From NCBI GenBank assembly GCA_011947345.1, contig JAAVTG010000598.1, positions 1-64,000 of the forward strand: a stretch of 64,000 nucleotides of DNA, in the 5' to 3' direction. The stretch is from Phytophthora quininea. Its lineage: Eukaryota > Oomycota > Peronosporomycetes > Peronosporales > Peronosporaceae. This document shows positions 1 to 64,000 of the stretch, one piece after another; position 1 is the first letter of the stretch, and each line of letters opens with the position of its first letter. A program made the translations under genes and the position numbers. The notes below the pieces were generated by a model. It ran no database searches. It saw only the letters and a list, made by a program, of their open reading frames with translations, and was not told the DNA's origin.

Positions 1-1420
1 AATACACTGGCATTGTTGGGGATGGTGGCGCTCTTGTTCCAATACTGGTCTCTCTTGTAGATAATTCCGTTGCCAGCGTATTTGTTGGTGCTGAATTCGT
101 TGCACGTAGGAGAGTCTTCTTTCGAATACGCACAGTACTCCTCGATCTCGGAGTAGGAAGGGTCAGCACAAAGTTTCGTGTCGGTGAATCGTTTAAGCAT
201 TTCTGCCTTGGAAGGCTGCGGTTGCTCCCACATATCGGAGTACCCGACGAGGTTGAATATCAACGTCGAGAAGAAGGCGTCGTCTTGGCTGGTACTGGAG
301 CCGGAATTGAGTGCCTCGAAGAAATGTTTCAAGACCTTGACGTCCTTGGGCTGGCATCGAGCGAGGCGGTAGATGACCGGCGGGATAAACGTCCGCATCT
401 GCGCGCTTTGTAGAAGCGACCCCAAAGTTTCTCGAAGCGTGTACGACGGGTTGTTGGTGTCCACTAGCGAAGCGCAAGTAGAGTTTGGGTTGCTGGCGAA
501 GTTGGTGAGAACCTCTTCGAACACAACCGGTAAGCTTTTGGTCTTGAAATGAGAGCTGCAGCTGCTCTCATTGGCACAGCGAGCGAGGAATTCGTCGCCC
601 ACTTCGCCGAAATTGGTATCCCATTGCGAAAAGAACTCAAACTTGTCGCCGGGTGCTCCAGAAGATGTAGCGATGCCATCCAACACATAGCCAACCACCC
701 CAGGCGGCTTCAAGTGCATCAAACGTTCGACCAAAGCCGTGCCGTAGCTGATGCCATAGACGATCGTGCCAGCGCCGTTGGAAAAGTTGGCGATAAAACT
801 CAACAGATCGGTGGCAACACTCGTAATCGAGAACGACGAGAGATCCCCGAACTTCTTCTCAAGCGCGTTGGCGCAGGCGGGGATTTCTGAAATGGCGACG
901 GATTTCCCTGAAGGAGACCCGGTAGTCGTGGCCTGTGCTGCCACGCAATCCAGCAACGTGCTGCGACCGGTGCCTCGGTGGTCCATCGTGTACACGTTGA
1001 TGGCTCCCCCAATTGAGTTTGAAGCGCTTTCATGGTGGATTCCACTGCAACGCACAATAATTAAAATGTTAATGATCTTGAAATACCAAATCCACGAAGG
1101 TAAACTCGACTTACAGGCTGTCGACGAAGCGCCGGGACCTCCTTGTAGCAGCCAGACATTCATCGTCGCGTTCGGGTCTCCACTTGTAGCAAGTAGTCGC
1201 TTGACGAACACGTCGATTTTGTCGTCCACCGTGGCTGGGGTTTTGCAGACTCCAGGGTAGCAGAGTGGGGCCGAGTGCACTGCGCATTGAGCGATCTGGC
1301 CGCTGGAACTCCTTCATCTGAGAAAGTCGTGTCCGGGCAAGGGTACCAACCGTTGAGGTCGAACTCAGCTAAGACGTTTGTAAACATCATCGCCATCGGC
1401 ATGACGTGGTGGAGCCGCAT
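1..1420 (-). CDS. Secreted S33-type serine hydrolase/peptidase (5' part, runs off the left edge)
   Basis: An alpha/beta-hydrolase of the tripeptidyl-aminopeptidase-like S33 type, probably secreted to cleave peptides outside the cell. The start at 1420 gives a short hydrophobic N-terminus ending LA-EFDLNGWYPC, as in oomycete members of this family. The oxyanion-hole motif GGPGASS lies just before a 70-bp intron (1045-1114, GTAAGT...TTGCAG). YTMDHRGTGRS follows it, then the nucleophile elbow YGISYG near 750. Cysteines spread over the middle suggest disulphides of an extracellular protein. The acid and histidine of the triad would lie beyond base 1. Near 1287 the frame slips by one base between the N-terminal segment and the segment ending in GGPG; adding one base in a short A/T run restores family-like sequence. 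This is a frameshift or an assembly error. The family call is firm; whether the gene is functional is open. Confidence 0.82.
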
Positions 1421-2092
1421 CGTAACGCTTGGAATTCTCAGCAACTTGATCAAAGTCGAAGCCTTGAACTGGGGGTGATTGTCCGCTGACGACAAAATGA
1501 AAAGTAAGTTGCGTTCGGACAGTTTTCCGCGGCGGAGACTTCGGCGACGTAATACATAATTTACCTCAGCGCATGATTCCCATCTCAAAGCACAGGCCAA
1601 GTCGTTTGCACGACGAAGATTATAATCTCCACTTGATGGTGGAGACACCTGTCGGAATCATTGGCTTCTCCGTGTAGTGGGTCTCAGATAACAGGTAACA
1701 CTTGGCGAGGGAAGCTGGCACTTCCACTAAGTTTTTGCCGAGTGTATTGCTGTCGGCTTCGAGGTAAATGTAAAACTGATCAAACTAAACATGCATGCCG
1801 ACTAACCGCTCTACACTTCCACTACCAGCGTCCCAGTAGTGGCTCGACATGGTGATGGCACGTGCCACCACCTGTACCAGCCTGAGTTGACGTACGACTA
1901 CACAAGCTGTAGCAGTAGCTCACTGCTAGCCAACCTGCCGTGGCTGACTGCAACCAGTCGCTTACTCCCGCCAGACCCGACTGCATTGCGTGTGGTGGTT
2001 GGGCTTTCATGCCGCTACCCACTACACTCCGCAAACATGGTAATGCGTTTGTGACTTCCGATATGTGATGTGAGAAGCAAAAGCGATAGGTT
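1421..2092. other. Intergenic, no gene recognised
   Basis: Both strands have only short reading frames without family features. Presumably it holds the promoter of the S33 hydrolase and the 3' flank of the coiled-coil gene at 2093-3280. No repeat or RNA gene was seen. Confidence 0.4.
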
Positions 2093-3280
2093 TTAAAGCA
2101 TTATGCGTATCGCCTTCAGCATGGCATCACCCCAGTGATTGGTGCAATTGTGGAGTTCGTTCAGGTCTAACGACGAGAGCAAAAAATTTGGCTGACGGAT
2201 TGTCGAGAATATTGATCGCCGCATGGTGACCGTCGTCGTTCCGTCGGTAGCTGGGCAGCATTGGCTTGTCGGGCACTTGTTCCTCATTTTCATCGTCAGC
2301 ACGATTGCAGCGCTAGTGTCCCGCCGTACACGATCGTCTGACTTGTAAGGGTGAAGATTGTCGTGGTCGACGGATTCAATCGAGACGATTCCGCACATTT
2401 CGTTACCGAAATTTGTGCTTCGATTCATATCCATGCGTGCAAATATGACAACGTTCTCTTCGACGGTAGCATCGCTACTTGCGCGTGACAAAAGCCGACT
2501 GTTGATAATGCTGTCATGACGTGCGGTATCTCCACTGGGTGCTTCCAATTGATCGATAGTTGCTGCAAGGTTCTTCATGTAGGACACAACAATGTCAAAT
2601 ACTTGCTCGACGGACTCGGCTCCGACGAAATCGACGCTGTCACTACTCGAGTAGCAGAAATCGCCGCTGCTAGTCTCGAAACAATTCGTCGACGACCGCG
2701 GTGCGTTGAACTGGGGCTCTTGCATGACGTAATTGTACGCGATCGACAATTTGTGGTGTCGAATGCCCATGAGCACAGCACGCCGCTCTTGTACGTCTGT
2801 CCCGAGACGAATTCGCGTGCAAAGCGGCTGGAAATGGCGATGACTCTGCGCCACATTTCTTAGCATTAGAATCCACGTCCTCCAATACTTCATTAACAAA
2901 TAATTAACTTACCACTCCTTCCGAAAGCAGCGCCTGTTGCTTTGCTACTTCGAGTTGGAAACTGCGAGCCGCGGCCTTCAGCTTTGCATTCTCGGCAAGT
3001 GAATGCTGAAGAATTGGGTCTGCATTTCTTGATTCTTCTGCCGAGATCGCTCGAAGCACCGCAAGTTGAGACTCCAGTCTGTAAATTTCTGCCTGGAGTT
3101 CTGCTACTTGTTCCTGTAGCAAAACAAAGAATAAATAAAACTCGGTGAGAAAATTTAGCCCTTTGCATACGAGCCAAAACTTGCCTTCCTCACGGCGTAG
3201 GCGCATTTTCTCTTCGCTGGCTTGTTGTGCTCGTTCAAGAGGGATCTCTTATTGCGAGAGTTCATCAGAGTCTCGAACAT
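2093..3280 (-). CDS. Oomycete coiled-coil protein, paralogue 1 (three exons, appears intact)
   Basis: Member of a local three-gene family with a basic, bZIP-like N-terminus, a coiled coil and a conserved C-terminal domain of about 240 residues. Exon 1 (3185-3280) encodes a basic stretch (NKPAKRKCAYAVRK). Exon 2 (2913-3113) encodes the coiled coil (EQVAELQAEIYRLESQL) and the ENAKLKAAAR segment. Exon 3 (2093-2845) begins near PLCTRIRLG and ends in AIRIML. Both introns are phase 0 and at the same places as in the paralogues. The first (3114-3184) has a GC donor (AAG|GCAAGT), the second (2846-2912) GT-AG. The C-terminal domain has lost part of the stretch ERLGHxTVRDDY seen in the other two. Basic region plus coiled coil suggests a DNA-binding or scaffold protein, which is inference. 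Similar oomycete proteins are often labelled M96 mating-specific; I cannot confirm that label here. Confidence 0.7.
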
Positions 3281-3845
3281 ACTGCTCTTGCCTGTGCAGT
3301 GGTGGTTTGGTAGCAAATATTCGTGTGATTCTCGATCTGCAGGGCTCTCCAGGGCGATTTAAGTGCAGCTTCCGCGACTTCTGGTGAATGTGGCAATCAC
3401 ACGCTGCAGAAGTTGTTGACGCGAAAGATTTTCACTTCAACCATGGCAAAACCAAATGAGTTGACCAAACTAACGTTACTTCTTAAGTCGGAGATGGAGA
3501 GCATTCTCTTGCTTCGTGTGACCAGCAACCTCTTGTCCTTTGCCATCTGAATGATTTTTGCAGCCACCCCGGGCATGGCGACCAGTAGTAATCATCAAAG
3601 CTCAGCTTCATGTGACCAGGAATCGGTTCTTCCTTCAGCATCGATCCAACAGCTGCATATAATTTCGACGCCATGACGTCTCCAGCCAACTCTGGCAATC
3701 ACCCTTCGGCAGCCGATGTTGACGAGCATTTACTCTCCGTTGGCAGTAAACACCTTCGGCTGTGGGGGCAAGCAAATAAGAACGCCAACGTTTTTGAAGC
3801 AAGCAAGCAAGAAAACAAAATGACCCTGGAAGCTTGCAGAACAAA
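3281..3845. promoter_or_regulatory. Shared intergenic region between divergent coiled-coil paralogues
   Basis: About 565 bp separates the start codons of paralogue 1 (minus) and paralogue 2 (plus), so both promoters must lie here or overlap here. I saw no unambiguous core element. The arrangement is direct from the sequence; the promoter role is inference. Confidence 0.4.
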
Positions 3846-5043
3846 ATGAATACACCGACAAATCCAACAGACGAATCCGTCACACAGAGTGCTGCCACAG
3901 CCCCTTGCCATCAGTTGTGCGTCCATCCCGCTAGTAGTCCATTAACCCCAAGGAGAGACGAAGAGATGACCGAGAAGAGGTACAAGTCGACGGTGCAACG
4001 GCGCAAGGTGGGGGCTGCTCGTCATGTCCATCCAGTGTGTGTACGTCTCACGCTTTTCTGTCCTGTTAGGAGGAGGTGGACGAGCTGAAGGAGCAGGTCC
4101 GAGCTCTGCAGTCCCAATTGGACGGTCTGCAGCCTGCGGGGTCGTCAAGAGAGTCGCCACCGAAAACGCAGCTCTCTCTTGCCTCATCCGCCAGCAGCAA
4201 CTCGGTCTCGCTAGTGCACAAGGCGTTTTCACGCCTCAGTTGGTAGGAATCGTCAAAACTACGAAAGGTCTTGGGTTCTGCTAACTTTCAATTTCTACAG
4301 GAGGCACAGTCGCTGCATACGCCCCTTTTCCTCAGGAGGGACTGGGAAACCCGGAAAGCCACGCTGCTCGCCACTCGGGGCAAGAAATTCCAAGCTGCGT
4401 ACGACTACGTGATGCAAAGGAATGGGAGTTTGCGTGGAGACCAGTCGCTGAGCGACAAACGCGTCGAAATGGACAATGGAGACACTTGTAGCGCCATCTT
4501 CCAAACCATCCACCTGCCAGGAGTATCGACTGTCCAGCGGGCTTACGAGGCTGTGCTATTCGCTATCGACAATGCCGAAATCAGCATCTCGGAGCGACTG
4601 GGCCATGTTACAGTTCGGGACGACTACGACGGTGTGGACGGCAAGATTTTCAATGCTCGAGTGGTGTCGACGAATGATATGGGCATCACCACGGAGGTAA
4701 ACTGCGTCATGGTCTCGCAGCTCAGTGACGGCTCTGACGGCAGCTTTAACGGAGAGCCTTGTGGGATGATCCTGCTGGACTCAGTCGATGAGGACGAACG
4801 CTATCCATATTCACCAAGCGAACGTGTCCGCAAGGACGTGTCGGTGGCCTATGTGGTGACGAAGGATAAAGTGAGTGGGCAAGAGCAGTCGGTCGTGACG
4901 TTGCGGAGAGCGGCGTTCGTGAAGCTCCACTACCCAAAGTTTGAGATTTCGGACGCTGCGTGGCAGGACGTGCAGCAAGACACCGCACTGTGGGGGATAT
5001 CATGACCAAGTCCATACGCAGCGTACTATACGCGACCCCGTAG
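3846..5043 (+). CDS. Oomycete coiled-coil protein, paralogue 2 (two apparent frameshifts)
   Basis: Second member of the family. Exon 1 (3846-4007) ends in the basic segment EKRYKSTVQRRK; exon 2 (4070-4242) begins EEVDELKEQVRALQSQ; exon 3 (4301-5043) carries the C-terminal domain with ISERLGHVTVRDDYDGVDGK and a C-terminus IRSVLYATP. Introns are 62 and 58 bp, both phase 0. An internal ATG at 3966 is an alternative start. The coiled-coil frame leaves the family frame at a run of four G (4138-4141), where one more G would restore it. A second one-base loss sits in a G run at 4992-4996, just before the last 15 residues. Both are homopolymer events, so assembly error is as likely as loss of function. 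It stands head to head with paralogue 1. Confidence 0.68.
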
Positions 5044-5111
5044 TCGACAAGAACTCTAGCAATTGAAAGCAACTTCAACTTTACCTTTTATTTGTTATCT
5101 TTTTTTGCCCA

Positions 5112-6160
5112 ATGAGACAGTATTTGACCATGACACGCAAGAAGACTCCAGCGGATGACGAGGCGAGGCCTCAGACAGCGCAAGCGATCGCGCAGCCGCG
5201 CAAGAATGCTGCGATATGGACGGCAAAGGCGGCGGAGACGCTGCTGCGACTGCGCTTCCGGACGCTGAGCGAGATGTTCGAGGCCAAAGACCCTCGACAG
5301 CGCCAAACTGCTTGGGAGCTGCTGGCGGCTGAGACGAGCGGCGTCGGAGGCCTCAAGTGACTGGCCGCCAGTGCAAATCTAAGCTCAAGCACATGAAAAA
5401 ACTGTTCACGACGTACCAAGCGGCTCTGAAAGACGCCAATGCCAAAGCTCACGAGCCTCCGTACTACTCAGTCATGTGTGAGGTCTGGGGAGCAGAGGAC
5501 GAGCAAAAAGACGGTCAAAATGGTCGAAATGATGAGCAAAGTGACCGCGAAGAAGATCAGCATTTGTCCCCAAGACATTGGTTTGACAACGATGAAGACG
5601 AAGAAGATCCAGAAGAGGAGGCCGATGAAAGAGATGAGGATGACAGTCAAAGAGGCCGGAGTGGTGATGAAGGCGACCAAACAGTCCGCCGAGACAGTCG
5701 CAGAGAGACAGAACCAGAAGAATTCAAAGAGAATAGACACCAGGAAGACGCTCGACAAGAAGAAGAAGCTGGCCAAGGAAACAACGATGGTGATGCAAGA
5801 GAGAACGGGGCTCAAAGAGAACTGGGGAATGAGCAAAGAGGGCAAGAAGATGTCGAACGAGGAAGAGACGACGAAGACCGACAAACAGGCCAGGAAGGAG
5901 GCCAAAGAGCTGGTGGGCCGAGCCGCAAGCGACCTCGAGAGGAAGCTGAAGCGGAAGGACTGCATGCCATTGCTGACGGGCTCAACAACATTGCCGAGGC
6001 GATTAGAGCAAGAGGGTCAGGGAGCGACAGCTCTATCAACGAGATGGCCAGCGCGATGAAGGATCTGACGCAAACAGTGCTGGCCCAGACACAGGTGCTG
6101 AACAACCTCGTCCTCTTCGTGGCCAATAAGAGCAAAAACCCTCCCAGTCGACCGAACTAG
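5112..6160 (+). CDS. Trihelix/Myb-SANT-like DNA-binding protein with charged C-terminus (one apparent frameshift)
   Basis: The N-terminal 90 residues look like a trihelix (Myb/SANT-like) domain: spaced hydrophobic and Trp positions (IWTAKAAETLLRLRF, RQTAWELLA) followed by TGRQCKSKLKHMKKLFTTY, where the Q-C-x-x-K helix is typical of DNA recognition. A very charged Glu/Arg/Asp/Gln region follows (about 150 residues), then a KRPREEAE basic patch that may be a nuclear localisation signal, and a C-terminal helix (LNNIAEAIRARG, MKDLTQTVLAQTQVLNNLVLF) suited to oligomerisation. The two halves are in different frames, joined near 5355 by a short A run where one added base gives continuous family-like sequence. 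ATG 5112 and ATG 5130 are both possible starts. The role, sequence-specific DNA binding in the nucleus, is inferred from the domain. Confidence 0.65.
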
Positions 6161-6359
6161 TCAATTTTGACCGCCTAAGTGCTTAATGCGATGCCAGCGA
6201 AGGCTTTACCGACGCGAAAAAGCAATCTTGAAGCGCATGCTGGGTGTGCAAATCGTTTGATTGGCGCGCACTGTCACGCCATCCGGTCCTGTAGGGCTGG
6301 GAAAGGCACACGCTTCCTGCGAACGGCAGTTATTCTAGCGCTGCCTACACATCTGCACC

Positions 6360-7515
6360 ATGGCGGACAAGAGGCGCAAGTCGACCAATACCAAGCGCAA
6401 GGTAGAGCGAGGAGCGACCTTGTGTGCATAAAGACTTCTAGCTGATCCCAATGCATGTGCAGGAGGAGATCAGCGAGCTCAAAGAAAATCCGCCGACTGG
6501 AGTCCGAGCTCGAGCTGCGGTCCTTGAACGAGTCTCTACAACACCCGCAGCTTACGCCAGTGACGAAGCTTTGGTCGGAAAACAAGGCGCTGAAGACTGC
6601 AGCTCGACAACAGCAACTTGCTGTTGCCAAACTCCACTCTGCATTGACACCTCCGTTGGTGCGGCACACTAGCAGCATCTTGTTCTCTAATGTCGATGTT
6701 CACGTAGCTCTATTTGTCCAACAGGAACGCCATCCATTGTGCACTCGCATCTGCCTCAAGAAGAGCTGGGAAGAGCGCAAGGCGGCACTTCTTGCTCTCC
6801 GAGAGGAAAAGTTTAAGTCCGCGTACGACTTCGTCTCGACTCGCAGTGAATTCACATCGGACCAGCCACAGTTTACCGAGGAGCGCTACGAGACAGCCGA
6901 CGGAGACGTTTGCTGCGTCATCTACCACATTGCTCATTTCCCCGGCGCAAAGTCGCTGAAACAAGTGTACGACGCGGTTCTCTTCAGTCTAGACAATGTG
7001 GAGATCAGCATTACCGAGAGGTTGGGCCACACGACGGTGCGAGACGACTACAACGGCGTGGATGGCAACATTTACAACGCCCGAGTCGTCTCGACGAACG
7101 ATATGGGCATCACAACAGAAGTGAGCGGCATCATGTTCTCGCACTTGTTCACAGCATCAGACGATAGGTTTGGTGGCGCTCCGTGTGGGATCCTCGTGAT
7201 CGATTCGGTAGATGAGGACGAACTGTATCCGTACGTGCCGAATGAGCGTGTCCGAAAGATGTGTCGGCAGTGTTCGTGCTGACTGCGGATAAGCCACAAC
7301 ACAAACCTGCTTCGACCTCGTCTGAATCAACTACCGACGACTCAAATGATGAAGAAGAACTGATCGTGACACTACGACGAGCGGCTTTTGTGAAACTCCA
7401 CCGCCCTGAATTTGAGCTTTCGGAGGCGAACTGGCAGGAATTGCAACAGGACGTGGCGCAGTGGGGAGACATCACCACGAGAGGCATTCGCAGTGTGCTG
7501 TATTCCGTGCCGTAA
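6360..7515 (+). CDS. Oomycete coiled-coil protein, paralogue 3 (two apparent frameshifts)
   Basis: Third member of the family. Exon 1 (6360-6401) encodes the basic MADKRRKSTNTKRK; exon 2 (6461-6658) encodes EEISELKE, then KIRRLESELELRSLNESL and ENKALKTAARQQQ; exon 3 (6725-7515) carries the conserved domain from RHPLCTRIC to the end GIRSVLYSVP. Introns are 59 and 66 bp, phase 0, at the same positions as in paralogues 1 and 2. The frame slips by one base in an A run (about 6487) and again at about 7258, where NERVRKMC should by comparison with paralogue 2 read NERVRKDVS. Each slip is a single missing base. Exon 3 is closest to that of paralogue 2, so these two are probably the more recent duplicates. 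Confidence 0.68.
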
Positions 7516-7550
7516 CGCTCAATAAACTGCTTGTTGTATCTACGGTGCTG

Positions 7551-8790
7551 TTAAACTTTTGAGCTTCCCGCCTCGGTGGCTTCACGAATGGCTTCCGCTG
7601 ATGCTCGAGGAATATTCAGAAACCGCGGCGATTGATTTCTTGCCAATTCGACTGAAGACTTTTGGATATTCCGAACCACACTGTAGATTGTGAGCCAGTA
7701 GCACGCGAACAGCGAAACGTGTGAAGCTGCGCTTGCTGCATGTGCGCCATTCACCAAGATTACTGTAGAATTCACTGCTGTCTCGCTGTAAGTGTACGAA
7801 GCTGCTGTCATGCCGCAGTAATGCGTCGCGCAGACAGCGCCGCCCATGATGAGTGCGCTGCCCAGCCGTAATAGCTCATTATGCGGCATAAAAACCAACT
7901 TCCACAGACAGACAAGAAGAATGAGCTCCATGAAAGCCCGTAAGTTGTGAGGCTGTTCTTACCGCTCGGAAAATGATCCAGAAAGCTGCCGTAGTGGCGA
8001 GCAGCGCGATGCACACGGAGAGGATGACCCATCGGGTGTTGAAGGTCATTGTGGCATCAGTTTGTTGAGCAACCATGCCTGTGTAGTGCATGGTCAAGAC
8101 GCCGATAGCTGCAAAAGCTCCACCGACTATAATCAGCCACAGCCTCGAGAACAGAGCGACAAACTACAACACCAGCTAGTTCAGGGTCGTGTAAGATGAT
8201 AAGCCAGTCATTTCAACTCACTTTCATTTCTCTTGGCGCCACATTCACGATGTCTGCAACTCGGATGTGCTTCAAGTCGGCGGCCTAGAAATTAATAAAC
8301 ACAAAATGTTTGTCAAATAGAGCTACCATAAAAGCATTCACAAGTTGCTGACCAGCATTCGATTCCGTCTTTCCGTCTCCATCTCCAGGTAATATGGATC
8401 CGACGATGCGATGTTCAAACCGATGAACACTCCAACTACGGCCACAACGAACGAGAAGAAGGTGAAGCCCAACTCAAAATCGATGGCGAGAGTTAACCCT
8501 CCGAGGTCTGCAAGTCCAGCGCTGTCATGCCAGTGAAATGGGTGCACCAAATCCCACATCCACCGAGGGCGAGCGATGACAACGTTAACATTATACACTT
8601 CTGAGCAATAGTGTGAACATGACGCCAGCGATCCATCAGTTGAATGGCTGTTCAAGAAGGTTGTTAGTTAAAATGGATGACAGACTTGATGCAGTATAAA
8701 CTCACTGCAATAGCTGCCAGTCACGGAGACGCAATACGACAGCAGAACTCTCCAAAAGGACCAGCGTTGATAAATATCGGTGGCGACCAT
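7551..8790 (-). CDS. MHYT-domain integral membrane protein (five exons)
   Basis: The MHYT domain is a seven-helix membrane sensor module first defined in bacteria, with repeated M-H-Y-T-like motifs thought to bind copper. Here the motifs are CTHFTGM (about 8560), LTMHYTGMV (about 8080) and ATHYCGMTA (about 7810), each in a hydrophobic segment. Exons: 8706-8790, 8353-8647, 8222-8284, 7963-8163 and 7551-7898; introns of 58, 68, 58 and 64 bp. The start at 8790 (MVATDIYQRW) gives a short N-terminus before the first helix. There is no GGDEF, EAL or kinase domain after the last helix, only a polar tail. Exon 2 slips one base near 8498 in a C run. The protein ends 35 bp from the convergent paralogue 3 gene. 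Function is inferred: a plasma-membrane or endomembrane sensor, ligand unknown. Confidence 0.75.
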
Positions 8791-8912
8791 GGGGATTTCG
8801 GCGATTTCGGACTGGAAGGTTATCGGTTTGCTATTTCGGCGAAACGTTTTTCCGTCGATGGATTGATTGAGGGCGCTTGGCACCACGATCAAGCATGTTT
8901 TTATAAAGAACT

Positions 8913-11697
8913 ATGTTTTTCTTCAAGAGAAGCGTAACGCCATGGATAAGTGTCGTCACGGTAGCAAGCCAGACCGAGCAGCCCCCGCGGTACAGCATCA
9001 AACCTGCTTTCAGCTATAAACCTCCTGCTGACGCTCACCGTGTTGAATTTGTTGCAGGGACGAACTTGTCCGAGATTGGAAGTAGCGCCGCGTTCGAGTA
9101 TTTGCGGCTGCATCTCGGAGGAATCCAGAAGCAGACACTGAACCTGCGTGCAGGCCCGGTGGCACATTATCTAAGGCAGACAAATGGTATCGAGGAACTT
9201 GTTGCTTACGTGAAGGGAGAACTCATCAACGAGTACCCATCCGCGAGCGATACTATTATTTCCTCGTCCGCGACTATCGTGGCTCAGAGACTCGCAGATG
9301 CGATGGACACGAAGGCGGAGGAAAAATACGTCATGGATCCCAATCTTCATGAACGTCTGCTGTACGCCTTCACAGAGACTGAGTACTGTGGCGATGGCTG
9401 TGATAAACTACTGGAGTACGTGGAGCGATGCTGGAAAGCATACACTGCCAACACTCAGGCATACATAGCTCCGTACACGACTATCTTCCAAAGCTCCGGG
9501 CTCGGTAAGAGTCGACTGCTGTTTCAGTTAGCTAAGAAGACTGCGCAGGATATGAGTGACGGACCCAGCATGCGAGTGCTATATACTTGCACTCGCCGCG
9601 GGCCGTCGACGTGTTTCCCAGTACCAACGAAGCATCTCCAAGACTATCTGTTCGCTCCAGGTTCCGACCAGCTCGAAATCAGTAAGCGCCTAGTGGTGGC
9701 ATTTTACTATGCGCTTGAGAATTGGCCCCGAGTGGGTGGAGAGTGGATGGAGCTGTTCACAAACGGCAAAGCTGACGAAATGGTAGCGGGAAACCTCCGA
9801 CAAGATGAGAAAAAAGGAGCGAAAAAGATGAGAAAAAGCAGCGATGGCGAGATCGTCCCGAGGAGTCGAATTTTGGGAAACTTGGACGAGTGTTGATTTT
9901 AGCGGTTGACGAGGCCAGAGCACTCGGGAATAGCTACTTTGATCGCTTACGAAAAGCGCTGACTCTCGCGAACCTGAAGATTTGGAAGAACGATGTTCGT
10001 GGTGGCATTTTGCGATTCTAGCGGATCCGAACTTAGTGATCTCGGATTCAAAGTCTCGGTCGTTATATCGATCGTCTGTGGACGCATCTTCTCGATATGA
10101 CAGGGCTGGAGGAGCCCTCCTGTTTTCCGCCGTTTGTTCTCACTCACACGATGGATATTCATTGGCATGCCAAACTCAATCTCGATAGTAAACGAGATGG
10201 CAAGATACCGCTATGTGCGTACAAATCTGCTGTAAAGGAAGCAGATATTCATGGTCTCATCTTGATGGGCCGTCCGATGTGGGGAAGTCTCTACCTTGCT
10301 TTGGTGAAGAAGTCCTCGCAATCCAGCGCGATAGCTGATGTGCTCAATCTGGCGGCCCCGAAGTTTTTACTGGGACTACCTCTGGAGGAAGCCAGCTACA
10401 ACGAAAAGAGCATGTTCGGGGTAGCTTCCATGCTGTGTAGGTTGGGGTTTCGACCACGTGTATCGTCTACTCTAACGCCTCGACTTGTCTCGGACTTTAT
10501 GGCGACTCTAGTCTACATGAACTACAAGAACGATGGATTGGTTAGCCAGTATTCATCGGATCCAATACTGGCGTTGGGAGCAGCTCGTGTGTGGTATGCG
10601 GTCGACTCGGCGCTATCGAAGTTTATCCTACCCCAACTGACAGGATTGTTGTTGAAGGAAGTGTTAAGCGTGGATGATATTGGAGCAGTAGCAGCTCGCA
10701 TTTTGTTACTTTTGGCGATCGACACGTGCAAGGTAAGACGGGCCGCAAAAGCGAACAAAGAAGTTGTGCACGCTGGATGTTACTTTACTGGGCAATTCGT
10801 GAGTGTATTTTGGTTTCTTAAAGCATTGTGCGGGATCAGCCCTCCTGTCATGCAGACGAAGACCCAACCAGCACTTCAAGAGAAGACAGAGGCTTACAAC
10901 AGTTGGTATTCGCAGTGGAAATCGTGGAGAGTGGGCTACAGCCAGTTTATGCAGTTGTATAGCGAGCCGACAGAGAGCCTGCTGTGGCTTCTACTTGGAC
11001 GGCGAGCTGCTGGCATTTTCCCGGCCAACAAAAAGGAGTGAACTTGGTAATTCCAATTTTTCGGCAAGGCGAAGTGTCCGCAATTTTAGCTTGCGTGGGA
11101 GATGGGAAACCTGGCACCTTTTCAAAAGAGGGGTTGGCAAAAATGAATCCTCTCTCTGTGTTTCGGATGAGAATCCGCTAAGTAAGAAGTTAGCTGGTGA
11201 TATGATTCGTGTAAACATCGATTTGAGGGATTGAATCAAGCGAGACGACCCCAACCAGTTCGTGTTAGCGTTCGACGATCCTCTCCAAGCACCGACAAAG
11301 GGCACCGAATATGGATTTACGCTGTGCGTTCGCTCCGTCACGACGTGGGATATTGTTGACAGGAATGTACATCATCCAGTCGTATCGGAAGATGTGGCGC
11401 CAGTGCTGAAGAATTTAGCGTCGGTTGCGCAGGACCCCAGAGAGTTGGTTAAGCAAAATTTGAATGATCGAAGCGAAGCGGAAACAAAGCTACACAAAAC
11501 ATCCACTTTTATCGCGATGGCAGATGAGGAAATACCGATTATTTTTGTATCGCGAGTGCTGATGGACGTTCAAGTCAGCACAGACGCCGATACAGATTGT
11601 GGTGATTTCAGAACAGAAGAGCAAGCAACCTGTCATGTGGTAGGCTTGAAACGAGGGTCGCACGGCGATCGTTCCTCTTCATCGAAGCGTAGATGCT
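8913..11697 (+). pseudogene. Crinkler-type P-loop NTPase, copy 1 (frameshifted; 3' end split by gypsy insertion)
   Basis: Large NTPase of the kind linked in oomycetes and fungi to Crinkler effectors and to transposon-derived NTPase/nuclease proteins. Walker A is SSGLGKSR at residues about 193-200; Walker B is LILAVDEA near 9900. The middle (VLYTCTRRGPSTCFP) matches the conserved strand after the P-loop in that class. The frame shifts at about 9836 (A run), 10010 and 10125 (T runs), 11032 (A run) and 11161 (T run), and there is an in-frame TGA at 11232-11234. The reading frame ends in the basic tail SSSSKRRC immediately before the left gypsy LTR. In the empty site the next codon is TGA, now displaced to 17444-17446. 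No signal peptide or LFLAK-type leader is visible, so this is not shown to be an effector. The first kilobase is almost identical to copy 2. Confidence 0.6.
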
Positions 11698-11962
11698 TGT
11701 TATGGCTCCCAAATGGAAAATGTAGAAGTGATAATGTATTGAGCAGTTCCTTAGCTCCTGCACTAGCTGCTCTTCTTCGATATGCATGTCCTGGAGGCTT
11801 TGTGGACGGTTAGTGCATTTCCGTAGTTGCCACAACCGTCTGTGTTTGCAGCAACCGTCTGCGGGTCTAACCGTCTGTGCTTGTTTTTCGTTTCCTCTGC
11901 AGTGAAGTTGTTGCTGGGCTTGATCCCATCTACAACCTCACAGTGTTGCCACGGCGACAACA
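11698..11962 (-). repeat. 3' LTR of gypsy element
   Basis: 265 bp. It differs from the other LTR by one extra T in a T run (GTTTTTCG against GTTTTCG) by my reading. Its inner edge abuts the polypurine tract. Confidence 0.92.
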
Positions 11963-12044
11963 CTTCCCCTCCAAAGACTTTCCTCGCGTTTGATATGCAT
12001 GCAGCGTCCCGGTGCGCTGCTAGTTCCCGTGTCTTGCTCGTCTG

Positions 12045-15000
12045 CTAGACAACCTTGATATTTAGCGCCTTGCGCATCGCCTTGACAGTAGTCTTGGTGT
12101 CGTGATCGCGGACGAAAGCTTTCACTGCGGTTGGAACATCTTCCAACAGTGCATCTGCCGGCTCCCACGAATCTTCAATGTTGTCGAGGCCGCGCCAATG
12201 CACCTTGATTTCGTGCCGTTTCTCCTTGGTGTTGTATCGCACTTCGAGCAACGAATCCACTACATGCCCTTCGCTGTTGTGGGCAATATGCAGCAAGAGG
12301 TCTTCTGTCACGTTTAAAGTCGAGTCTGCATAGAACTTGAGTCGACTTGCGTGTGCTTCTTTTCGTTGTCCTGTGATAAGGTTTTGGATTTCAAAATCCA
12401 ATTTGACACGGTCGCCACTACCTGGGCCGGACCACACCACTTAACGCGCAGTTTACTGCGTGTATGCTGCCAAACATCCGCGTAGAGGACGAAATCTCCG
12501 ACCTCGAATTGAGCCATGGCTACACTCTTCTTCTTGCTGTGGGCTTTGCGCCCAGCAGCTCTGGTGGCCGCGTTGGCCTTGCTCGTACTCTTATGCATCT
12601 CTGTTAGAGCCTTCTGGAGTCGATCGACGTGCGAGCGCTGTGCTGCTTGTAGTTCGCTCAAGGTCGTAGTTTTGATGTGTCCTGGAACAGCGAGATGATC
12701 AGCCGGACTCATTGCTTTGAGGCCTGTCATTGCTGTTAACGGCGCCACGCCGCCGAGAGCTGGTGAAGGTGTGTTATTTAACACCATTTGCACGATTTTT
12801 ATGACCCGCGGCCATTCTTTTGTCTGCAATCTCCATTCCGACAAAAGTGCTCGACAACAGCGCAAGGTTTCGCGCATCACCACCTCCACCGTGCCATTCG
12901 CCCATGGACACCTGGCGGTGGTGAAATGACGGTGGGCTCCCAAGGCATGCTGTAAGGCTTCAATCGTCTTGTTCTTAAAGTGTGAACCTTGATCTGAAAC
13001 CCAGGTTCGGCAGACTCCAAACGATGAAAACCAGTCCATCAGTGTAGAGAAAGTAGCGTCCGCATCTGCAGCCTTGCACGGAACAAGCCACACGAATTTC
13101 GATGCATCGTCCTTGATGACTAGAACGTAAGTGTCACCTGTGTCACTTTCCCCATGTACAAAAAGTCCCAGTGAATAAGTTCGTTAGGGTGTTTAGCGTG
13201 CATTGCCTCACCTAGCAAACGCTGCTGAGGTGGGCCACCCAACGTGCTGGCGCAATGCAGGCACCGCTGTACAAAATGCTCGATGTCCTGCTTCATATCT
13301 TTCCGCACATAGTGTTCACTGATCTGTTTCGTGGTTACTTCACTGCCTCGATGTCCAGCAACGCCAAAATGCCCCACGATGCACGTTCGAATTTGCATGT
13401 CAACAGCATCATCGGGAATCCAGATTTTTCCTTCGGGGCTCCTCCACAGTGCGTCCGAGTCCGATCGGTCGAATCCTGGAGGTGGTTGTGCCGAACTCTG
13501 CACCGCCACAAACTCCGCTACCGTAGGCCATTCAAACTGTTCATCTAGTTGTGGTGATAGAGGTAGCGAAACCAGTCGAATCGCACAAATACTCTTTAAA
13601 GTTGATCCCCATCTTGACAAAAGATCAGCCCATACATTCTCTTCCCCTGTGATGTCGTGAATTCTGTAGTTGTACGCCATCAAGATAATAGCCCACCGAT
13701 GCAGCTTATCGGCTGTATATTTCGGCACTGTACTCACTACACTCTGTGGATCGAAAATGTAGCGTAAGTTGCGATGGTCTGTAAACAGATCGAAACCATC
13801 CTCTCGGTACAGCAGGTAATCAGCTCGCCTGCAGGTCTCCACAATTGCGTAGGCCTCTTTTTCCACAATGGCCCAGCGCTGTGCTGCACCCGAAAAAGAT
13901 CCACTTAGCATCATCAGAGGCTCATGTTCTTGTTCACTTAGCGGCCGATTGGCTTGATCACGTGGAATTTGTGTAATTACTGCCCCCAGTGTTCATCACT
14001 AGCATCCGTGTACACCGAAACACGTTTGTTCGGGTCTGGATGGGCCAACAGTAACGCACTTTGAAGTGCTTCTTTGCATCGATTCAAACCGGCGATTTCA
14101 TCGTCGCCCCACCCCACATCGGATAGTTTGACGGCTCGTACCCGGGTTTTCTTGCGACTTCCAGCACGCTCATACACTCTTTCCATGACTTTCACCAGCG
14201 GCTCGATCAGCTTGTTAAACGCTGGCAGCGAAGAGCGCATCCAGTTTAGCGCACAGACAAACTGCTGTAATTCCTGACCCGTTGTTGGTGGAGGGAGGTT
14301 CACAAGTGCGTCAATTCTCGCTGGATCGTGTTTAACACCTTCACCGGATACAACGCGTCCGCACCATAAAGCTTCTCGCAAGTAAAAACTGCACTTCTTA
14401 GGATTCAGTTTGAGCCCTTTGTCCAAACAGATACTGAGAACTTTTTCAGCAAACGGAGTAATTTGTCGTCGCTGTCATCATACCCCAGCAAGTCATCAAT
14501 CCAAATCATTAATCCGTTGTTAAAGAGTTCATCGAACATTTGCTGAACTGTGGATTGTACATAGGCAACGCTATTTGTGCCCCCATGAGCACACGAGTTG
14601 GTGTGATGACCCCTTCCTCCGTTAAGATCGAGTAAATTTCCTGACACGCAGTTGCCATTGCAAACTGCCAGAAACCTTTAAAGAAATCCAACGCAAAATA
14701 TCGTGATGATCCACGTAATTGCTCGAAAGCAGTTTCCAGAATTGGCATGGGCCAAACAATTTGCTCGACGCAAGCATTGGCACCTCGAACATCCACTGTC
14801 ATACGATGATCTGCTATATCTTGCTTGTTTACGACATGTGGGGTGAACTCCATCGGCTCTTCGGGTTCCTGTAGCACAGACCAGCCGTAATAAGCGCGTC
14901 GATATGCTTCTTTAGAAATGCACGGTGCACCGGAGAATACCTGCGTGCTTTACACTTCACTGGCGTTGCGCCAGGTTTCAAGGTCACCTCCATTGGAGGC

Positions 15001-15311
15001 ATATCCACCGGTGGGTCACGCCCGATAACAATCCGAAAGACATCAGTGAACTGCATTAAAATGCTTTCCAGCTCCTTCAGAAACTCAGGAGTAGCTCCAA
15101 GTTGTCGTGCTTCGTCAATCTTCTTGAGAAGAATGGCTTTAATTTCTTCCTGTTCCTTATCGCGATCCACATCAAAAACAGGGAAGCATGCTCGCTCTTC
15201 ATCTTCCCGCAATGCCACTTCCTCGTCGGTTTGCGGTGGTTGTTCTTTTCCATCAGAAAAGGCTAGAACGCTGGCAACTCCCTCGCTTGGGCTGTCATCC
15301 ACGTCGCCCAT
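12045..15311 (-). CDS. pol: Gypsy pol: reverse transcriptase, RNase H, integrase, chromodomain (frameshifted)
   Basis: Copies element RNA into DNA and integrates it. From 15311 downward: an RT lead-in (PPVDMPPMEVTLKPG, RRYSPVHRAFL), the RT core with DFFKGFWQ and the active-site WIDDLLGY (about 14500), and a thumb and RNase H with YTDASDEHWG (about 14000), ADYLLYREDGF and FTDHRNLRYIF (about 13770). The integrase zinc finger is H...H...CLHC (about 13260) and the integrase core has SDQGSHFKN (about 12985) and ANGTVEVVMRE (about 12890), giving the D,D,E triad. At the C-terminus, EVRYNTKEKRHEIKVHWRGL...DSWEPA (12150-12250) is a chromodomain, which directs integration to marked chromatin in chromoviruses. 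Frames break near 14580, 13975, 13915 and 13115, and also between integrase and chromodomain. Similar pol domains occur in the broken element at 30.9-34.6 kb. Confidence 0.88.
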
Positions 15312-15343
15312 ATCCCACTCCGCACTTACTTGTTGTGCCGCCG

Positions 15344-17102
15344 CTAGTAGTTTTTAGGACTATACCCCAAACGACCCATAATCCACTTTGACAGTAGTAA
15401 ATCTCCTACACCAATCGGTAGATTTCCTTCCGTCACCCAGAAAATCACGTTTCTGAGTATTAGTGGCCCTCCTGGAGTCGAAAACCGCAAATCGAGCTTA
15501 ACTTTGCCCTTCACGGGTACCGGGCTGTCTCCAACTCCCTCAATAGCGGATCCTTCAGTGGTTTCCTGCTGGTTAATCCACAATCCTTTTGCAGATAATT
15601 GCTTCAGCAATTTTGTTGTCACAAGAGATACTTCTGCTGCGCTGTCTGGAGTAATCTCGGTATTCACCATGTCCATGACCATGCAAGGGAGAGGCGATGC
15701 CGACGCCGCTCTCTTTGAGTCGACTGGTGCCACCGCCAAAACAGGTTTTATCACCTTTTTCCCCGTAGTTGCCTCATAAATCTCCTTAGTTTCTGTGGGA
15801 CTTGCAACGTTGGGGCACTGAAACACACCGTGTGTCGGATCACCGCACTTGAAGCATTTCTTTGGCGGTCGATCACCAGTTGATTTTGGTTTCGGCTTCT
15901 TAGTGGTCTTGTTCGAGTGATCATCGGTCGTCGGTCGCGGCTTAGTTGTACTAGGTGCTCCACCAAATCCCTTCTTGGGCAATGCCGCAGGTTTACCGCC
16001 ACCCTTGGTATGCGGGTAAGCTGAAATATGGGCCTCGAATCTCATGAAATCATCCAATTCACCACGAAGCCACTTCAAAAACACCGCAACGTTCGATTTG
16101 ATTGTCTTGTGACACTGTTTACCCAGCTGGTCTTTCACGGCTGCTTTAAACGCTGGCGGTCTCAAAGCGTCGACGAGATATCCAACCACCTTCTTTGGCT
16201 CGGTGTGGACGACATCCTCCATGTTGATGCTGTCCAGTATCTCGTAAAACTCCGCCATGAGTCGAGACAATCGTGATTCCGCATCTTGCAACTCGGTGTT
16301 CATGCAAAGCGTCCTCACTTCCTTTTCCAGCGTCTTATACGCCGTGTTGTCTGGATTGCGAGCCGACAGAAAATAGTTTTTCCACTCATCCTCTGTGATG
16401 TCCTTCTCTGCCTTGAAAAGCTCAAAATCACAGATCCTCACCAATGTGCCTTGCTCGATGCACGCACTGATTGGCATCACAAAAACTTAGACTGCGTTCC
16501 TTGGTTCAACGCCTTTATGCGTCTCGTGTAAATCGCGTAGCTGTCCATGAACTCTCGCTTCTCTTTTTAGAGCTTCCCCGATAAATCGGAGGCACTGGGA
16601 GGTTTGTCCCTGCAGCCACAGTGACTGCCGCAGGTTCTGACACTCGTCCATTAGCTGCTTGCTCGGCTCCTTGAGCAAACGCACCCCAGCGGGTTTGTAA
16701 GTGTGGTTGAACAGCTTCAGCTAAGCTTTCAAGCCTCTGTCCTTGAAGACCAACAGCTTGTTCAGCCTCCTTGAGTATCTGGTATTGCTCTTCCAGGTAT
16801 CTGCGATGCTCGTCCATTTGACGACGCATCTCATTCTGCTGTTCCATCAGCGCGGTCTGACGGTCATGTTGTGCTTGCAGATATTCTGAAGTTTGAGCAG
16901 CAAGTCGATCTTGCTGAAGCCGGACCTGGCCAATCTGCTCTGCATTCCGTTGATGCGCGGCAGCAGCGTGTTGGGCCAGGGCTTCCACTTGACGATTTGT
17001 CTCACCCCGTTGAATGACTGCCGTCCGCGTGGTTGTTTCTTGCATCAGTCGCAATTCACGTTCAGATCGCGGTGGAAGTGGAGGGTAGACGGCGATAGGC
17101 AT
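15344..17102 (-). CDS. gag: Gypsy gag with zinc knuckle and protease-like segment (frameshifted)
   Basis: Capsid/nucleocapsid precursor. The start at 17102 (MPIAVYPPLPPR) is followed by a long Gln/Arg-rich coiled coil, then the retrotransposon-gag region (VPPIYRGSS...SACIEQGTLVRICDFELF). A single CCHC knuckle CFKCGDPTHGVFQC lies near 15840. A protease-like stretch with DSAAEVSLV (about 15640) has Ser-Ala in place of the usual Thr-Gly after the aspartate, so its activity is uncertain. One-base losses in a T run at 16564-16568 and an A run at 16479-16485 split the frame into three pieces that overlap the same gag domain. The stop at 15344 is followed 33 bp later by the pol start in another frame. 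Confidence 0.85.
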
Positions 17103-17175
17103 TCCCCGGCCGGGACTGCCGCCATCGCGTCGTCGGGGTCTTCCATGCTGGTTGCTATCCAGCTAAAGAATTCTT

Positions 17176-17439
17176 TGTTATGGCTCCCAAATGGAAAATG
17201 TAGAAGTGATAATGTATTGAGCAGTTCCTTAGCTCCTGCACTAGCTGCTCTTCTTCGATATGCATGTCCTGGAGGCTTTGTGGACGGTTAGTGCATTTCC
17301 GTAGTTGCCACAACCGTCTGTGTTTGCAGCAACCGTCTGCGGGTCTAACCGTCTGTGCTTGTTTTCGTTTCCTCTGCAGTGAAGTTGTTGCTGGGCTTGA
17401 TCCCATCTACAACCTCACAGTGTTGCCACGGCGACAACA
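17176..17439 (-). repeat. 5' LTR of gypsy element
   Basis: 264 bp, the promoter-bearing LTR for the minus-strand element. It ends in ...GCCATAACA directly before AAGAATTC, where the primer-binding site should start; I could not match that site to a particular tRNA. Confidence 0.92.
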
Positions 17440-18593
17440 ATGCTGATGAAACGTGGATCATGCTTTCCTTTTTCTCATAAGTGTGAGAACGAATATTGCG
17501 TTATTTGATTAAAGTTTCATGCATACATCCTGGCCGTCACAACATTTGCTCGATAAAGCGCAGCGCGTTCAGAAAAGTAGCGAAGACCAAGTCGTGAACT
17601 GAGACAATGAATGCTCGGCAAGTCTCCCTTCCCTCGCAATATATTGCCAGGCTCCCACAATCCCCCAACCAGTGTTCATCCACTTGTGGTTTGGTTTGTT
17701 CCTTGTCGTGTTGCTTGGCAACCACGGCAGATAAGCCGACACGATTATAACCATACTTGATCGTATTCTGCTATAGAACCCTCGCTGATGGGACGCAGAC
17801 CACTTCATCAGCTCGGTGTTTTGTGGAGCCGGGCAGCATGTACGCAGTCGCGTGAGCTATAAGATGTCTTTTTGGAGAAACTCGCCGAACTCTTACTGAA
17901 CTATTACTTCGAGGATGAGACGGAAAATCGGCATCAGCTTAATGCAGGAGACATGAAGCTACCCCAATTTTTCTCCTTTGTAACACTGTTGACGTACAGC
18001 CCAGCAATGGTGGACCTGCAACTTGTTATCTCAAAAAGTGTGAGGGGAGGGTCGTTGTTTTGTCCTCAGAACGTCTTCAAGGAGGCAGTCCACGCAGCCA
18101 AGTCGAAGAACGCGACACCAATTCGATGGTACTTTGTCGACAGTGAGTCCCTTGATGTATCCATCTAGAATTCGCCACCGTCAAGCCTTCAGCGACGACA
18201 GATAAAGCAAGCGATTGATCCGGTGTGAATAGAGCTATGATTTTGTTAACAAGGGTGTGCATCCCAGTGGGCACAGTCTTCGCGATTTTGGTTTGAAGTA
18301 TCTTAAGACTACTACTAAAGACTTGCTGTCTGTCCGTTTGTCTGTCAGTCTGTCGGTCGGTCCGTCGCCGAGTTTCGATGGACAAGATCCGGCGCTGCCA
18401 TTGGCTGCCGAGCGCCAGCGACGGCGGCGCCCATTCGCCAAAGAGTTTCGGCCAATCGCTGCCGAGCGGAGCGAAGGCGGCCCGAGACGTGGACCACACC
18501 AATAGTAGGGTGGTACACACCAAACGTACTTAATGAAGAGGTCAACAGCAGTCCCCCATACACATAGTCCACACACAGCCAAAACCAAACGCG
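17440..18593. other. 3' flank of NTPase copy 1 and unassigned DNA
   Basis: The first bases (ATGCTGATG) complete the displaced NTPase stop codon. Beyond that I recognise no gene. A plus-strand frame at 17872-18168 encodes 98 residues (MEKLAELLLNYYFEDE...) with no family match known to me. The Helitron 5' half should begin somewhere in or before this stretch but has been lost. Confidence 0.4.
18325..18366 (+). repeat. Imperfect TGTC/GGTC tetranucleotide repeat
   Basis: About 42 bp of degenerate CTGT, CTGTC and CGGT units: a microsatellite just upstream of the Helitron helicase remnant. Confidence 0.7.
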
Positions 18594-20810
18594 ATAGAGC
18601 GTGGAAACGTTACCTGCGCTCGCTTGCGAAGACGATGCTATACAAGGACATCCCCAAGGAGTTCGTTTGGAAAGAGAAGCAGTGGGTTCGGCGCAAGCAG
18701 TAGAGAGAGGCACTAGAAAAATAATCCATGTAACCTCCCCGGACGCCGAGAAGTTTTTCCTCCGAATATTGCTCTGTAATCGAAGAGAGCCTACATCGTT
18801 CGAGAGTTTACGGACAGTTAACACTGTCGTATGTCCCACGTTTTGGGACGCAGCGTTACAATTGGGATATCTTGACAACAACCAAGAGTGGGTTGCATGC
18901 ATGACAGAGGCTGCAAGTTTTCAGATGCCATACCAACTTCGACAGCTCTTCAGTACACTGTTAGTGTACTCGATGCCAAGCGACGTCCGTGGGTTGTGGG
19001 ACCAATTCTATGAGGAATTGAATCGGGACATAGCGCATAAGCACCGGAACCTCCCCGAGTCTACACGGGAGACTGTGGTGTTGTTTGAGACGCTAAAAAG
19101 CGTGAACGATTTGCTAAAGGTGAGTGGGTATGCTGTGACCGATCTTGACCTTCCGCAGTTGAGTGACTTCCCGAGTTTGGTTCGAGAGTCTCTTCTCGAC
19201 AACAATCTCATACGCCGCGAGAAAAGCTACAGCACAAGGACATTGGAGGCTATTGTTCGCGACGAGGCCAAACTCAACGAAGGGCAGAAAGCCGTATTCG
19301 ACCTGATCATACAAGCCGTCGAAGCCGAGTCAGGACATGAGATATCGACGATCAGCGCTTCGCGTAACGACGGGGCAGGTCATCCACACGGGAAATTTCA
19401 CAAAAGCTTTTCTTTGTTGATGGGCCTGGTGGAACGGGAAAGTCTACATTACTTCGACGCATTTTGGCCAGGGTGCGTCTGGATGGGAAGATTGCACTTG
19501 CTGTTGCATCCAGTGGAATTGCATCTCCACTTCTCAAGGGCGGGCGTACGGCGCATTCTACTTTTAAAATTCCGCTGAAACTGGACAAGGATTCTACGAG
19601 TTCGATTTTCAAACAGTCGCACCTGCGCAAGCTTATCCAGCAGACCAGTTTGGTCATTTGGGATGAAGCTCCGATGACGCATCGCCACGCGTTTGAGGCT
19701 GTCGACCGAGCGCAACGGGACATTATGGATAACCCCAGGGAGCCTTTCGGCGGAAAGGTTTTTGTGCTCTCAGGAGATTTCCGCCAGATCCTTCCTGTCG
19801 TGAAGAGAGGCACGCCTGCAGAAACGATCAACGCGTGTATAAAGGAATCGCCTCTGTGGAGACACTTTTGCAGGTTCGGTTAACACAGAACATGCGCATT
19901 GGGAGCGAGGGGACAGGAGAAAGCGACGAGAATATCCTCTCTTTCTCTGAATTTTTGCTTGCCGTTGGAGAGGGTCGGCGTGAAAAACGAATTGATCTTG
20001 GCAATGACTACATCAAGATTCCTGCTGATATGCTGATCCCGAATCCTCCTGTAGAAGACGACGAGGACGAGGAAATAGCTCCAGGGGCAATACCAAGGGT
20101 ATGACCCGCATCATTGACGCAATGTATGCCGACGTTGCCAATCCGGAGGTTGCGAGTGATGAATATTTTGCCAGTCGGACCATTTTGACGACTACGAACG
20201 AGACGGTACGGAGAATCAACGAGGCAGTCGCAGCTCGACTTCCGGAGACAGCGCGGGAGTATTTGTCGGTAGACTCGGTGGAGGAGGATGACGGAACGTT
20301 TTTCGAGCAGGAGTTCCTCCACTCGGTGAACATGAACGGGATTCCACCTCACAGACTGTTGCTCAAGAAGGGCATCCCCATCATGATGAGAAATCTGAAC
20401 CCGGATCTTGGACTGTGCAACGGAACGCGTCTACGAATCGTCGACTTGAAGGACCACGTCATTAGAGCAACAATTATGACTGGAGAACGAAGAGGCCAAG
20501 AAGTACTCATCCCGAGAATTATGTTCGTGAGCGACGACGACAACTCCGATTTCCCCTTCCGGCTACGACGAAAGCAGTTCCCCGTGCAACCAGCATTCGC
20601 CATGACGATTAACACGACCCAAGGTCGGACGGTGTTAAACTTGAGGCTGTACTTGGCTTCCCCGTGCTTTCCCATGGCCAGTTGTATGTCGCGTTGTCTC
20701 GCATGACCTCCCGAAGCAAGTTCAAGGCATTGATTGAGTATCCAGAGTTCGTAGACCCGGACGGAGGAGTGCACACGAGAAACATCGTGTACACGCAGAT
20801 TTTCGATTAG
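18594..20810 (+). pseudogene. Helitron PIF1-type helicase, 5'-truncated and frameshifted
   Basis: C-terminal helicase half of a Helitron Rep/helicase protein, which unwinds DNA during rolling-circle transposition. It begins with the Helitron segment DIPKEFVWKEKQWVRRK, then VTSPDAEKFFLRILLCNRR. Helicase motifs follow: Walker A GPGGTGKST (about 19430), motif II VIWDEAPM (about 19665), LSGDFRQILPVV (about 19775), the LTQNMR segment (about 19880) and the motif VI-like QLYVALSRMTSRSKF (about 20690). The end is YTQIFD with stop at 20808. Frames change near 18700 (with stops), 19415, 19870, 20100 and 20640. The HUH replication domain that should precede it is absent. The direction matches the 3' terminus found at 21047. 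Confidence 0.85.
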
Positions 20811-21019
20811 GAGTCGAGGTGCATTTCTAGGCTAGATGTAGTAGCTTGCCACTACGAACTAGAACCAAGCTTTATTTTGGACAAATGGCAAATTTCATGT
20901 TTTATAAAACATTTTATACGCCTGTATGTTTTAGATTGCACTACTTAGTAGTTCGTGTAAAAGCTAAATCATCCCGCCGGAGGCGGGCGGTCCACACAGC
21001 TGCATCCAACCATAATCCA

Positions 21020-21047
21020 CCGCCGCGTAGCGGCGGCGCTCGGCTAG
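21020..21047 (+). mobile_element. Helitron 3' terminus: hairpin plus CTAG
   Basis: A 7-bp GC stem with a 3-nt loop (CCGCCGC-GTA-GCGGCGG, 21020-21036) is followed by seven bases and CTAG (21044-21047), then T. Helitrons end in a short hairpin just upstream of CTRR and insert between A and T, so this fits the end of the element carrying the helicase 210 bp upstream. Confidence 0.72.
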
Positions 21048-21277
21048 TTTTGAATTGAGGTCAGATCTGACAAGTACAGCAGCGTATAGAGCGTCGAAGC
21101 CTGTCGAAACCATTATTATTTTTACGGCAGGAATGATGAGAAGGGGCAAAAAATGATTCGGATCAGGCGTTGCATGGAGAATGCAGCAAACAAGAGCTGG
21201 GAAAGGAATCAACACTTTGTCCTTGTCTTACATTTGCCGGGACACTTGCTGCATCTGCAATTGCATCTGCAAACAGC

Positions 21278-23881
21278 TTACATCTTCGCATGTTTCGCGG
21301 ATTTGCTACAGCTAACCGATGTTGCTTTTCGTTTCTTGGTATTGGTGCTACCTTCATCATCCGTCTCGCCGACCTGGTAGCGCGCAAGCGCTTGCAATGC
21401 CACAGCTTCCATTTGCGCCTCTGGCATCACAACTTCCAAACGAGAGTTTCCAGAATCCGCTACATGCCGTTGCTTTAAGTCACGGCTAATGTGCTCGATG
21501 GGGTCCCAGAGCGACCTTGACGAGCCTTTCAGTTCCTTCGCTACGGCTGCCGAGATGACAGGATAGTTGCTGTAACCATCTGAAAGAGTCTAGTCAGCTA
21601 GTGATCGAATGCATAACGTAAACAGGGGCTCTGGTGTAACTTGCGGAGGCAGAGCGCTTGCTAAGCCAGCCTTGTCATCTTTCGCTTGGATAACGGGCTT
21701 GTCATATGCAAGCACAAATCGATTCGGCCGATTTTGCCCTGGGGTATCACGCAAACTAATGTATATGCGAATCATATCACAGGGAGATTTCTCCCGTAGC
21801 GGGTGTCCATCCGAAAACACGTAGTCAGGTAGCATTTTTCCGACGCTGCCTTATATGAATTTGCTGTCGCCTTTTTCCGCATTATTCACTTGAATTAATA
21901 TTGCTGATGCATCACCCTCGTTGAACATGGGAATCACCAGATCCGCTCCTTTCTGGTTGCGGCGAAAAATACCAGCACCGCGCCGTGCTAGTAGAAGCCA
22001 CAGCATTCCCTTTGTCGGCTCACTGTACAACTGCACAAAGTGGCAGAAACCCACTTACCACAATTGCCACTTGGAATACCAACTGTTGAATGATTATTTT
22101 TTTGGTCATCAGCTTCATTTAAAAACAGTTTCTTTAACTGTGTCAAAGTTTGTTCAGGTAATGCCGTGTCAAAAGCATACCATACCCGAGTCGCGCCCAA
22201 TGACAATATCGGATCTGACGAGTAGCTGCTTAGCAAGCCATCGTTCTCATAGTTCACGTACGCTAGAATTGCCATGAAATCCGCGACAAAACGAGATGCC
22301 AGAGTGGACGTCACATACAGTCGCAGTCCCAAACGACACAACATCGCCGCTACCCCGAACAATGTTTCTTCGTTGTAACTGGACTGCTCCAGAGGGCATC
22401 CCAGTAACAATTTCCGCGCCGCCAGACTAAGAACACGCGTCAGTGATGTCTTCTCGGCAGCCTCTTCAAAACATCTCCTCACCGATGCGAAGAAGCTACT
22501 TGCCCACATCGCGCGACCCATCAACATCAACTTGCGAATATCGTTGCTTCGTACCAAGCGTTTGCATTCGGACAACGGTATCTCGGCTGTGTTATCATTA
22601 CCAATTTCGAGCTTGATAAGCCAATGAATATCCATGGTATGTGCAAGTACAAATGGCGGGAACAAGGATAACGTCTCATCAGAGCCATCTTTTCGCGAAG
22701 ACAGATCGCATCTAGATGGTGGCGTCAAGTTTGATACGTGTGAATTTGTGTCCACCAACACCGCAAAGATGCCACCACGAACATCGTTCTTCCAAATCTT
22801 CAGGTTCGCGAGAGTCAGCGCTTTTCGTAAGCGATCAAAGTAGCTATTTCCGAGTGCTCTGGCCTCGTCAACCGCTAAAATCAACACTCGTCCAAGTTTC
22901 CCAAAAATTCGACTCCTCGGGACGATCTCGCCATCGCTGCTTTTTTCTCATCTTCTTCGCTGCTTTTTTCTCATCTTGTCGGAGGTTTCCCGCTACCATT
23001 TCGTCAGCTTTGCCGTTTGTGAACAGCTCCATCCGCTCTCCACCCACTCGGGGCCAATTCTCAAGCGCATAGTAAAATGCCACCACTAGGCGCTTACTGA
23101 TTTCGAGCTGGTCGGAACCTGGAGCGAACAGATAGTCTTGGAGATGCTTCGTTGGTACTGGGAAACACGTCGACGGCCCGCGGCGAGTGCAAGTATATAG
23201 CACTCGCATGCTGGGTCCGTCACTCATATCCTGCGCAGTCTTCTTAGCTAACTGAAACAGCAGTCGACTCTTACCGAGCCCGGAGCTTTGGAAGATAGTC
23301 GTGTACGGAGCTATGTATGCCTGAGTGTTGGCAGTGTATGCTTTCCAGCATCGCTCCACGTACTCCAGTAGTTTATCACAGCCATCGCCACAGTACTCAG
23401 TCTCTGTGAAGGCGTACAGCAGACGTTCATGAAGATTGGGATCCATGACGTATTTTTCCTCCGCCTTCGTGTCCATCGCATCTGCGAGTCTCTGAGCCAC
23501 GATAGTCGCGGACGAGGAAATAATAGTATCGCTCGCGGATGGGTACTCGTTGATGAGTTCTCCCTTCACGTAAGCAACAAGTTCCTCGATACCATTTGTC
23601 TGCCTTAGATAATGTGCCACCGGGCCTGCACGCAGGTTCAGTGTCTGCTTCTGGATTCCTCCGAGATGCAGCCGCAAATACTCGAACGCGGTGCTACTTC
23701 CAATCTCGGACAAGTTCGTCCCTGCAACAAATTCAACACGGTGAGCGTCAGCAGGAGGTTCATAGTTGAAAGCAGATTTGATCCTGTACCGCGGGGGTTG
23801 CTGGTCGATCTGCTGTAGTTTTCCCTCCATCGCGTGTTGGCCACCGCTTGGTAAAGTGAAAATGATTCTAGTGTAGCTCAT
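21278..23881 (-). pseudogene. Crinkler-type P-loop NTPase, copy 2
   Basis: Inverted partner of copy 1. The start at 23881 gives MSYTRIIFTLPSGGQ before the shared region. Walker A SSGLGKSR is near 23280 and Walker B LILAVDEA near 22875. The C-terminal part matches copy 1 at a clearly lower level (TMDIHW, QYSSDPIL/SYSSDPIL, QLYSEPT). A T run near 22905 is one base too long and breaks the frame between the Walker motifs. A deletion of roughly 200-250 bp relative to copy 1 near 22100 also changes frame. A TAG at 21590-21592 interrupts the C-terminal part, which otherwise continues to a basic tail (NTKKRKATS) and stop at 21278. The gene is therefore probably dead as assembled. Its 5' promoter side borders the inverted-repeat element at 24.2 kb. 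Confidence 0.6.
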
Positions 23882-24213
23882 AGCATATCGATAGGTACTT
23901 TAAGATTGATGGAATTGCAATCCAACCGTGATGCCGAGTTCCCGTAACGAGAAGTGGTAACAAAAGACAAAAATGTTGACTCTAGTTGTTTCGAGTCAGA
24001 CTTCGACACGCACAAGCTGCTGCAGGAGGTGCCGCCGGCCGCCATGGTCTCCAAGATTGCTATTAGCAGCGGCAATGCACGACCAGAAAGAGAAGATGAC
24101 GGTCAAGGACTTCCCAGCGCCGTTGCAGCCCCAGGCGACGCTGAGAATTTTGCTTGTGGCCTTCAATCCGTGCGGAGCGGGGTAGTTTGCAACAGACCAC
24201 ACGATCTACTGAG
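23882..24213. other. Short flank between NTPase copy 2 and the inverted-repeat element
   Basis: No gene assigned. A minus-strand frame at 23996-24202 contains GCNGAGKS, which resembles a P-loop but has no supporting context. The region may be part of a gene cut by the adjacent element. Confidence 0.35.
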
Positions 24214-24566
24214 AGTGGAGGCAGAAATTATACAGCCGATGTTTTCATCATATTTTATCCAATACGTATCGTTGAATACATCTATTTCAACCAATCGAAA
24301 CAATGCACTAAAATGAATTGATTGCAGGTTGTTCGCCCAAATATCCGGGACACAGTACTTGTCAGCAGGTTATTGCCAGTAGCGACCGCGGCGATAGCTA
24401 TACTGCCACTCCAGTTTTCAGCACCAAAGTGTCGTGTTCTATAGGCTAGTTATGCACGCTATATGTGTTTATTTGGCTTAAATAGACTGGGACAGTTTGA
24501 AACAAACCGAGTAATAATTGAATCGTCAGTGAAGTTGGATCACTCAAACAGAAGTTGGCTTGGAAA
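24214..24566 (+). repeat. Left terminal inverted repeat (353 bp)
   Basis: Begins AGTGGAGGCAGAAATT and ends GGCTTGGAAA. It matches 29529-29881 in reverse complement throughout, with substitutions near 24222, 24338 and 24345 only. Confidence 0.9.
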
Positions 24567-24731
24567 GCTTCTCAACTGCCTTCCAAGGGCTTCATTCATG
24601 AACGTACCGGCGCATAACTAGGGTAAAGCAGTGTTGTTAGCTTTTAGAAACGTTATCATGACATATGAAGCAAATACCATTTGTATATTAACCCGTTAGG
24701 AGTAGGTAGAGATCCAAAACGCAGTGGTGGC

Positions 24732-25106
24732 TCATAGAAAATCATAACAGCTTGCCTGGGCCCGTTGGTCCCGGGGAAAACCCCCAGTTCGTAACGCAAG
24801 CAAGTTGGGTCTATATATTAACTCAGATCCATTTGGACGCTTAACCGACTGATCAAAACTGTAGATAGCTCGACCTTGTCGTGTTAGAGCGTCGACACTG
24901 TCTCGCGCAGTCATCGTCTTCAGGTTGGCATGTTGCATATAGACTACAGTGTCTTGAATGAGGCTCTTCAAGAACACCTCCAGAACATATCGCATTCGAT
25001 CGTATATCCGCGGTGACATGCGCACAACGCCACCTCTTCGAGCGAGGCAGCAGCTCGATGCGCTGGAAATGCCCTCGATGCTGTTACGTACGACGAATCG
25101 ATAGCG
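24732..25106 (-). pseudogene. Divergent histone H4-like reading frame
   Basis: The frame from 25106 down reads in parallel to histone H4 from the end of the N-terminal tail to the C-terminus: VVRNSIEGI (H4 has VLRDNIQGI), LARRGGVVRM (LARRGGVKRI), RIYDRMRYVLEVFLKSLIQD, then YMQHANLKTMTARD and ALTRQGRAIYSF (H4: ALKRQGRTLYGF). In the 50 residues after RIS roughly half are identical, far below the near invariance of true H4. A TGA (25107-25109) sits where the basic tail should join, although upstream codons still look tail-like (GKRANGAGSGGS). The C-terminus runs about 40 residues past the normal H4 end. So this is a decayed or strongly diverged H4 copy, on the same strand as the HUH gene and 165 bp inside the left repeat. 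A nucleosome function is doubtful. Confidence 0.65.
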
Positions 25107-25109
25107 TCA

Positions 25110-25975
25110 TGAACCACCGCTGCCAGCACCATTAGCTCGCTTCCCACACCTTGCATCTTCATGTAGAATCATAACATTAATAAAATCTCCAGACTGAGAT
25201 TTTCCTTGTGCACATACCTCCAGGACCAACTGCCTGCAAGGCGAATTGGATAATATGGGTGCTTTGGAACGTGTGGAGTGTTAGTAGCTACGGCACGAGC
25301 TGATATTAATTTACGTTAGTTCCCAACAACGGGGATGATGAAGACATTAATTTTAATTAGTTCCAAGCGTCAGTTTAAAGCAGGAACAGTAAACTCAACT
25401 ATTTCTTGCCATCCAATCGCGATTTACGCTAGCTGCTCGATGCCTTGAGTCTCTTCAAGGTGTAATTCAGCAGTGAGAGACTGTTCAATAGTTCCCTATG
25501 CCTGCGATCCGTATCGCGCAAGTATTCAGCTCTTCGCTCCCCTTCAAAGTGTCAACACGTGCCTTATCCCTTTGAGTAACCTGGCGCCACACCTTGCGTT
25601 GTACTTCACGATGCTGGAGCCACGCCAACAACGGATCGGCTGTGAGTGTCTCGATATCAGCGGGCAACTGGAAAGACAGTCGTTCTCGCTCACCGCTTGG
25701 CCTGGATTGGTTCCTGTCAAGCGCATCAGCATCCTTGTCCTGCGTCATAGCCGCTGTGAAATCCGCTTGACACTCCCCTGCTACCAGCGATGCCGTTTGC
25801 CGCCGTGTTAGCGTGCATCCTTCCGCTTTAGCGCGTCAGACGATTTGCTGTCAAAGCTGAGCAGCCAGGGTGACCTCACAACAACCCCCAGTATCACTAA
25901 CCTTAGCATCTTGTCCAGATATGTGTAACGCGGTGAACTTGCGCTTCAGACTAACAGCGTCACGCGGCCGCCAGT
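25110..25975. other. Unassigned interior of the inverted-repeat element
   Basis: Minus-strand frame 25485-25748 (87 residues, MTQDKDADALDRNQ...) and several plus-strand frames were inspected and no family was recognised. It may be the eroded C-terminal part of the HUH protein. Confidence 0.35.
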
Positions 25976-28717
25976 TTAGGTCGCCACACACGTTGTAAGC
26001 GCTCGCAACAGTAGGTCACTCGTCTTGGTGAACTGGGAACCTTGCAGCGATGATATCCAAGATTCTCTTTCGCTCAGCCTCGGTGCAGTCTCGTACTCCT
26101 CTCGGTTTTGGTATCTGCACAATCGGTAACATTGCGGCAGCATTTCAATCAACCAGGTAAGCTGATCGTTTTGAAATGGGTCATCATCGGATTTAAATGA
26201 CTTCATTTGAGGGAAATTCAGATGATCTAGCCACTCAGCAATTCCAATCTCAGCACTGCTCACCACGTTAGACAAACTGCTCTCCATCATTTCACGCTGC
26301 TCTACAATGCATTGAGCCTCAACCAAGGGTTACGACACACTCGCTCCAGATTAACTTGTTGTGAAATGTCTGCAGGTGATAGTGCTTTTTTCCCACATCG
26401 GCCAGTCCGAAGGGCGGAACTTCAGAAGTACGCTGCGCATCAGGTATTGCGAGCTGGATTTCATCCCACAAGCATCACATTCAACAAGCAGCGGCTCCAT
26501 GACATTTGCTTTTGCACATGTACTGTAGAGCCCTGAACCTGGGTCTTTTCGTGCCATTTCAGGCACTGGCAATGGCACTACGTTCGAGGACGAGGCACCA
26601 CAACCGGAGCAACAAAGTCCGCTGAAATCAAGAGGAAGTGCTAACGATCGAATTGGTGTACTCCACGATAGCTTTCTGAAACAATTCAGCTTCATCACCA
26701 GCCAGCACGTCGTCGACTTCTGCAGAGTTTCGAGGGCCGACCACTTGCCATATCAAAAAATGGATGTGCAGTGTGCCGCGCCCTTGAGTCTCCACCATTC
26801 CGACGTATGCTTCTACCTTATCGAGCAGTCCTTGCTGGCCTGTTGCCTTTTTGGTTTTCGGGTCAATACCTTAGCCATACCTTATGAAAGCGTCAACCTG
26901 CCGCATAAATAAGCGTGCTGAGGCACAGTCATTGCCAATGCTGGCTTCACGAAGCTCCGCCTTACTCGACAATCGGGCTTCCAGTACCACAAACAAACTC
27001 TGAACTGAGGTAATGTCAGTATATTGAGCCATTGCGAAAGGGTTTTCAATGTTGGGGGTGAACGTAATAAACAGAGCCGGCTGTCCGAATCGCGCCTGAT
27101 ATGCAAAGGCCCTCTGGCGGCACTACGAGCGCTCACCGTTGCTTCCCAAACAGCACGCGATGCGATCTCAACATACTTCAGAAAGCGACTGGCAGTACCA
27201 TCAATCTTGTTCATGCGAGACAAGCATCCCTGTCTTCCTCGCTCGTTATCTATTAATGCCTAGCCCAGTTGCTCCACACAAATAATCTCAAAGCCAGTGA
27301 ATAGCTGCGGAAATCGCTTGCACCTGAATGAATTCCGAATGTACATGTTCTTGAATGCCAAGCGGTCGAACTCCACAAGCGCGAAAAGTTCATCTTCAGC
27401 AAACTGTCTACTACTCAAGGCAAGGTAATGCACGATCGCTTCTTTTAATGAAACTGCAACTCTGCGTTTTTCATCAATATGCCCGCGCACAAAAGGGAAT
27501 AGGTGCAGAAAAAGCCGAGCAAGCGAATCTCCATTGGTTGGACCTTCGAACCAAAAATGACCTCTCCTTGTCCTCTCGGCCACCCACTTCACTGATAAAT
27601 TGATTTTAGGCAGCAGGTACACGTAAGGTATCGTCCATTAGGCCAATACGTCGTTCTAGAACAGTAGATTCATCGTTATTGTTGACTGCCCAAGTGTAAC
27701 TTTGACCACGAACGGATTCCAGCTCAGTCGATATGCTATCGCTCAAGGAGTTGTCGTCTTCCTGAACATGCTCGACGAAATATTCTTCAATCACTTCATC
27801 AGAATACTGTGCAGCAAGAGCCTCTCTATTGGAAGCAACATCGCTGTACAGGTGATTGTAGGTCTTGTAAAAATTGAAGACATCCTTTATGTGCTGATTC
27901 CGAATTCGATACAGTTTCTTCACCTTTTTCACTTGGTTGTCTGTAAACTCACCCACCATCACAACTCGATATGACGAGGCACCATCAATCGAGCGCGGTA
28001 GCAATTTGATAGATGGCCCCGGTGTGCAATCGAAAGCCAAGCAATGAGACCGAATGCAACGATAAAGCCCACCTCGCATCACCCGGGTAATGACCGCCAT
28101 AGTCACAAGCTGAGTAATGAAGCGTCACGGTAAGGCGAGGTCATGAAGACGCTTTGACAATCTTTCAACGTAAAATCCATTTGTGATAGCGAATTTAGGG
28201 CGTTTATTTTCACGTAAGCTGGTCATGCAACCCTTGCAAGTACCAATCCAAGCACTAGGGTATCCATTGTGATCAACGTAGTAATGTGTCTCACGAGGAG
28301 ACACGAGAACGTTTTCCAACCCGCTGAAATGAGGTGGGGCTTGATACTGTCGCGCGAGCTTGTTAGGAATGGATTCATCATGGGTTCCCAGGACCTTCTG
28401 TAGAGTCTTGATAAATCTCCAATCGTTATTTTTCTCCGAATGATATTCTGAACCAACACCAGTCGATCGCATACGCTGCACGCACCTTCGTCAAGACCCT
28501 CGGCGCCCAATGCTCTTCGAAGTTCCTGCGCGCAGCGTTCTTGAGCATCATCAATCACGGGCTGTAGAAGACGGCTACGCTCTCTTTTCACTCTCTTGTG
28601 AGCCCTGGAACTTCGCTGCCATTCTCGCCACTGCTCACGTTGGAATGCGACGTCTAGATGCTTGATGAGGTCTCCCTCATCCGACGAATCATAGCGTTTT
28701 CTCGATGTCGCGCTCAT
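25976..28717 (-). pseudogene. Helitron-type HUH replication initiator, decayed
   Basis: Protein for rolling-circle transposition, which nicks DNA through an HUH/Tyr active site. The start at 28717 (MSATSRKRYDSSDEG) opens a basic, Arg-rich segment, then a Cys pair ACSVCDRLVLVQN (about 28480). HFSGLENVLVSPRETHYY and AWIGTCKGCMTSLRENKRPKFAI (about 28200-28340) match the N-terminal domain found in Helitron proteins. Next is RSHCLAFDCTPGPSIKL (about 28040). RQFAEDELFALVEFD and FGQPALFITFTPNIENPF (about 27050-27400) form the conserved Helitron N block. GRGTLHIHFLIWQVVG (HUH histidines encoded at 26761-26769) is the metal-binding motif. Frame changes (about 28450, 28110, 27270, 26880) and a TGA after HDLALP (about 28125) inactivate it. 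Below 26600 I recognise nothing and no helicase domain follows. The other Helitron in the window has the opposite defect. Confidence 0.78.
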
Positions 28718-28764
28718 GGCACACCGTGGTGAGCCTTACTTTAGACGCTACAAGCTTGTCTCCG

Positions 28765-29528
28765 TCACACCACAACCTTCCTGGACATGTATGAGTCCGT
28801 ACCTGGCCACGAACACATCATAGAACGGTACCTACCACCACTAGTGTGGCGCCTTGAGTGTAGTCGTCTGCAGGTATTCAGACACACGCTAAGTCTGTTA
28901 CGTAAACATCGGTGGGGTGGTGTAGGTGCAGATGGCACGCCTGGGCACCCGCACCTGCTTGCGATTGTAGCGCTCGGTCGCAGAAGCAGCAATGAAGCGT
29001 CTGCCACCGCGAGCTCCGGTAGCCGCCGCTATGCGTGTCAACTGTCCTGCAGAAATCTCCCTTTCATTTGGCGTTGTATGGAGACTTTTGAGGAAAAGTT
29101 GCCAGTCAGTTGGCGTGGCCCACACCAAAGTGATTGTGTGCATCTGAGTTTTTCGAAGCGAAAACATCTTGATTTCACTGTTGCAAATCGGTCGAAAACC
29201 GGTACGTGACAAAATCTATATTTGATCTTTGTATAGAGCGGGTTATTCTTGATTTTACAATTGACAATCTGTATTTTTAGCGATTGTGACAAAACATGGG
29301 GTAAACGACAGTTCTAAACGAACTGCGAATATCTTAAAGTTAGTGTACAAGGGAAATATAGATGACGATATCAACGAATCAGCAAGGTTCAACGGCAGAA
29401 AACAGATTAGGTCGTCCAAACAACACTGTTGAACCATTCTACATTAAGTTAGATGTCTATTCAATACTTACGTAACGCTGAAACATAACATGCATTGCGC
29501 AAGGGTAGTGCGAATTGTGGCTGCCTCA
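28765..29528. other. Unassigned DNA between HUH gene start and right inverted repeat
   Basis: About 760 bp. It is presumably the upstream region of the HUH gene. Reading frames on both strands lack recognisable domains. Confidence 0.35.
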
Positions 29529-29881
29529 TTTCCAAGCCAACTTCTGTTTGAGTGATCCAACTTCACTGACGATTCAATTATTACTCGGTTTGTTTCAAAC
29601 TGTCCCAGTCTATTTAAGCCAAATAAACACATATAGCGTGCATAACTAGCCTATAGAACACGACACTTTGGTGCTGAAAACTGGAGTGGCAGTATAGCTA
29701 TCGCCGCGGTCGCTACTGGCAATAACCTGCTGACAAGTACTGTGTCCCGAATATTTGAGCGAACAACCTGCAATCAATTCATTTTAGTGCATTGTTTCGA
29801 TTGGTTGAAATAGATGTATTCAACGATACGTATTGGATAAAATATGATGAAAACATCGGCTGTATAATTTCCGCCTCCACT
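29529..29881 (-). repeat. Right terminal inverted repeat (353 bp)
   Basis: Reverse complement of 24214-24566. The outer edge is ...TTTCCGCCTCCACT, after which the similarity stops. Confidence 0.9.
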
Positions 29882-30865
29882 GTAGTTTTGTTGAGCCTTG
29901 TCTCGTATCACCTGTCTAACTTGTCCTTCAGCAGCAATATGTTAGTGCTGCTTTGGGTAGAGGTGGCCAGGAATTGGCGTAGGAAGCGAGCAACAGTAGC
30001 GTTGTGTCGGTGTGGCTGCATCCGCCGCAGCACCGCCGCCACCAGGAAACTCTCCATGTAGAGCATCTTGCCCAGGAGGCGGAACAGGTTCGTAGTGGTG
30101 TGCACGGGTACCTGGGTCGCTGTAGGTACGTTGGTGCTACTTCGCCATCAAACTGCCACTACCATCAAGTCCTTCATCGTCAGTCATGTTACGATCATTT
30201 TTGCCGATCAAAGCCATAGTTTATCCGTAACGAGTTTGTACTACGCTTTCTTGCCAAATTTCGTTGTAGGTGGCGGCTGCTTAATTGATTGGCTCGCTAG
30301 CTGCCGTTAACAAAAGCTATTTTGTAAAATTGTAGCTGGTTCTGGTTACGCTGCTACGTATTTTTCTACAGTGGTGTTACTAGAGTTCCCGGATCCGCGG
30401 GCTTCATAGCCGCAACGAGTTAGACTCGCTGCAGATTATCGTTGGCAGTCGGCGTCGACACTCCCTCAGATTCTGGGAAGTGCACATGACAGTCTTCTAT
30501 CTCAAAGTCTTCTTCAGATTCGTTAGCCAGCATAGCTCGGTGTCATTCGGGACAACGTGATGACCGGTAATTTGAATACGGCGAAGGCTTGTGTTTCGCT
30601 CCAGACGTCTTGACAGGCGGGGAATCTTCCTTCTCCTGCAGGATCATCTTCTCGATCCAACTTCTGTGTCCGGGCCCTTCGTTGGCCCGATCACTTGCGC
30701 GCTAAGCAGTTAACTGCAAACTGATTGAAATGAAGTCGGTAGCTCTAGCGTTGCACTACGCTCTGCACTACGATCGCCATAGCTACTGTAGGTGTAGGAT
30801 ATCACCACCCAGAAATCATCGGTAGGATATCACATGCAACGTGCTTCGTGGCGAACGCCAGATCA
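29882..30865. other. No gene recognised
   Basis: A minus-strand frame at 29908-30105 (LFRLLGKMLYMESFLVAAVLRRMQ...) runs towards the right inverted repeat and may be an interrupted gene fragment. Nothing else was supported. The left end or LTR of the degraded gypsy element could lie here, but no second LTR copy exists to prove it. Confidence 0.35.
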
Positions 30866-33800
30866 TTACCCCTCCCTTTGGGGTCGCGACCACGCTTCGG
30901 CTTTGATTTGTGGGGAGCGGATCACATGCACTACACAGTGTCGTCCTCCTTGTAATGTCCGACGAACGCTTCCACTATTTCGGTAACGTCCTCCATAATG
31001 ACGGTCGCTGCCTCCCAAGACTCTTCGAGTGGGTCGAGACCGACGCACTCAACTTGGAATTTTTAGCTGTGCGAGTCTGGGCCCCACCTACACTGAAGCA
31101 ACTTGGACACCAAGTAATCTTCTTCTCCGTGTAAGCCACTTAAGTCTTCCGTCGCTCGCATCTGTGTACAAGCGCAATCGCGATGCGTGATGGATAGACA
31201 CCGCATGCGGTGCCGTCAGGTCTTGCACTTCATAGACGAAACCAAAAGGGCTTTGATAACGCGCTTGGGTCTATTCCGTTGCAGGGTTAACTTGTTTGAC
31301 TGAGTCAGTACTTAGGCTGCCAGCACAAAGTCACCGTCCGAGTTGTTGACCACTACGAGGCCGGGTTTCTTGTTCGCCAGTCGCGTGCCTGCTGGCGCCG
31401 CTTGTCTGGAATTACATCCAGCTCACGGTGCATGGTGTCCAGCCGGGCTCGCACCTCGTAGATGTGCGCCTGCCGCTTCCCATTGACCGCCTTGGTGTAG
31501 TTGATTATGCCAGTCAATGGATGGAACGTCGACAACGGCGTAATTGCGGGCAAAGCTGTGAACGCTGTGATCGGCGCCACCCCGAGTCGATCTGCCGGGG
31601 TGTGATTCAATGCACTTTGAGCGACCGGCAGATGCGTGTCCATTCTGAAATCGAAAGCTTGCGCTCGCTCAGTAGGGTCGCAGGCACTTACCAAGTACGG
31701 GATTAACAACTTCGATAGTCCCATTTTGGTATGGTCAGTATGCCGTCGTAAAATGGTTCGCGCCGCCCAATGTCTTGCGCAGCCACTCCATGAGTTCATT
31801 TTTGAAATGCGTTCCGCGGTCTGAACCCAATTCAGTACCGCCTCAAAGCGCTTAAACCAGGAGAGCAAACCTTGGCATGCCGCCGCAGTGGCTTCTGCAG
31901 ACTCAATCAGCTCCATATATCCCGACATATCGTCTTCAACCCTTCGAGCCCCAGTCAAAAATCATTCATTATGTTGGCGCTCCAACATATTTTACTATAA
32001 AGTTGATTATATAACCCATATAAGTGCGGAATTACTAACATAAATAGACGGGCGAAAATGGATTGTACATCAGTGCGAAGGCGGTCACATCCAACATAGC
32101 AGCCGATATGCCGGTTCGAGGCCTTGCTAATGATGGATATGACAACATAAAAGTTGTCCTGTTTATCAGAACGCCTGCAGCCCAAGATACATGGGTTCAA
32201 ATTTTCATTGCACACTGCTGCTAGCAAAGAGATTGTTCTGGTTGTTTACTCCGCTGGCTCTCTGTCGCTGTCGCTGCTGGTATCTCCTCCACACACACAC
32301 ACTCGCGTTGGGCCCTTCGCCGATCACACTTTCACATGTCATTCCTTGGCACGCCCCTTGCACATCATCGCGACCATCGTACTGCAAGCCCGGCGTCGTG
32401 CTGTGTGTCAAATGAGCGAAGCAGCGCCACCGCCGGTCTGATCCCTGGCGCACTCCCCATCCCATATGTATCTGGACCTTCCCGCGATGTCCCGCCTAAC
32501 CGCCAGCACACCCTAAACCTATGCATCACTAGTCTTTATCACATACCAACTCAGTATGGGCCATTTCACTATACTAAAATCATTTAATTTCGAATATCGT
32601 GGTCCTGCCAACATATTAGAGACGCTGCGAAAACCTGAAAAAGAAAGTTACACCCGATATGTTGGCAGGTCCAACATATGGGACTTAAAGAGTTAACGAC
32701 CAGCACGTATCTCATGCCGGTAGAGCTTTCGGGCATGGTAAGCAGGTCGAAGTGAAGAAACTCCTTGGGTTTAGATGCATGCAGCGCGTCCATATGGCCT
32801 CAGCTCGGTTTTATCACCAACTGTCAGGCAATTCCTCACAAACGTTCGAACACCGTCCGTTAGGTTGATCCACACGAAAACGTTTTGGACAGCTCGCGTA
32901 GTGGCTGCCATGCCGTGGTGCCCATGGCACCAGCATGTCCAACAACGCATGGGCGCTGCAAGTCGATTCCGTCATCTGGGGTCCAAATCGATCCTTTTGT
33001 TGACGACGTAAATGTTCCTTTCGTGATCCAAACGGCAGTCACGGAGAGCACCCTCTGCTGCAGCGCGACGTGCCAGAGCCGCCAGTTGGATCTTAATGAT
33101 ATCATCGTACGATGGCCACACAAAATCGGCCTCTTGCAGTGGTGATACTGTCGCTACCGTTATCAATGACTACACCCAGCCCTGGACTGGTGTGTGATGC
33201 TGTACGAGTTCTCCATCTCGATAACATGTCCCCATACATTTTGATCGCCTTGAATATGTTCGATAACGCATTGAAACTGGTCAACATCATCGCCCAGCGT
33301 TGGAGTCGATCAGCCTGGAACTTGGTCACATCACCCGTACCCAGCGGATTGAACACGTATTGCAAGTTCCGATGGTCCGTGAAAATGTGAAATCCGTGAG
33401 GACGCAGTAGCAAAGACGATAGCCGCTTACATGGCACCAAAATCGCAAAAGCCTCCTTATCAATGGTTGACCATCGTCGAGCCGATCCCGTGAATGACTC
33501 GCTCGAAAATGCTAGAGGGCTGTGCCGCTGCCGCAGATCCTCCGTTCGCACTTAAGACACAACGGCGCCCCAGTGGTGGTGACTTGCGTCGGAAAAGACC
33601 GGCTTCCCAATTCTCTCTCGGGTGTGGCAGCGGCACCATCCGACGCAGTGCGTCTTTGACATTACTGAGCGTGGTCTCATAACGCTGGTCCCATCCAATA
33701 ACATTGAATGCCATCTGCTTCTTTTGCTGCCACTTCCAACAAGGCCATGAGATCCGCCATCACTGCAGTGTAGTTAAGGATACTGTTCCGCATGCAGTTG

Positions 33801-34581
33801 ACAGCGCACACAAATTGCTGCAAATCACCTGCCGTCTTCGGGGCGCTCATGTTGACGAGCCCCTGAACACAATCAGGGCATTGACGCACCCCATCTGCCG
33901 AGATCGGCTTGCCGCACCACTTTGCCTCTCGAGTGTAGCAACAACATTTCCCCGGATGGAGCTTGAGGCCATACTCCTCGCACAAGCTCAGCACACGCGC
34001 TAACAGCTCCATAAGGTCTTCTGCAGACGACGCAAAACCCAGTATATCATTAAGGCAGGCCAGAATCTCCTTCGACAGCATCGGAACGAAAATATGTTCT
34101 ACCGTGCCCTGGCAATGCGCAATCGCATCCGATTAACCCATAAGTACTCGTGTCGGTGTTACCATGCAACGGTGAGTAATGATTGTGCACGGTTCTTGCG
34201 AAGCTTTCGCCAGTCCCATTTGCCAGTAGCCCTTGAACCAGTCAAGCGAAATGTACGCTTCGGAGCCTTCTACAACCGCCAGATCGGCTTCCAAGTCTGG
34301 CATCGGCCACAGCATTGGCTCTGTCAATGCACTAACTTCACAAGTGTCCACTATCATGCGAAAATCGTCAGGTTCCTTTTTCGTGACGATCCGTGGAGCC
34401 GACGCCCAACGGCTACGATGGTTGACGTACGACAAATCGTGGTCCAGAAGCTCTTGGACATGTTTCTCCCTGACGCGCGAGCGTGTGCATGAGTATTTTG
34501 ATGGAGACGATATCAATGAGCTGGTGACGACGCCCCAGCATGCTGTGGAGAAGTGTTTGGCAGTGGTTCGATCCCCAGTCG
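30866..34581 (-). pseudogene. Degraded Ty3/gypsy pol, truncated at the tRNA array and split by a MITE
   Basis: From right to left: RT (34516-33677) with KYSCTRSRVREKHVQEL, ISLDWFKGYWQMGLA and a fingers/palm region that stays recognisable across frames; RNase H (33551-33102) with IDKEAFAIL, LRPHGFHIFTDHRNLQYVF; integrase zinc-finger region (33123-32700) and KPKEFLHFDLLTMPES (32760). After a 753-bp insertion come the integrase core with ALNHTPADRLGVAPITAFTALP (31500-31620) and a chromodomain-like end (LEESWEAATVIMED at about 31000). Frames and stops change repeatedly. The RT begins abruptly about 65 bp from the first bases of the tandem array, so gag, protease and the 5' LTR are missing. Its domains resemble those of the full-length element at 11.7-17.4 kb, but the sequences differ clearly. 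Confidence 0.82.
31940..32692. mobile_element. 753-bp MITE with piggyBac-like ends inside the gypsy integrase
   Basis: It interrupts the integrase frame between RYVLVV and DDMSGY. The ends are CCCTTCGAGCCCCA (31940-) and, inverted, CTCTTTAAGTCCCA (ending 32692), similar at 10 of 14 bases. The flank at 32693-32696 is TTAA; the other flank, TCAA, is one change from TTAA. Near each end is a palindrome of the form TATGTTGG-N-CCAACATA (31970-31989 and 32658-32678). No transposase is encoded. Confidence 0.65.
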
Positions 34582-34849
34582 GTGTGAGGGCGCCATGACG
34601 GCTGGGGCGACTGTGCCCGCAACGGAAGGTTCGCGGCGGCAGCGCACGTGGCGTTCGAAGGTGGAGAGGAGAGGGAGTTGACGAGGCAGTAGCGTTTTGT
34701 TGTCAATGCGGAGATCCTTGAGGCGCATCTGGAGACCAGGATGGATGGTCGTAGTAGACGTTGCGCGCGTGGGGACGGCGTGCGAGCGCGTGTGGGAGGC
34801 TGTGCGGCGGTGCGAAATTTCGGAGCAGTAGGGTGTGTGGGACTTTGGC

Positions 34850-34853
34850 GCCT

Positions 34854-34911
<58 letters not shown>

Positions 34912-34922
34912 GGGTCGCGGCA
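34850..34922 (+). tRNA. tRNA-Phe (GAA), copy 1 of 36
   Basis: 73 nt. A box TAGCTCAGTTGGG, anticodon loop ACTGAAGAT giving GAA, B box GGTTCGATCCC, and TTTTT terminator directly after the discriminator A. The acceptor stem pairs except for U4 against C69. No intron; CCA is not encoded. All copies read the same to me. Confidence 0.97.
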
Positions 34923-35424
34923 TTTTTGCTGTCTTTCTTGCCTGCGCACTGCCTTTGGAGGCGGCGCACAGCGTTCTGCGTGTACTAGGCGTGGCGTGAC
35001 GGGTCAACGTCGCTCTCGAGGTTGGTAGGGCTGCCACCACTGGCCACCACCGGCCACCACCGGCCACCACCGCCTGGCGCCGCGCGCGATTGCTGTTGGG
35101 TCTGGCTGGCCATGTCGCTCGACGCCAGCGGTGAGCTGAGTGCTGGCCACCGACCGTGCGAGGGCGCCATGACGGCTGGGGCGACTGTGCCCGCAACGGA
35201 AGGTTCGCGGCGGCAGCGCACGTGGCGTTCGAAGGTGGAGAGGAGAGGGAGTTGACGAGGCAGTAGCGTTTTGTTGTCAATGCGGAGATCCTTGAGGCGC
35301 ATCTGGAGACCAGGATGGATGGTCGTAGTAGACGTTGCGCGCGTGGGGACGGCGTGCGAGCGCGTGTGGGAGGCTGTGCGGCGGTGCGAAATTTCGGAGC
35401 AGTAGGGTGTGTGGGACTTTTGGC

Positions 35425-35428
35425 GCCT

Positions 35429-35486
<58 letters not shown>

Positions 35487-35497
35487 GGGTCGCGGCA
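35425..35497 (+). tRNA. tRNA-Phe (GAA), copy 2
   Basis: 575 bp after copy 1. Confidence 0.97.
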
Positions 35498-35997
35498 TTT
35501 TTGCTGTCTTTCTTGCCTGCGCACTGCCTTCGGAGGCGGCGCACAGCGTTCTGCGTGTACTAGGCGTGGCGTGACGGGTCAACGTCGCTCTCGAGGTTGG
35601 TAGGGCTGCCACCACTGGCCACCACCGGCCACCACCGGCCACCACCGCCTGGCGCCGCGCGCGATTGCTGTTGGGTCTGGCTGGCCATGTCGCTCGACGC
35701 CAGCGGTGAGCTGAGTGCTGGCCACCGACCGTGCGAGGGCGCCATGACGGCTGGGGCGACTGTGCCCGCAACGGAAGGTTCGCGGCGGCAGCGCACGTGG
35801 CGTTCGAAGGTGGAGAGGAGAGGGAGTTGACGAGGCAGTAGCGTTTTGTTGTCAATGCGGAGATCCTTGAGGCGCATCTGGAGACCAGGATGGATGGTCG
35901 TAGTAGACGTTGCGCGCGTGGGGACGGCGTGCGAGCGCGTGTGGGAGGCTGTGCGGCGGTGCGAAATTTCGGAGCAGTAGGGTGTGTGACTTTTGGC

Positions 35998-36001
35998 GCC
36001 T

Positions 36002-36059
<58 letters not shown>

Positions 36060-36070
36060 GGGTCGCGGCA
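35998..36070 (+). tRNA. tRNA-Phe (GAA), copy 3
   Basis: 573 bp after copy 2; two bases are missing in the GTGTGTGGGAC stretch just upstream. Confidence 0.97.
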
Positions 36071-36572
36071 TTTTTGCTGTCTTTCTTGCCTGCGCACTGC
36101 CTTCGGAGGCGGCGCACAGCGTTCTGCGTGTACTAGGCGTGGCGTGACGGGTCAACGTCGCTCTCGAGGTTGGTAGGGCTGCCACCACTGGCCACCACCG
36201 GCCACCACCGGCCACCACCGCCTGGCGCCGCGCGCGATTGCTGTTGGGTCTGGCTGGCCATGTCGCTCGACGCCAGCGGTGAGCTGAGTGCTGGCCACCG
36301 ACCGTGCGAGGGCGCCATGACGGCTGGGGCGACTGTGCCCGCAACGGAAGGTTCGCGGCGGCAGCGCACGTGGCGTTCGAAGGTGGAGAGGAGAGGGAGT
36401 TGACGAGGCAGTAGCGTTTTGTTGTCAATGCGGGGATCCTTGAGGCGCATCTGGAGACCAGGATGGATGGTCGTAGTAGACGTTGCGCGCGTGGGGACGG
36501 CGTGCGAGCGCGTGTGGGAGGCTGTGCGGCGGTGCGAAATTTCGGAGCAGTAGGGTGTGTGGGACTTTTGGC

Positions 36573-36576
36573 GCCT

Positions 36577-36634
<58 letters not shown>

Positions 36635-36645
36635 GGGTCGCGGCA
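36573..36645 (+). tRNA. tRNA-Phe (GAA), copy 4
   Basis: 575 bp after copy 3; last copy before the copia insertion. Upstream spacer has the GGGGATCC variant. Confidence 0.97.
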
Positions 36646-36971
36646 TTTTTGCTGTCTTTCTTGCCTGCGCACTGCCTTCGGAGGCGGCGCACAGCGTTCT
36701 GCGTGTACTAGGCGTGGCGTGACGGGTCAACGTCGCTCTCGAGGTTGGTAGGGCTGCCACCACTGGCCACCACCGGCCACCACCGGCCACCACCGCCTGG
36801 CGCCGCGCGCGATTGCTGTTGGGTCTGGCTGGCCATGTCGCTCGACGCCAGCGGTGAGCTGAGTGCTGGCCACCGACCGTGCGAGGGCGCCATGACGGCT
36901 GGGGCGACTGTGCCCGCAACGGAAGGTTCGCGGCGGCAGCGCACGTGGCGTTCGAAGGTGGAGAGGAGAGG

Positions 36972-37465
36972 AAAAGGAAGTTGGACTACGAGCTGCGGAG
37001 GTTGGAAGGGTTAAAGACGGCTTCGGGCCGAGATTGCAAAACCAAAAGTGAGATTGATTGAGTGAGTCTTAGCTGCTAGCCTGCTTCCTACGCTCTCTTG
37101 TTGGCAAAAGAAAAAGCGACCAGGCGGGGAATCGAACCCTCGATCTGTCGAGTGGGAGCCTCCATACTCAACCACTAAGCCAAACTGCTTCAACTAGAAA
37201 CGTCACTCACCTACTCCTAACATGCAGTTCCTTATGCATCCTCACGCGCGTCCACGCCACTTGAGCACTTGGACACGCTCCCATCCGCTTGTTCTCACGC
37301 ACACGCACCGAGTGCGTCTCATCTTGAGCATTAGACGCTGCGCAAAGCCTTGCACTTGTGTAGAGACACGCAACGCACCCTGCGCGCGAACCCACTTTCA
37401 CACGGGTTTTGACAAACCACCGTTTCAAGTGCGAGCGCCACGCACACGCGTCACTTTCTTCAACA
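36972..37465 (-). repeat. 3' LTR of copia element
   Basis: 494 bp, TGTTGAAGAAAG to CTTCCTTTT on the element strand, so the 3' end lacks the usual CA. No difference from the other LTR was noticed. Confidence 0.92.
37116..37188 (-). ncRNA. tRNA-like segment in the copia 3' LTR
   Basis: 73 nt with A box TGGCTTAGTGG, B box GGTTCGATTCC and a TTTTT run directly downstream. The D stem and a loop with Gly-type CCC anticodon can be drawn. The anticodon stem and part of the acceptor stem do not pair well, so it looks tRNA-derived rather than a working tRNA. Confidence 0.6.
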
Positions 37466-37493
37466 CTCTCCCTTGATGCGCGTGCTTGGCGTC

Positions 37494-40400
37494 TTAGTTG
37501 TCCATGACAAGTCCGGCGATGAACTGGCGGTGCTTGGGTCGCGCCAACGCCTTGGTAAACCCGTCCGCTATCATCTCGTCCGTTGGCTTGTACTCCAGCA
37601 CGATGATCTTGTCTTCCACCTTCTCACGCAAAAAGTGATACTTGAGGTGGATGTGCTTGGTGCGTGAGTGGTATGCTGGGTTCTTGGCCAGCGCGATGCA
37701 ACCTTGGTTGTCTTGAAAATCGTAGTCGCACCCACGCACTCATACCCCACATCTTGAAGTAATTGACGCAGCCACACCGCCTCTTGAGTGGCATTGTACA
37801 GTGCCATGTACTCTGCCTCCGTGCTCGACGTTGCCACTGTCGGTTGACGCTTGACTTCCACGAGATTGCACTGCCGTTCAGGAAGAACACGTAGCCTGTA
37901 GTCGAACGCCGAGTGTCCAAATCACCCGCCCAGTTCGCATCCGCGTAGCCGATTAGCTCTCCCTTAGTCCCGCCGTTGAACACGAGTCCCAGGCCTTGAG
38001 TCGTCTTCAAGTACTTCAAAATCCGTTTCGCAGCCACCCAGTGAGACTTGTTGTAGCACTCGCAAAACTTGGCCACTTCACCCACAGCTTGAGCAATGTC
38101 CGGGCGCGTGCAAGTTGCGAGGTACATCAAAGCCCCCACCAACTCGCGGTACGGGTACTTCGGCACGAATACCTCGTCTTCTGCCGGCTTCACCAGTTTT
38201 GAGTTGCTGTCCGCCGGTGTGTGCACTGCTTTGCACTTTTCCACGCCAAACTTCTCTGCGAGCCGCTGAATGTACGCCTGCTGGTTCATGACGATGATCT
38301 TGTCCTCGCGGTCGCGGTGGATCTCGATCCCGAGGCAGTACTTCAGCTCTCCAAGCTCCTTGATGCTGAACTCGCGCTTGAGTGCCTCCTTGATCTCCCC
38401 AATCTCCGCTTTCGTCCTGCTGAAGATCATGAGGTCGTCCACGTAGACGATGATGATGCTGAACTTTGAGACCGAACGCCGAACGTACACGCATGGATCT
38501 GCTGCAGACCGATGAAAACCTTGGTTCTCCAAATGCTTGTTCAGCTTGCTGTTCCACTGACGTGCCGCTTGCTTCGTGCCGTATAGTGCTTGCATCAATA
38601 GGCATTTCTTGTTGGGGTTGGCTTGGTCTTCAAACCCGTCCGGCTGCTCCATATAGAGCTCCTCTTCCACATCACCGTAGAGAAACGCAGTGTCAACATC
38701 CACGTTTTCTGCCTCCATGTCTTCCTCTGCAGCAATTGCCACAGCCGTGTTGATGGACTCCTTGCGTGCGACCGGAGCAAAGGTCTCCGTGTAGTCAACC
38801 CCTGGACGCTGCGTGAAGCCCTTCGCTACCAAACGAGCTTTGAACTTGATGATCTTCCCACTCGGGTCACGCTTGATACGGAAAACCCACTTGCACCCGA
38901 TTGCCTTCTTGTCCGATGGCATATCCACCAGCTTCCACGTGCGGTGATCCTCCAGCGACTTCATCTCGCTTTCCATAGCGCGCAGCCACTCGTCCTTGTA
39001 CTTGCTGCGCATCACTTCGTCGTAAGACACCGCACGCTCGCCATCGTCGTCTTCGGTGAGGAAGCAATAGAGGGAATCGAACTCAGCCTCGTAGTCATCC
39101 AAGTTGAACTCACCCCGTCGAGTCCCGGGGTACTCGTCTTGGTAGCGCACAACTCCGCGTCGCTTGCGTGCCGGACGCACCATCCACTCCTCTTCACCGT
39201 CTCTCCCTGGCGTGCTAGAGCCACGCGTCGGCACAGAGTCGGTCGGTCCGCTGTGATCTTCGGGTTCTTGGAGTGGGCGAGTTGGGGGCGTGCGGAAACC
39301 TTCGTCAGCGCTGGGTTCTTGCGTGCGCTCGCCTCCCTCGTCTTCTTCATCGTTGTCGATGATGTCGATCACCTCCTGGTTGGCCTTCTTCGCCATCGTG
39401 ACCGGCGGGGCTTCAGCAAAAGTCACACTCCTTGAAATCACGATCGAGTCGTCACTTGGGTCCAGGAGTCGATATGCTTTGTGCTGCTTGGCGTATCCGA
39501 GGAAAACGCACTTGATCCCCGAGTTGTCCAGCTTTTTGCGTTTCTCCTTGGTCGCATGGGCGTAGCACTCGGTCCCAAAAACGCGCATGTGCTCCAGACG
39601 TGGCTCCCTCTTGAAAACCAGCCGGAACGGACTCGAGTGCGGGCTTGACGTGTTAGGTAACACGTTTCGGATGTCTGCAGCCGTCGTGATAGCCTCACAC
39701 CAGTACGATTTGTCCATGCCGCTCTCCTCCAGCATGCAGCGTGTCATTTCCACCAGCGTACGGTTCATGCGCTCTGCCATGCCGTTCTGCTGCGGGTTGT
39801 ACGGCACCGTGAACTCTTGCTTGATTGTTTTGTCGTCGCATAGAGTCTGCATCGCCGCGTTGCGGTATTCACCGCCGTTGTCACTGCGCAGCACCTTGAC
39901 CTTGATGCCCGCACTAGTTTCCACTTCCTTGAGAAACTTCTTGAACGCCTCACACACCTCACTCTTTTATGGAGTGGGTAGATCGTCACAAAGCGACTCT
40001 TCATCAGAATGAAGCTCACAATGTACTTGTAGCCCGACTTGGACGCGGGAGTGACAGGTCCCAACACGTCGGAGCACACAGTCGTGTCCTTGCGTGCGCT
40101 CTCCTGGCTTCGAGCCCCTCCTTGGTCGAACTGAAAGGCTTGCGTGACTGTTTCGCAGTCGCACACACGCCGCACACAGTACCAGGCTCTGCCAGCACAC
40201 CCTTGAGTTTCCCATCCTTGATCATGGAGTTCAACGTGCTGAAAGACACGTGACCAAGTCGCCGATGCCACACATCCACGCTGTCTTCAGCCACATGACA
40301 CTCGTCGGCGCCCTCAATGTTGAGGTACATCAGCTTGCCTTGCTTCCTGCCCGTCGCCACCACTTGGTTGCCGCGTTTCACAACGCACCGCTCGCTGTCC

Positions 40401-40710
40401 ATAGTCACGGTCATGCCGCGTGCCGTTGCAGCCGTCAGGGAAAACAGGTTCTTGTTCAAATCTTGGACGTGGAGCGTGTTTTCCAGCCGCGCGTTTATCC
40501 ACGCACCCCAGTCCAGACACGCAAAACAACTGTTCCAACCCCGAGAATCTTCAGGTTCGCGCTGTTCTTTGCGCTCAATATGCTGCGCGCAGTCTTTACA
40601 GCCGAGTAGTCGTGAAACGCGTCGCGTGTCTTGCACATGTGTGCCGACGCACCGCTATCCATCACCCAACACTCGCTCGCAAAAGCTTCGGTCGCGTTAA
40701 ACGCAACGTT
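37494..40710 (-). CDS. pol: Copia pol: protease, integrase, reverse transcriptase, RNase H (frameshifted)
   Basis: Order from 40710 down: aspartic protease DSGASAHMC (about 40650); the pre-integrase zinc finger with VWHRRLGHVSF and CGVCATAKQ (about 40150-40270); integrase core with LRSDNGGEY (about 39880) and NGMAERMNRTLVEM (about 39770). Then comes RT in one 777-residue frame (37624-39957) with KWVFRIKRDPSGK, ARLVAKGFTQRPGVDY, DVDTAFLYGDVEEELYMEQPDGF and the active site VYVDDLMIF (about 38430). RNase H follows with YADANWAGD, TVATSSTEAEYMAL and DNQGCIALAKN, ending AGLVMDN at 37494. One-base frame changes occur at protease/pre-integrase, at about 40100 and 39960 within the integrase, and twice in RNase H (about 37860 and 37740). 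With the LTRs so alike, these may be base-calling errors. Confidence 0.9.
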
Positions 40711-41444
40711 TGACTGGTCTTGGGCGCCTTGATCGGGACTTGCCTCGGAACGGCAATCCCTCGCGTAGTGGCCTTGCTTGCCACAGTTGTAGCACTTGAA
40801 TGACCCCTTCTTGCGCCCCCGCGTGCGTTCTTCTTCTGTTGCTGCTGCTTCCCACTGCCCTTGCCGGCAAGAAGCGCAGTCGCCTCTTCGATGCGCGTCG
40901 AGTCCTTCTGACGCACTTCTTCCGCAATCAGCTTGCTCACCAGGTCTGCTAGCTTGAACTCAGTCACCGACATGCGAAACGCTTGAACCAGAGCCTCGTA
41001 GCTCGATGGCAGACTCCGCAGCATAGTCGCGCAGACGTCTTCCTCAGTTGGCTCACAGCCGGCGTTCTTCATATCCATCACGAGCTTCTCCAACTCCGTC
41101 ACATGCTTGCCGACAGATGGTGCCGTGAACTTGAACGCCGAAAACTTCTCCTTGAGCCACAGCCGGTTCGCCATGTCTTGAGTCTTGTGGAACTTCTTCA
41201 ACGTGTCCCACGCTTCCTTCGCAGTCTCGCACGTCACCACATGCATCAACTGCGAGTCGTTGAGGTTGAGCACAATCGCCGCGTGCGCTTGTTGCTCCTT
41301 CTCTGCCGTCACTCCGCCTTCCGCGGTGACCGCTTGCCACAATCCCTTGGACATCAGGTACATCTTCATCTTGTAGCTCCACAGCGAGTAGTTCGAGCCG
41401 TCGAAAGGCTCGACCTTGAACTTGGTGTCGGTACTTGGGCTCAT
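40711..41444 (-). CDS. gag: Copia gag with CCHC zinc knuckle (one frameshift)
   Basis: Nucleocapsid protein that packages element RNA. ATG at 41444 (MSPSTDTKFKVEPFDGSNYSLW) gives the typical copia gag start, followed by the UBN2-type gag domain (KMKMYLMSKGLWQAV, AKEAWDTLKKFH, LPSSYEALVQAF). The knuckle CYNCGKQGHYARDC (about 40760) is in a shifted frame: a run of five C (40816-40820, G on the element strand) separates it from the gag domain. The start codon is only 5 bp from the end of the 5' LTR and overlaps the primer-binding site, so there is practically no leader. Confidence 0.88.
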
Positions 41445-41448
41445 AACC

Positions 41449-41942
41449 AAAAGGAAGTTGGACTACGAGCTGCGGAGGTTGGAAGGGTTAAAGACGGCTT
41501 CGGGCCGAGATTGCAAAACCAAAAGTGAGATTGATTGAGTGAGTCTTAGCTGCTAGCCTGCTTCCTACGCTCTCTTGTTGGCAAAAGAAAAAGCGACCAG
41601 GCGGGGAATCGAACCCTCGATCTGTCGAGTGGGAGCCTCCATACTCAACCACTAAGCCAAACTGCTTCAACTAGAAACGTCACTCACCTACTCCTAACAT
41701 GCAGTTCCTTATGCATCCTCACGCGCGTCCACGCCACTTGAGCACTTGGACACGCTCCCATCCGCTTGTTCTCACGCACACGCACCGAGTGCGTCTCATC
41801 TTGAGCATTAGACGCTGCGCAAAGCCTTGCACTTGTGTAGAGACACGCAACGCACCCTGCGCGCGAACCCACTTTCACACGGGTTTTGACAAACCACCGT
41901 TTCAAGTGCGAGCGCCACGCACACGCGTCACTTTCTTCAACA
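41449..41942 (-). repeat. 5' LTR of copia element
   Basis: 494 bp, same length as the partner LTR, with the tRNA-like segment at 41593-41665. Confidence 0.92.
41593..41665 (-). ncRNA. tRNA-like segment in the copia 5' LTR
   Basis: Same 73-nt sequence as in the 3' LTR, with A box, B box and TTTTT in element orientation. Confidence 0.6.
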
Positions 41943-42123
41943 AGAGGGAGTTGACGAGGCAGTAGCGTTTTGTTGTCAATGCGGAGATCCTTGAGGCGCA
42001 TCTGGAGACCAGGATGGATGGTCGTAGTAGACGTTGCGCGCGTGGGGACGGCGTGCGAGCGCGTGTGGGAGGCTGTGCGGCGGTGCGAAATTTCGGAGCA
42101 GTAGGGTGTGTGGGACTTTTGGC

Positions 42124-42127
42124 GCCT

Positions 42128-42185
<58 letters not shown>

Positions 42186-42196
42186 GGGTCGCGGCA
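42124..42196 (+). tRNA. tRNA-Phe (GAA), copy 5
   Basis: First copy after copia; four-T terminator instead of five. Confidence 0.96.
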
Positions 42197-42697
42197 TTTT
42201 GCTGTCTTTCTTGCCTGCGCACTGCCTTCGGAGGCGGCGCACAGCGTTCTGCGTGTACTAGGCGTGGCGTGACGGGTCAACGTCGCTCTCGAGGTTGGTA
42301 GGGCTGCCACCACTGGCCACCACCGGCCACCACCGGCCACCACCGCCTGGCGCCGCGCGCGATTGCTGTTGGGTCTGGCTGGCCATGTCGCTCGACGCCA
42401 GCGGTGAGCTGAGTGCTGGCCACCGACCGTGCGAGGGCGCCATGACGGCTGGGGCGACTGTGCCCGCAACGGAAGGTTCGCGGCGGCAGCGCACGTGGCG
42501 TTCGAAGGTGGAGAGGAGAGGGAGTTGACGAGGCAGTAGCGTTTTGTTGTCAATGCGGGGATCCTTGAGGCGCATCTGGAGACCAGGATGGATGGTCGTA
42601 GTAGACGTTGCGCGCGTGGGGACGGCGTGCGAGCGCGTGTGGGAGGCTGTGCGGCGGTGCGAAATTTCGGAGCAGTAGGGTGTGTGGGACTTTTGGC

Positions 42698-42701
42698 GCC
42701 T

Positions 42702-42759
<58 letters not shown>

Positions 42760-42770
42760 GGGTCGCGGCA
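42698..42770 (+). tRNA. tRNA-Phe (GAA), copy 6
   Basis: 574 bp after copy 5; upstream GGGGATCC variant. Confidence 0.97.
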
Positions 42771-43271
42771 TTTTTGCTGTCTTTCTTGCCTGCGCACTGC
42801 CTTCGGAGGCGGCGCACAGCGTTCTGCGTGTACTAGGCGTGGCGTGACGGGTCAACGTCGCTCTCGAGGTTGGTAGGGCTGCCACCACTGGCCACCACCG
42901 GCCACCACCGGCCACCACCGCCTGGCGCCGCGCGCGATTGCTGTTGGGTCTGGCTGGCCATGTCGCTCGACGCCAGCGGTGAGCTGAGTGCTGGCCACCG
43001 ACCGTGCGAGGGCGCCATGACGGCTGGGGCGACTGTGCCCGCAACGGAAGGTTCGCGGCGGCAGCGCACGTGGCGTTCGAAGGTGGAGAGGAGAGGGAGT
43101 TGACGAGGCAGTAGCGTTTTGTTGTCAATGCGGAGATCCTTGAGGCGCATCTGGAGACCAGGATGGATGGTCGTAGTAGACGTTGCGCGCGTGGGGACGG
43201 CGTGCGAGCGCGTGTGGGAGGCTGTGCGGCGGTGCGAAATTTCGGAGCAGTAGGGTGTGTGGGACTTTGGC

Positions 43272-43275
43272 GCCT

Positions 43276-43333
<58 letters not shown>

Positions 43334-43344
43334 GGGTCGCGGCA
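43272..43344 (+). tRNA. tRNA-Phe (GAA), copy 7
   Basis: 574 bp after copy 6; three-T variant (GACTTTGGCG) upstream. Confidence 0.97.
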
Positions 43345-43845
43345 TTTTTGCTGTCTTTCTTGCCTGCGCACTGCCTTCGGAGGCGGCGCACAGCGTTCTG
43401 CGTGTACTAGGCGTGGCGTGACGGGTCAACGTCGCTCTCGAGGTTGGTAGGGCTGCCACCACTGGCCACCACCGGCCACCACCGGCCACCACCGCCTGGC
43501 GCCGCGCGCGATTGCTGTTGGGTCTGGCTGGCCATGTCGCTCGACGCCAGCGGTGAGCTGAGTGCTGGCCACCGACCGTGCGAGGGCGCCATGACGGCTG
43601 GGGCGACTGTGCCCGCAACGGAAGGTTCGCGGCGGCAGCGCACGTGGCGTTCGAAGGTGGAGAGGAGAGGGAGTTGACGAGGCAGTAGCGTTTTGTTGTC
43701 AATGCGGAGATCCTTGAGGCGCATCTGGAGACCAGGATGGATGGTCGTAGTAGACGTTGCGCGCGTGGGGACGGCGTGCGAGCGCGTGTGGGAGGCTGTG
43801 CGGCGGTGCGAAATTTCGGAGCAGTAGGGTGTGTGGGACTTTGGC

Positions 43846-43849
43846 GCCT

Positions 43850-43907
<58 letters not shown>

Positions 43908-43918
43908 GGGTCGCGGCA
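43846..43918 (+). tRNA. tRNA-Phe (GAA), copy 8
   Basis: 574 bp after copy 7; three-T variant upstream. Confidence 0.97.
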
Positions 43919-44420
43919 TTTTTGCTGTCTTTCTTGCCTGCGCACTGCCTTTGGAGGCGGCGCACAGCGTTCTGCGTGTACTAGGCGTGGCGTGACGGGT
44001 CAACGTCGCTCTCGAGGTTGGTAGGGCTGCCACCACTGGCCACCACCGGCCACCACCGGCCACCACCGCCTGGCGCCGCGCGCGATTGCTGTTGGGTCTG
44101 GCTGGCCATGTCGCTCGACGCCAGCGGTGAGCTGAGTGCTGGCCACCGACCGTGCGAGGGCGCCATGACGGCTGGGGCGACTGTGCCCGCAACGGAAGGT
44201 TCGCGGCGGCAGCGCACGTGGCGTTCGAAGGTGGAGAGGAGAGGGAGTTGACGAGGCAGTAGGGTTTTGTTGTCAATGCGGAGATCCTTGAGGCGCATCT
44301 GGAGACCAGGATGGATGGTCGTAGTAGACGTTGCGCGCGTGGGGACGGCGTGCGAGCGCGTGTGGGAGGCTGTGCGGCGGTGCGAAATTTCGGAGCAGTA
44401 GGGTGTGTGGGACTTTTGGC

Positions 44421-44424
44421 GCCT

Positions 44425-44482
<58 letters not shown>

Positions 44483-44493
44483 GGGTCGCGGCA
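44421..44493 (+). tRNA. tRNA-Phe (GAA), copy 9
   Basis: 575 bp after copy 8; spacer has GTAGGGTTTTG instead of GTAGCGTTTTG. Confidence 0.97.
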
Positions 44494-44995
44494 TTTTTGC
44501 TGTCTTTCTTGCCTGCGCACTGCCTTTGGAGGCGGCGCACAGCGTTCTGCGTGTACTAGGCGTGGCGTGACGGGTCAACGTCGCTCTCGAGGTTGGTAGG
44601 GCTGCCACCACTGGCCACCACCGGCCACCACCGGCCACCACCGCCTGGCGCCGCGCGCGATTGCTGTTGGGTCTGGCTGGCCATGTCGCTCGACGCCAGC
44701 GGTGAGCTGAGTGCTGGCCACCGACCGTGCGAGGGCGCCATGACGGCTGGGGCGACTGTGCCCGCAACGGAAGGTTCGCGGCGGCAGCGCACGTGGCGTT
44801 CGAAGGTGGAGAGGAGAGGGAGTTGACGAGGCAGTAGCGTTTTGTTGTCAATGCGGAGATCCTTGAGGCGCATCTGGAGACCAGGATGGATGGTCGTAGT
44901 AGACGTTGCGCGCGTGGGGACGGCGTGCGAGCGCGTGTGGGAGGCTGTGCGGCGGTGCGAAATTTCGGAGCAGTAGGGTGTGTGGGACTTTTGGC

Positions 44996-44999
44996 GCCT

Positions 45000-45057
<58 letters not shown>

Positions 45058-45068
45058 GGGTCGCGGCA
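44996..45068 (+). tRNA. tRNA-Phe (GAA), copy 10
   Basis: 575 bp after copy 9. Confidence 0.97.
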
Positions 45069-45570
45069 TTTTTGCTGTCTTTCTTGCCTGCGCACTGCCT
45101 TTGGAGGCGGCGCACAGCGTTCTGCGTGTACTAGGCGTGGCGTGACGGGTCAACGTCGCTCTCGAGGTTGGTAGGGCTGCCACCACTGGCCACCACCGGC
45201 CACCACCGGCCACCACCGCCTGGCGCCGCGCGCGATTGCTGTTGGGTCTGGCTGGCCATGTCGCTCGACGCCAGCGGTGAGCTGAGTGCTGGCCACCGAC
45301 CGTGCGAGGGCGCCATGACGGCTGGGGCGACTGTGCCCGCAACGGAAGGTTCGCGGCGGCAGCGCACGTGGCGTTCGAAGGTGGAGAGGAGAGGGAGTTG
45401 ACGAGGCAGTAGCGTTTTGTTGTCAATGCGGAGATCCTTGAGGCGCATCTGGAGACCAGGATGGATGGTCGTAGTAGACGTTGCGCGCGTGGGGACGGCG
45501 TGCGAGCGCGTGTGGGAGGCTGTGCGGCGGTGCGAAATTTCGGAGCAGTAGGGTGTGTGGGACTTTTGGC

Positions 45571-45574
45571 GCCT

Positions 45575-45632
<58 letters not shown>

Positions 45633-45643
45633 GGGTCGCGGCA
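45571..45643 (+). tRNA. tRNA-Phe (GAA), copy 11
   Basis: 575 bp after copy 10. Confidence 0.97.
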
Positions 45644-46144
45644 TTTTTGCTGTCTTTCTTGCCTGCGCACTGCCTTTGGAGGCGGCGCACAGCGTTCTGC
45701 GTGTACTAGGCGTGGCGTGACGGGTCAACGTCGCTCTCGAGGTTGGTAGGGCTGCCACCACTGGCCACCACCGGCCACCACCGGCCACCACCGCCTGGCG
45801 CCGCGCGCGATTGCTGTTGGGTCTGGCTGGCCATGTCGCTCGACGCCAGCGGTGAGCTGAGTGCTGGCCACCGACCGTGCGAGGGCGCCATGACGGCTGG
45901 GGCGACTGTGCCCGCAACGGAAGGTTCGCGGCGGCAGCGCACGTGGCGTTCGAAGGTGGAGAGGAGAGGAGTTGACGAGGCAGTAGCGTTTTGTTGTCAA
46001 TGCGGAGATCCTTGAGGCGCATCTGGAGACCAGGATGGATGGTCGTAGTAGACGTTGCGCGCGTGGGGACGGCGTGCGAGCGCGTGTGGGAGGCTGTGCG
46101 GCGGTGCGAAATTTCGGAGCAGTAGGGTGTGTGGGACTTTTGGC

Positions 46145-46148
46145 GCCT

Positions 46149-46206
<58 letters not shown>

Positions 46207-46217
46207 GGGTCGCGGCA
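46145..46217 (+). tRNA. tRNA-Phe (GAA), copy 12
   Basis: 574 bp after copy 11; one G missing in GAGAGGAGTTG upstream. Confidence 0.97.
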
Positions 46218-46719
46218 TTTTTGCTGTCTTTCTTGCCTGCGCACTGCCTTTGGAGGCGGCGCACAGCGTTCTGCGTGTACTAGGCGTGGCGTGACGGGTC
46301 AACGTCGCTCTCGAGGTTGGTAGGGCTGCCACCACTGGCCACCACCGGCCACCACCGGCCACCACCGCCTGGCGCCGCGCGCGATTGCTGTTGGGTCTGG
46401 CTGGCCATGTCGCTCGACGCCAGCGGTGAGCTGAGTGCTGGCCACCGACCGTGCGAGGGCGCCATGACGGCTGGGGCGACTGTGCCCGCAACGGAAGGTT
46501 CGCGGCGGCAGCGCACGTGGCGTTCGAAGGTGGAGAGGAGAGGGAGTTGACGAGGCAGTAGCGTTTTGTTGTCAATGCGGAGATCCTTGAGGCGCATCTG
46601 GAGACCAGGATGGATGGTCGTAGTAGACGTTGCGCGCGTGGGGACGGCGTGCGAGCGCGTGTGGGAGGCTGTGCGGCGGTGCGAAATTTCGGAGCAGTAG
46701 GGTGTGTGGGACTTTTGGC

Positions 46720-46723
46720 GCCT

Positions 46724-46781
<58 letters not shown>

Positions 46782-46792
46782 GGGTCGCGGCA
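46720..46792 (+). tRNA. tRNA-Phe (GAA), copy 13
   Basis: 575 bp after copy 12. Confidence 0.97.
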
Positions 46793-47284
46793 TTTTTGCT
46801 GTCTTTCTTGCCTGCGCACTGCCTTTGGAGGCGGCGCACAGCGTTCTGCGTGTACTAGGCGTGGCGTGACGGGTCAACGTCGCTCTCGAGGTTGGTAGGG
46901 CTGCCACCACTGGCCACCACCGGCCACCACCGCCTGGCGCCGCGCGCGATTGCTGTTGGGTCTGGCTGGCCATGTCGCTCGACGCCAGCGGTGAGCTGAG
47001 TGCTGGCCACCGACCGTGCGAGGGCGCCATGACGGCTGGGGCGACTGTGCCCGCAACGGAAGGTTCGCGGCGGCAGCGCACGTGGCGTTCGAAGGTGGAG
47101 AGGAGAGGGAGTTGACGAGGCAGTAGCGTTTTGTTGTCAATGCGGAGATCCTTGAGGCGCATCTGGAGACCAGGATGGATGGTCGTAGTAGACGTTGCGC
47201 GCGTGGGGACGGCGTGCGAGCGCGTGTGGGAGGCTGTGCGGCGGTGCGAAATTTCGGAGCAGTAGGGTGTGTGGGACTTTTGGC

Positions 47285-47288
47285 GCCT

Positions 47289-47346
<58 letters not shown>

Positions 47347-47357
47347 GGGTCGCGGCA
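47285..47357 (+). tRNA. tRNA-Phe (GAA), copy 14
   Basis: 565 bp after copy 13; one spacer decamer missing. Confidence 0.97.
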
Positions 47358-47859
47358 TTTTTGCTGTCTTTCTTGCCTGCGCACTGCCTTTGGAGGCGGC
47401 GCACAGCGTTCTGCGTGTACTAGGCGTGGCGTGACGGGTCAACGTCGCTCTCGAGGTTGGTAGGGCTGCCACCACTGGCCACCACCGGCCACCACCGGCC
47501 ACCACCGCCTGGCGCCGCGCGCGATTGCTGTTGGGTCTGGCTGGCCATGTCGCTCGACGCCAGCGGTGAGCTGAGTGCTGGCCACCGACCGTGCGAGGGC
47601 GCCATGACGGCTGGGGCGACTGTGCCCGCAACGGAAGGTTCGCGGCGGCAGCGCACGTGGCGTTCGAAGGTGGAGAGGAGAGGGAGTTGACGAGGCAGTA
47701 GCGTTTTGTTGTCAATGCGGAGATCCTTGAGGCGCATCTGGAGACCAGGATGGATGGTCGTAGTAGACGTTGCGCGCGTGGGGACGGCGTGCGAGCGCGT
47801 GTGGGAGGCTGTGCGGCGGTGCGAAATTTCGGAGCAGTAGGGTGTGTGGGACTTTTGGC

Positions 47860-47863
47860 GCCT

Positions 47864-47921
<58 letters not shown>

Positions 47922-47932
47922 GGGTCGCGGCA
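47860..47932 (+). tRNA. tRNA-Phe (GAA), copy 15
   Basis: 575 bp after copy 14; downstream GCGCACGGCG variant. Confidence 0.97.
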
Positions 47933-48434
47933 TTTTTGCTGTCTTTCTTGCCTGCGCACTGCCTTTGGAGGCGGCGCACGGCGTTCTGCGTGTACTAGGC
48001 GTGGCGTGACGGGTCAACGTCGCTCTCGAGGTTGGTAGGGCTGCCACCACTGGCCACCACCGGCCACCACCGGCCACCACCGCCTGGCGCCGCGCGCGAT
48101 TGCTGTTGGGTCTGGCTGGCCATGTCGCTCGACGCCAGCGGTGAGCTGAGTGCTGGCCACCGACCGTGCGAGGGCGCCATGACGGCTGGGGCGACTGTGC
48201 CCGCAACGGAAGGTTCGCGGCGGCAGCGCACGTGGCGTTCGAAGGTGGAGAGGAGAGGGAGTTGACGAGGCAGTAGCGTTTTGTTGTCAATGCGGAGATC
48301 CTTGAGGCGCATCTGGAGACCAGGATGGATGGTCGTAGTAGACGTTGCGCGCGTGGGGACGGCGTGCGAGCGCGTGTGGGAGGCTGTGCGGCGGTGCGAA
48401 ATTTCGGAGCAGTAGGGTGTGTGGGACTTTTGGC

Positions 48435-48438
48435 GCCT

Positions 48439-48496
<58 letters not shown>

Positions 48497-48507
48497 GGGT
48501 CGCGGCA
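48435..48507 (+). tRNA. tRNA-Phe (GAA), copy 16
   Basis: 575 bp after copy 15. Confidence 0.97.
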
Positions 48508-49009
48508 TTTTTGCTGTCTTTCTTGCCTGCGCACTGCCTTTGGAGGCGGCGCACAGCGTTCTGCGTGTACTAGGCGTGGCGTGACGGGTCAACGTCGCTC
48601 TCGAGGTTGGTAGGGCTGCCACCACTGGCCACCACCGGCCACCACCGGCCACCACCGCCTGGCGCCGCGCGCGATTGCTGTTGGGTCTGGCTGGCCATGT
48701 CGCTCGACGCCAGCGGTGAGCTGAGTGCTGGCCACCGACCGTGCGAGGGCGCCATGACGGCTGGGGCGACTGTGCCCGCAACGGAAGGTTCGCGGCGGCA
48801 GCGCACGTGGCGTTCGAAGGTGGAGAGGAGAGGGAGTTGACGAGGCAGTAGCGTTTTGTTGTCAATGCGGAGATCCTTGAGGCGCATCTGGAGACCAGGA
48901 TGGATGGTCGTAGTAGACGTTGCGCGCGTGGGGACGGCGTGCGAGCGCGTGTGGGAGGCTGTGCGGCGGTGCGAAATTTCGGAGCAGTAGGGTGTGTGGG
49001 ACTTTTGGC

Positions 49010-49013
49010 GCCT

Positions 49014-49071
<58 letters not shown>

Positions 49072-49082
49072 GGGTCGCGGCA
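49010..49082 (+). tRNA. tRNA-Phe (GAA), copy 17
   Basis: 575 bp after copy 16. Confidence 0.97.
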
Positions 49083-49584
49083 TTTTTGCTGTCTTTCTTG
49101 CCTGCGCACTGCCTTTGGAGGCGGCGCACAGCGTTCTGCGTGTACTAGGCGTGGCGTGACGGGTCAACGTCGCTCTCGAGGTTGGTAGGGCTGCCACCAC
49201 TGGCCACCACCGGCCACCACCGGCCACCACCGCCTGGCGCCGCGCGCGATTGCTGTTGGGTCTGGCTGGCCATGTCGCTCGACGCCAGCGGTGAGCTGAG
49301 TGCTGGCCACCGACCGTGCGAGGGCGCCATGACGGCTGGGGCGACTGTGCCCGCAACGGAAGGTTCGCGGCGGCAGCGCACGTGGCGTTCGAAGGTGGAG
49401 AGGAGAGGGAGTTGACGAGGCAGTAGCGTTTTGTTGTCAATGCGGAGATCCTTGAGGCGCATCTGGAGACCAGGATGGATGGTCGTAGTAGACGTTGCGC
49501 GCGTGGGGACGGCGTGCGAGCGCGTGTGGGAGGCTGTGCGGCGGTGCGAAATTTCGGAGCAGTAGGGTGTGTGGGACTTTTGGC

Positions 49585-49588
49585 GCCT

Positions 49589-49646
<58 letters not shown>

Positions 49647-49657
49647 GGGTCGCGGCA
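49585..49657 (+). tRNA. tRNA-Phe (GAA), copy 18
   Basis: 575 bp after copy 17. Confidence 0.97.
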
Positions 49658-50159
49658 TTTTTGCTGTCTTTCTTGCCTGCGCACTGCCTTTGGAGGCGGC
49701 GCACAGCGTTCTGCGTGTACTAGGCGTGGCGTGACGGGTCAACGTCGCTCTCGAGGTTGGTAGGGCTGCCACCACTGGCCACCACCGGCCACCACCGGCC
49801 ACCACCGCCTGGCGCCGCGCGCGATTGCTGTTGGGTCTGGCTGGCCATGTCGCTCGACGCCAGCGGTGAGCTGAGTGCTGGCCACCGACCGTGCGAGGGC
49901 GCCATGACGGCTGGGGCGACTGTGCCCGCAACGGAAGGTTCGCGGCGGCAGCGCACGTGGCGTTCGAAGGTGGAGAGGAGAGGGAGTTGACGAGGCAGTA
50001 GCGTTTTGTTGTCAATGCGGAGATCCTTGAGGCGCATCTGGAGACCAGGATGGATGGTCGTAGTAGACGTTGCGCGCGTGGGGACGGCGTGCGAGCGCGT
50101 GTGGGAGGCTGTGCGGCGGTGCGAAATTTCGGAGCAGTAGGGTGTGTGGGACTTTTGGC

Positions 50160-50163
50160 GCCT

Positions 50164-50221
<58 letters not shown>

Positions 50222-50232
50222 GGGTCGCGGCA
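50160..50232 (+). tRNA. tRNA-Phe (GAA), copy 19
   Basis: 575 bp after copy 18. Confidence 0.97.
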
Positions 50233-50734
50233 TTTTTGCTGTCTTTCTTGCCTGCGCACTGCCTTTGGAGGCGGCGCACAGCGTTCTGCGTGTACTAGGC
50301 GTGGCGTGACGGGTCAACGTCGCTCTCGAGGTTGGTAGGGCTGCCACCACTGGCCACCACCGGCCACCACCGGCCACCACCGCCTGGCGCCGCGCGCGAT
50401 TGCTGTTGGGTCTGGCTGGCCATGTCGCTCGACGCCAGCGGTGAGCTGAGTGCTGGCCACCGACCGTGCGAGGGCGCCATGACGGCTGGGGCGACTGTGC
50501 CCGCAACGGAAGGTTCGCGGCGGCAGCGCACGTGGCGTTCGAAGGTGGAGAGGAGAGGGAGTTGACGAGGCAGTAGCGTTTTGTTGTCAATGCGGAGATC
50601 CTTGAGGCGCATCTGGAGACCAGGATGGATGGTCGTAGTAGACGTTGCGCGCGTGGGGACGGCGTGCGAGCGCGTGTGGGAGGCTGTGCGGCGGTGCGAA
50701 ATTTCGGAGCAGTAGGGTGTGTGGGACTTTTGGC

Positions 50735-50738
50735 GCCT

Positions 50739-50796
<58 letters not shown>

Positions 50797-50807
50797 GGGT
50801 CGCGGCA
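50735..50807 (+). tRNA. tRNA-Phe (GAA), copy 20
   Basis: 575 bp after copy 19; downstream GCGCACGCGTTC variant with one base lost. Confidence 0.97.
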
Positions 50808-51308
50808 TTTTTGCTGTCTTTCTTGCCTGCGCACTGCCTTTGGAGGCGGCGCACGCGTTCTGCGTGTACTAGGCGTGGCGTGACGGGTCAACGTCGCTCT
50901 CGAGGTTGGTAGGGCTGCCACCACTGGCCACCACCGGCCACCACCGGCCACCACCGCCTGGCGCCGCGCGCGATTGCTGTTGGGTCTGGCTGGCCATGTC
51001 GCTCGACGCCAGCGGTGAGCTGAGTGCTGGCCACCGACCGTGCGAGGGCGCCATGACGGCTGGGGCGACTGTGCCCGCAACGGAAGGTTCGCGGCGGCAG
51101 CGCACGTGGCGTTCGAAGGTGGAGAGGAGAGGGAGTTGACGAGGCAGTAGCGTTTTGTTGTCAATGCGGAGATCCTTGAGGCGCATCTGGAGACCAGGAT
51201 GGATGGTCGTAGTAGACGTTGCGCGCGTGGGGACGGCGTGCGAGCGCGTGTGGGAGGCTGTGCGGCGGTGCGAAATTTCGGAGCAGTAGGGTGTGTGGGA
51301 CTTTTGGC

Positions 51309-51312
51309 GCCT

Positions 51313-51370
<58 letters not shown>

Positions 51371-51381
51371 GGGTCGCGGCA
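51309..51381 (+). tRNA. tRNA-Phe (GAA), copy 21
   Basis: 574 bp after copy 20. Confidence 0.97.
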
Positions 51382-51883
51382 TTTTTGCTGTCTTTCTTGC
51401 CTGCGCACTGCCTTTGGAGGCGGCGCACAGCGTTCTGCGTGTACTAGGCGTGGCGTGACGGGTCAACGTCGCTCTCGAGGTTGGTAGGGCTGCCACCACT
51501 GGCCACCACCGGCCACCACCGGCCACCACCGCCTGGCGCCGCGCGCGATTGCTGTTGGGTCTGGCTGGCCATGTCGCTCGACGCCAGCGGTGAGCTGAGT
51601 GCTGGCCACCGACCGTGCGAGGGCGCCATGACGGCTGGGGCGACTGTGCCCGCAACGGAAGGTTCGCGGCGGCAGCGCACGTGGCGTTCGAAGGTGGAGA
51701 GGAGAGGGAGTTGACGAGGCAGTAGCGTTTTGTTGTCAATGCGGAGATCCTTGAGGCGCATCTGGAGACCAGGATGGATGGTCGTAGTAGACGTTGCGCG
51801 CGTGGGGACGGCGTGCGAGCGCGTGTGGGAGGCTGTGCGGCGGTGCGAAATTTCGGAGCAGTAGGGTGTGTGGGACTTTTGGC

Positions 51884-51887
51884 GCCT

Positions 51888-51945
<58 letters not shown>

Positions 51946-51956
51946 GGGTCGCGGCA
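51884..51956 (+). tRNA. tRNA-Phe (GAA), copy 22
   Basis: 575 bp after copy 21. Confidence 0.97.
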
Positions 51957-52457
51957 TTTTTGCTGTCTTTCTTGCCTGCGCACTGCCTTTGGAGGCGGCG
52001 CACAGCGTTCTGCGTGTACTAGGCGTGGCGTGACGGGTCAACGTCGCTCTCGAGGTTGGTAGGGCTGCCACCACTGGCCACCACCGGCCACCACCGGCCA
52101 CCACCGCCTGGCGCCGCGCGCGATTGCTGTTGGGTCTGGCTGGCCATGTCGCTCGACGCCAGCGGTGAGCTGAGTGCTGGCCACCGACCGTGCGAGGGCG
52201 CCATGACGGCTGGGGCGACTGTGCCCGCAACGGAAGGTTCGCGGCGGCAGCGCACGTGGCGTTCGAAGGTGGAGAGGAGAGGAGTTGACGAGGCAGTAGC
52301 GTTTTGTTGTCAATGCGGAGATCCTTGAGGCGCATCTGGAGACCAGGATGGATGGTCGTAGTAGACGTTGCGCGCGTGGGGACGGCGTGCGAGCGCGTGT
52401 GGGAGGCTGTGCGGCGGTGCGAAATTTCGGAGCAGTAGGGTGTGTGGGACTTTTGGC

Positions 52458-52461
52458 GCCT

Positions 52462-52519
<58 letters not shown>

Positions 52520-52530
52520 GGGTCGCGGCA
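52458..52530 (+). tRNA. tRNA-Phe (GAA), copy 23
   Basis: 574 bp after copy 22; GAGAGGAGTTG variant upstream. Confidence 0.97.
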
Positions 52531-53031
52531 TTTTTGCTGTCTTTCTTGCCTGCGCACTGCCTTTGGAGGCGGCGCACAGCGTTCTGCGTGTACTAGGCGT
52601 GGCGTGACGGGTCAACGTCGCTCTCGAGGTTGGTAGGGCTGCCACCACTGGCCACCACCGGCCACCACCGGCCACCACCGCCTGGCGCCGCGCGCGATTG
52701 CTGTTGGGTCTGGCTGGCCATGTCGCTCGACGCCAGCGGTGAGCTGAGTGCTGGCCACCGACCGTGCGAGGGCGCCATGACGGCTGGGGCGACTGTGCCC
52801 GCAACGGAAGGTTCGCGGCGGCAGCGCACGTGGCGTTCGAAGGTGGAGAGGAGAGGAGTTGACGAGGCAGTAGCGTTTTGTTGTCAATGCGGAGATCCTT
52901 GAGGCGCATCTGGAGACCAGGATGGATGGTCGTAGTAGACGTTGCGCGCGTGGGGACGGCGTGCGAGCGCGTGTGGGAGGCTGTGCGGCGGTGCGAAATT
53001 TCGGAGCAGTAGGGTGTGTGGGACTTTTGGC

Positions 53032-53035
53032 GCCT

Positions 53036-53093
<58 letters not shown>

Positions 53094-53104
53094 GGGTCGC
53101 GGCA
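53032..53104 (+). tRNA. tRNA-Phe (GAA), copy 24
   Basis: 574 bp after copy 23; GAGAGGAGTTG variant upstream. Confidence 0.97.
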
Positions 53105-53606
53105 TTTTTGCTGTCTTTCTTGCCTGCGCACTGCCTTTGGAGGCGGCGCACAGCGTTCTGCGTGTACTAGGCGTGGCGTGACGGGTCAACGTCGCTCTCG
53201 AGGTTGGTAGGGCTGCCACCACTGGCCACCACCGGCCACCACCGGCCACCACCGCCTGGCGCCGCGCGCGATTGCTGTTGGGTCTGGCTGGCCATGTCGC
53301 TCGACGCCAGCGGTGAGCTGAGTGCTGGCCACCGACCGTGCGAGGGCGCCATGACGGCTGGGGCGACTGTGCCCGCAACGGAAGGTTCGCGGCGGCAGCG
53401 CACGTGGCGTTCGAAGGTGGAGAGGAGAGGGAGTTGACGAGGCAGTAGCGTTTTGTTGTCAATGCGGAGATCCTTGAGGCGCATCTGGAGACCAGGATGG
53501 ATGGTCGTAGTAGACGTTGCGCGCGTGGGGACGGCGTGCGAGCGCGTGTGGGAGGCTGTGCGGCGGTGCGAAATTTCGGAGCAGTAGGGTGTGTGGGACT
53601 TTTGGC

Positions 53607-53610
53607 GCCT

Positions 53611-53668
<58 letters not shown>

Positions 53669-53679
53669 GGGTCGCGGCA
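53607..53679 (+). tRNA. tRNA-Phe (GAA), copy 25
   Basis: 575 bp after copy 24. Confidence 0.97.
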
Positions 53680-54180
53680 TTTTTGCTGTCTTTCTTGCCT
53701 GCGCACTGCCTTTGGAGGCGGCGCACAGCGTTCTGCGTGTACTAGGCGTGGCGTGACGGGTCAACGTCGCTCTCGAGGTTGGTAGGGCTGCCACCACTGG
53801 CCACCACCGGCCACCACCGGCCACCACCGCCTGGCGCCGCGCGCGATTGCTGTTGGGTCTGGCTGGCCATGTCGCTCGACGCCAGCGGTGAGCTGAGTGC
53901 TGGCCACCGACCGTGCGAGGGCGCCATGACGGCTGGGGCGACTGTGCCCGCAACGGAAGGTTCGCGGCGGCAGCGCACGTGGCGTTCGAAGGTGGAGAGG
54001 AGAGGAGTTGACGAGGCAGTAGCGTTTTGTTGTCAATGCGGAGATCCTTGAGGCGCATCTGGAGACCAGGATGGATGGTCGTAGTAGACGTTGCGCGCGT
54101 GGGGACGGCGTGCGAGCGCGTGTGGGAGGCTGTGCGGCGGTGCGAAATTTCGGAGCAGTAGGGTGTGTGGGACTTTTGGC

Positions 54181-54184
54181 GCCT

Positions 54185-54242
<58 letters not shown>

Positions 54243-54253
54243 GGGTCGCGGCA
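54181..54253 (+). tRNA. tRNA-Phe (GAA), copy 26
   Basis: 574 bp after copy 25; GAGAGGAGTTG variant upstream. Confidence 0.97.
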
Positions 54254-54755
54254 TTTTTGCTGTCTTTCTTGCCTGCGCACTGCCTTTGGAGGCGGCGCAC
54301 AGCGTTCTGCGTGTACTAGGCGTGGCGTGACGGGTCAACGTCGCTCTCGAGGTTGGTAGGGCTGCCACCACTGGCCACCACCGGCCACCACCGGCCACCA
54401 CCGCCTGGCGCCGCGCGCGATTGCTGTTGGGTCTGGCTGGCCATGTCGCTCGACGCCAGCGGTGAGCTGAGTGCTGGCCACCGACCGTGCGAGGGCGCCA
54501 TGACGGCTGGGGCGACTGTGCCCGCAACGGAAGGTTCGCGGCGGCAGCGCACGTGGCGTTCGAAGGTGGAGAGGAGAGGGAGTTGACGAGGCAGTAGCGT
54601 TTTGTTGTCAATGCGGAGATCCTTGAGGCGCATCTGGAGACCAGGATGGATGGTCGTAGTAGACGTTGCGCGCGTGGGGACGGCGTGCGAGCGCGTGTGG
54701 GAGGCTGTGCGGCGGTGCGAAATTTCGGAGCAGTAGGGTGTGTGGGACTTTTGGC

Positions 54756-54759
54756 GCCT

Positions 54760-54817
<58 letters not shown>

Positions 54818-54828
54818 GGGTCGCGGCA
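54756..54828 (+). tRNA. tRNA-Phe (GAA), copy 27
   Basis: 575 bp after copy 26; four-T terminator. Confidence 0.96.
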
Positions 54829-55328
54829 TTTTGCTGTCTTTCTTGCCTGCGCACTGCCTTTGGAGGCGGCGCACAGCGTTCTGCGTGTACTAGGCGTGGC
54901 GTGACGGGTCAACGTCGCTCTCGAGGTTGGTAGGGCTGCCACCACTGGCCACCACCGGCCACCACCGGCCACCACCGCCTGGCGCCGCGCGCGATTGCTG
55001 TTGGGTCTGGCTGGCCATGTCGCTCGACGCCAGCGGTGAGCTGAGTGCTGGCCACCGACCGTGCGAGGGCGCCATGACGGCTGGGGCGACTGTGCCCGCA
55101 ACGGAAGGTTCGCGGCGGCAGCGCACGTGGCGTTCGAAGGTGGAGAGGAGAGGGAGTTGACGAGGCAGTAGCGTTTTGTTGTCAATGCGGAGATCCTTGA
55201 GGCGCATCTGGAGACCAGGATGGATGGTCGTAGTAGACGTTGCGCGCGTGGGGACGGCGTGCGAGCGCGTGTGGGAGGCTGTGCGGCGGTGCGAAATTTC
55301 GGAGCAGTAGGGTGTGTGGGACTTTGGC

Positions 55329-55332
55329 GCCT

Positions 55333-55390
<58 letters not shown>

Positions 55391-55401
55391 GGGTCGCGGC
55401 A
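55329..55401 (+). tRNA. tRNA-Phe (GAA), copy 28
   Basis: 573 bp after copy 27; three-T variant upstream. Confidence 0.97.
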
Positions 55402-55902
55402 TTTTTGCTGTCTTTCTTGCCTGCGCACTGCCTTTGGAGGCGGCGCACAGCGTTCTGCGTGTACTAGGCGTGGCGTGACGGGTCAACGTCGCTCTCGAGG
55501 TTGGTAGGGCTGCCACCACTGGCCACCACCGGCCACCACCGGCCACCACCGCCTGGCGCCGCGCGCGATTGCTGTTGGGTCTGGCTGGCCATGTCGCTCG
55601 ACGCCAGCGGTGAGCTGAGTGCTGGCCACCGACCGTGCGAGGGCGCCATGACGGCTGGGGCGACTGTGCCCGCAACGGAAGGTTCGCGGCGGCAGCGCAC
55701 GTGGCGTTCGAAGGTGGAGAGGAGAGGGAGTTGACGAGGCAGTAGCGTTTTGTTGTCAATGCGGAGATCCTTGAGGCGCATCTGGAGACCAGGATGGATG
55801 GTCGTAGTAGACGTTGCGCGCGTGGGGACGGCGTGCGAGCGCGTGTGGGAGGCTGTGCGGCGGTGCGAAATTTCGGAGCAGTAGGGTGTGTGGGACTTTG
55901 GC

Positions 55903-55906
55903 GCCT

Positions 55907-55964
<58 letters not shown>

Positions 55965-55975
55965 GGGTCGCGGCA
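55903..55975 (+). tRNA. tRNA-Phe (GAA), copy 29
   Basis: 574 bp after copy 28; three-T variant upstream. Confidence 0.97.
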
Positions 55976-56467
55976 TTTTTGCTGTCTTTCTTGCCTGCGC
56001 ACTGCCTTTGGAGGCGGCGCACAGCGTTCTGCGTGTACTAGGCGTGGCGTGACGGGTCAACGTCGCTCTCGAGGTTGGTAGGGCTGCCACCACTGGCCAC
56101 CACCGGCCACCACCGCCTGGCGCCGCGCGCGATTGCTGTTGGGTCTGGCTGGCCATGTCGCTCGACGCCAGCGGTGAGCTGAGTGCTGGCCACCGACCGT
56201 GCGAGGGCGCCATGACGGCTGGGGCGACTGTGCCCGCAACGGAAGGTTCGCGGCGGCAGCGCACGTGGCGTTCGAAGGTGGAGAGGAGAGGGAGTTGACG
56301 AGGCAGTAGCGTTTTGTTGTCAATGCGGAGATCCTTGAGGCGCATCTGGAGACCAGGATGGATGGTCGTAGTAGACGTTGCGCGCGTGGGGACGGCGTGC
56401 GAGCGCGTGTGGGAGGCTGTGCGGCGGTGCGAAATTTCGGAGCAGTAGGGTGTGTGGGACTTTTGGC

Positions 56468-56471
56468 GCCT

Positions 56472-56529
<58 letters not shown>

Positions 56530-56540
56530 GGGTCGCGGCA
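56468..56540 (+). tRNA. tRNA-Phe (GAA), copy 30
   Basis: 565 bp after copy 29; one spacer decamer missing. Confidence 0.97.
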
Positions 56541-57042
56541 TTTTTGCTGTCTTTCTTGCCTGCGCACTGCCTTTGGAGGCGGCGCACAGCGTTCTGCGTG
56601 TACTAGGCGTGGCGTGACGGGTCAACGTCGCTCTCGAGGTTGGTAGGGCTGCCACCACTGGCCACCACCGGCCACCACCGGCCACCACCGCCTGGCGCCG
56701 CGCGCGATTGCTGTTGGGTCTGGCTGGCCATGTCGCTCGACGCCAGCGGTGAGCTGAGTGCTGGCCACCGACCGTGCGAGGGCGCCATGACGGCTGGGGC
56801 GACTGTGCCCGCAACGGAAGGTTCGCGGCGGCAGCGCACGTGGCGTTCGAAGGTGGAGAGGAGAGGGAGTTGACGAGGCAGTAGCGTTTTGTTGTCAATG
56901 CGGAGATCCTTGAGGCGCATCTGGAGACCAGGATGGATGGTCGTAGTAGACGTTGCGCGCGTGGGGACGGCGTGCGAGCGCGTGTGGGAGGCTGTGCGGC
57001 GGTGCGAAATTTCGGAGCAGTAGGGTGTGTGGGACTTTTGGC

Positions 57043-57046
57043 GCCT

Positions 57047-57104
<58 letters not shown>

Positions 57105-57115
57105 GGGTCGCGGCA
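57043..57115 (+). tRNA. tRNA-Phe (GAA), copy 31
   Basis: 575 bp after copy 30; the downstream spacer switches to the CCTTCGGAGG variant. Confidence 0.97.
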
Positions 57116-57617
57116 TTTTTGCTGTCTTTCTTGCCTGCGCACTGCCTTCGGAGGCGGCGCACAGCGTTCTGCGTGTACTAGGCGTGGCGTGACGGGTCAA
57201 CGTCGCTCTCGAGGTTGGTAGGGCTGCCACCACTGGCCACCACCGGCCACCACCGGCCACCACCGCCTGGCGCCGCGCGCGATTGCTGTTGGGTCTGGCT
57301 GGCCATGTCGCTCGACGCCAGCGGTGAGCTGAGTGCTGGCCACCGACCGTGCGAGGGCGCCATGACGGCTGGGGCGACTGTGCCCGCAACGGAAGGTTCG
57401 CGGCGGCAGCGCACGTGGCGTTCGAAGGTGGAGAGGAGAGGGAGTTGACGAGGCAGTAGCGTTTTGTTGTCAATGCGGAGATCCTTGAGGCGCATCTGGA
57501 GACCAGGATGGATGGTCGTAGTAGACGTTGCGCGCGTGGGGACGGCGTGCGAGCGCGTGTGGGAGGCTGTGCGGCGGTGCGAAATTTCGGAGCAGTAGGG
57601 TGTGTGGGACTTTTGGC

Positions 57618-57621
57618 GCCT

Positions 57622-57679
<58 letters not shown>

Positions 57680-57690
57680 GGGTCGCGGCA
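57618..57690 (+). tRNA. tRNA-Phe (GAA), copy 32
   Basis: 575 bp after copy 31. Confidence 0.97.
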
Positions 57691-58191
57691 TTTTTGCTGT
57701 CTTTCTTGCCTGCGCACTGCCTTCGGAGGCGGCGCACAGCGTTCTGCGTGTACTAGGCGTGGCGTGACGGGTCAACGTCGCTCTCGAGGTTGGTAGGGCT
57801 GCCACCACTGGCCACCACCGGCCACCACCGGCCACCACCGCCTGGCGCCGCGCGCGATTGCTGTTGGGTCTGGCTGGCCATGTCGCTCGACGCCAGCGGT
57901 GAGCTGAGTGCTGGCCACCGACCGTGCGAGGGCGCCATGACGGCTGGGGCGACTGTGCCCGCAACGGAAGGTTCGCGGCGGCAGCGCACGTGGCGTTCGA
58001 AGGTGGAGAGGAGAGGGAGTTGACGAGGCAGTAGCGTTTTGTTGTCAATGCGGAGATCCTTGAGGCGCATCTGGAGACCAGGATGGATGGTCGTAGTAGA
58101 CGTTGCGCGCGTGGGGACGGCGTGCGAGCGCGTGTGGGAGGCTGTGCGGCGGTGCGAAATTTCGGAGCAGTAGGGTGTGTGGGACTTTGGC

Positions 58192-58195
58192 GCCT

Positions 58196-58253
<58 letters not shown>

Positions 58254-58264
58254 GGGTCGCGGCA
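58192..58264 (+). tRNA. tRNA-Phe (GAA), copy 33
   Basis: 574 bp after copy 32; three-T variant upstream. Confidence 0.97.
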
Positions 58265-58765
58265 TTTTTGCTGTCTTTCTTGCCTGCGCACTGCCTTCGG
58301 AGGCGGCGCACAGCGTTCTGCGTGTACTAGGCGTGGCGTGACGGGTCAACGTCGCTCTCGAGGTTGGTAGGGCTGCCACCACTGGCCACCACCGGCCACC
58401 ACCGGCCACCACCGCCTGGCGCCGCGCGCGATTGCTGTTGGGTCTGGCTGGCCATGTCGCTCGACGCCAGCGGTGAGCTGAGTGCTGGCCACCGACCGTG
58501 CGAGGGCGCCATGACGGCTGGGGCGACTGTGCCCGCAACGGAAGGTTCGCGGCGGCAGCGCACGTGGCGTTCGAAGGTGGAGAGGAGAGGGAGTTGACGA
58601 GGCAGTAGCGTTTTGTTGTCAATGCGGAGATCCTTGAGGCGCATCTGGAGACCAGGATGGATGGTCGTAGTAGACGTTGCGCGCGTGGGGACGGCGTGCG
58701 AGCGCGTGTGGGAGGCTGTGCGGCGGTGCGAAATTTCGGAGCAGTAGGGTGTGTGGGACTTTGGC

Positions 58766-58769
58766 GCCT

Positions 58770-58827
<58 letters not shown>

Positions 58828-58838
58828 GGGTCGCGGCA
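58766..58838 (+). tRNA. tRNA-Phe (GAA), copy 34
   Basis: 574 bp after copy 33; three-T variant upstream. Confidence 0.97.
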
Positions 58839-59340
58839 TTTTTGCTGTCTTTCTTGCCTGCGCACTGCCTTCGGAGGCGGCGCACAGCGTTCTGCGTGTA
58901 CTAGGCGTGGCGTGACGGGTCAACGTCGCTCTCGAGGTTGGTAGGGCTGCCACCACTGGCCACCACCGGCCACCACCGGCCACCACCGCCTGGCGCCGCG
59001 CGCGATTGCTGTTGGGTCTGGCTGGCCATGTCGCTCGACGCCAGCGGTGAGCTGAGTGCTGGCCACCGACCGTGCGAGGGCGCCATGACGGCTGGGGCGA
59101 CTGTGCCCGCAACGGAAGGTTCGCGGCGGCAGCGCACGTGGCGTTCGAAGGTGGAGAGGAGAGGGAGTTGACGAGGCAGTAGCGTTTTGTTGTCAATGCG
59201 GAGATCCTTGAGGCGCATCTGGAGACCAGGATGGATGGTCGTAGTAGACGTTGCGCGCGTGGGGACGGCGTGCGAGCGCGTGTGGGAGGCTGTGCGGCGG
59301 TGCGAAATTTCGGAGCAGTAGGGTGTGTGGGACTTTTGGC

Positions 59341-59344
59341 GCCT

Positions 59345-59402
<58 letters not shown>

Positions 59403-59413
59403 GGGTCGCGGCA
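59341..59413 (+). tRNA. tRNA-Phe (GAA), copy 35
   Basis: 575 bp after copy 34. Confidence 0.97.
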
Positions 59414-59915
59414 TTTTTGCTGTCTTTCTTGCCTGCGCACTGCCTTTGGAGGCGGCGCACAGCGTTCTGCGTGTACTAGGCGTGGCGTGACGGGTCAACG
59501 TCGCTCTCGAGGTTGGTAGGGCTGCCACCACTGGCCACCACCGGCCACCACCGGCCACCACCGCCTGGCGCCGCGCGCGATTGCTGTTGGGTCTGGCTGG
59601 CCATGTCGCTCGACGCCAGCGGTGAGCTGAGTGCTGGCCACCGACCGTGCGAGGGCGCCATGACGGCTGGGGCGACTGTGCCCGCAACGGAAGGTTCGCG
59701 GCGGCAGCGCACGTGGCGTTCGAAGGTGGAGAGGAGAGGGAGTTGACGAGGCAGTAGCGTTTTGTTGTCAATGCGGGGATCCTTGAGGCGCATCTGGAGA
59801 CCAGGATGGATGGTCGTAGTAGACGTTGCGCGCGTGGGGACGGCGTGCGAGCGCGTGTGGGAGGCTGTGCGGCGGTGCGAAATTTCGGAGCAGTAGGGTG
59901 TGTGGGACTTTTGGC

Positions 59916-59919
59916 GCCT

Positions 59920-59977
<58 letters not shown>

Positions 59978-59988
59978 GGGTCGCGGCA
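59916..59988 (+). tRNA. tRNA-Phe (GAA), copy 36
   Basis: 575 bp after copy 35; GGGGATCC variant upstream. Last copy; the array ends about 470 bp later. Confidence 0.97.
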
Positions 59989-60595
59989 TTTTTGCTGTCT
60001 TTCTTGCCTGCGCACTGCCTTCGGAGGCGGCGCACAGCGTTCTGCGTGTACTAGGCGTGGCGTGACGGGTCAACGTCGCTCTCGAGGTTGGTAGGGCTGC
60101 CACCACTGGCCACCACCGGCCACCACCGGCCACCACCGCCTGGCGCCGCGCGCGATTGCTGTTGGGTCTGGCTGGCCATGTCGCTCGACGCCAGCGGTGA
60201 GCTGAGTGCTGGCCACCGACCGTGCGAGGGCGCCATGACGGCTGGGGCGACTGTGCCCGCAACGGAAGGTTCGCGGCGGCAGCGCACGTGGCGTTCGAAG
60301 GTGGAGAGGAGAGGGAGTTGACGAGGCAGTAGCGTTTTGTTGTCAATGCGGAGATCCTTGAGGCGCATCTGGAGACCAGGATGGATGGTCGTAGTAGACG
60401 TTGCGCGCGTGGGGACGGCGTGCGAGCGCGTGTGGGAGGCTGTGCGGCGGTGCGAAATTTTGCAGAGTCGCTAACAAGAGGCCAGGTCAAGCTTCATATC
60501 CGCTCCGTTGTAGACTTCTAAGTATCACCGCTCTAGTCGCCACTATCTCCGAGGCCCAAGCATCTGCTGTCCCGCTCGCCTGTGCCACACCAACC

Positions 60596-61093
60596 ATGGA
60601 TCTCCTCGACAACTTACGGAACGCTGTCTTGCGTCAACGTGAAGAAGAAGTCACCAGCTTTTTCACGCATGTCGAGGATCTGCCGGAGTTTATCTCCACT
60701 ACCGGGCCCTCCGCCGGCGTTAACATCACTGTGAAGATGTATTGCTTGAGATCGGAGCGCCTGACGGCTGACAGCGGTACTCGAGTGACCCTCGTGAACA
60801 AGACTGTTCACGGCTTGCTCGACGAGATCCAGGAAGACCTGACGGAGCTGAACTCTGTCAACAGGAAGCCCTTTATCGCGCAGATCACTGTGTGGGATGC
60901 TAAGCACCGTTCGGGCTCTCCCAGAACAGCACGCTTGACGTTTCGTCCGGGTGCCGTGTACGAATTCAAGCAAGTGCACAGCGTCGGCTACTACTCGGAG
61001 GTGGCAAAGGGTAGTGTGCAATTGGATGACACTGTGGCCGATCGTGTTGCGGAGACGACGGCGCCAGTGTTGAAGCACAAGAGTGTGTTTTAG
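60596..61093 (+). CDS. Unrecognised 165-residue reading frame beside the tRNA array
   Basis: I do not recognise this protein. The frame is open from inside the last array unit, but the first ATG outside the repeat that starts coherent protein is 60596 (MDLLDNLRNAVLRQREEEV). It has a soluble, mixed composition with a predicted helical N-terminus (LRNAVLRQREEEVTSFF) and beta-like segments (VNITVKMYCLRSERL, FIAQITVWDAKHR, RTARLTFRPGAVYEF). It has no Cys pairs, membrane segment or signal peptide. It ends LKHKSVF with TAG at 61091. It lies about 135 bp beyond the array edge. It could be an oomycete orphan gene or a piece of a retroelement structural gene. Confidence 0.5.
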   Translation: MDLLDNLRNAVLRQREEEVTSFFTHVEDLPEFISTTGPSAGVNITVKMYCLRSERLTADSGTRVTLVNKTVHGLLDEIQEDLTELNSVNRKPFIAQITVWDAKHRSGSPRTARLTFRPGAVYEFKQVHSVGYYSEVAKGSVQLDDTVADRVAETTAPVLKHKSVF

Positions 61094-61619
61094 CCATCCG
61101 GACGTCACCCCAAGGCTCGCACAATTCTCCAAGGTGATGAAGGCGAAGAACAGTCGATCGATGGAGATTCAGCGACCATGGTGACCCGACTGCGACGAAG
61201 GCAAACAATGCTGCTGGATCTACCTCTGTTGCCCCGCGTAAACGCGGCGCGGCCGTCTCGCGTGGGTAATTGTTTGGCTGCGATTGGTGCCCACGCTTTA
61301 AGCGTGCTGCGTTTGCTGTGGCCAACGCAGTGGGACTTATCTGTTGGAAGCGCTGGAGCAGAAGCGATCTGTGACCATGGGGTGAAGAAGACGTGTTCAG
61401 GCGCAATTCATGACCAGTGAAGTATTGCTTGGTGTAGCGTTAGGAAGCAGAAGAACGATGCCCTCGCAGATGTACATGTATTCATAAGAAGCTCGCGCGA
61501 GCAGTAAGTAAAAAAACTTCCATTTCGAAAGAATACTTGTGCTGTGTGTGTATTCTAGTGTTGCATGCAAAGCCTATCGACACGATCAAATTCTTGCATA
61601 GATCGCATCTTCGTTTTAA
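61094..61619. other. No gene recognised
   Basis: Probably the 3' flank of the 165-residue frame followed by AT-richer DNA leading to the MITE. A short plus-strand frame at 61178-61420 has no supporting features. Confidence 0.35.
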
Positions 61620-62368
61620 CAAGGATTGCCTGACTCAACCAGACCGAAAAACGGCATTTTTCGGGGTAGCCTGAAAACTAAAATCTCCAGTTTTGTAAAT
61701 TAGCCCACAAATATTTTTATGCCATTAAATTGACGTTTTTCTAAGAGAAGTGGGGGTAGTGGCATGATCGGATCTGTTTTGGTTATTGAGTTGTCGAAGG
61801 TCAAACATGGCATTCCAAGCAAAATGGCTTCGACTTTTCTATAGGCAAAATAAAAATTTCGTTCGATTGGAATTATTTTCACATGGCGTCTTTGTTCTTG
61901 GGCTACCTATGCCATATCTAGTTGTCTAAGTAAAATAATAATAGTTCCTGAAGATATAACATGTCTAAAACGATAGCATAGTTGGTCATTTTGAGTTTTT
62001 CTTCAGGAAGCTGTTTTTAGCGGGGCATCTAGGGCGCTGCACGTGAATACACACCTTAACGCAAACGTTTAGGCTATATTGAAAGCGCTGTGATTGGATG
62101 TGTATAACTAGTTTTGGCTAAGGTGCCATCATTTTAACGAAGCACTTAGAGACATACCGACAATTTTTCAAAACTCTGAACTTGCCACCTCCTACATATC
62201 ATGTAGTATTAGTTGAATGGACGCTATTTCCGCGGTACAGCCTAGCCCACTATGTTTTTATACCATGGCATGATGTATTGACGCAGCTTAACGATGCCTC
62301 ATATCTTTTGGTAAAATTAGTTTTCCACCCACTACGAAAAATGGTCTGGTTGAGTCAGGCAATCCTTG
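61620..62368. mobile_element. 749-bp MITE with 26-bp perfect inverted ends
   Basis: Left end 61620-61645 (starts CAAGGATTGCCTGACTC) and right end 62343-62368 are perfect inverted repeats of 26 bp. Each end is flanked by TTAA (61616-61619 and 62369-62372), as for piggyBac-type insertion. A TA duplication of mariner type with two further base pairs in the repeat fits equally well. The interior is AT-rich and non-coding. Confidence 0.8.
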
Positions 62369-62661
62369 TTAAAAATGAATCCGAAGCGAGGCTTTGAAAA
62401 CAATCTAGATTGTGTTTGAGCACAGGACTGGATGCGATCCTACAGCTGAATGGGAGCGTGGTGGGCTATTGCGTACTTTACCGTCATGGTTAAACGCATT
62501 CAGTTCAGCATGGATCGGTTCGTGTTCGGAGGCGACGCGAATTCGCGGTTCAGACATGATAGGTGGAGTTATCGTCTGGAATGTTTTGATTGTGCTATGT
62601 GGTCTCCTGCTGCTGGCTGCTAAGACGTGTGCAGTTGGTGGAAGGCCGTAGTGTTTTGCAG

Positions 62662-63546
62662 GCACTTACTGAGTACCGAGCCGTCGACGAAAATGTGTTC
62701 CCAAGAAGACCCCAGCGGATAATTCAGGAAGTAAGAACTTGTAGAAAGTAGCTGACAGTGCACTCAGGGTTAATTTGCTGTTCGGATGACATTCCTCAAT
62801 GTCAATGCACTGCGGGGCCCACCTGGCTCGATACTTGCGGGATTGGATGTGAGAATCGATCGGTACGGTGTTCAAACTAATCTCTATCCGATTAAATGAA
62901 ACACCAACTACTAGGTATTTGAGTCGAATGCGTCAAAAGAAAATGCGCATCGGGAGGTCGATGTAGCAACCAGCAGATGCAAGACGGAGGAGACGTTCTG
63001 TTGTCCGTGAGGAGACTTCCAAACAAAGGAATCGGTTTGTTTTCCTGCCAGCATGTTATGCCTGGACAGTTCGAGTGTTAGTACACTGGTGAAGTCATTC
63101 CACACACAACGTACTGGCTTCATGAGGAGGTAACATCACCAACCAAAACGGAGAAGCTTGCACTAACTCTTATTGTACACTCTGATGTTTAGGCTCTCAT
63201 AGGCACGTCAAACTACTACGGATTGACCACATCTGAAGGCGAGGTAATTGATGCTCGTACGGTTGGAGGTCTGGCCAGATTTGCGAATCATAGCTGCCAG
63301 CCAAATTGCGTCCTGGAGCGGTGGGAGGTAATGGGCGAAACATGCTGCGGGTTATTTGCAGAGAAACCACTTAAGGGAGATGAAGAAATCACATTCACCT
63401 ACGGACGAGGGAACATGGCGTACACTGCAAGAGAATATTTGTACGATGTTGCCCTAATCAAGATATTTACGAGCTCACAGAGTGCTTTGCAGGGCCGAAA
63501 GCGATGCTATTGCAATGAACCGGGCTGTCGTGGTTTCTTGCCTTAG
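62662..63546 (+). pseudogene. SET-domain histone lysine methyltransferase (AWS-SET-postSET) with in-frame TAG
   Basis: Fragments in order: YRAVDENVFPRRPQRIIQE (62662-62730, ends at GTAAG); AWS-type cysteines CQCTAGPTWLDTCGIGCENRS (about 62790-62860) and CVKRKCASGGRCSNQ (62930-62975). The start of SET is RRLPNKGIGLFSC and YTGEVIPHTTYW (63000-63125). After an intron ending at TTTAG (63192) comes the catalytic core VIDARTVGGLARFANHSCQPNC with GDEEITFTYG. The post-SET zinc cluster CYCNEPGC ends the protein (stop 63544-63546). Such enzymes methylate histone H3 lysines. The TAG at 63079-63081 replaces the acidic residue normally before YTGEV. Exon joins before 62930 do not all fit in phase, so decay or base errors are likely. 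The upstream start was not found. Confidence 0.7.
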
Positions 63547-64000
63547 TAAGATGTTCCATGCAGCGTTAAACATTAATGCAAGGTTGGTCATTTCGTGCTC
63601 TCAATCATTTCCGCGAAAAGAAAAGCATGTACAATTCGAAGGTATTGCTATTGAGACTTTGGGGTACGTTGGGCAGAATGACAATGATTTTAGCAGCACG
63701 TACGCAGCGTCACTCGGCCAATTCAGTGGTATCCGATCCACCTCGGCGACTTTACCCTACGCATGCCAGTTAAAACGTCCACTTCATCAACTACAATGGT
63801 ATCCGATCCATCTACCGTAAATTACAGCAATTAATGCACATCCGGTTCAGTAGTAGCTGTTTTTCTCGCGGACGTGAACTACAGTGTCTACTGTCGTAGC
63901 TAAATTTTCACAGGTGACTCTGCACAACTAGATCCTGTCGTTCCGTATTCGTTCTCAACTGCTTTAGGCAAAGTGAAAAACGATGTGCAACACAAAGGAC
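63547..64000. other. 3' flank of the SET gene; nothing recognised
   Basis: The stretch GGTATCCGATCCA occurs twice (about 63729 and 63796). No reading frame here has family features. Confidence 0.35.

Follow-up and report, generated by a model that had tools for sequence, protein, structure and literature searches.

Tandem tRNA-Phe genes in two diverged arrays as the apparent tRNA-Phe gene supply of an oomycete genome

A long run of near-identical tRNA-Phe units raises the question of whether the units are working genes, a tRNA-derived repeat, a structural element of the chromosome or an artefact of assembly. The window, which is the whole 64-kb stretch of DNA analysed here, contained 36 tRNA-Phe(GAA) genes on the plus strand and no further tRNA according to ARAGORN, with the GAA anticodon in 36/36, and the same 36 loci were matched by Rfam RF00005 at 62.7 bits apiece against a gathering score of 29. 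One unit (reference unit 43272-43845, beginning with gene 7) was compared with the window by BLAST, which placed the tandem array of the 574/575-bp unit at 34582..60460 (+), including a copia insert, with 98-100% identity per unit. The array began with a partial unit (unit positions 307-574, at 34582..34849, +) and ended with a nearly full one (unit positions 1-545), and its net length without the copia insert was 20,908 bp.

The plus-strand genes, each located by ARAGORN, RF00005 and BLAST, lie at 34850..34922 (gene 1), 35425..35497, 35998..36070, 36573..36645 (gene 4, with the copia insert in its spacer), 42124..42196, 42698..42770, 43272..43344 (gene 7), 43846..43918, 44421..44493, 44996..45068, 45571..45643, 46145..46217, 46720..46792 (gene 13), 47285..47357, 47860..47932, 48435..48507, 49010..49082, 49585..49657, 50160..50232, 50735..50807, 51309..51381, 51884..51956, 52458..52530, 53032..53104, 53607..53679, 54181..54253, 54756..54828, 55329..55401, 55903..55975 (gene 29), 56468..56540, 57043..57115, 57618..57690, 58192..58264, 58766..58838, 59341..59413 and 59916..59988 (gene 36). 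Gene-to-gene spacing was 573-575 bp except for 5551 bp once and 565 bp twice, the latter in the units of genes 13 and 29, where the unit alignment indicated that one 10-bp spacer repeat was missing. The spacer featured a 10-bp minisatellite and long antisense open frames. All 36 genes were identical across 73 nt, the A box TAGCTCAGTTGG and the B box GGTTCGATCCC were each present in 36/36, and the T-run terminator consisted of 5 T after 34 genes and 4 T after the remaining two. The original prediction, which described 36 same-sequence tRNA-Phe(GAA) genes on the plus strand, repeated with a 574/575-bp unit over about 20.9 kb once the copia insert is subtracted and each equipped with both boxes and a T-run, was therefore borne out.

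The copia-type LTR retrotransposon was the sole interruption of the array and occupied 4971 bp of the spacer of unit 4 on the minus strand (36972..41942), as delimited by unit coordinates, LTRs and domains. Its two 494-bp LTRs (36972..37465 and 41449..41942, both on the minus strand) were 100% identical, a 5-bp target duplication (AGAGG) was located at 36967-36971 and 41943-41947, and the domains RVT_2, SH3_retrovirus and Retrotran_gag_2 (copia-type gag) were identified within it, while an Rfam scan of the insert at E up to 1 gave no match. The element is a young and recent passenger of the array.

A search for the unit at other loci, which had also been suggested, revealed a second array of 29 genes on C8, a 600-kb contig of the same assembly as C589, the contig of the window. 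The C8 genes were exact copies of the window tRNA-Phe with a spacing of 561-567 bp, and the unit measured 566/567 bp compared to 574/575 bp on C589. The upstream flank of the window array (C589 1..11064, +) was collinear with C8 534814-523826 at 96.5% identity in the contig alignment, and C589 71754-82585 aligned with C8 501577-489001 in two overlapping pieces at 97.1-97.4%, both alignments running in the orientation that fits the arrays. On these alignments the C8 array is most likely the other allele of the window locus, although it could instead be a segmental duplicate. A fully phased (doubled) assembly was considered and set aside. Three genes are expected in the RPB2-type family, and the RPB2-type domain was located at 4 places in the assembly rather than a doubled 6, which indicates that doubling does not extend to the greater part of the assembly. 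Neither array was at a contig end, with 34.6 kb and 22.6 kb of its own contig on either side of the C589 array and the C8 array sitting 80 kb from one end of C8 and 503 kb from the other.

Comparison of the two versions separated the behaviour of the tRNA from that of the spacer. The mean pairwise unit difference was 0.17% among 34 C589 units and 0.21% among 28 C8 units compared to 5.3% between C589 and C8, and this disparity of approximately 0.2% within and 5.3% between arrays indicates that homogenisation acts within a chromosome. Neighbouring C589 units shared spacer variants (12 adjacencies versus 3.6 expected, p 5e-5), while clustering of variants along the C8 array was not significant (5 adjacencies versus 3.1 expected, p 0.14). 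In the Thr array on contig C136 the same large insert was present in two units (5000 and 5006 bp, 98.9% identity over 5029 columns). Gene conversion confined to one chromosome, or unequal exchange between sister chromatids, probably expands, shrinks and homogenises the array, with C589 and C8 as probable alleles of one locus. The units were expected to be homogenised, which they were, and the spacers to be as conserved as the tRNA, which was not quite the case, as all variable columns among the 34 full C589 units fell outside the tRNA and the spacer differed by 5-6% between the two versions with no difference in the tRNA. Fixed differences between C589 and C8 numbered 0/73 in the tRNA and 27/490 in the spacer (p 0.037). 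Single unit pairs (n=1 each) from the Thr and Lys arrays gave 0/72 and 0/74 in the tRNA and 80/1071 and 52/1369 in the spacer, respectively, and pooling Phe, Thr and Lys gave 0/219 versus 159/2930 (p 1.6e-5). These patterns point to purifying selection on the array tRNA, weakly in the Phe-only test and more firmly in the pooled one, and selection for a working tRNA-Phe would keep the 73-nt gene fixed.

The supply of tRNA-Phe was examined across the genome with short queries. A search with the array tRNA gave 65 first-look candidates, equal to the 36 and 29 genes of the two arrays, and a search with human tRNA-Phe likewise gave 65. Forty of the 65 were scored in each search, with 11 on C589, 29 on C8 and none outside these arrays, and since the search was word-based this applies to tRNA-Phe genes that are not strongly diverged. 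The spacer query gave 68 first-look candidates, and the 40 of these that were scored were all on C589 and C8. The full 574-bp unit returned just 4 candidates with the same tool, so long-unit DNA searches under-report, and searches with short queries, together with fetched sequence, served as the basis for the counts. No exact match to the tRNA core was found in viral contigs. A general tRNA pattern search returned 37 rows, 35 of which, judged by eye, belonged to a dispersed SINE-like family rather than to arrays. Other tRNA arrays in the same genome included those for Thr, Lys and Tyr, and a Thr(CGT)-Trp(CCA)-Ser(GCT) trimer on contig C62. This trimer, together with the original prediction, is the basis for placing the genome among the oomycetes, and a protein search with the ORF at 8913-9893 gave 1250 candidates, none of them at E <= 0.001. 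The two versions of the array, with 36 and 29 copies in this one assembly, therefore look like the whole tRNA-Phe gene supply of the genome, and a genome without the array would lack tRNA-Phe, as no other was found.

Taken from sequence comparison, the locus is very probably a nuclear tRNA-Phe(GAA) locus of the Peronosporales type consisting of ordinary Pol III genes, with one tandem array per chromosome copy. It is an oomycete monomeric tandem tRNA array that lies at one place if C8 and C589 are alleles. The array would supply the cytosolic tRNA-Phe of the cell, and its proposed ability to do so is supported as a predicted capacity.

The view that the 574-bp unit is a selfish SINE-like element or tRNA-derived satellite carrying a tRNA head, rather than a working gene, has a precedent in the SINE-like reading proposed for Peronospora effusa clusters, which draws on rapid expansion, spacer ORFs and unit size (PMC11540230). 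The antisense open frames and minisatellite of the spacer are in keeping with it, as is a U4-C69 mismatch in the acceptor stem of every copy. The open frames, however, were not equally long in the two arrays (233 versus 177 codons for the longest stretch free of stops), a sampled unit of the Tyr array had an interrupted anticodon loop as in spliced tRNA-Tyr, and the copies were not dispersed through the genome as those of a SINE would be, with the 40 scored of 65 tRNA and of 68 spacer candidates restricted to C589 and C8. The P. effusa report itself places each family at one site and considers it probably immobile (PMC11540230). The units are head-to-tail and lack the free ends where the target duplications or 3' tail of a SINE would be seen. 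Because the tRNA was conserved while the spacer diverged, and because the word-based searches found no other tRNA-Phe with which an array-free genome could manage, the satellite origin considered in the original prediction is disfavoured and the selfish element very unlikely; the same two findings favour genuine tRNA genes under selection over a SINE-like classification.

Maintenance of the array chiefly for a structural role, as a chromatin boundary, nuclear anchor or chromosome end, and less for its tRNA product, is unlikely. Such roles have been raised for arrays of P. infestans (PMC9584435), Entamoeba (PMC2652664) and human 1q23.3 (PMC4041453). The spacer, however, was no better conserved between the alleles than the flanks (5-6% versus 2.6-3.5% divergence), and a chromosome-end role of the kind that the original prediction had mentioned for Entamoeba was unsupported given the interior position of both arrays, as seen on contigs rather than whole chromosomes. 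False expansion or collapse of a few copies into 36 by the assembly might be suspected from the near identity of the units and from the warning that copy numbers vary with assembly (PMC9584435). This is very improbable, as the flanks on both sides of both arrays, the differences in unit length and at 27 fixed positions and the patchy variants along C589 indicate that the array is real, although the counts of 36 and 29 may be off.

The acceptor-stem mismatch leaves 6/7 pairs formed in the array tRNA-Phe, short of the full pairing that tRNAs usually, though not necessarily, show. In yeast tRNA-Phe the corresponding pair is a weak G-U. The fold of the 73-mer was no better than that of shuffles (z 0.45), and a literature search judged by title or abstract start found no paper on point for such a mismatch in oomycetes. 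A broader and tentative proposal, perhaps correct but doubtful as a whole, is that each isotype comes only from its own array, that the parental chromosomes homogenise separately, that tRNA-Phe dosage is an allele-specific and fast-changing copy-number trait, and that tRNA-Phe, like several further array tRNAs of this genome (in a comparison of sampled units that leaves out Glu, Ser(GCT) and one Thr), functions despite a permanent mismatch in its acceptor stem. If so, the mismatch would have to be tolerated by the synthetase or be dealt with by a novel step of repair or editing. If the array is the sole source, annotation pipelines in which arrays of this kind are masked as transposons would delete the organism's tRNA genes.

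Published readings of oomycete arrays conflict, as tRNA genes in P. infestans and SINE-like elements in P. effusa, and two diverged copies in one genome provide a direct test, the outcome of which was for tRNA genes under selection. The tRNA-Phe locus also offers a detailed example of concerted evolution that acts inside each chromosome copy and not between the copies. Tandem tRNA arrays were already known in oomycetes, and what is added here is the comparison of two diverged versions in one genome. The description of the array as unusual in an oomycete is contradicted by the arrays reported in P. infestans (PMC9584435) and P. effusa (PMC11540230) and by those elsewhere in this genome. In P. 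infestans, 64% of tRNA genes are reported in single-gene tandem arrays, including 271 tRNA-Cys genes in a 513-nt unit (Matson et al. 2022, PMC9584435). Those arrays resemble the present one in their near-identical units of approximately 500 bp, grouped variants and single location for most families, and the trimer on C62 is also present there (PMC9584435), while the species and isotype differ and two versions of one array were compared directly here. In P. effusa, approximately 99.6% of the annotated tRNA genes are reported to lie in clusters with sizes of 10 to 970 genes, among them an Arg cluster with a 717-bp unit, 100% identical tRNA and spacers of 94.9-98.9% identity, with copy number varying among isolates and each family at one place (PMC11540230). 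Its clusters are far larger (up to 970) and were classed as SINE-like, while the evidence here favours tRNA genes. Entamoeba, an unrelated lineage, likewise keeps the majority of its tRNA genes as tandem arrays, in which homogenised units hold 1 to 5 tRNA types each, although complex short tandem repeats occur in the E. histolytica and E. dispar spacers and the end-of-chromosome role was put forward there as a proposal (PMC2652664). The human tRNA VNTR at 1q23.3 is comparable in its 9-43 units per allele and in the little conservation between human and mouse outside the tRNA genes, and differs in its 7.3-kb units that bind CTCF (PMC4041453).

Thirty-six tRNA-Phe(GAA) genes were confirmed at 34582-60460, all on the plus strand and identical over their 73 nt (36/36), and a tandem array of this form is far beyond chance. 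Spacing between units, each a gene plus its spacer, was 573-575 bp except for 565 bp twice, in units 13 and 29 which are each short of one 10-bp GCCACCACCG repeat, and 5551 bp once because a copia element occupies the spacer of unit 4. The A box and B box were the same in all 36 genes, the following T run was five T in 34/36 and four in 2/36, no 3' CCA was encoded, and 66/73 positions were identical to human tRNA-Phe. Folding of the single-strand tRNA-Phe was no better than that of dinucleotide shuffles (z 0.45). Antisense open frames spanning both tRNA and spacer were taken as incidental, because their lengths were not the same in a second array described below and the one frame tested had no Pfam match.

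The copia element (36972-41942, minus strand, 4971 bp) has a 5-bp target duplication judging from its coordinates and encodes RVT_2 and copia-type gag domains on the minus strand, in two open frames. Its LTRs (36972-37465 and 41449-41942, 494 bp each) are identical, indicating that the insertion is recent. About 283 bases into the LTR lie motifs resembling an A box and a B box (TGGCTTAGTGG ... GGGTTCGATTCCCC) and then a T run, and an Rfam scan of this stretch at E up to 1 gave no match.

The assembly totals 87.2 Mb in 993 contigs, one of which, C589 (83,102 bp), begins with the 64,000 bases of the window. A search for other loci, as proposed with the original prediction, was productive and located a second Phe array on the minus strand of contig C8 (600,108 bp), with 29 exact tRNA copies spaced 561-567 bp apart in the fetched sequence. 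Both flanks matched C8 in the orientation of the arrays, C589 1-11064 at 96.5% and 71754-82585 at 97.1-97.4%, the latter alignment stopping at the end of the fetched C8 part. The flank-to-array distance was 23.5 kb on C589 versus ~4.6 kb on C8 upstream and 11.3 kb versus ~1.5 kb downstream, the longer stretches including Gypsy-like and other open frames. The two contigs are read from these alignments as two alleles, while the pair may instead be a segmental duplication. Three eukaryotic RPB2-type genes are expected and the RPB2 N-terminal domain family was found in four places, one above that number, which points to a mostly collapsed assembly within which the Phe locus would be a diverged region kept apart. 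A fragment of Phe spacer without tRNA, inverted and 90% identical, lies ~1.3 kb outside the C8 array (C8:520524-520820; 5524-5820 of fetched stretch L023). Related gene copies in opposite orientation with protein stretches in common were seen at 8913-11041 and 21988-23881, the tested frames giving no hit in Pfam; the C8 flank had high identity to the former and 68-81% to the latter.

The units had been described as homogenised, and this is borne out by mean pairwise differences of 0.17% among 34 C589 units and 0.21% among 28 C8 units compared to 5.3% between the sets, which argues for homogenisation inside each array and not between arrays. Spacers were also held to be as conserved as the tRNA, which is not quite so, all variable columns among the 34 full window units (unit 4, which the insert splits, and the incomplete unit 36 being omitted) falling in the spacer or T run. 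Six variant patterns, each present in at least two units, were tested for clustering with the linked 572/574 pair merged, single-unit variants dropped and units 3 and 5 treated as neighbours in the absence of unit 4. Twelve neighbour pairs on C589 had a common variant versus 3.6 expected (p 5e-5), while the same test on C8 found 5 versus 3.1 expected (p 0.14). Unequal exchange or local conversion would be expected to produce such a patchy distribution of variants. The Thr(TGT) array on contig C136 carries the same large insert in two units (L008 3041-8041 and L009 3096-8102; 5000 and 5006 bp, 98.9% over 5029 columns with 52 gap positions), as would be expected if blocks of units duplicate. A third gap in that array, of 7781 bp, has only parts in common with the insert.

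Fixed differences between C589 and C8 units fell in 0/73 tRNA columns and 27/490 spacer columns (p 0.037), and when a single unit pair was aligned, 30 of 489 spacer positions mismatched and another 16 columns were gaps. Monomeric arrays of Thr(TGT) (C136 and C551, the fetched part of either contig containing 12 exact copies) and Lys(TTT) (C432 and C473) also occur on two contigs. One unit pair of each differed at 0/72 tRNA and 80/1071 spacer positions with 336 gap columns for Thr, and at 0/74 and 52/1369 with 162 gap columns for Lys. Pooling gave 0/219 versus 159/2930 (p 1.6e-5), a test combining fixed differences for Phe with single-pair differences for Thr and Lys, two-sided collinear flanks having been shown for the Phe contigs. 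A U4-C69 mismatch at the fourth acceptor pair was present in all 65 Phe copies (34850-59988 for the 36 genes, plus the C8 array). Among nine tRNA types compared, Phe, Thr(TGT) (G5-G68) and Arg(ACG) (C4-A69) each had one mismatch and the Lys(TTT) stem was irregular; of the further types that could be read in register, Arg(CCG) had one (G5-A68), and none was seen in Tyr or in a gene of 71 nt typed Ser(ACT).

Genome searches with the window tRNA-Phe and with the human sequence returned the same 65 first-look candidates and the same best 40 of 65 (11 on C589, 29 on C8), and direct counting accounts for all 65 by number (36+29=65). A spacer query gave 68 candidates, the best 40 of 68 being 35 on C589 and 5 on C8. 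All 16 tRNA-Trp matches were on C62, C514 and C515, those on the same contig mostly ~2.67 kb apart or multiples thereof, like the C62 trimer array of Thr(CGT)-Trp(CCA)-Ser(GCT). No stand-alone tRNA-Phe or tRNA-Trp gene was found among these matches (best 40 of 65 for Phe), in a word-based search that can miss diverged genes and returned only 4 candidates for the long Phe unit.

Other repeats included a Tyr(GTA) monomeric array with a 770-bp unit and 14 matches on C8, whose sampled unit (L035, C8:247700-248700) has an interrupted anticodon arm, Glu(CTC)-type repeats listed as monomeric on C33, and an Arg(ACG)-Gln(TTG)-Gln(CTG) trimer on C86. A B-box-to-T-run pattern had 567 matches genome-wide, including double counts from its variable gap, versus 5 with a reversed control. 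A family scattered over the genome (e.g. C552, C664 and C420), with A and B boxes like those of a tRNA and with 35/37 pattern matches, on 21 contigs, alike by eye, is probably a SINE. On C389 (~93-141 kb) one tRNA set is present twice, ~36.6 kb apart, and may belong to a mitochondrial genome that was assembled as a repeat.

The array had been thought unusual for an oomycete, a view that the excerpted texts of two papers contradict. Thousands of tRNA genes are reported there for P. infestans, ~64% in single-gene tandem arrays, with a tRNA-Cys unit of 513 nt in 271 copies (PMC9584435), and P. effusa has tRNA gene clusters of 10 to 970 termed SINE-like by the authors (PMC11540230). Counting against a SINE-like reading of the tRNA-Phe array are the sole-source count, the conservation of the tRNA and the lack of dispersed copies among the best 40 matches. 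The best reading of the sequence is a working tRNA-Phe source, in which recombination within the chromosome would have amplified the array and homogenised its units while selection on the tRNA would have kept the gene. The array is of an already known kind, for which 36 copies is small (36 and 29 being counts from one assembly). Arrays are likewise described in the excerpted texts for Entamoeba (PMC2652664) and human, with 9-43 units per allele (PMC4041453), and the Thr-Trp-Ser trimer on C62 is shared with P. infestans (PMC9584435).
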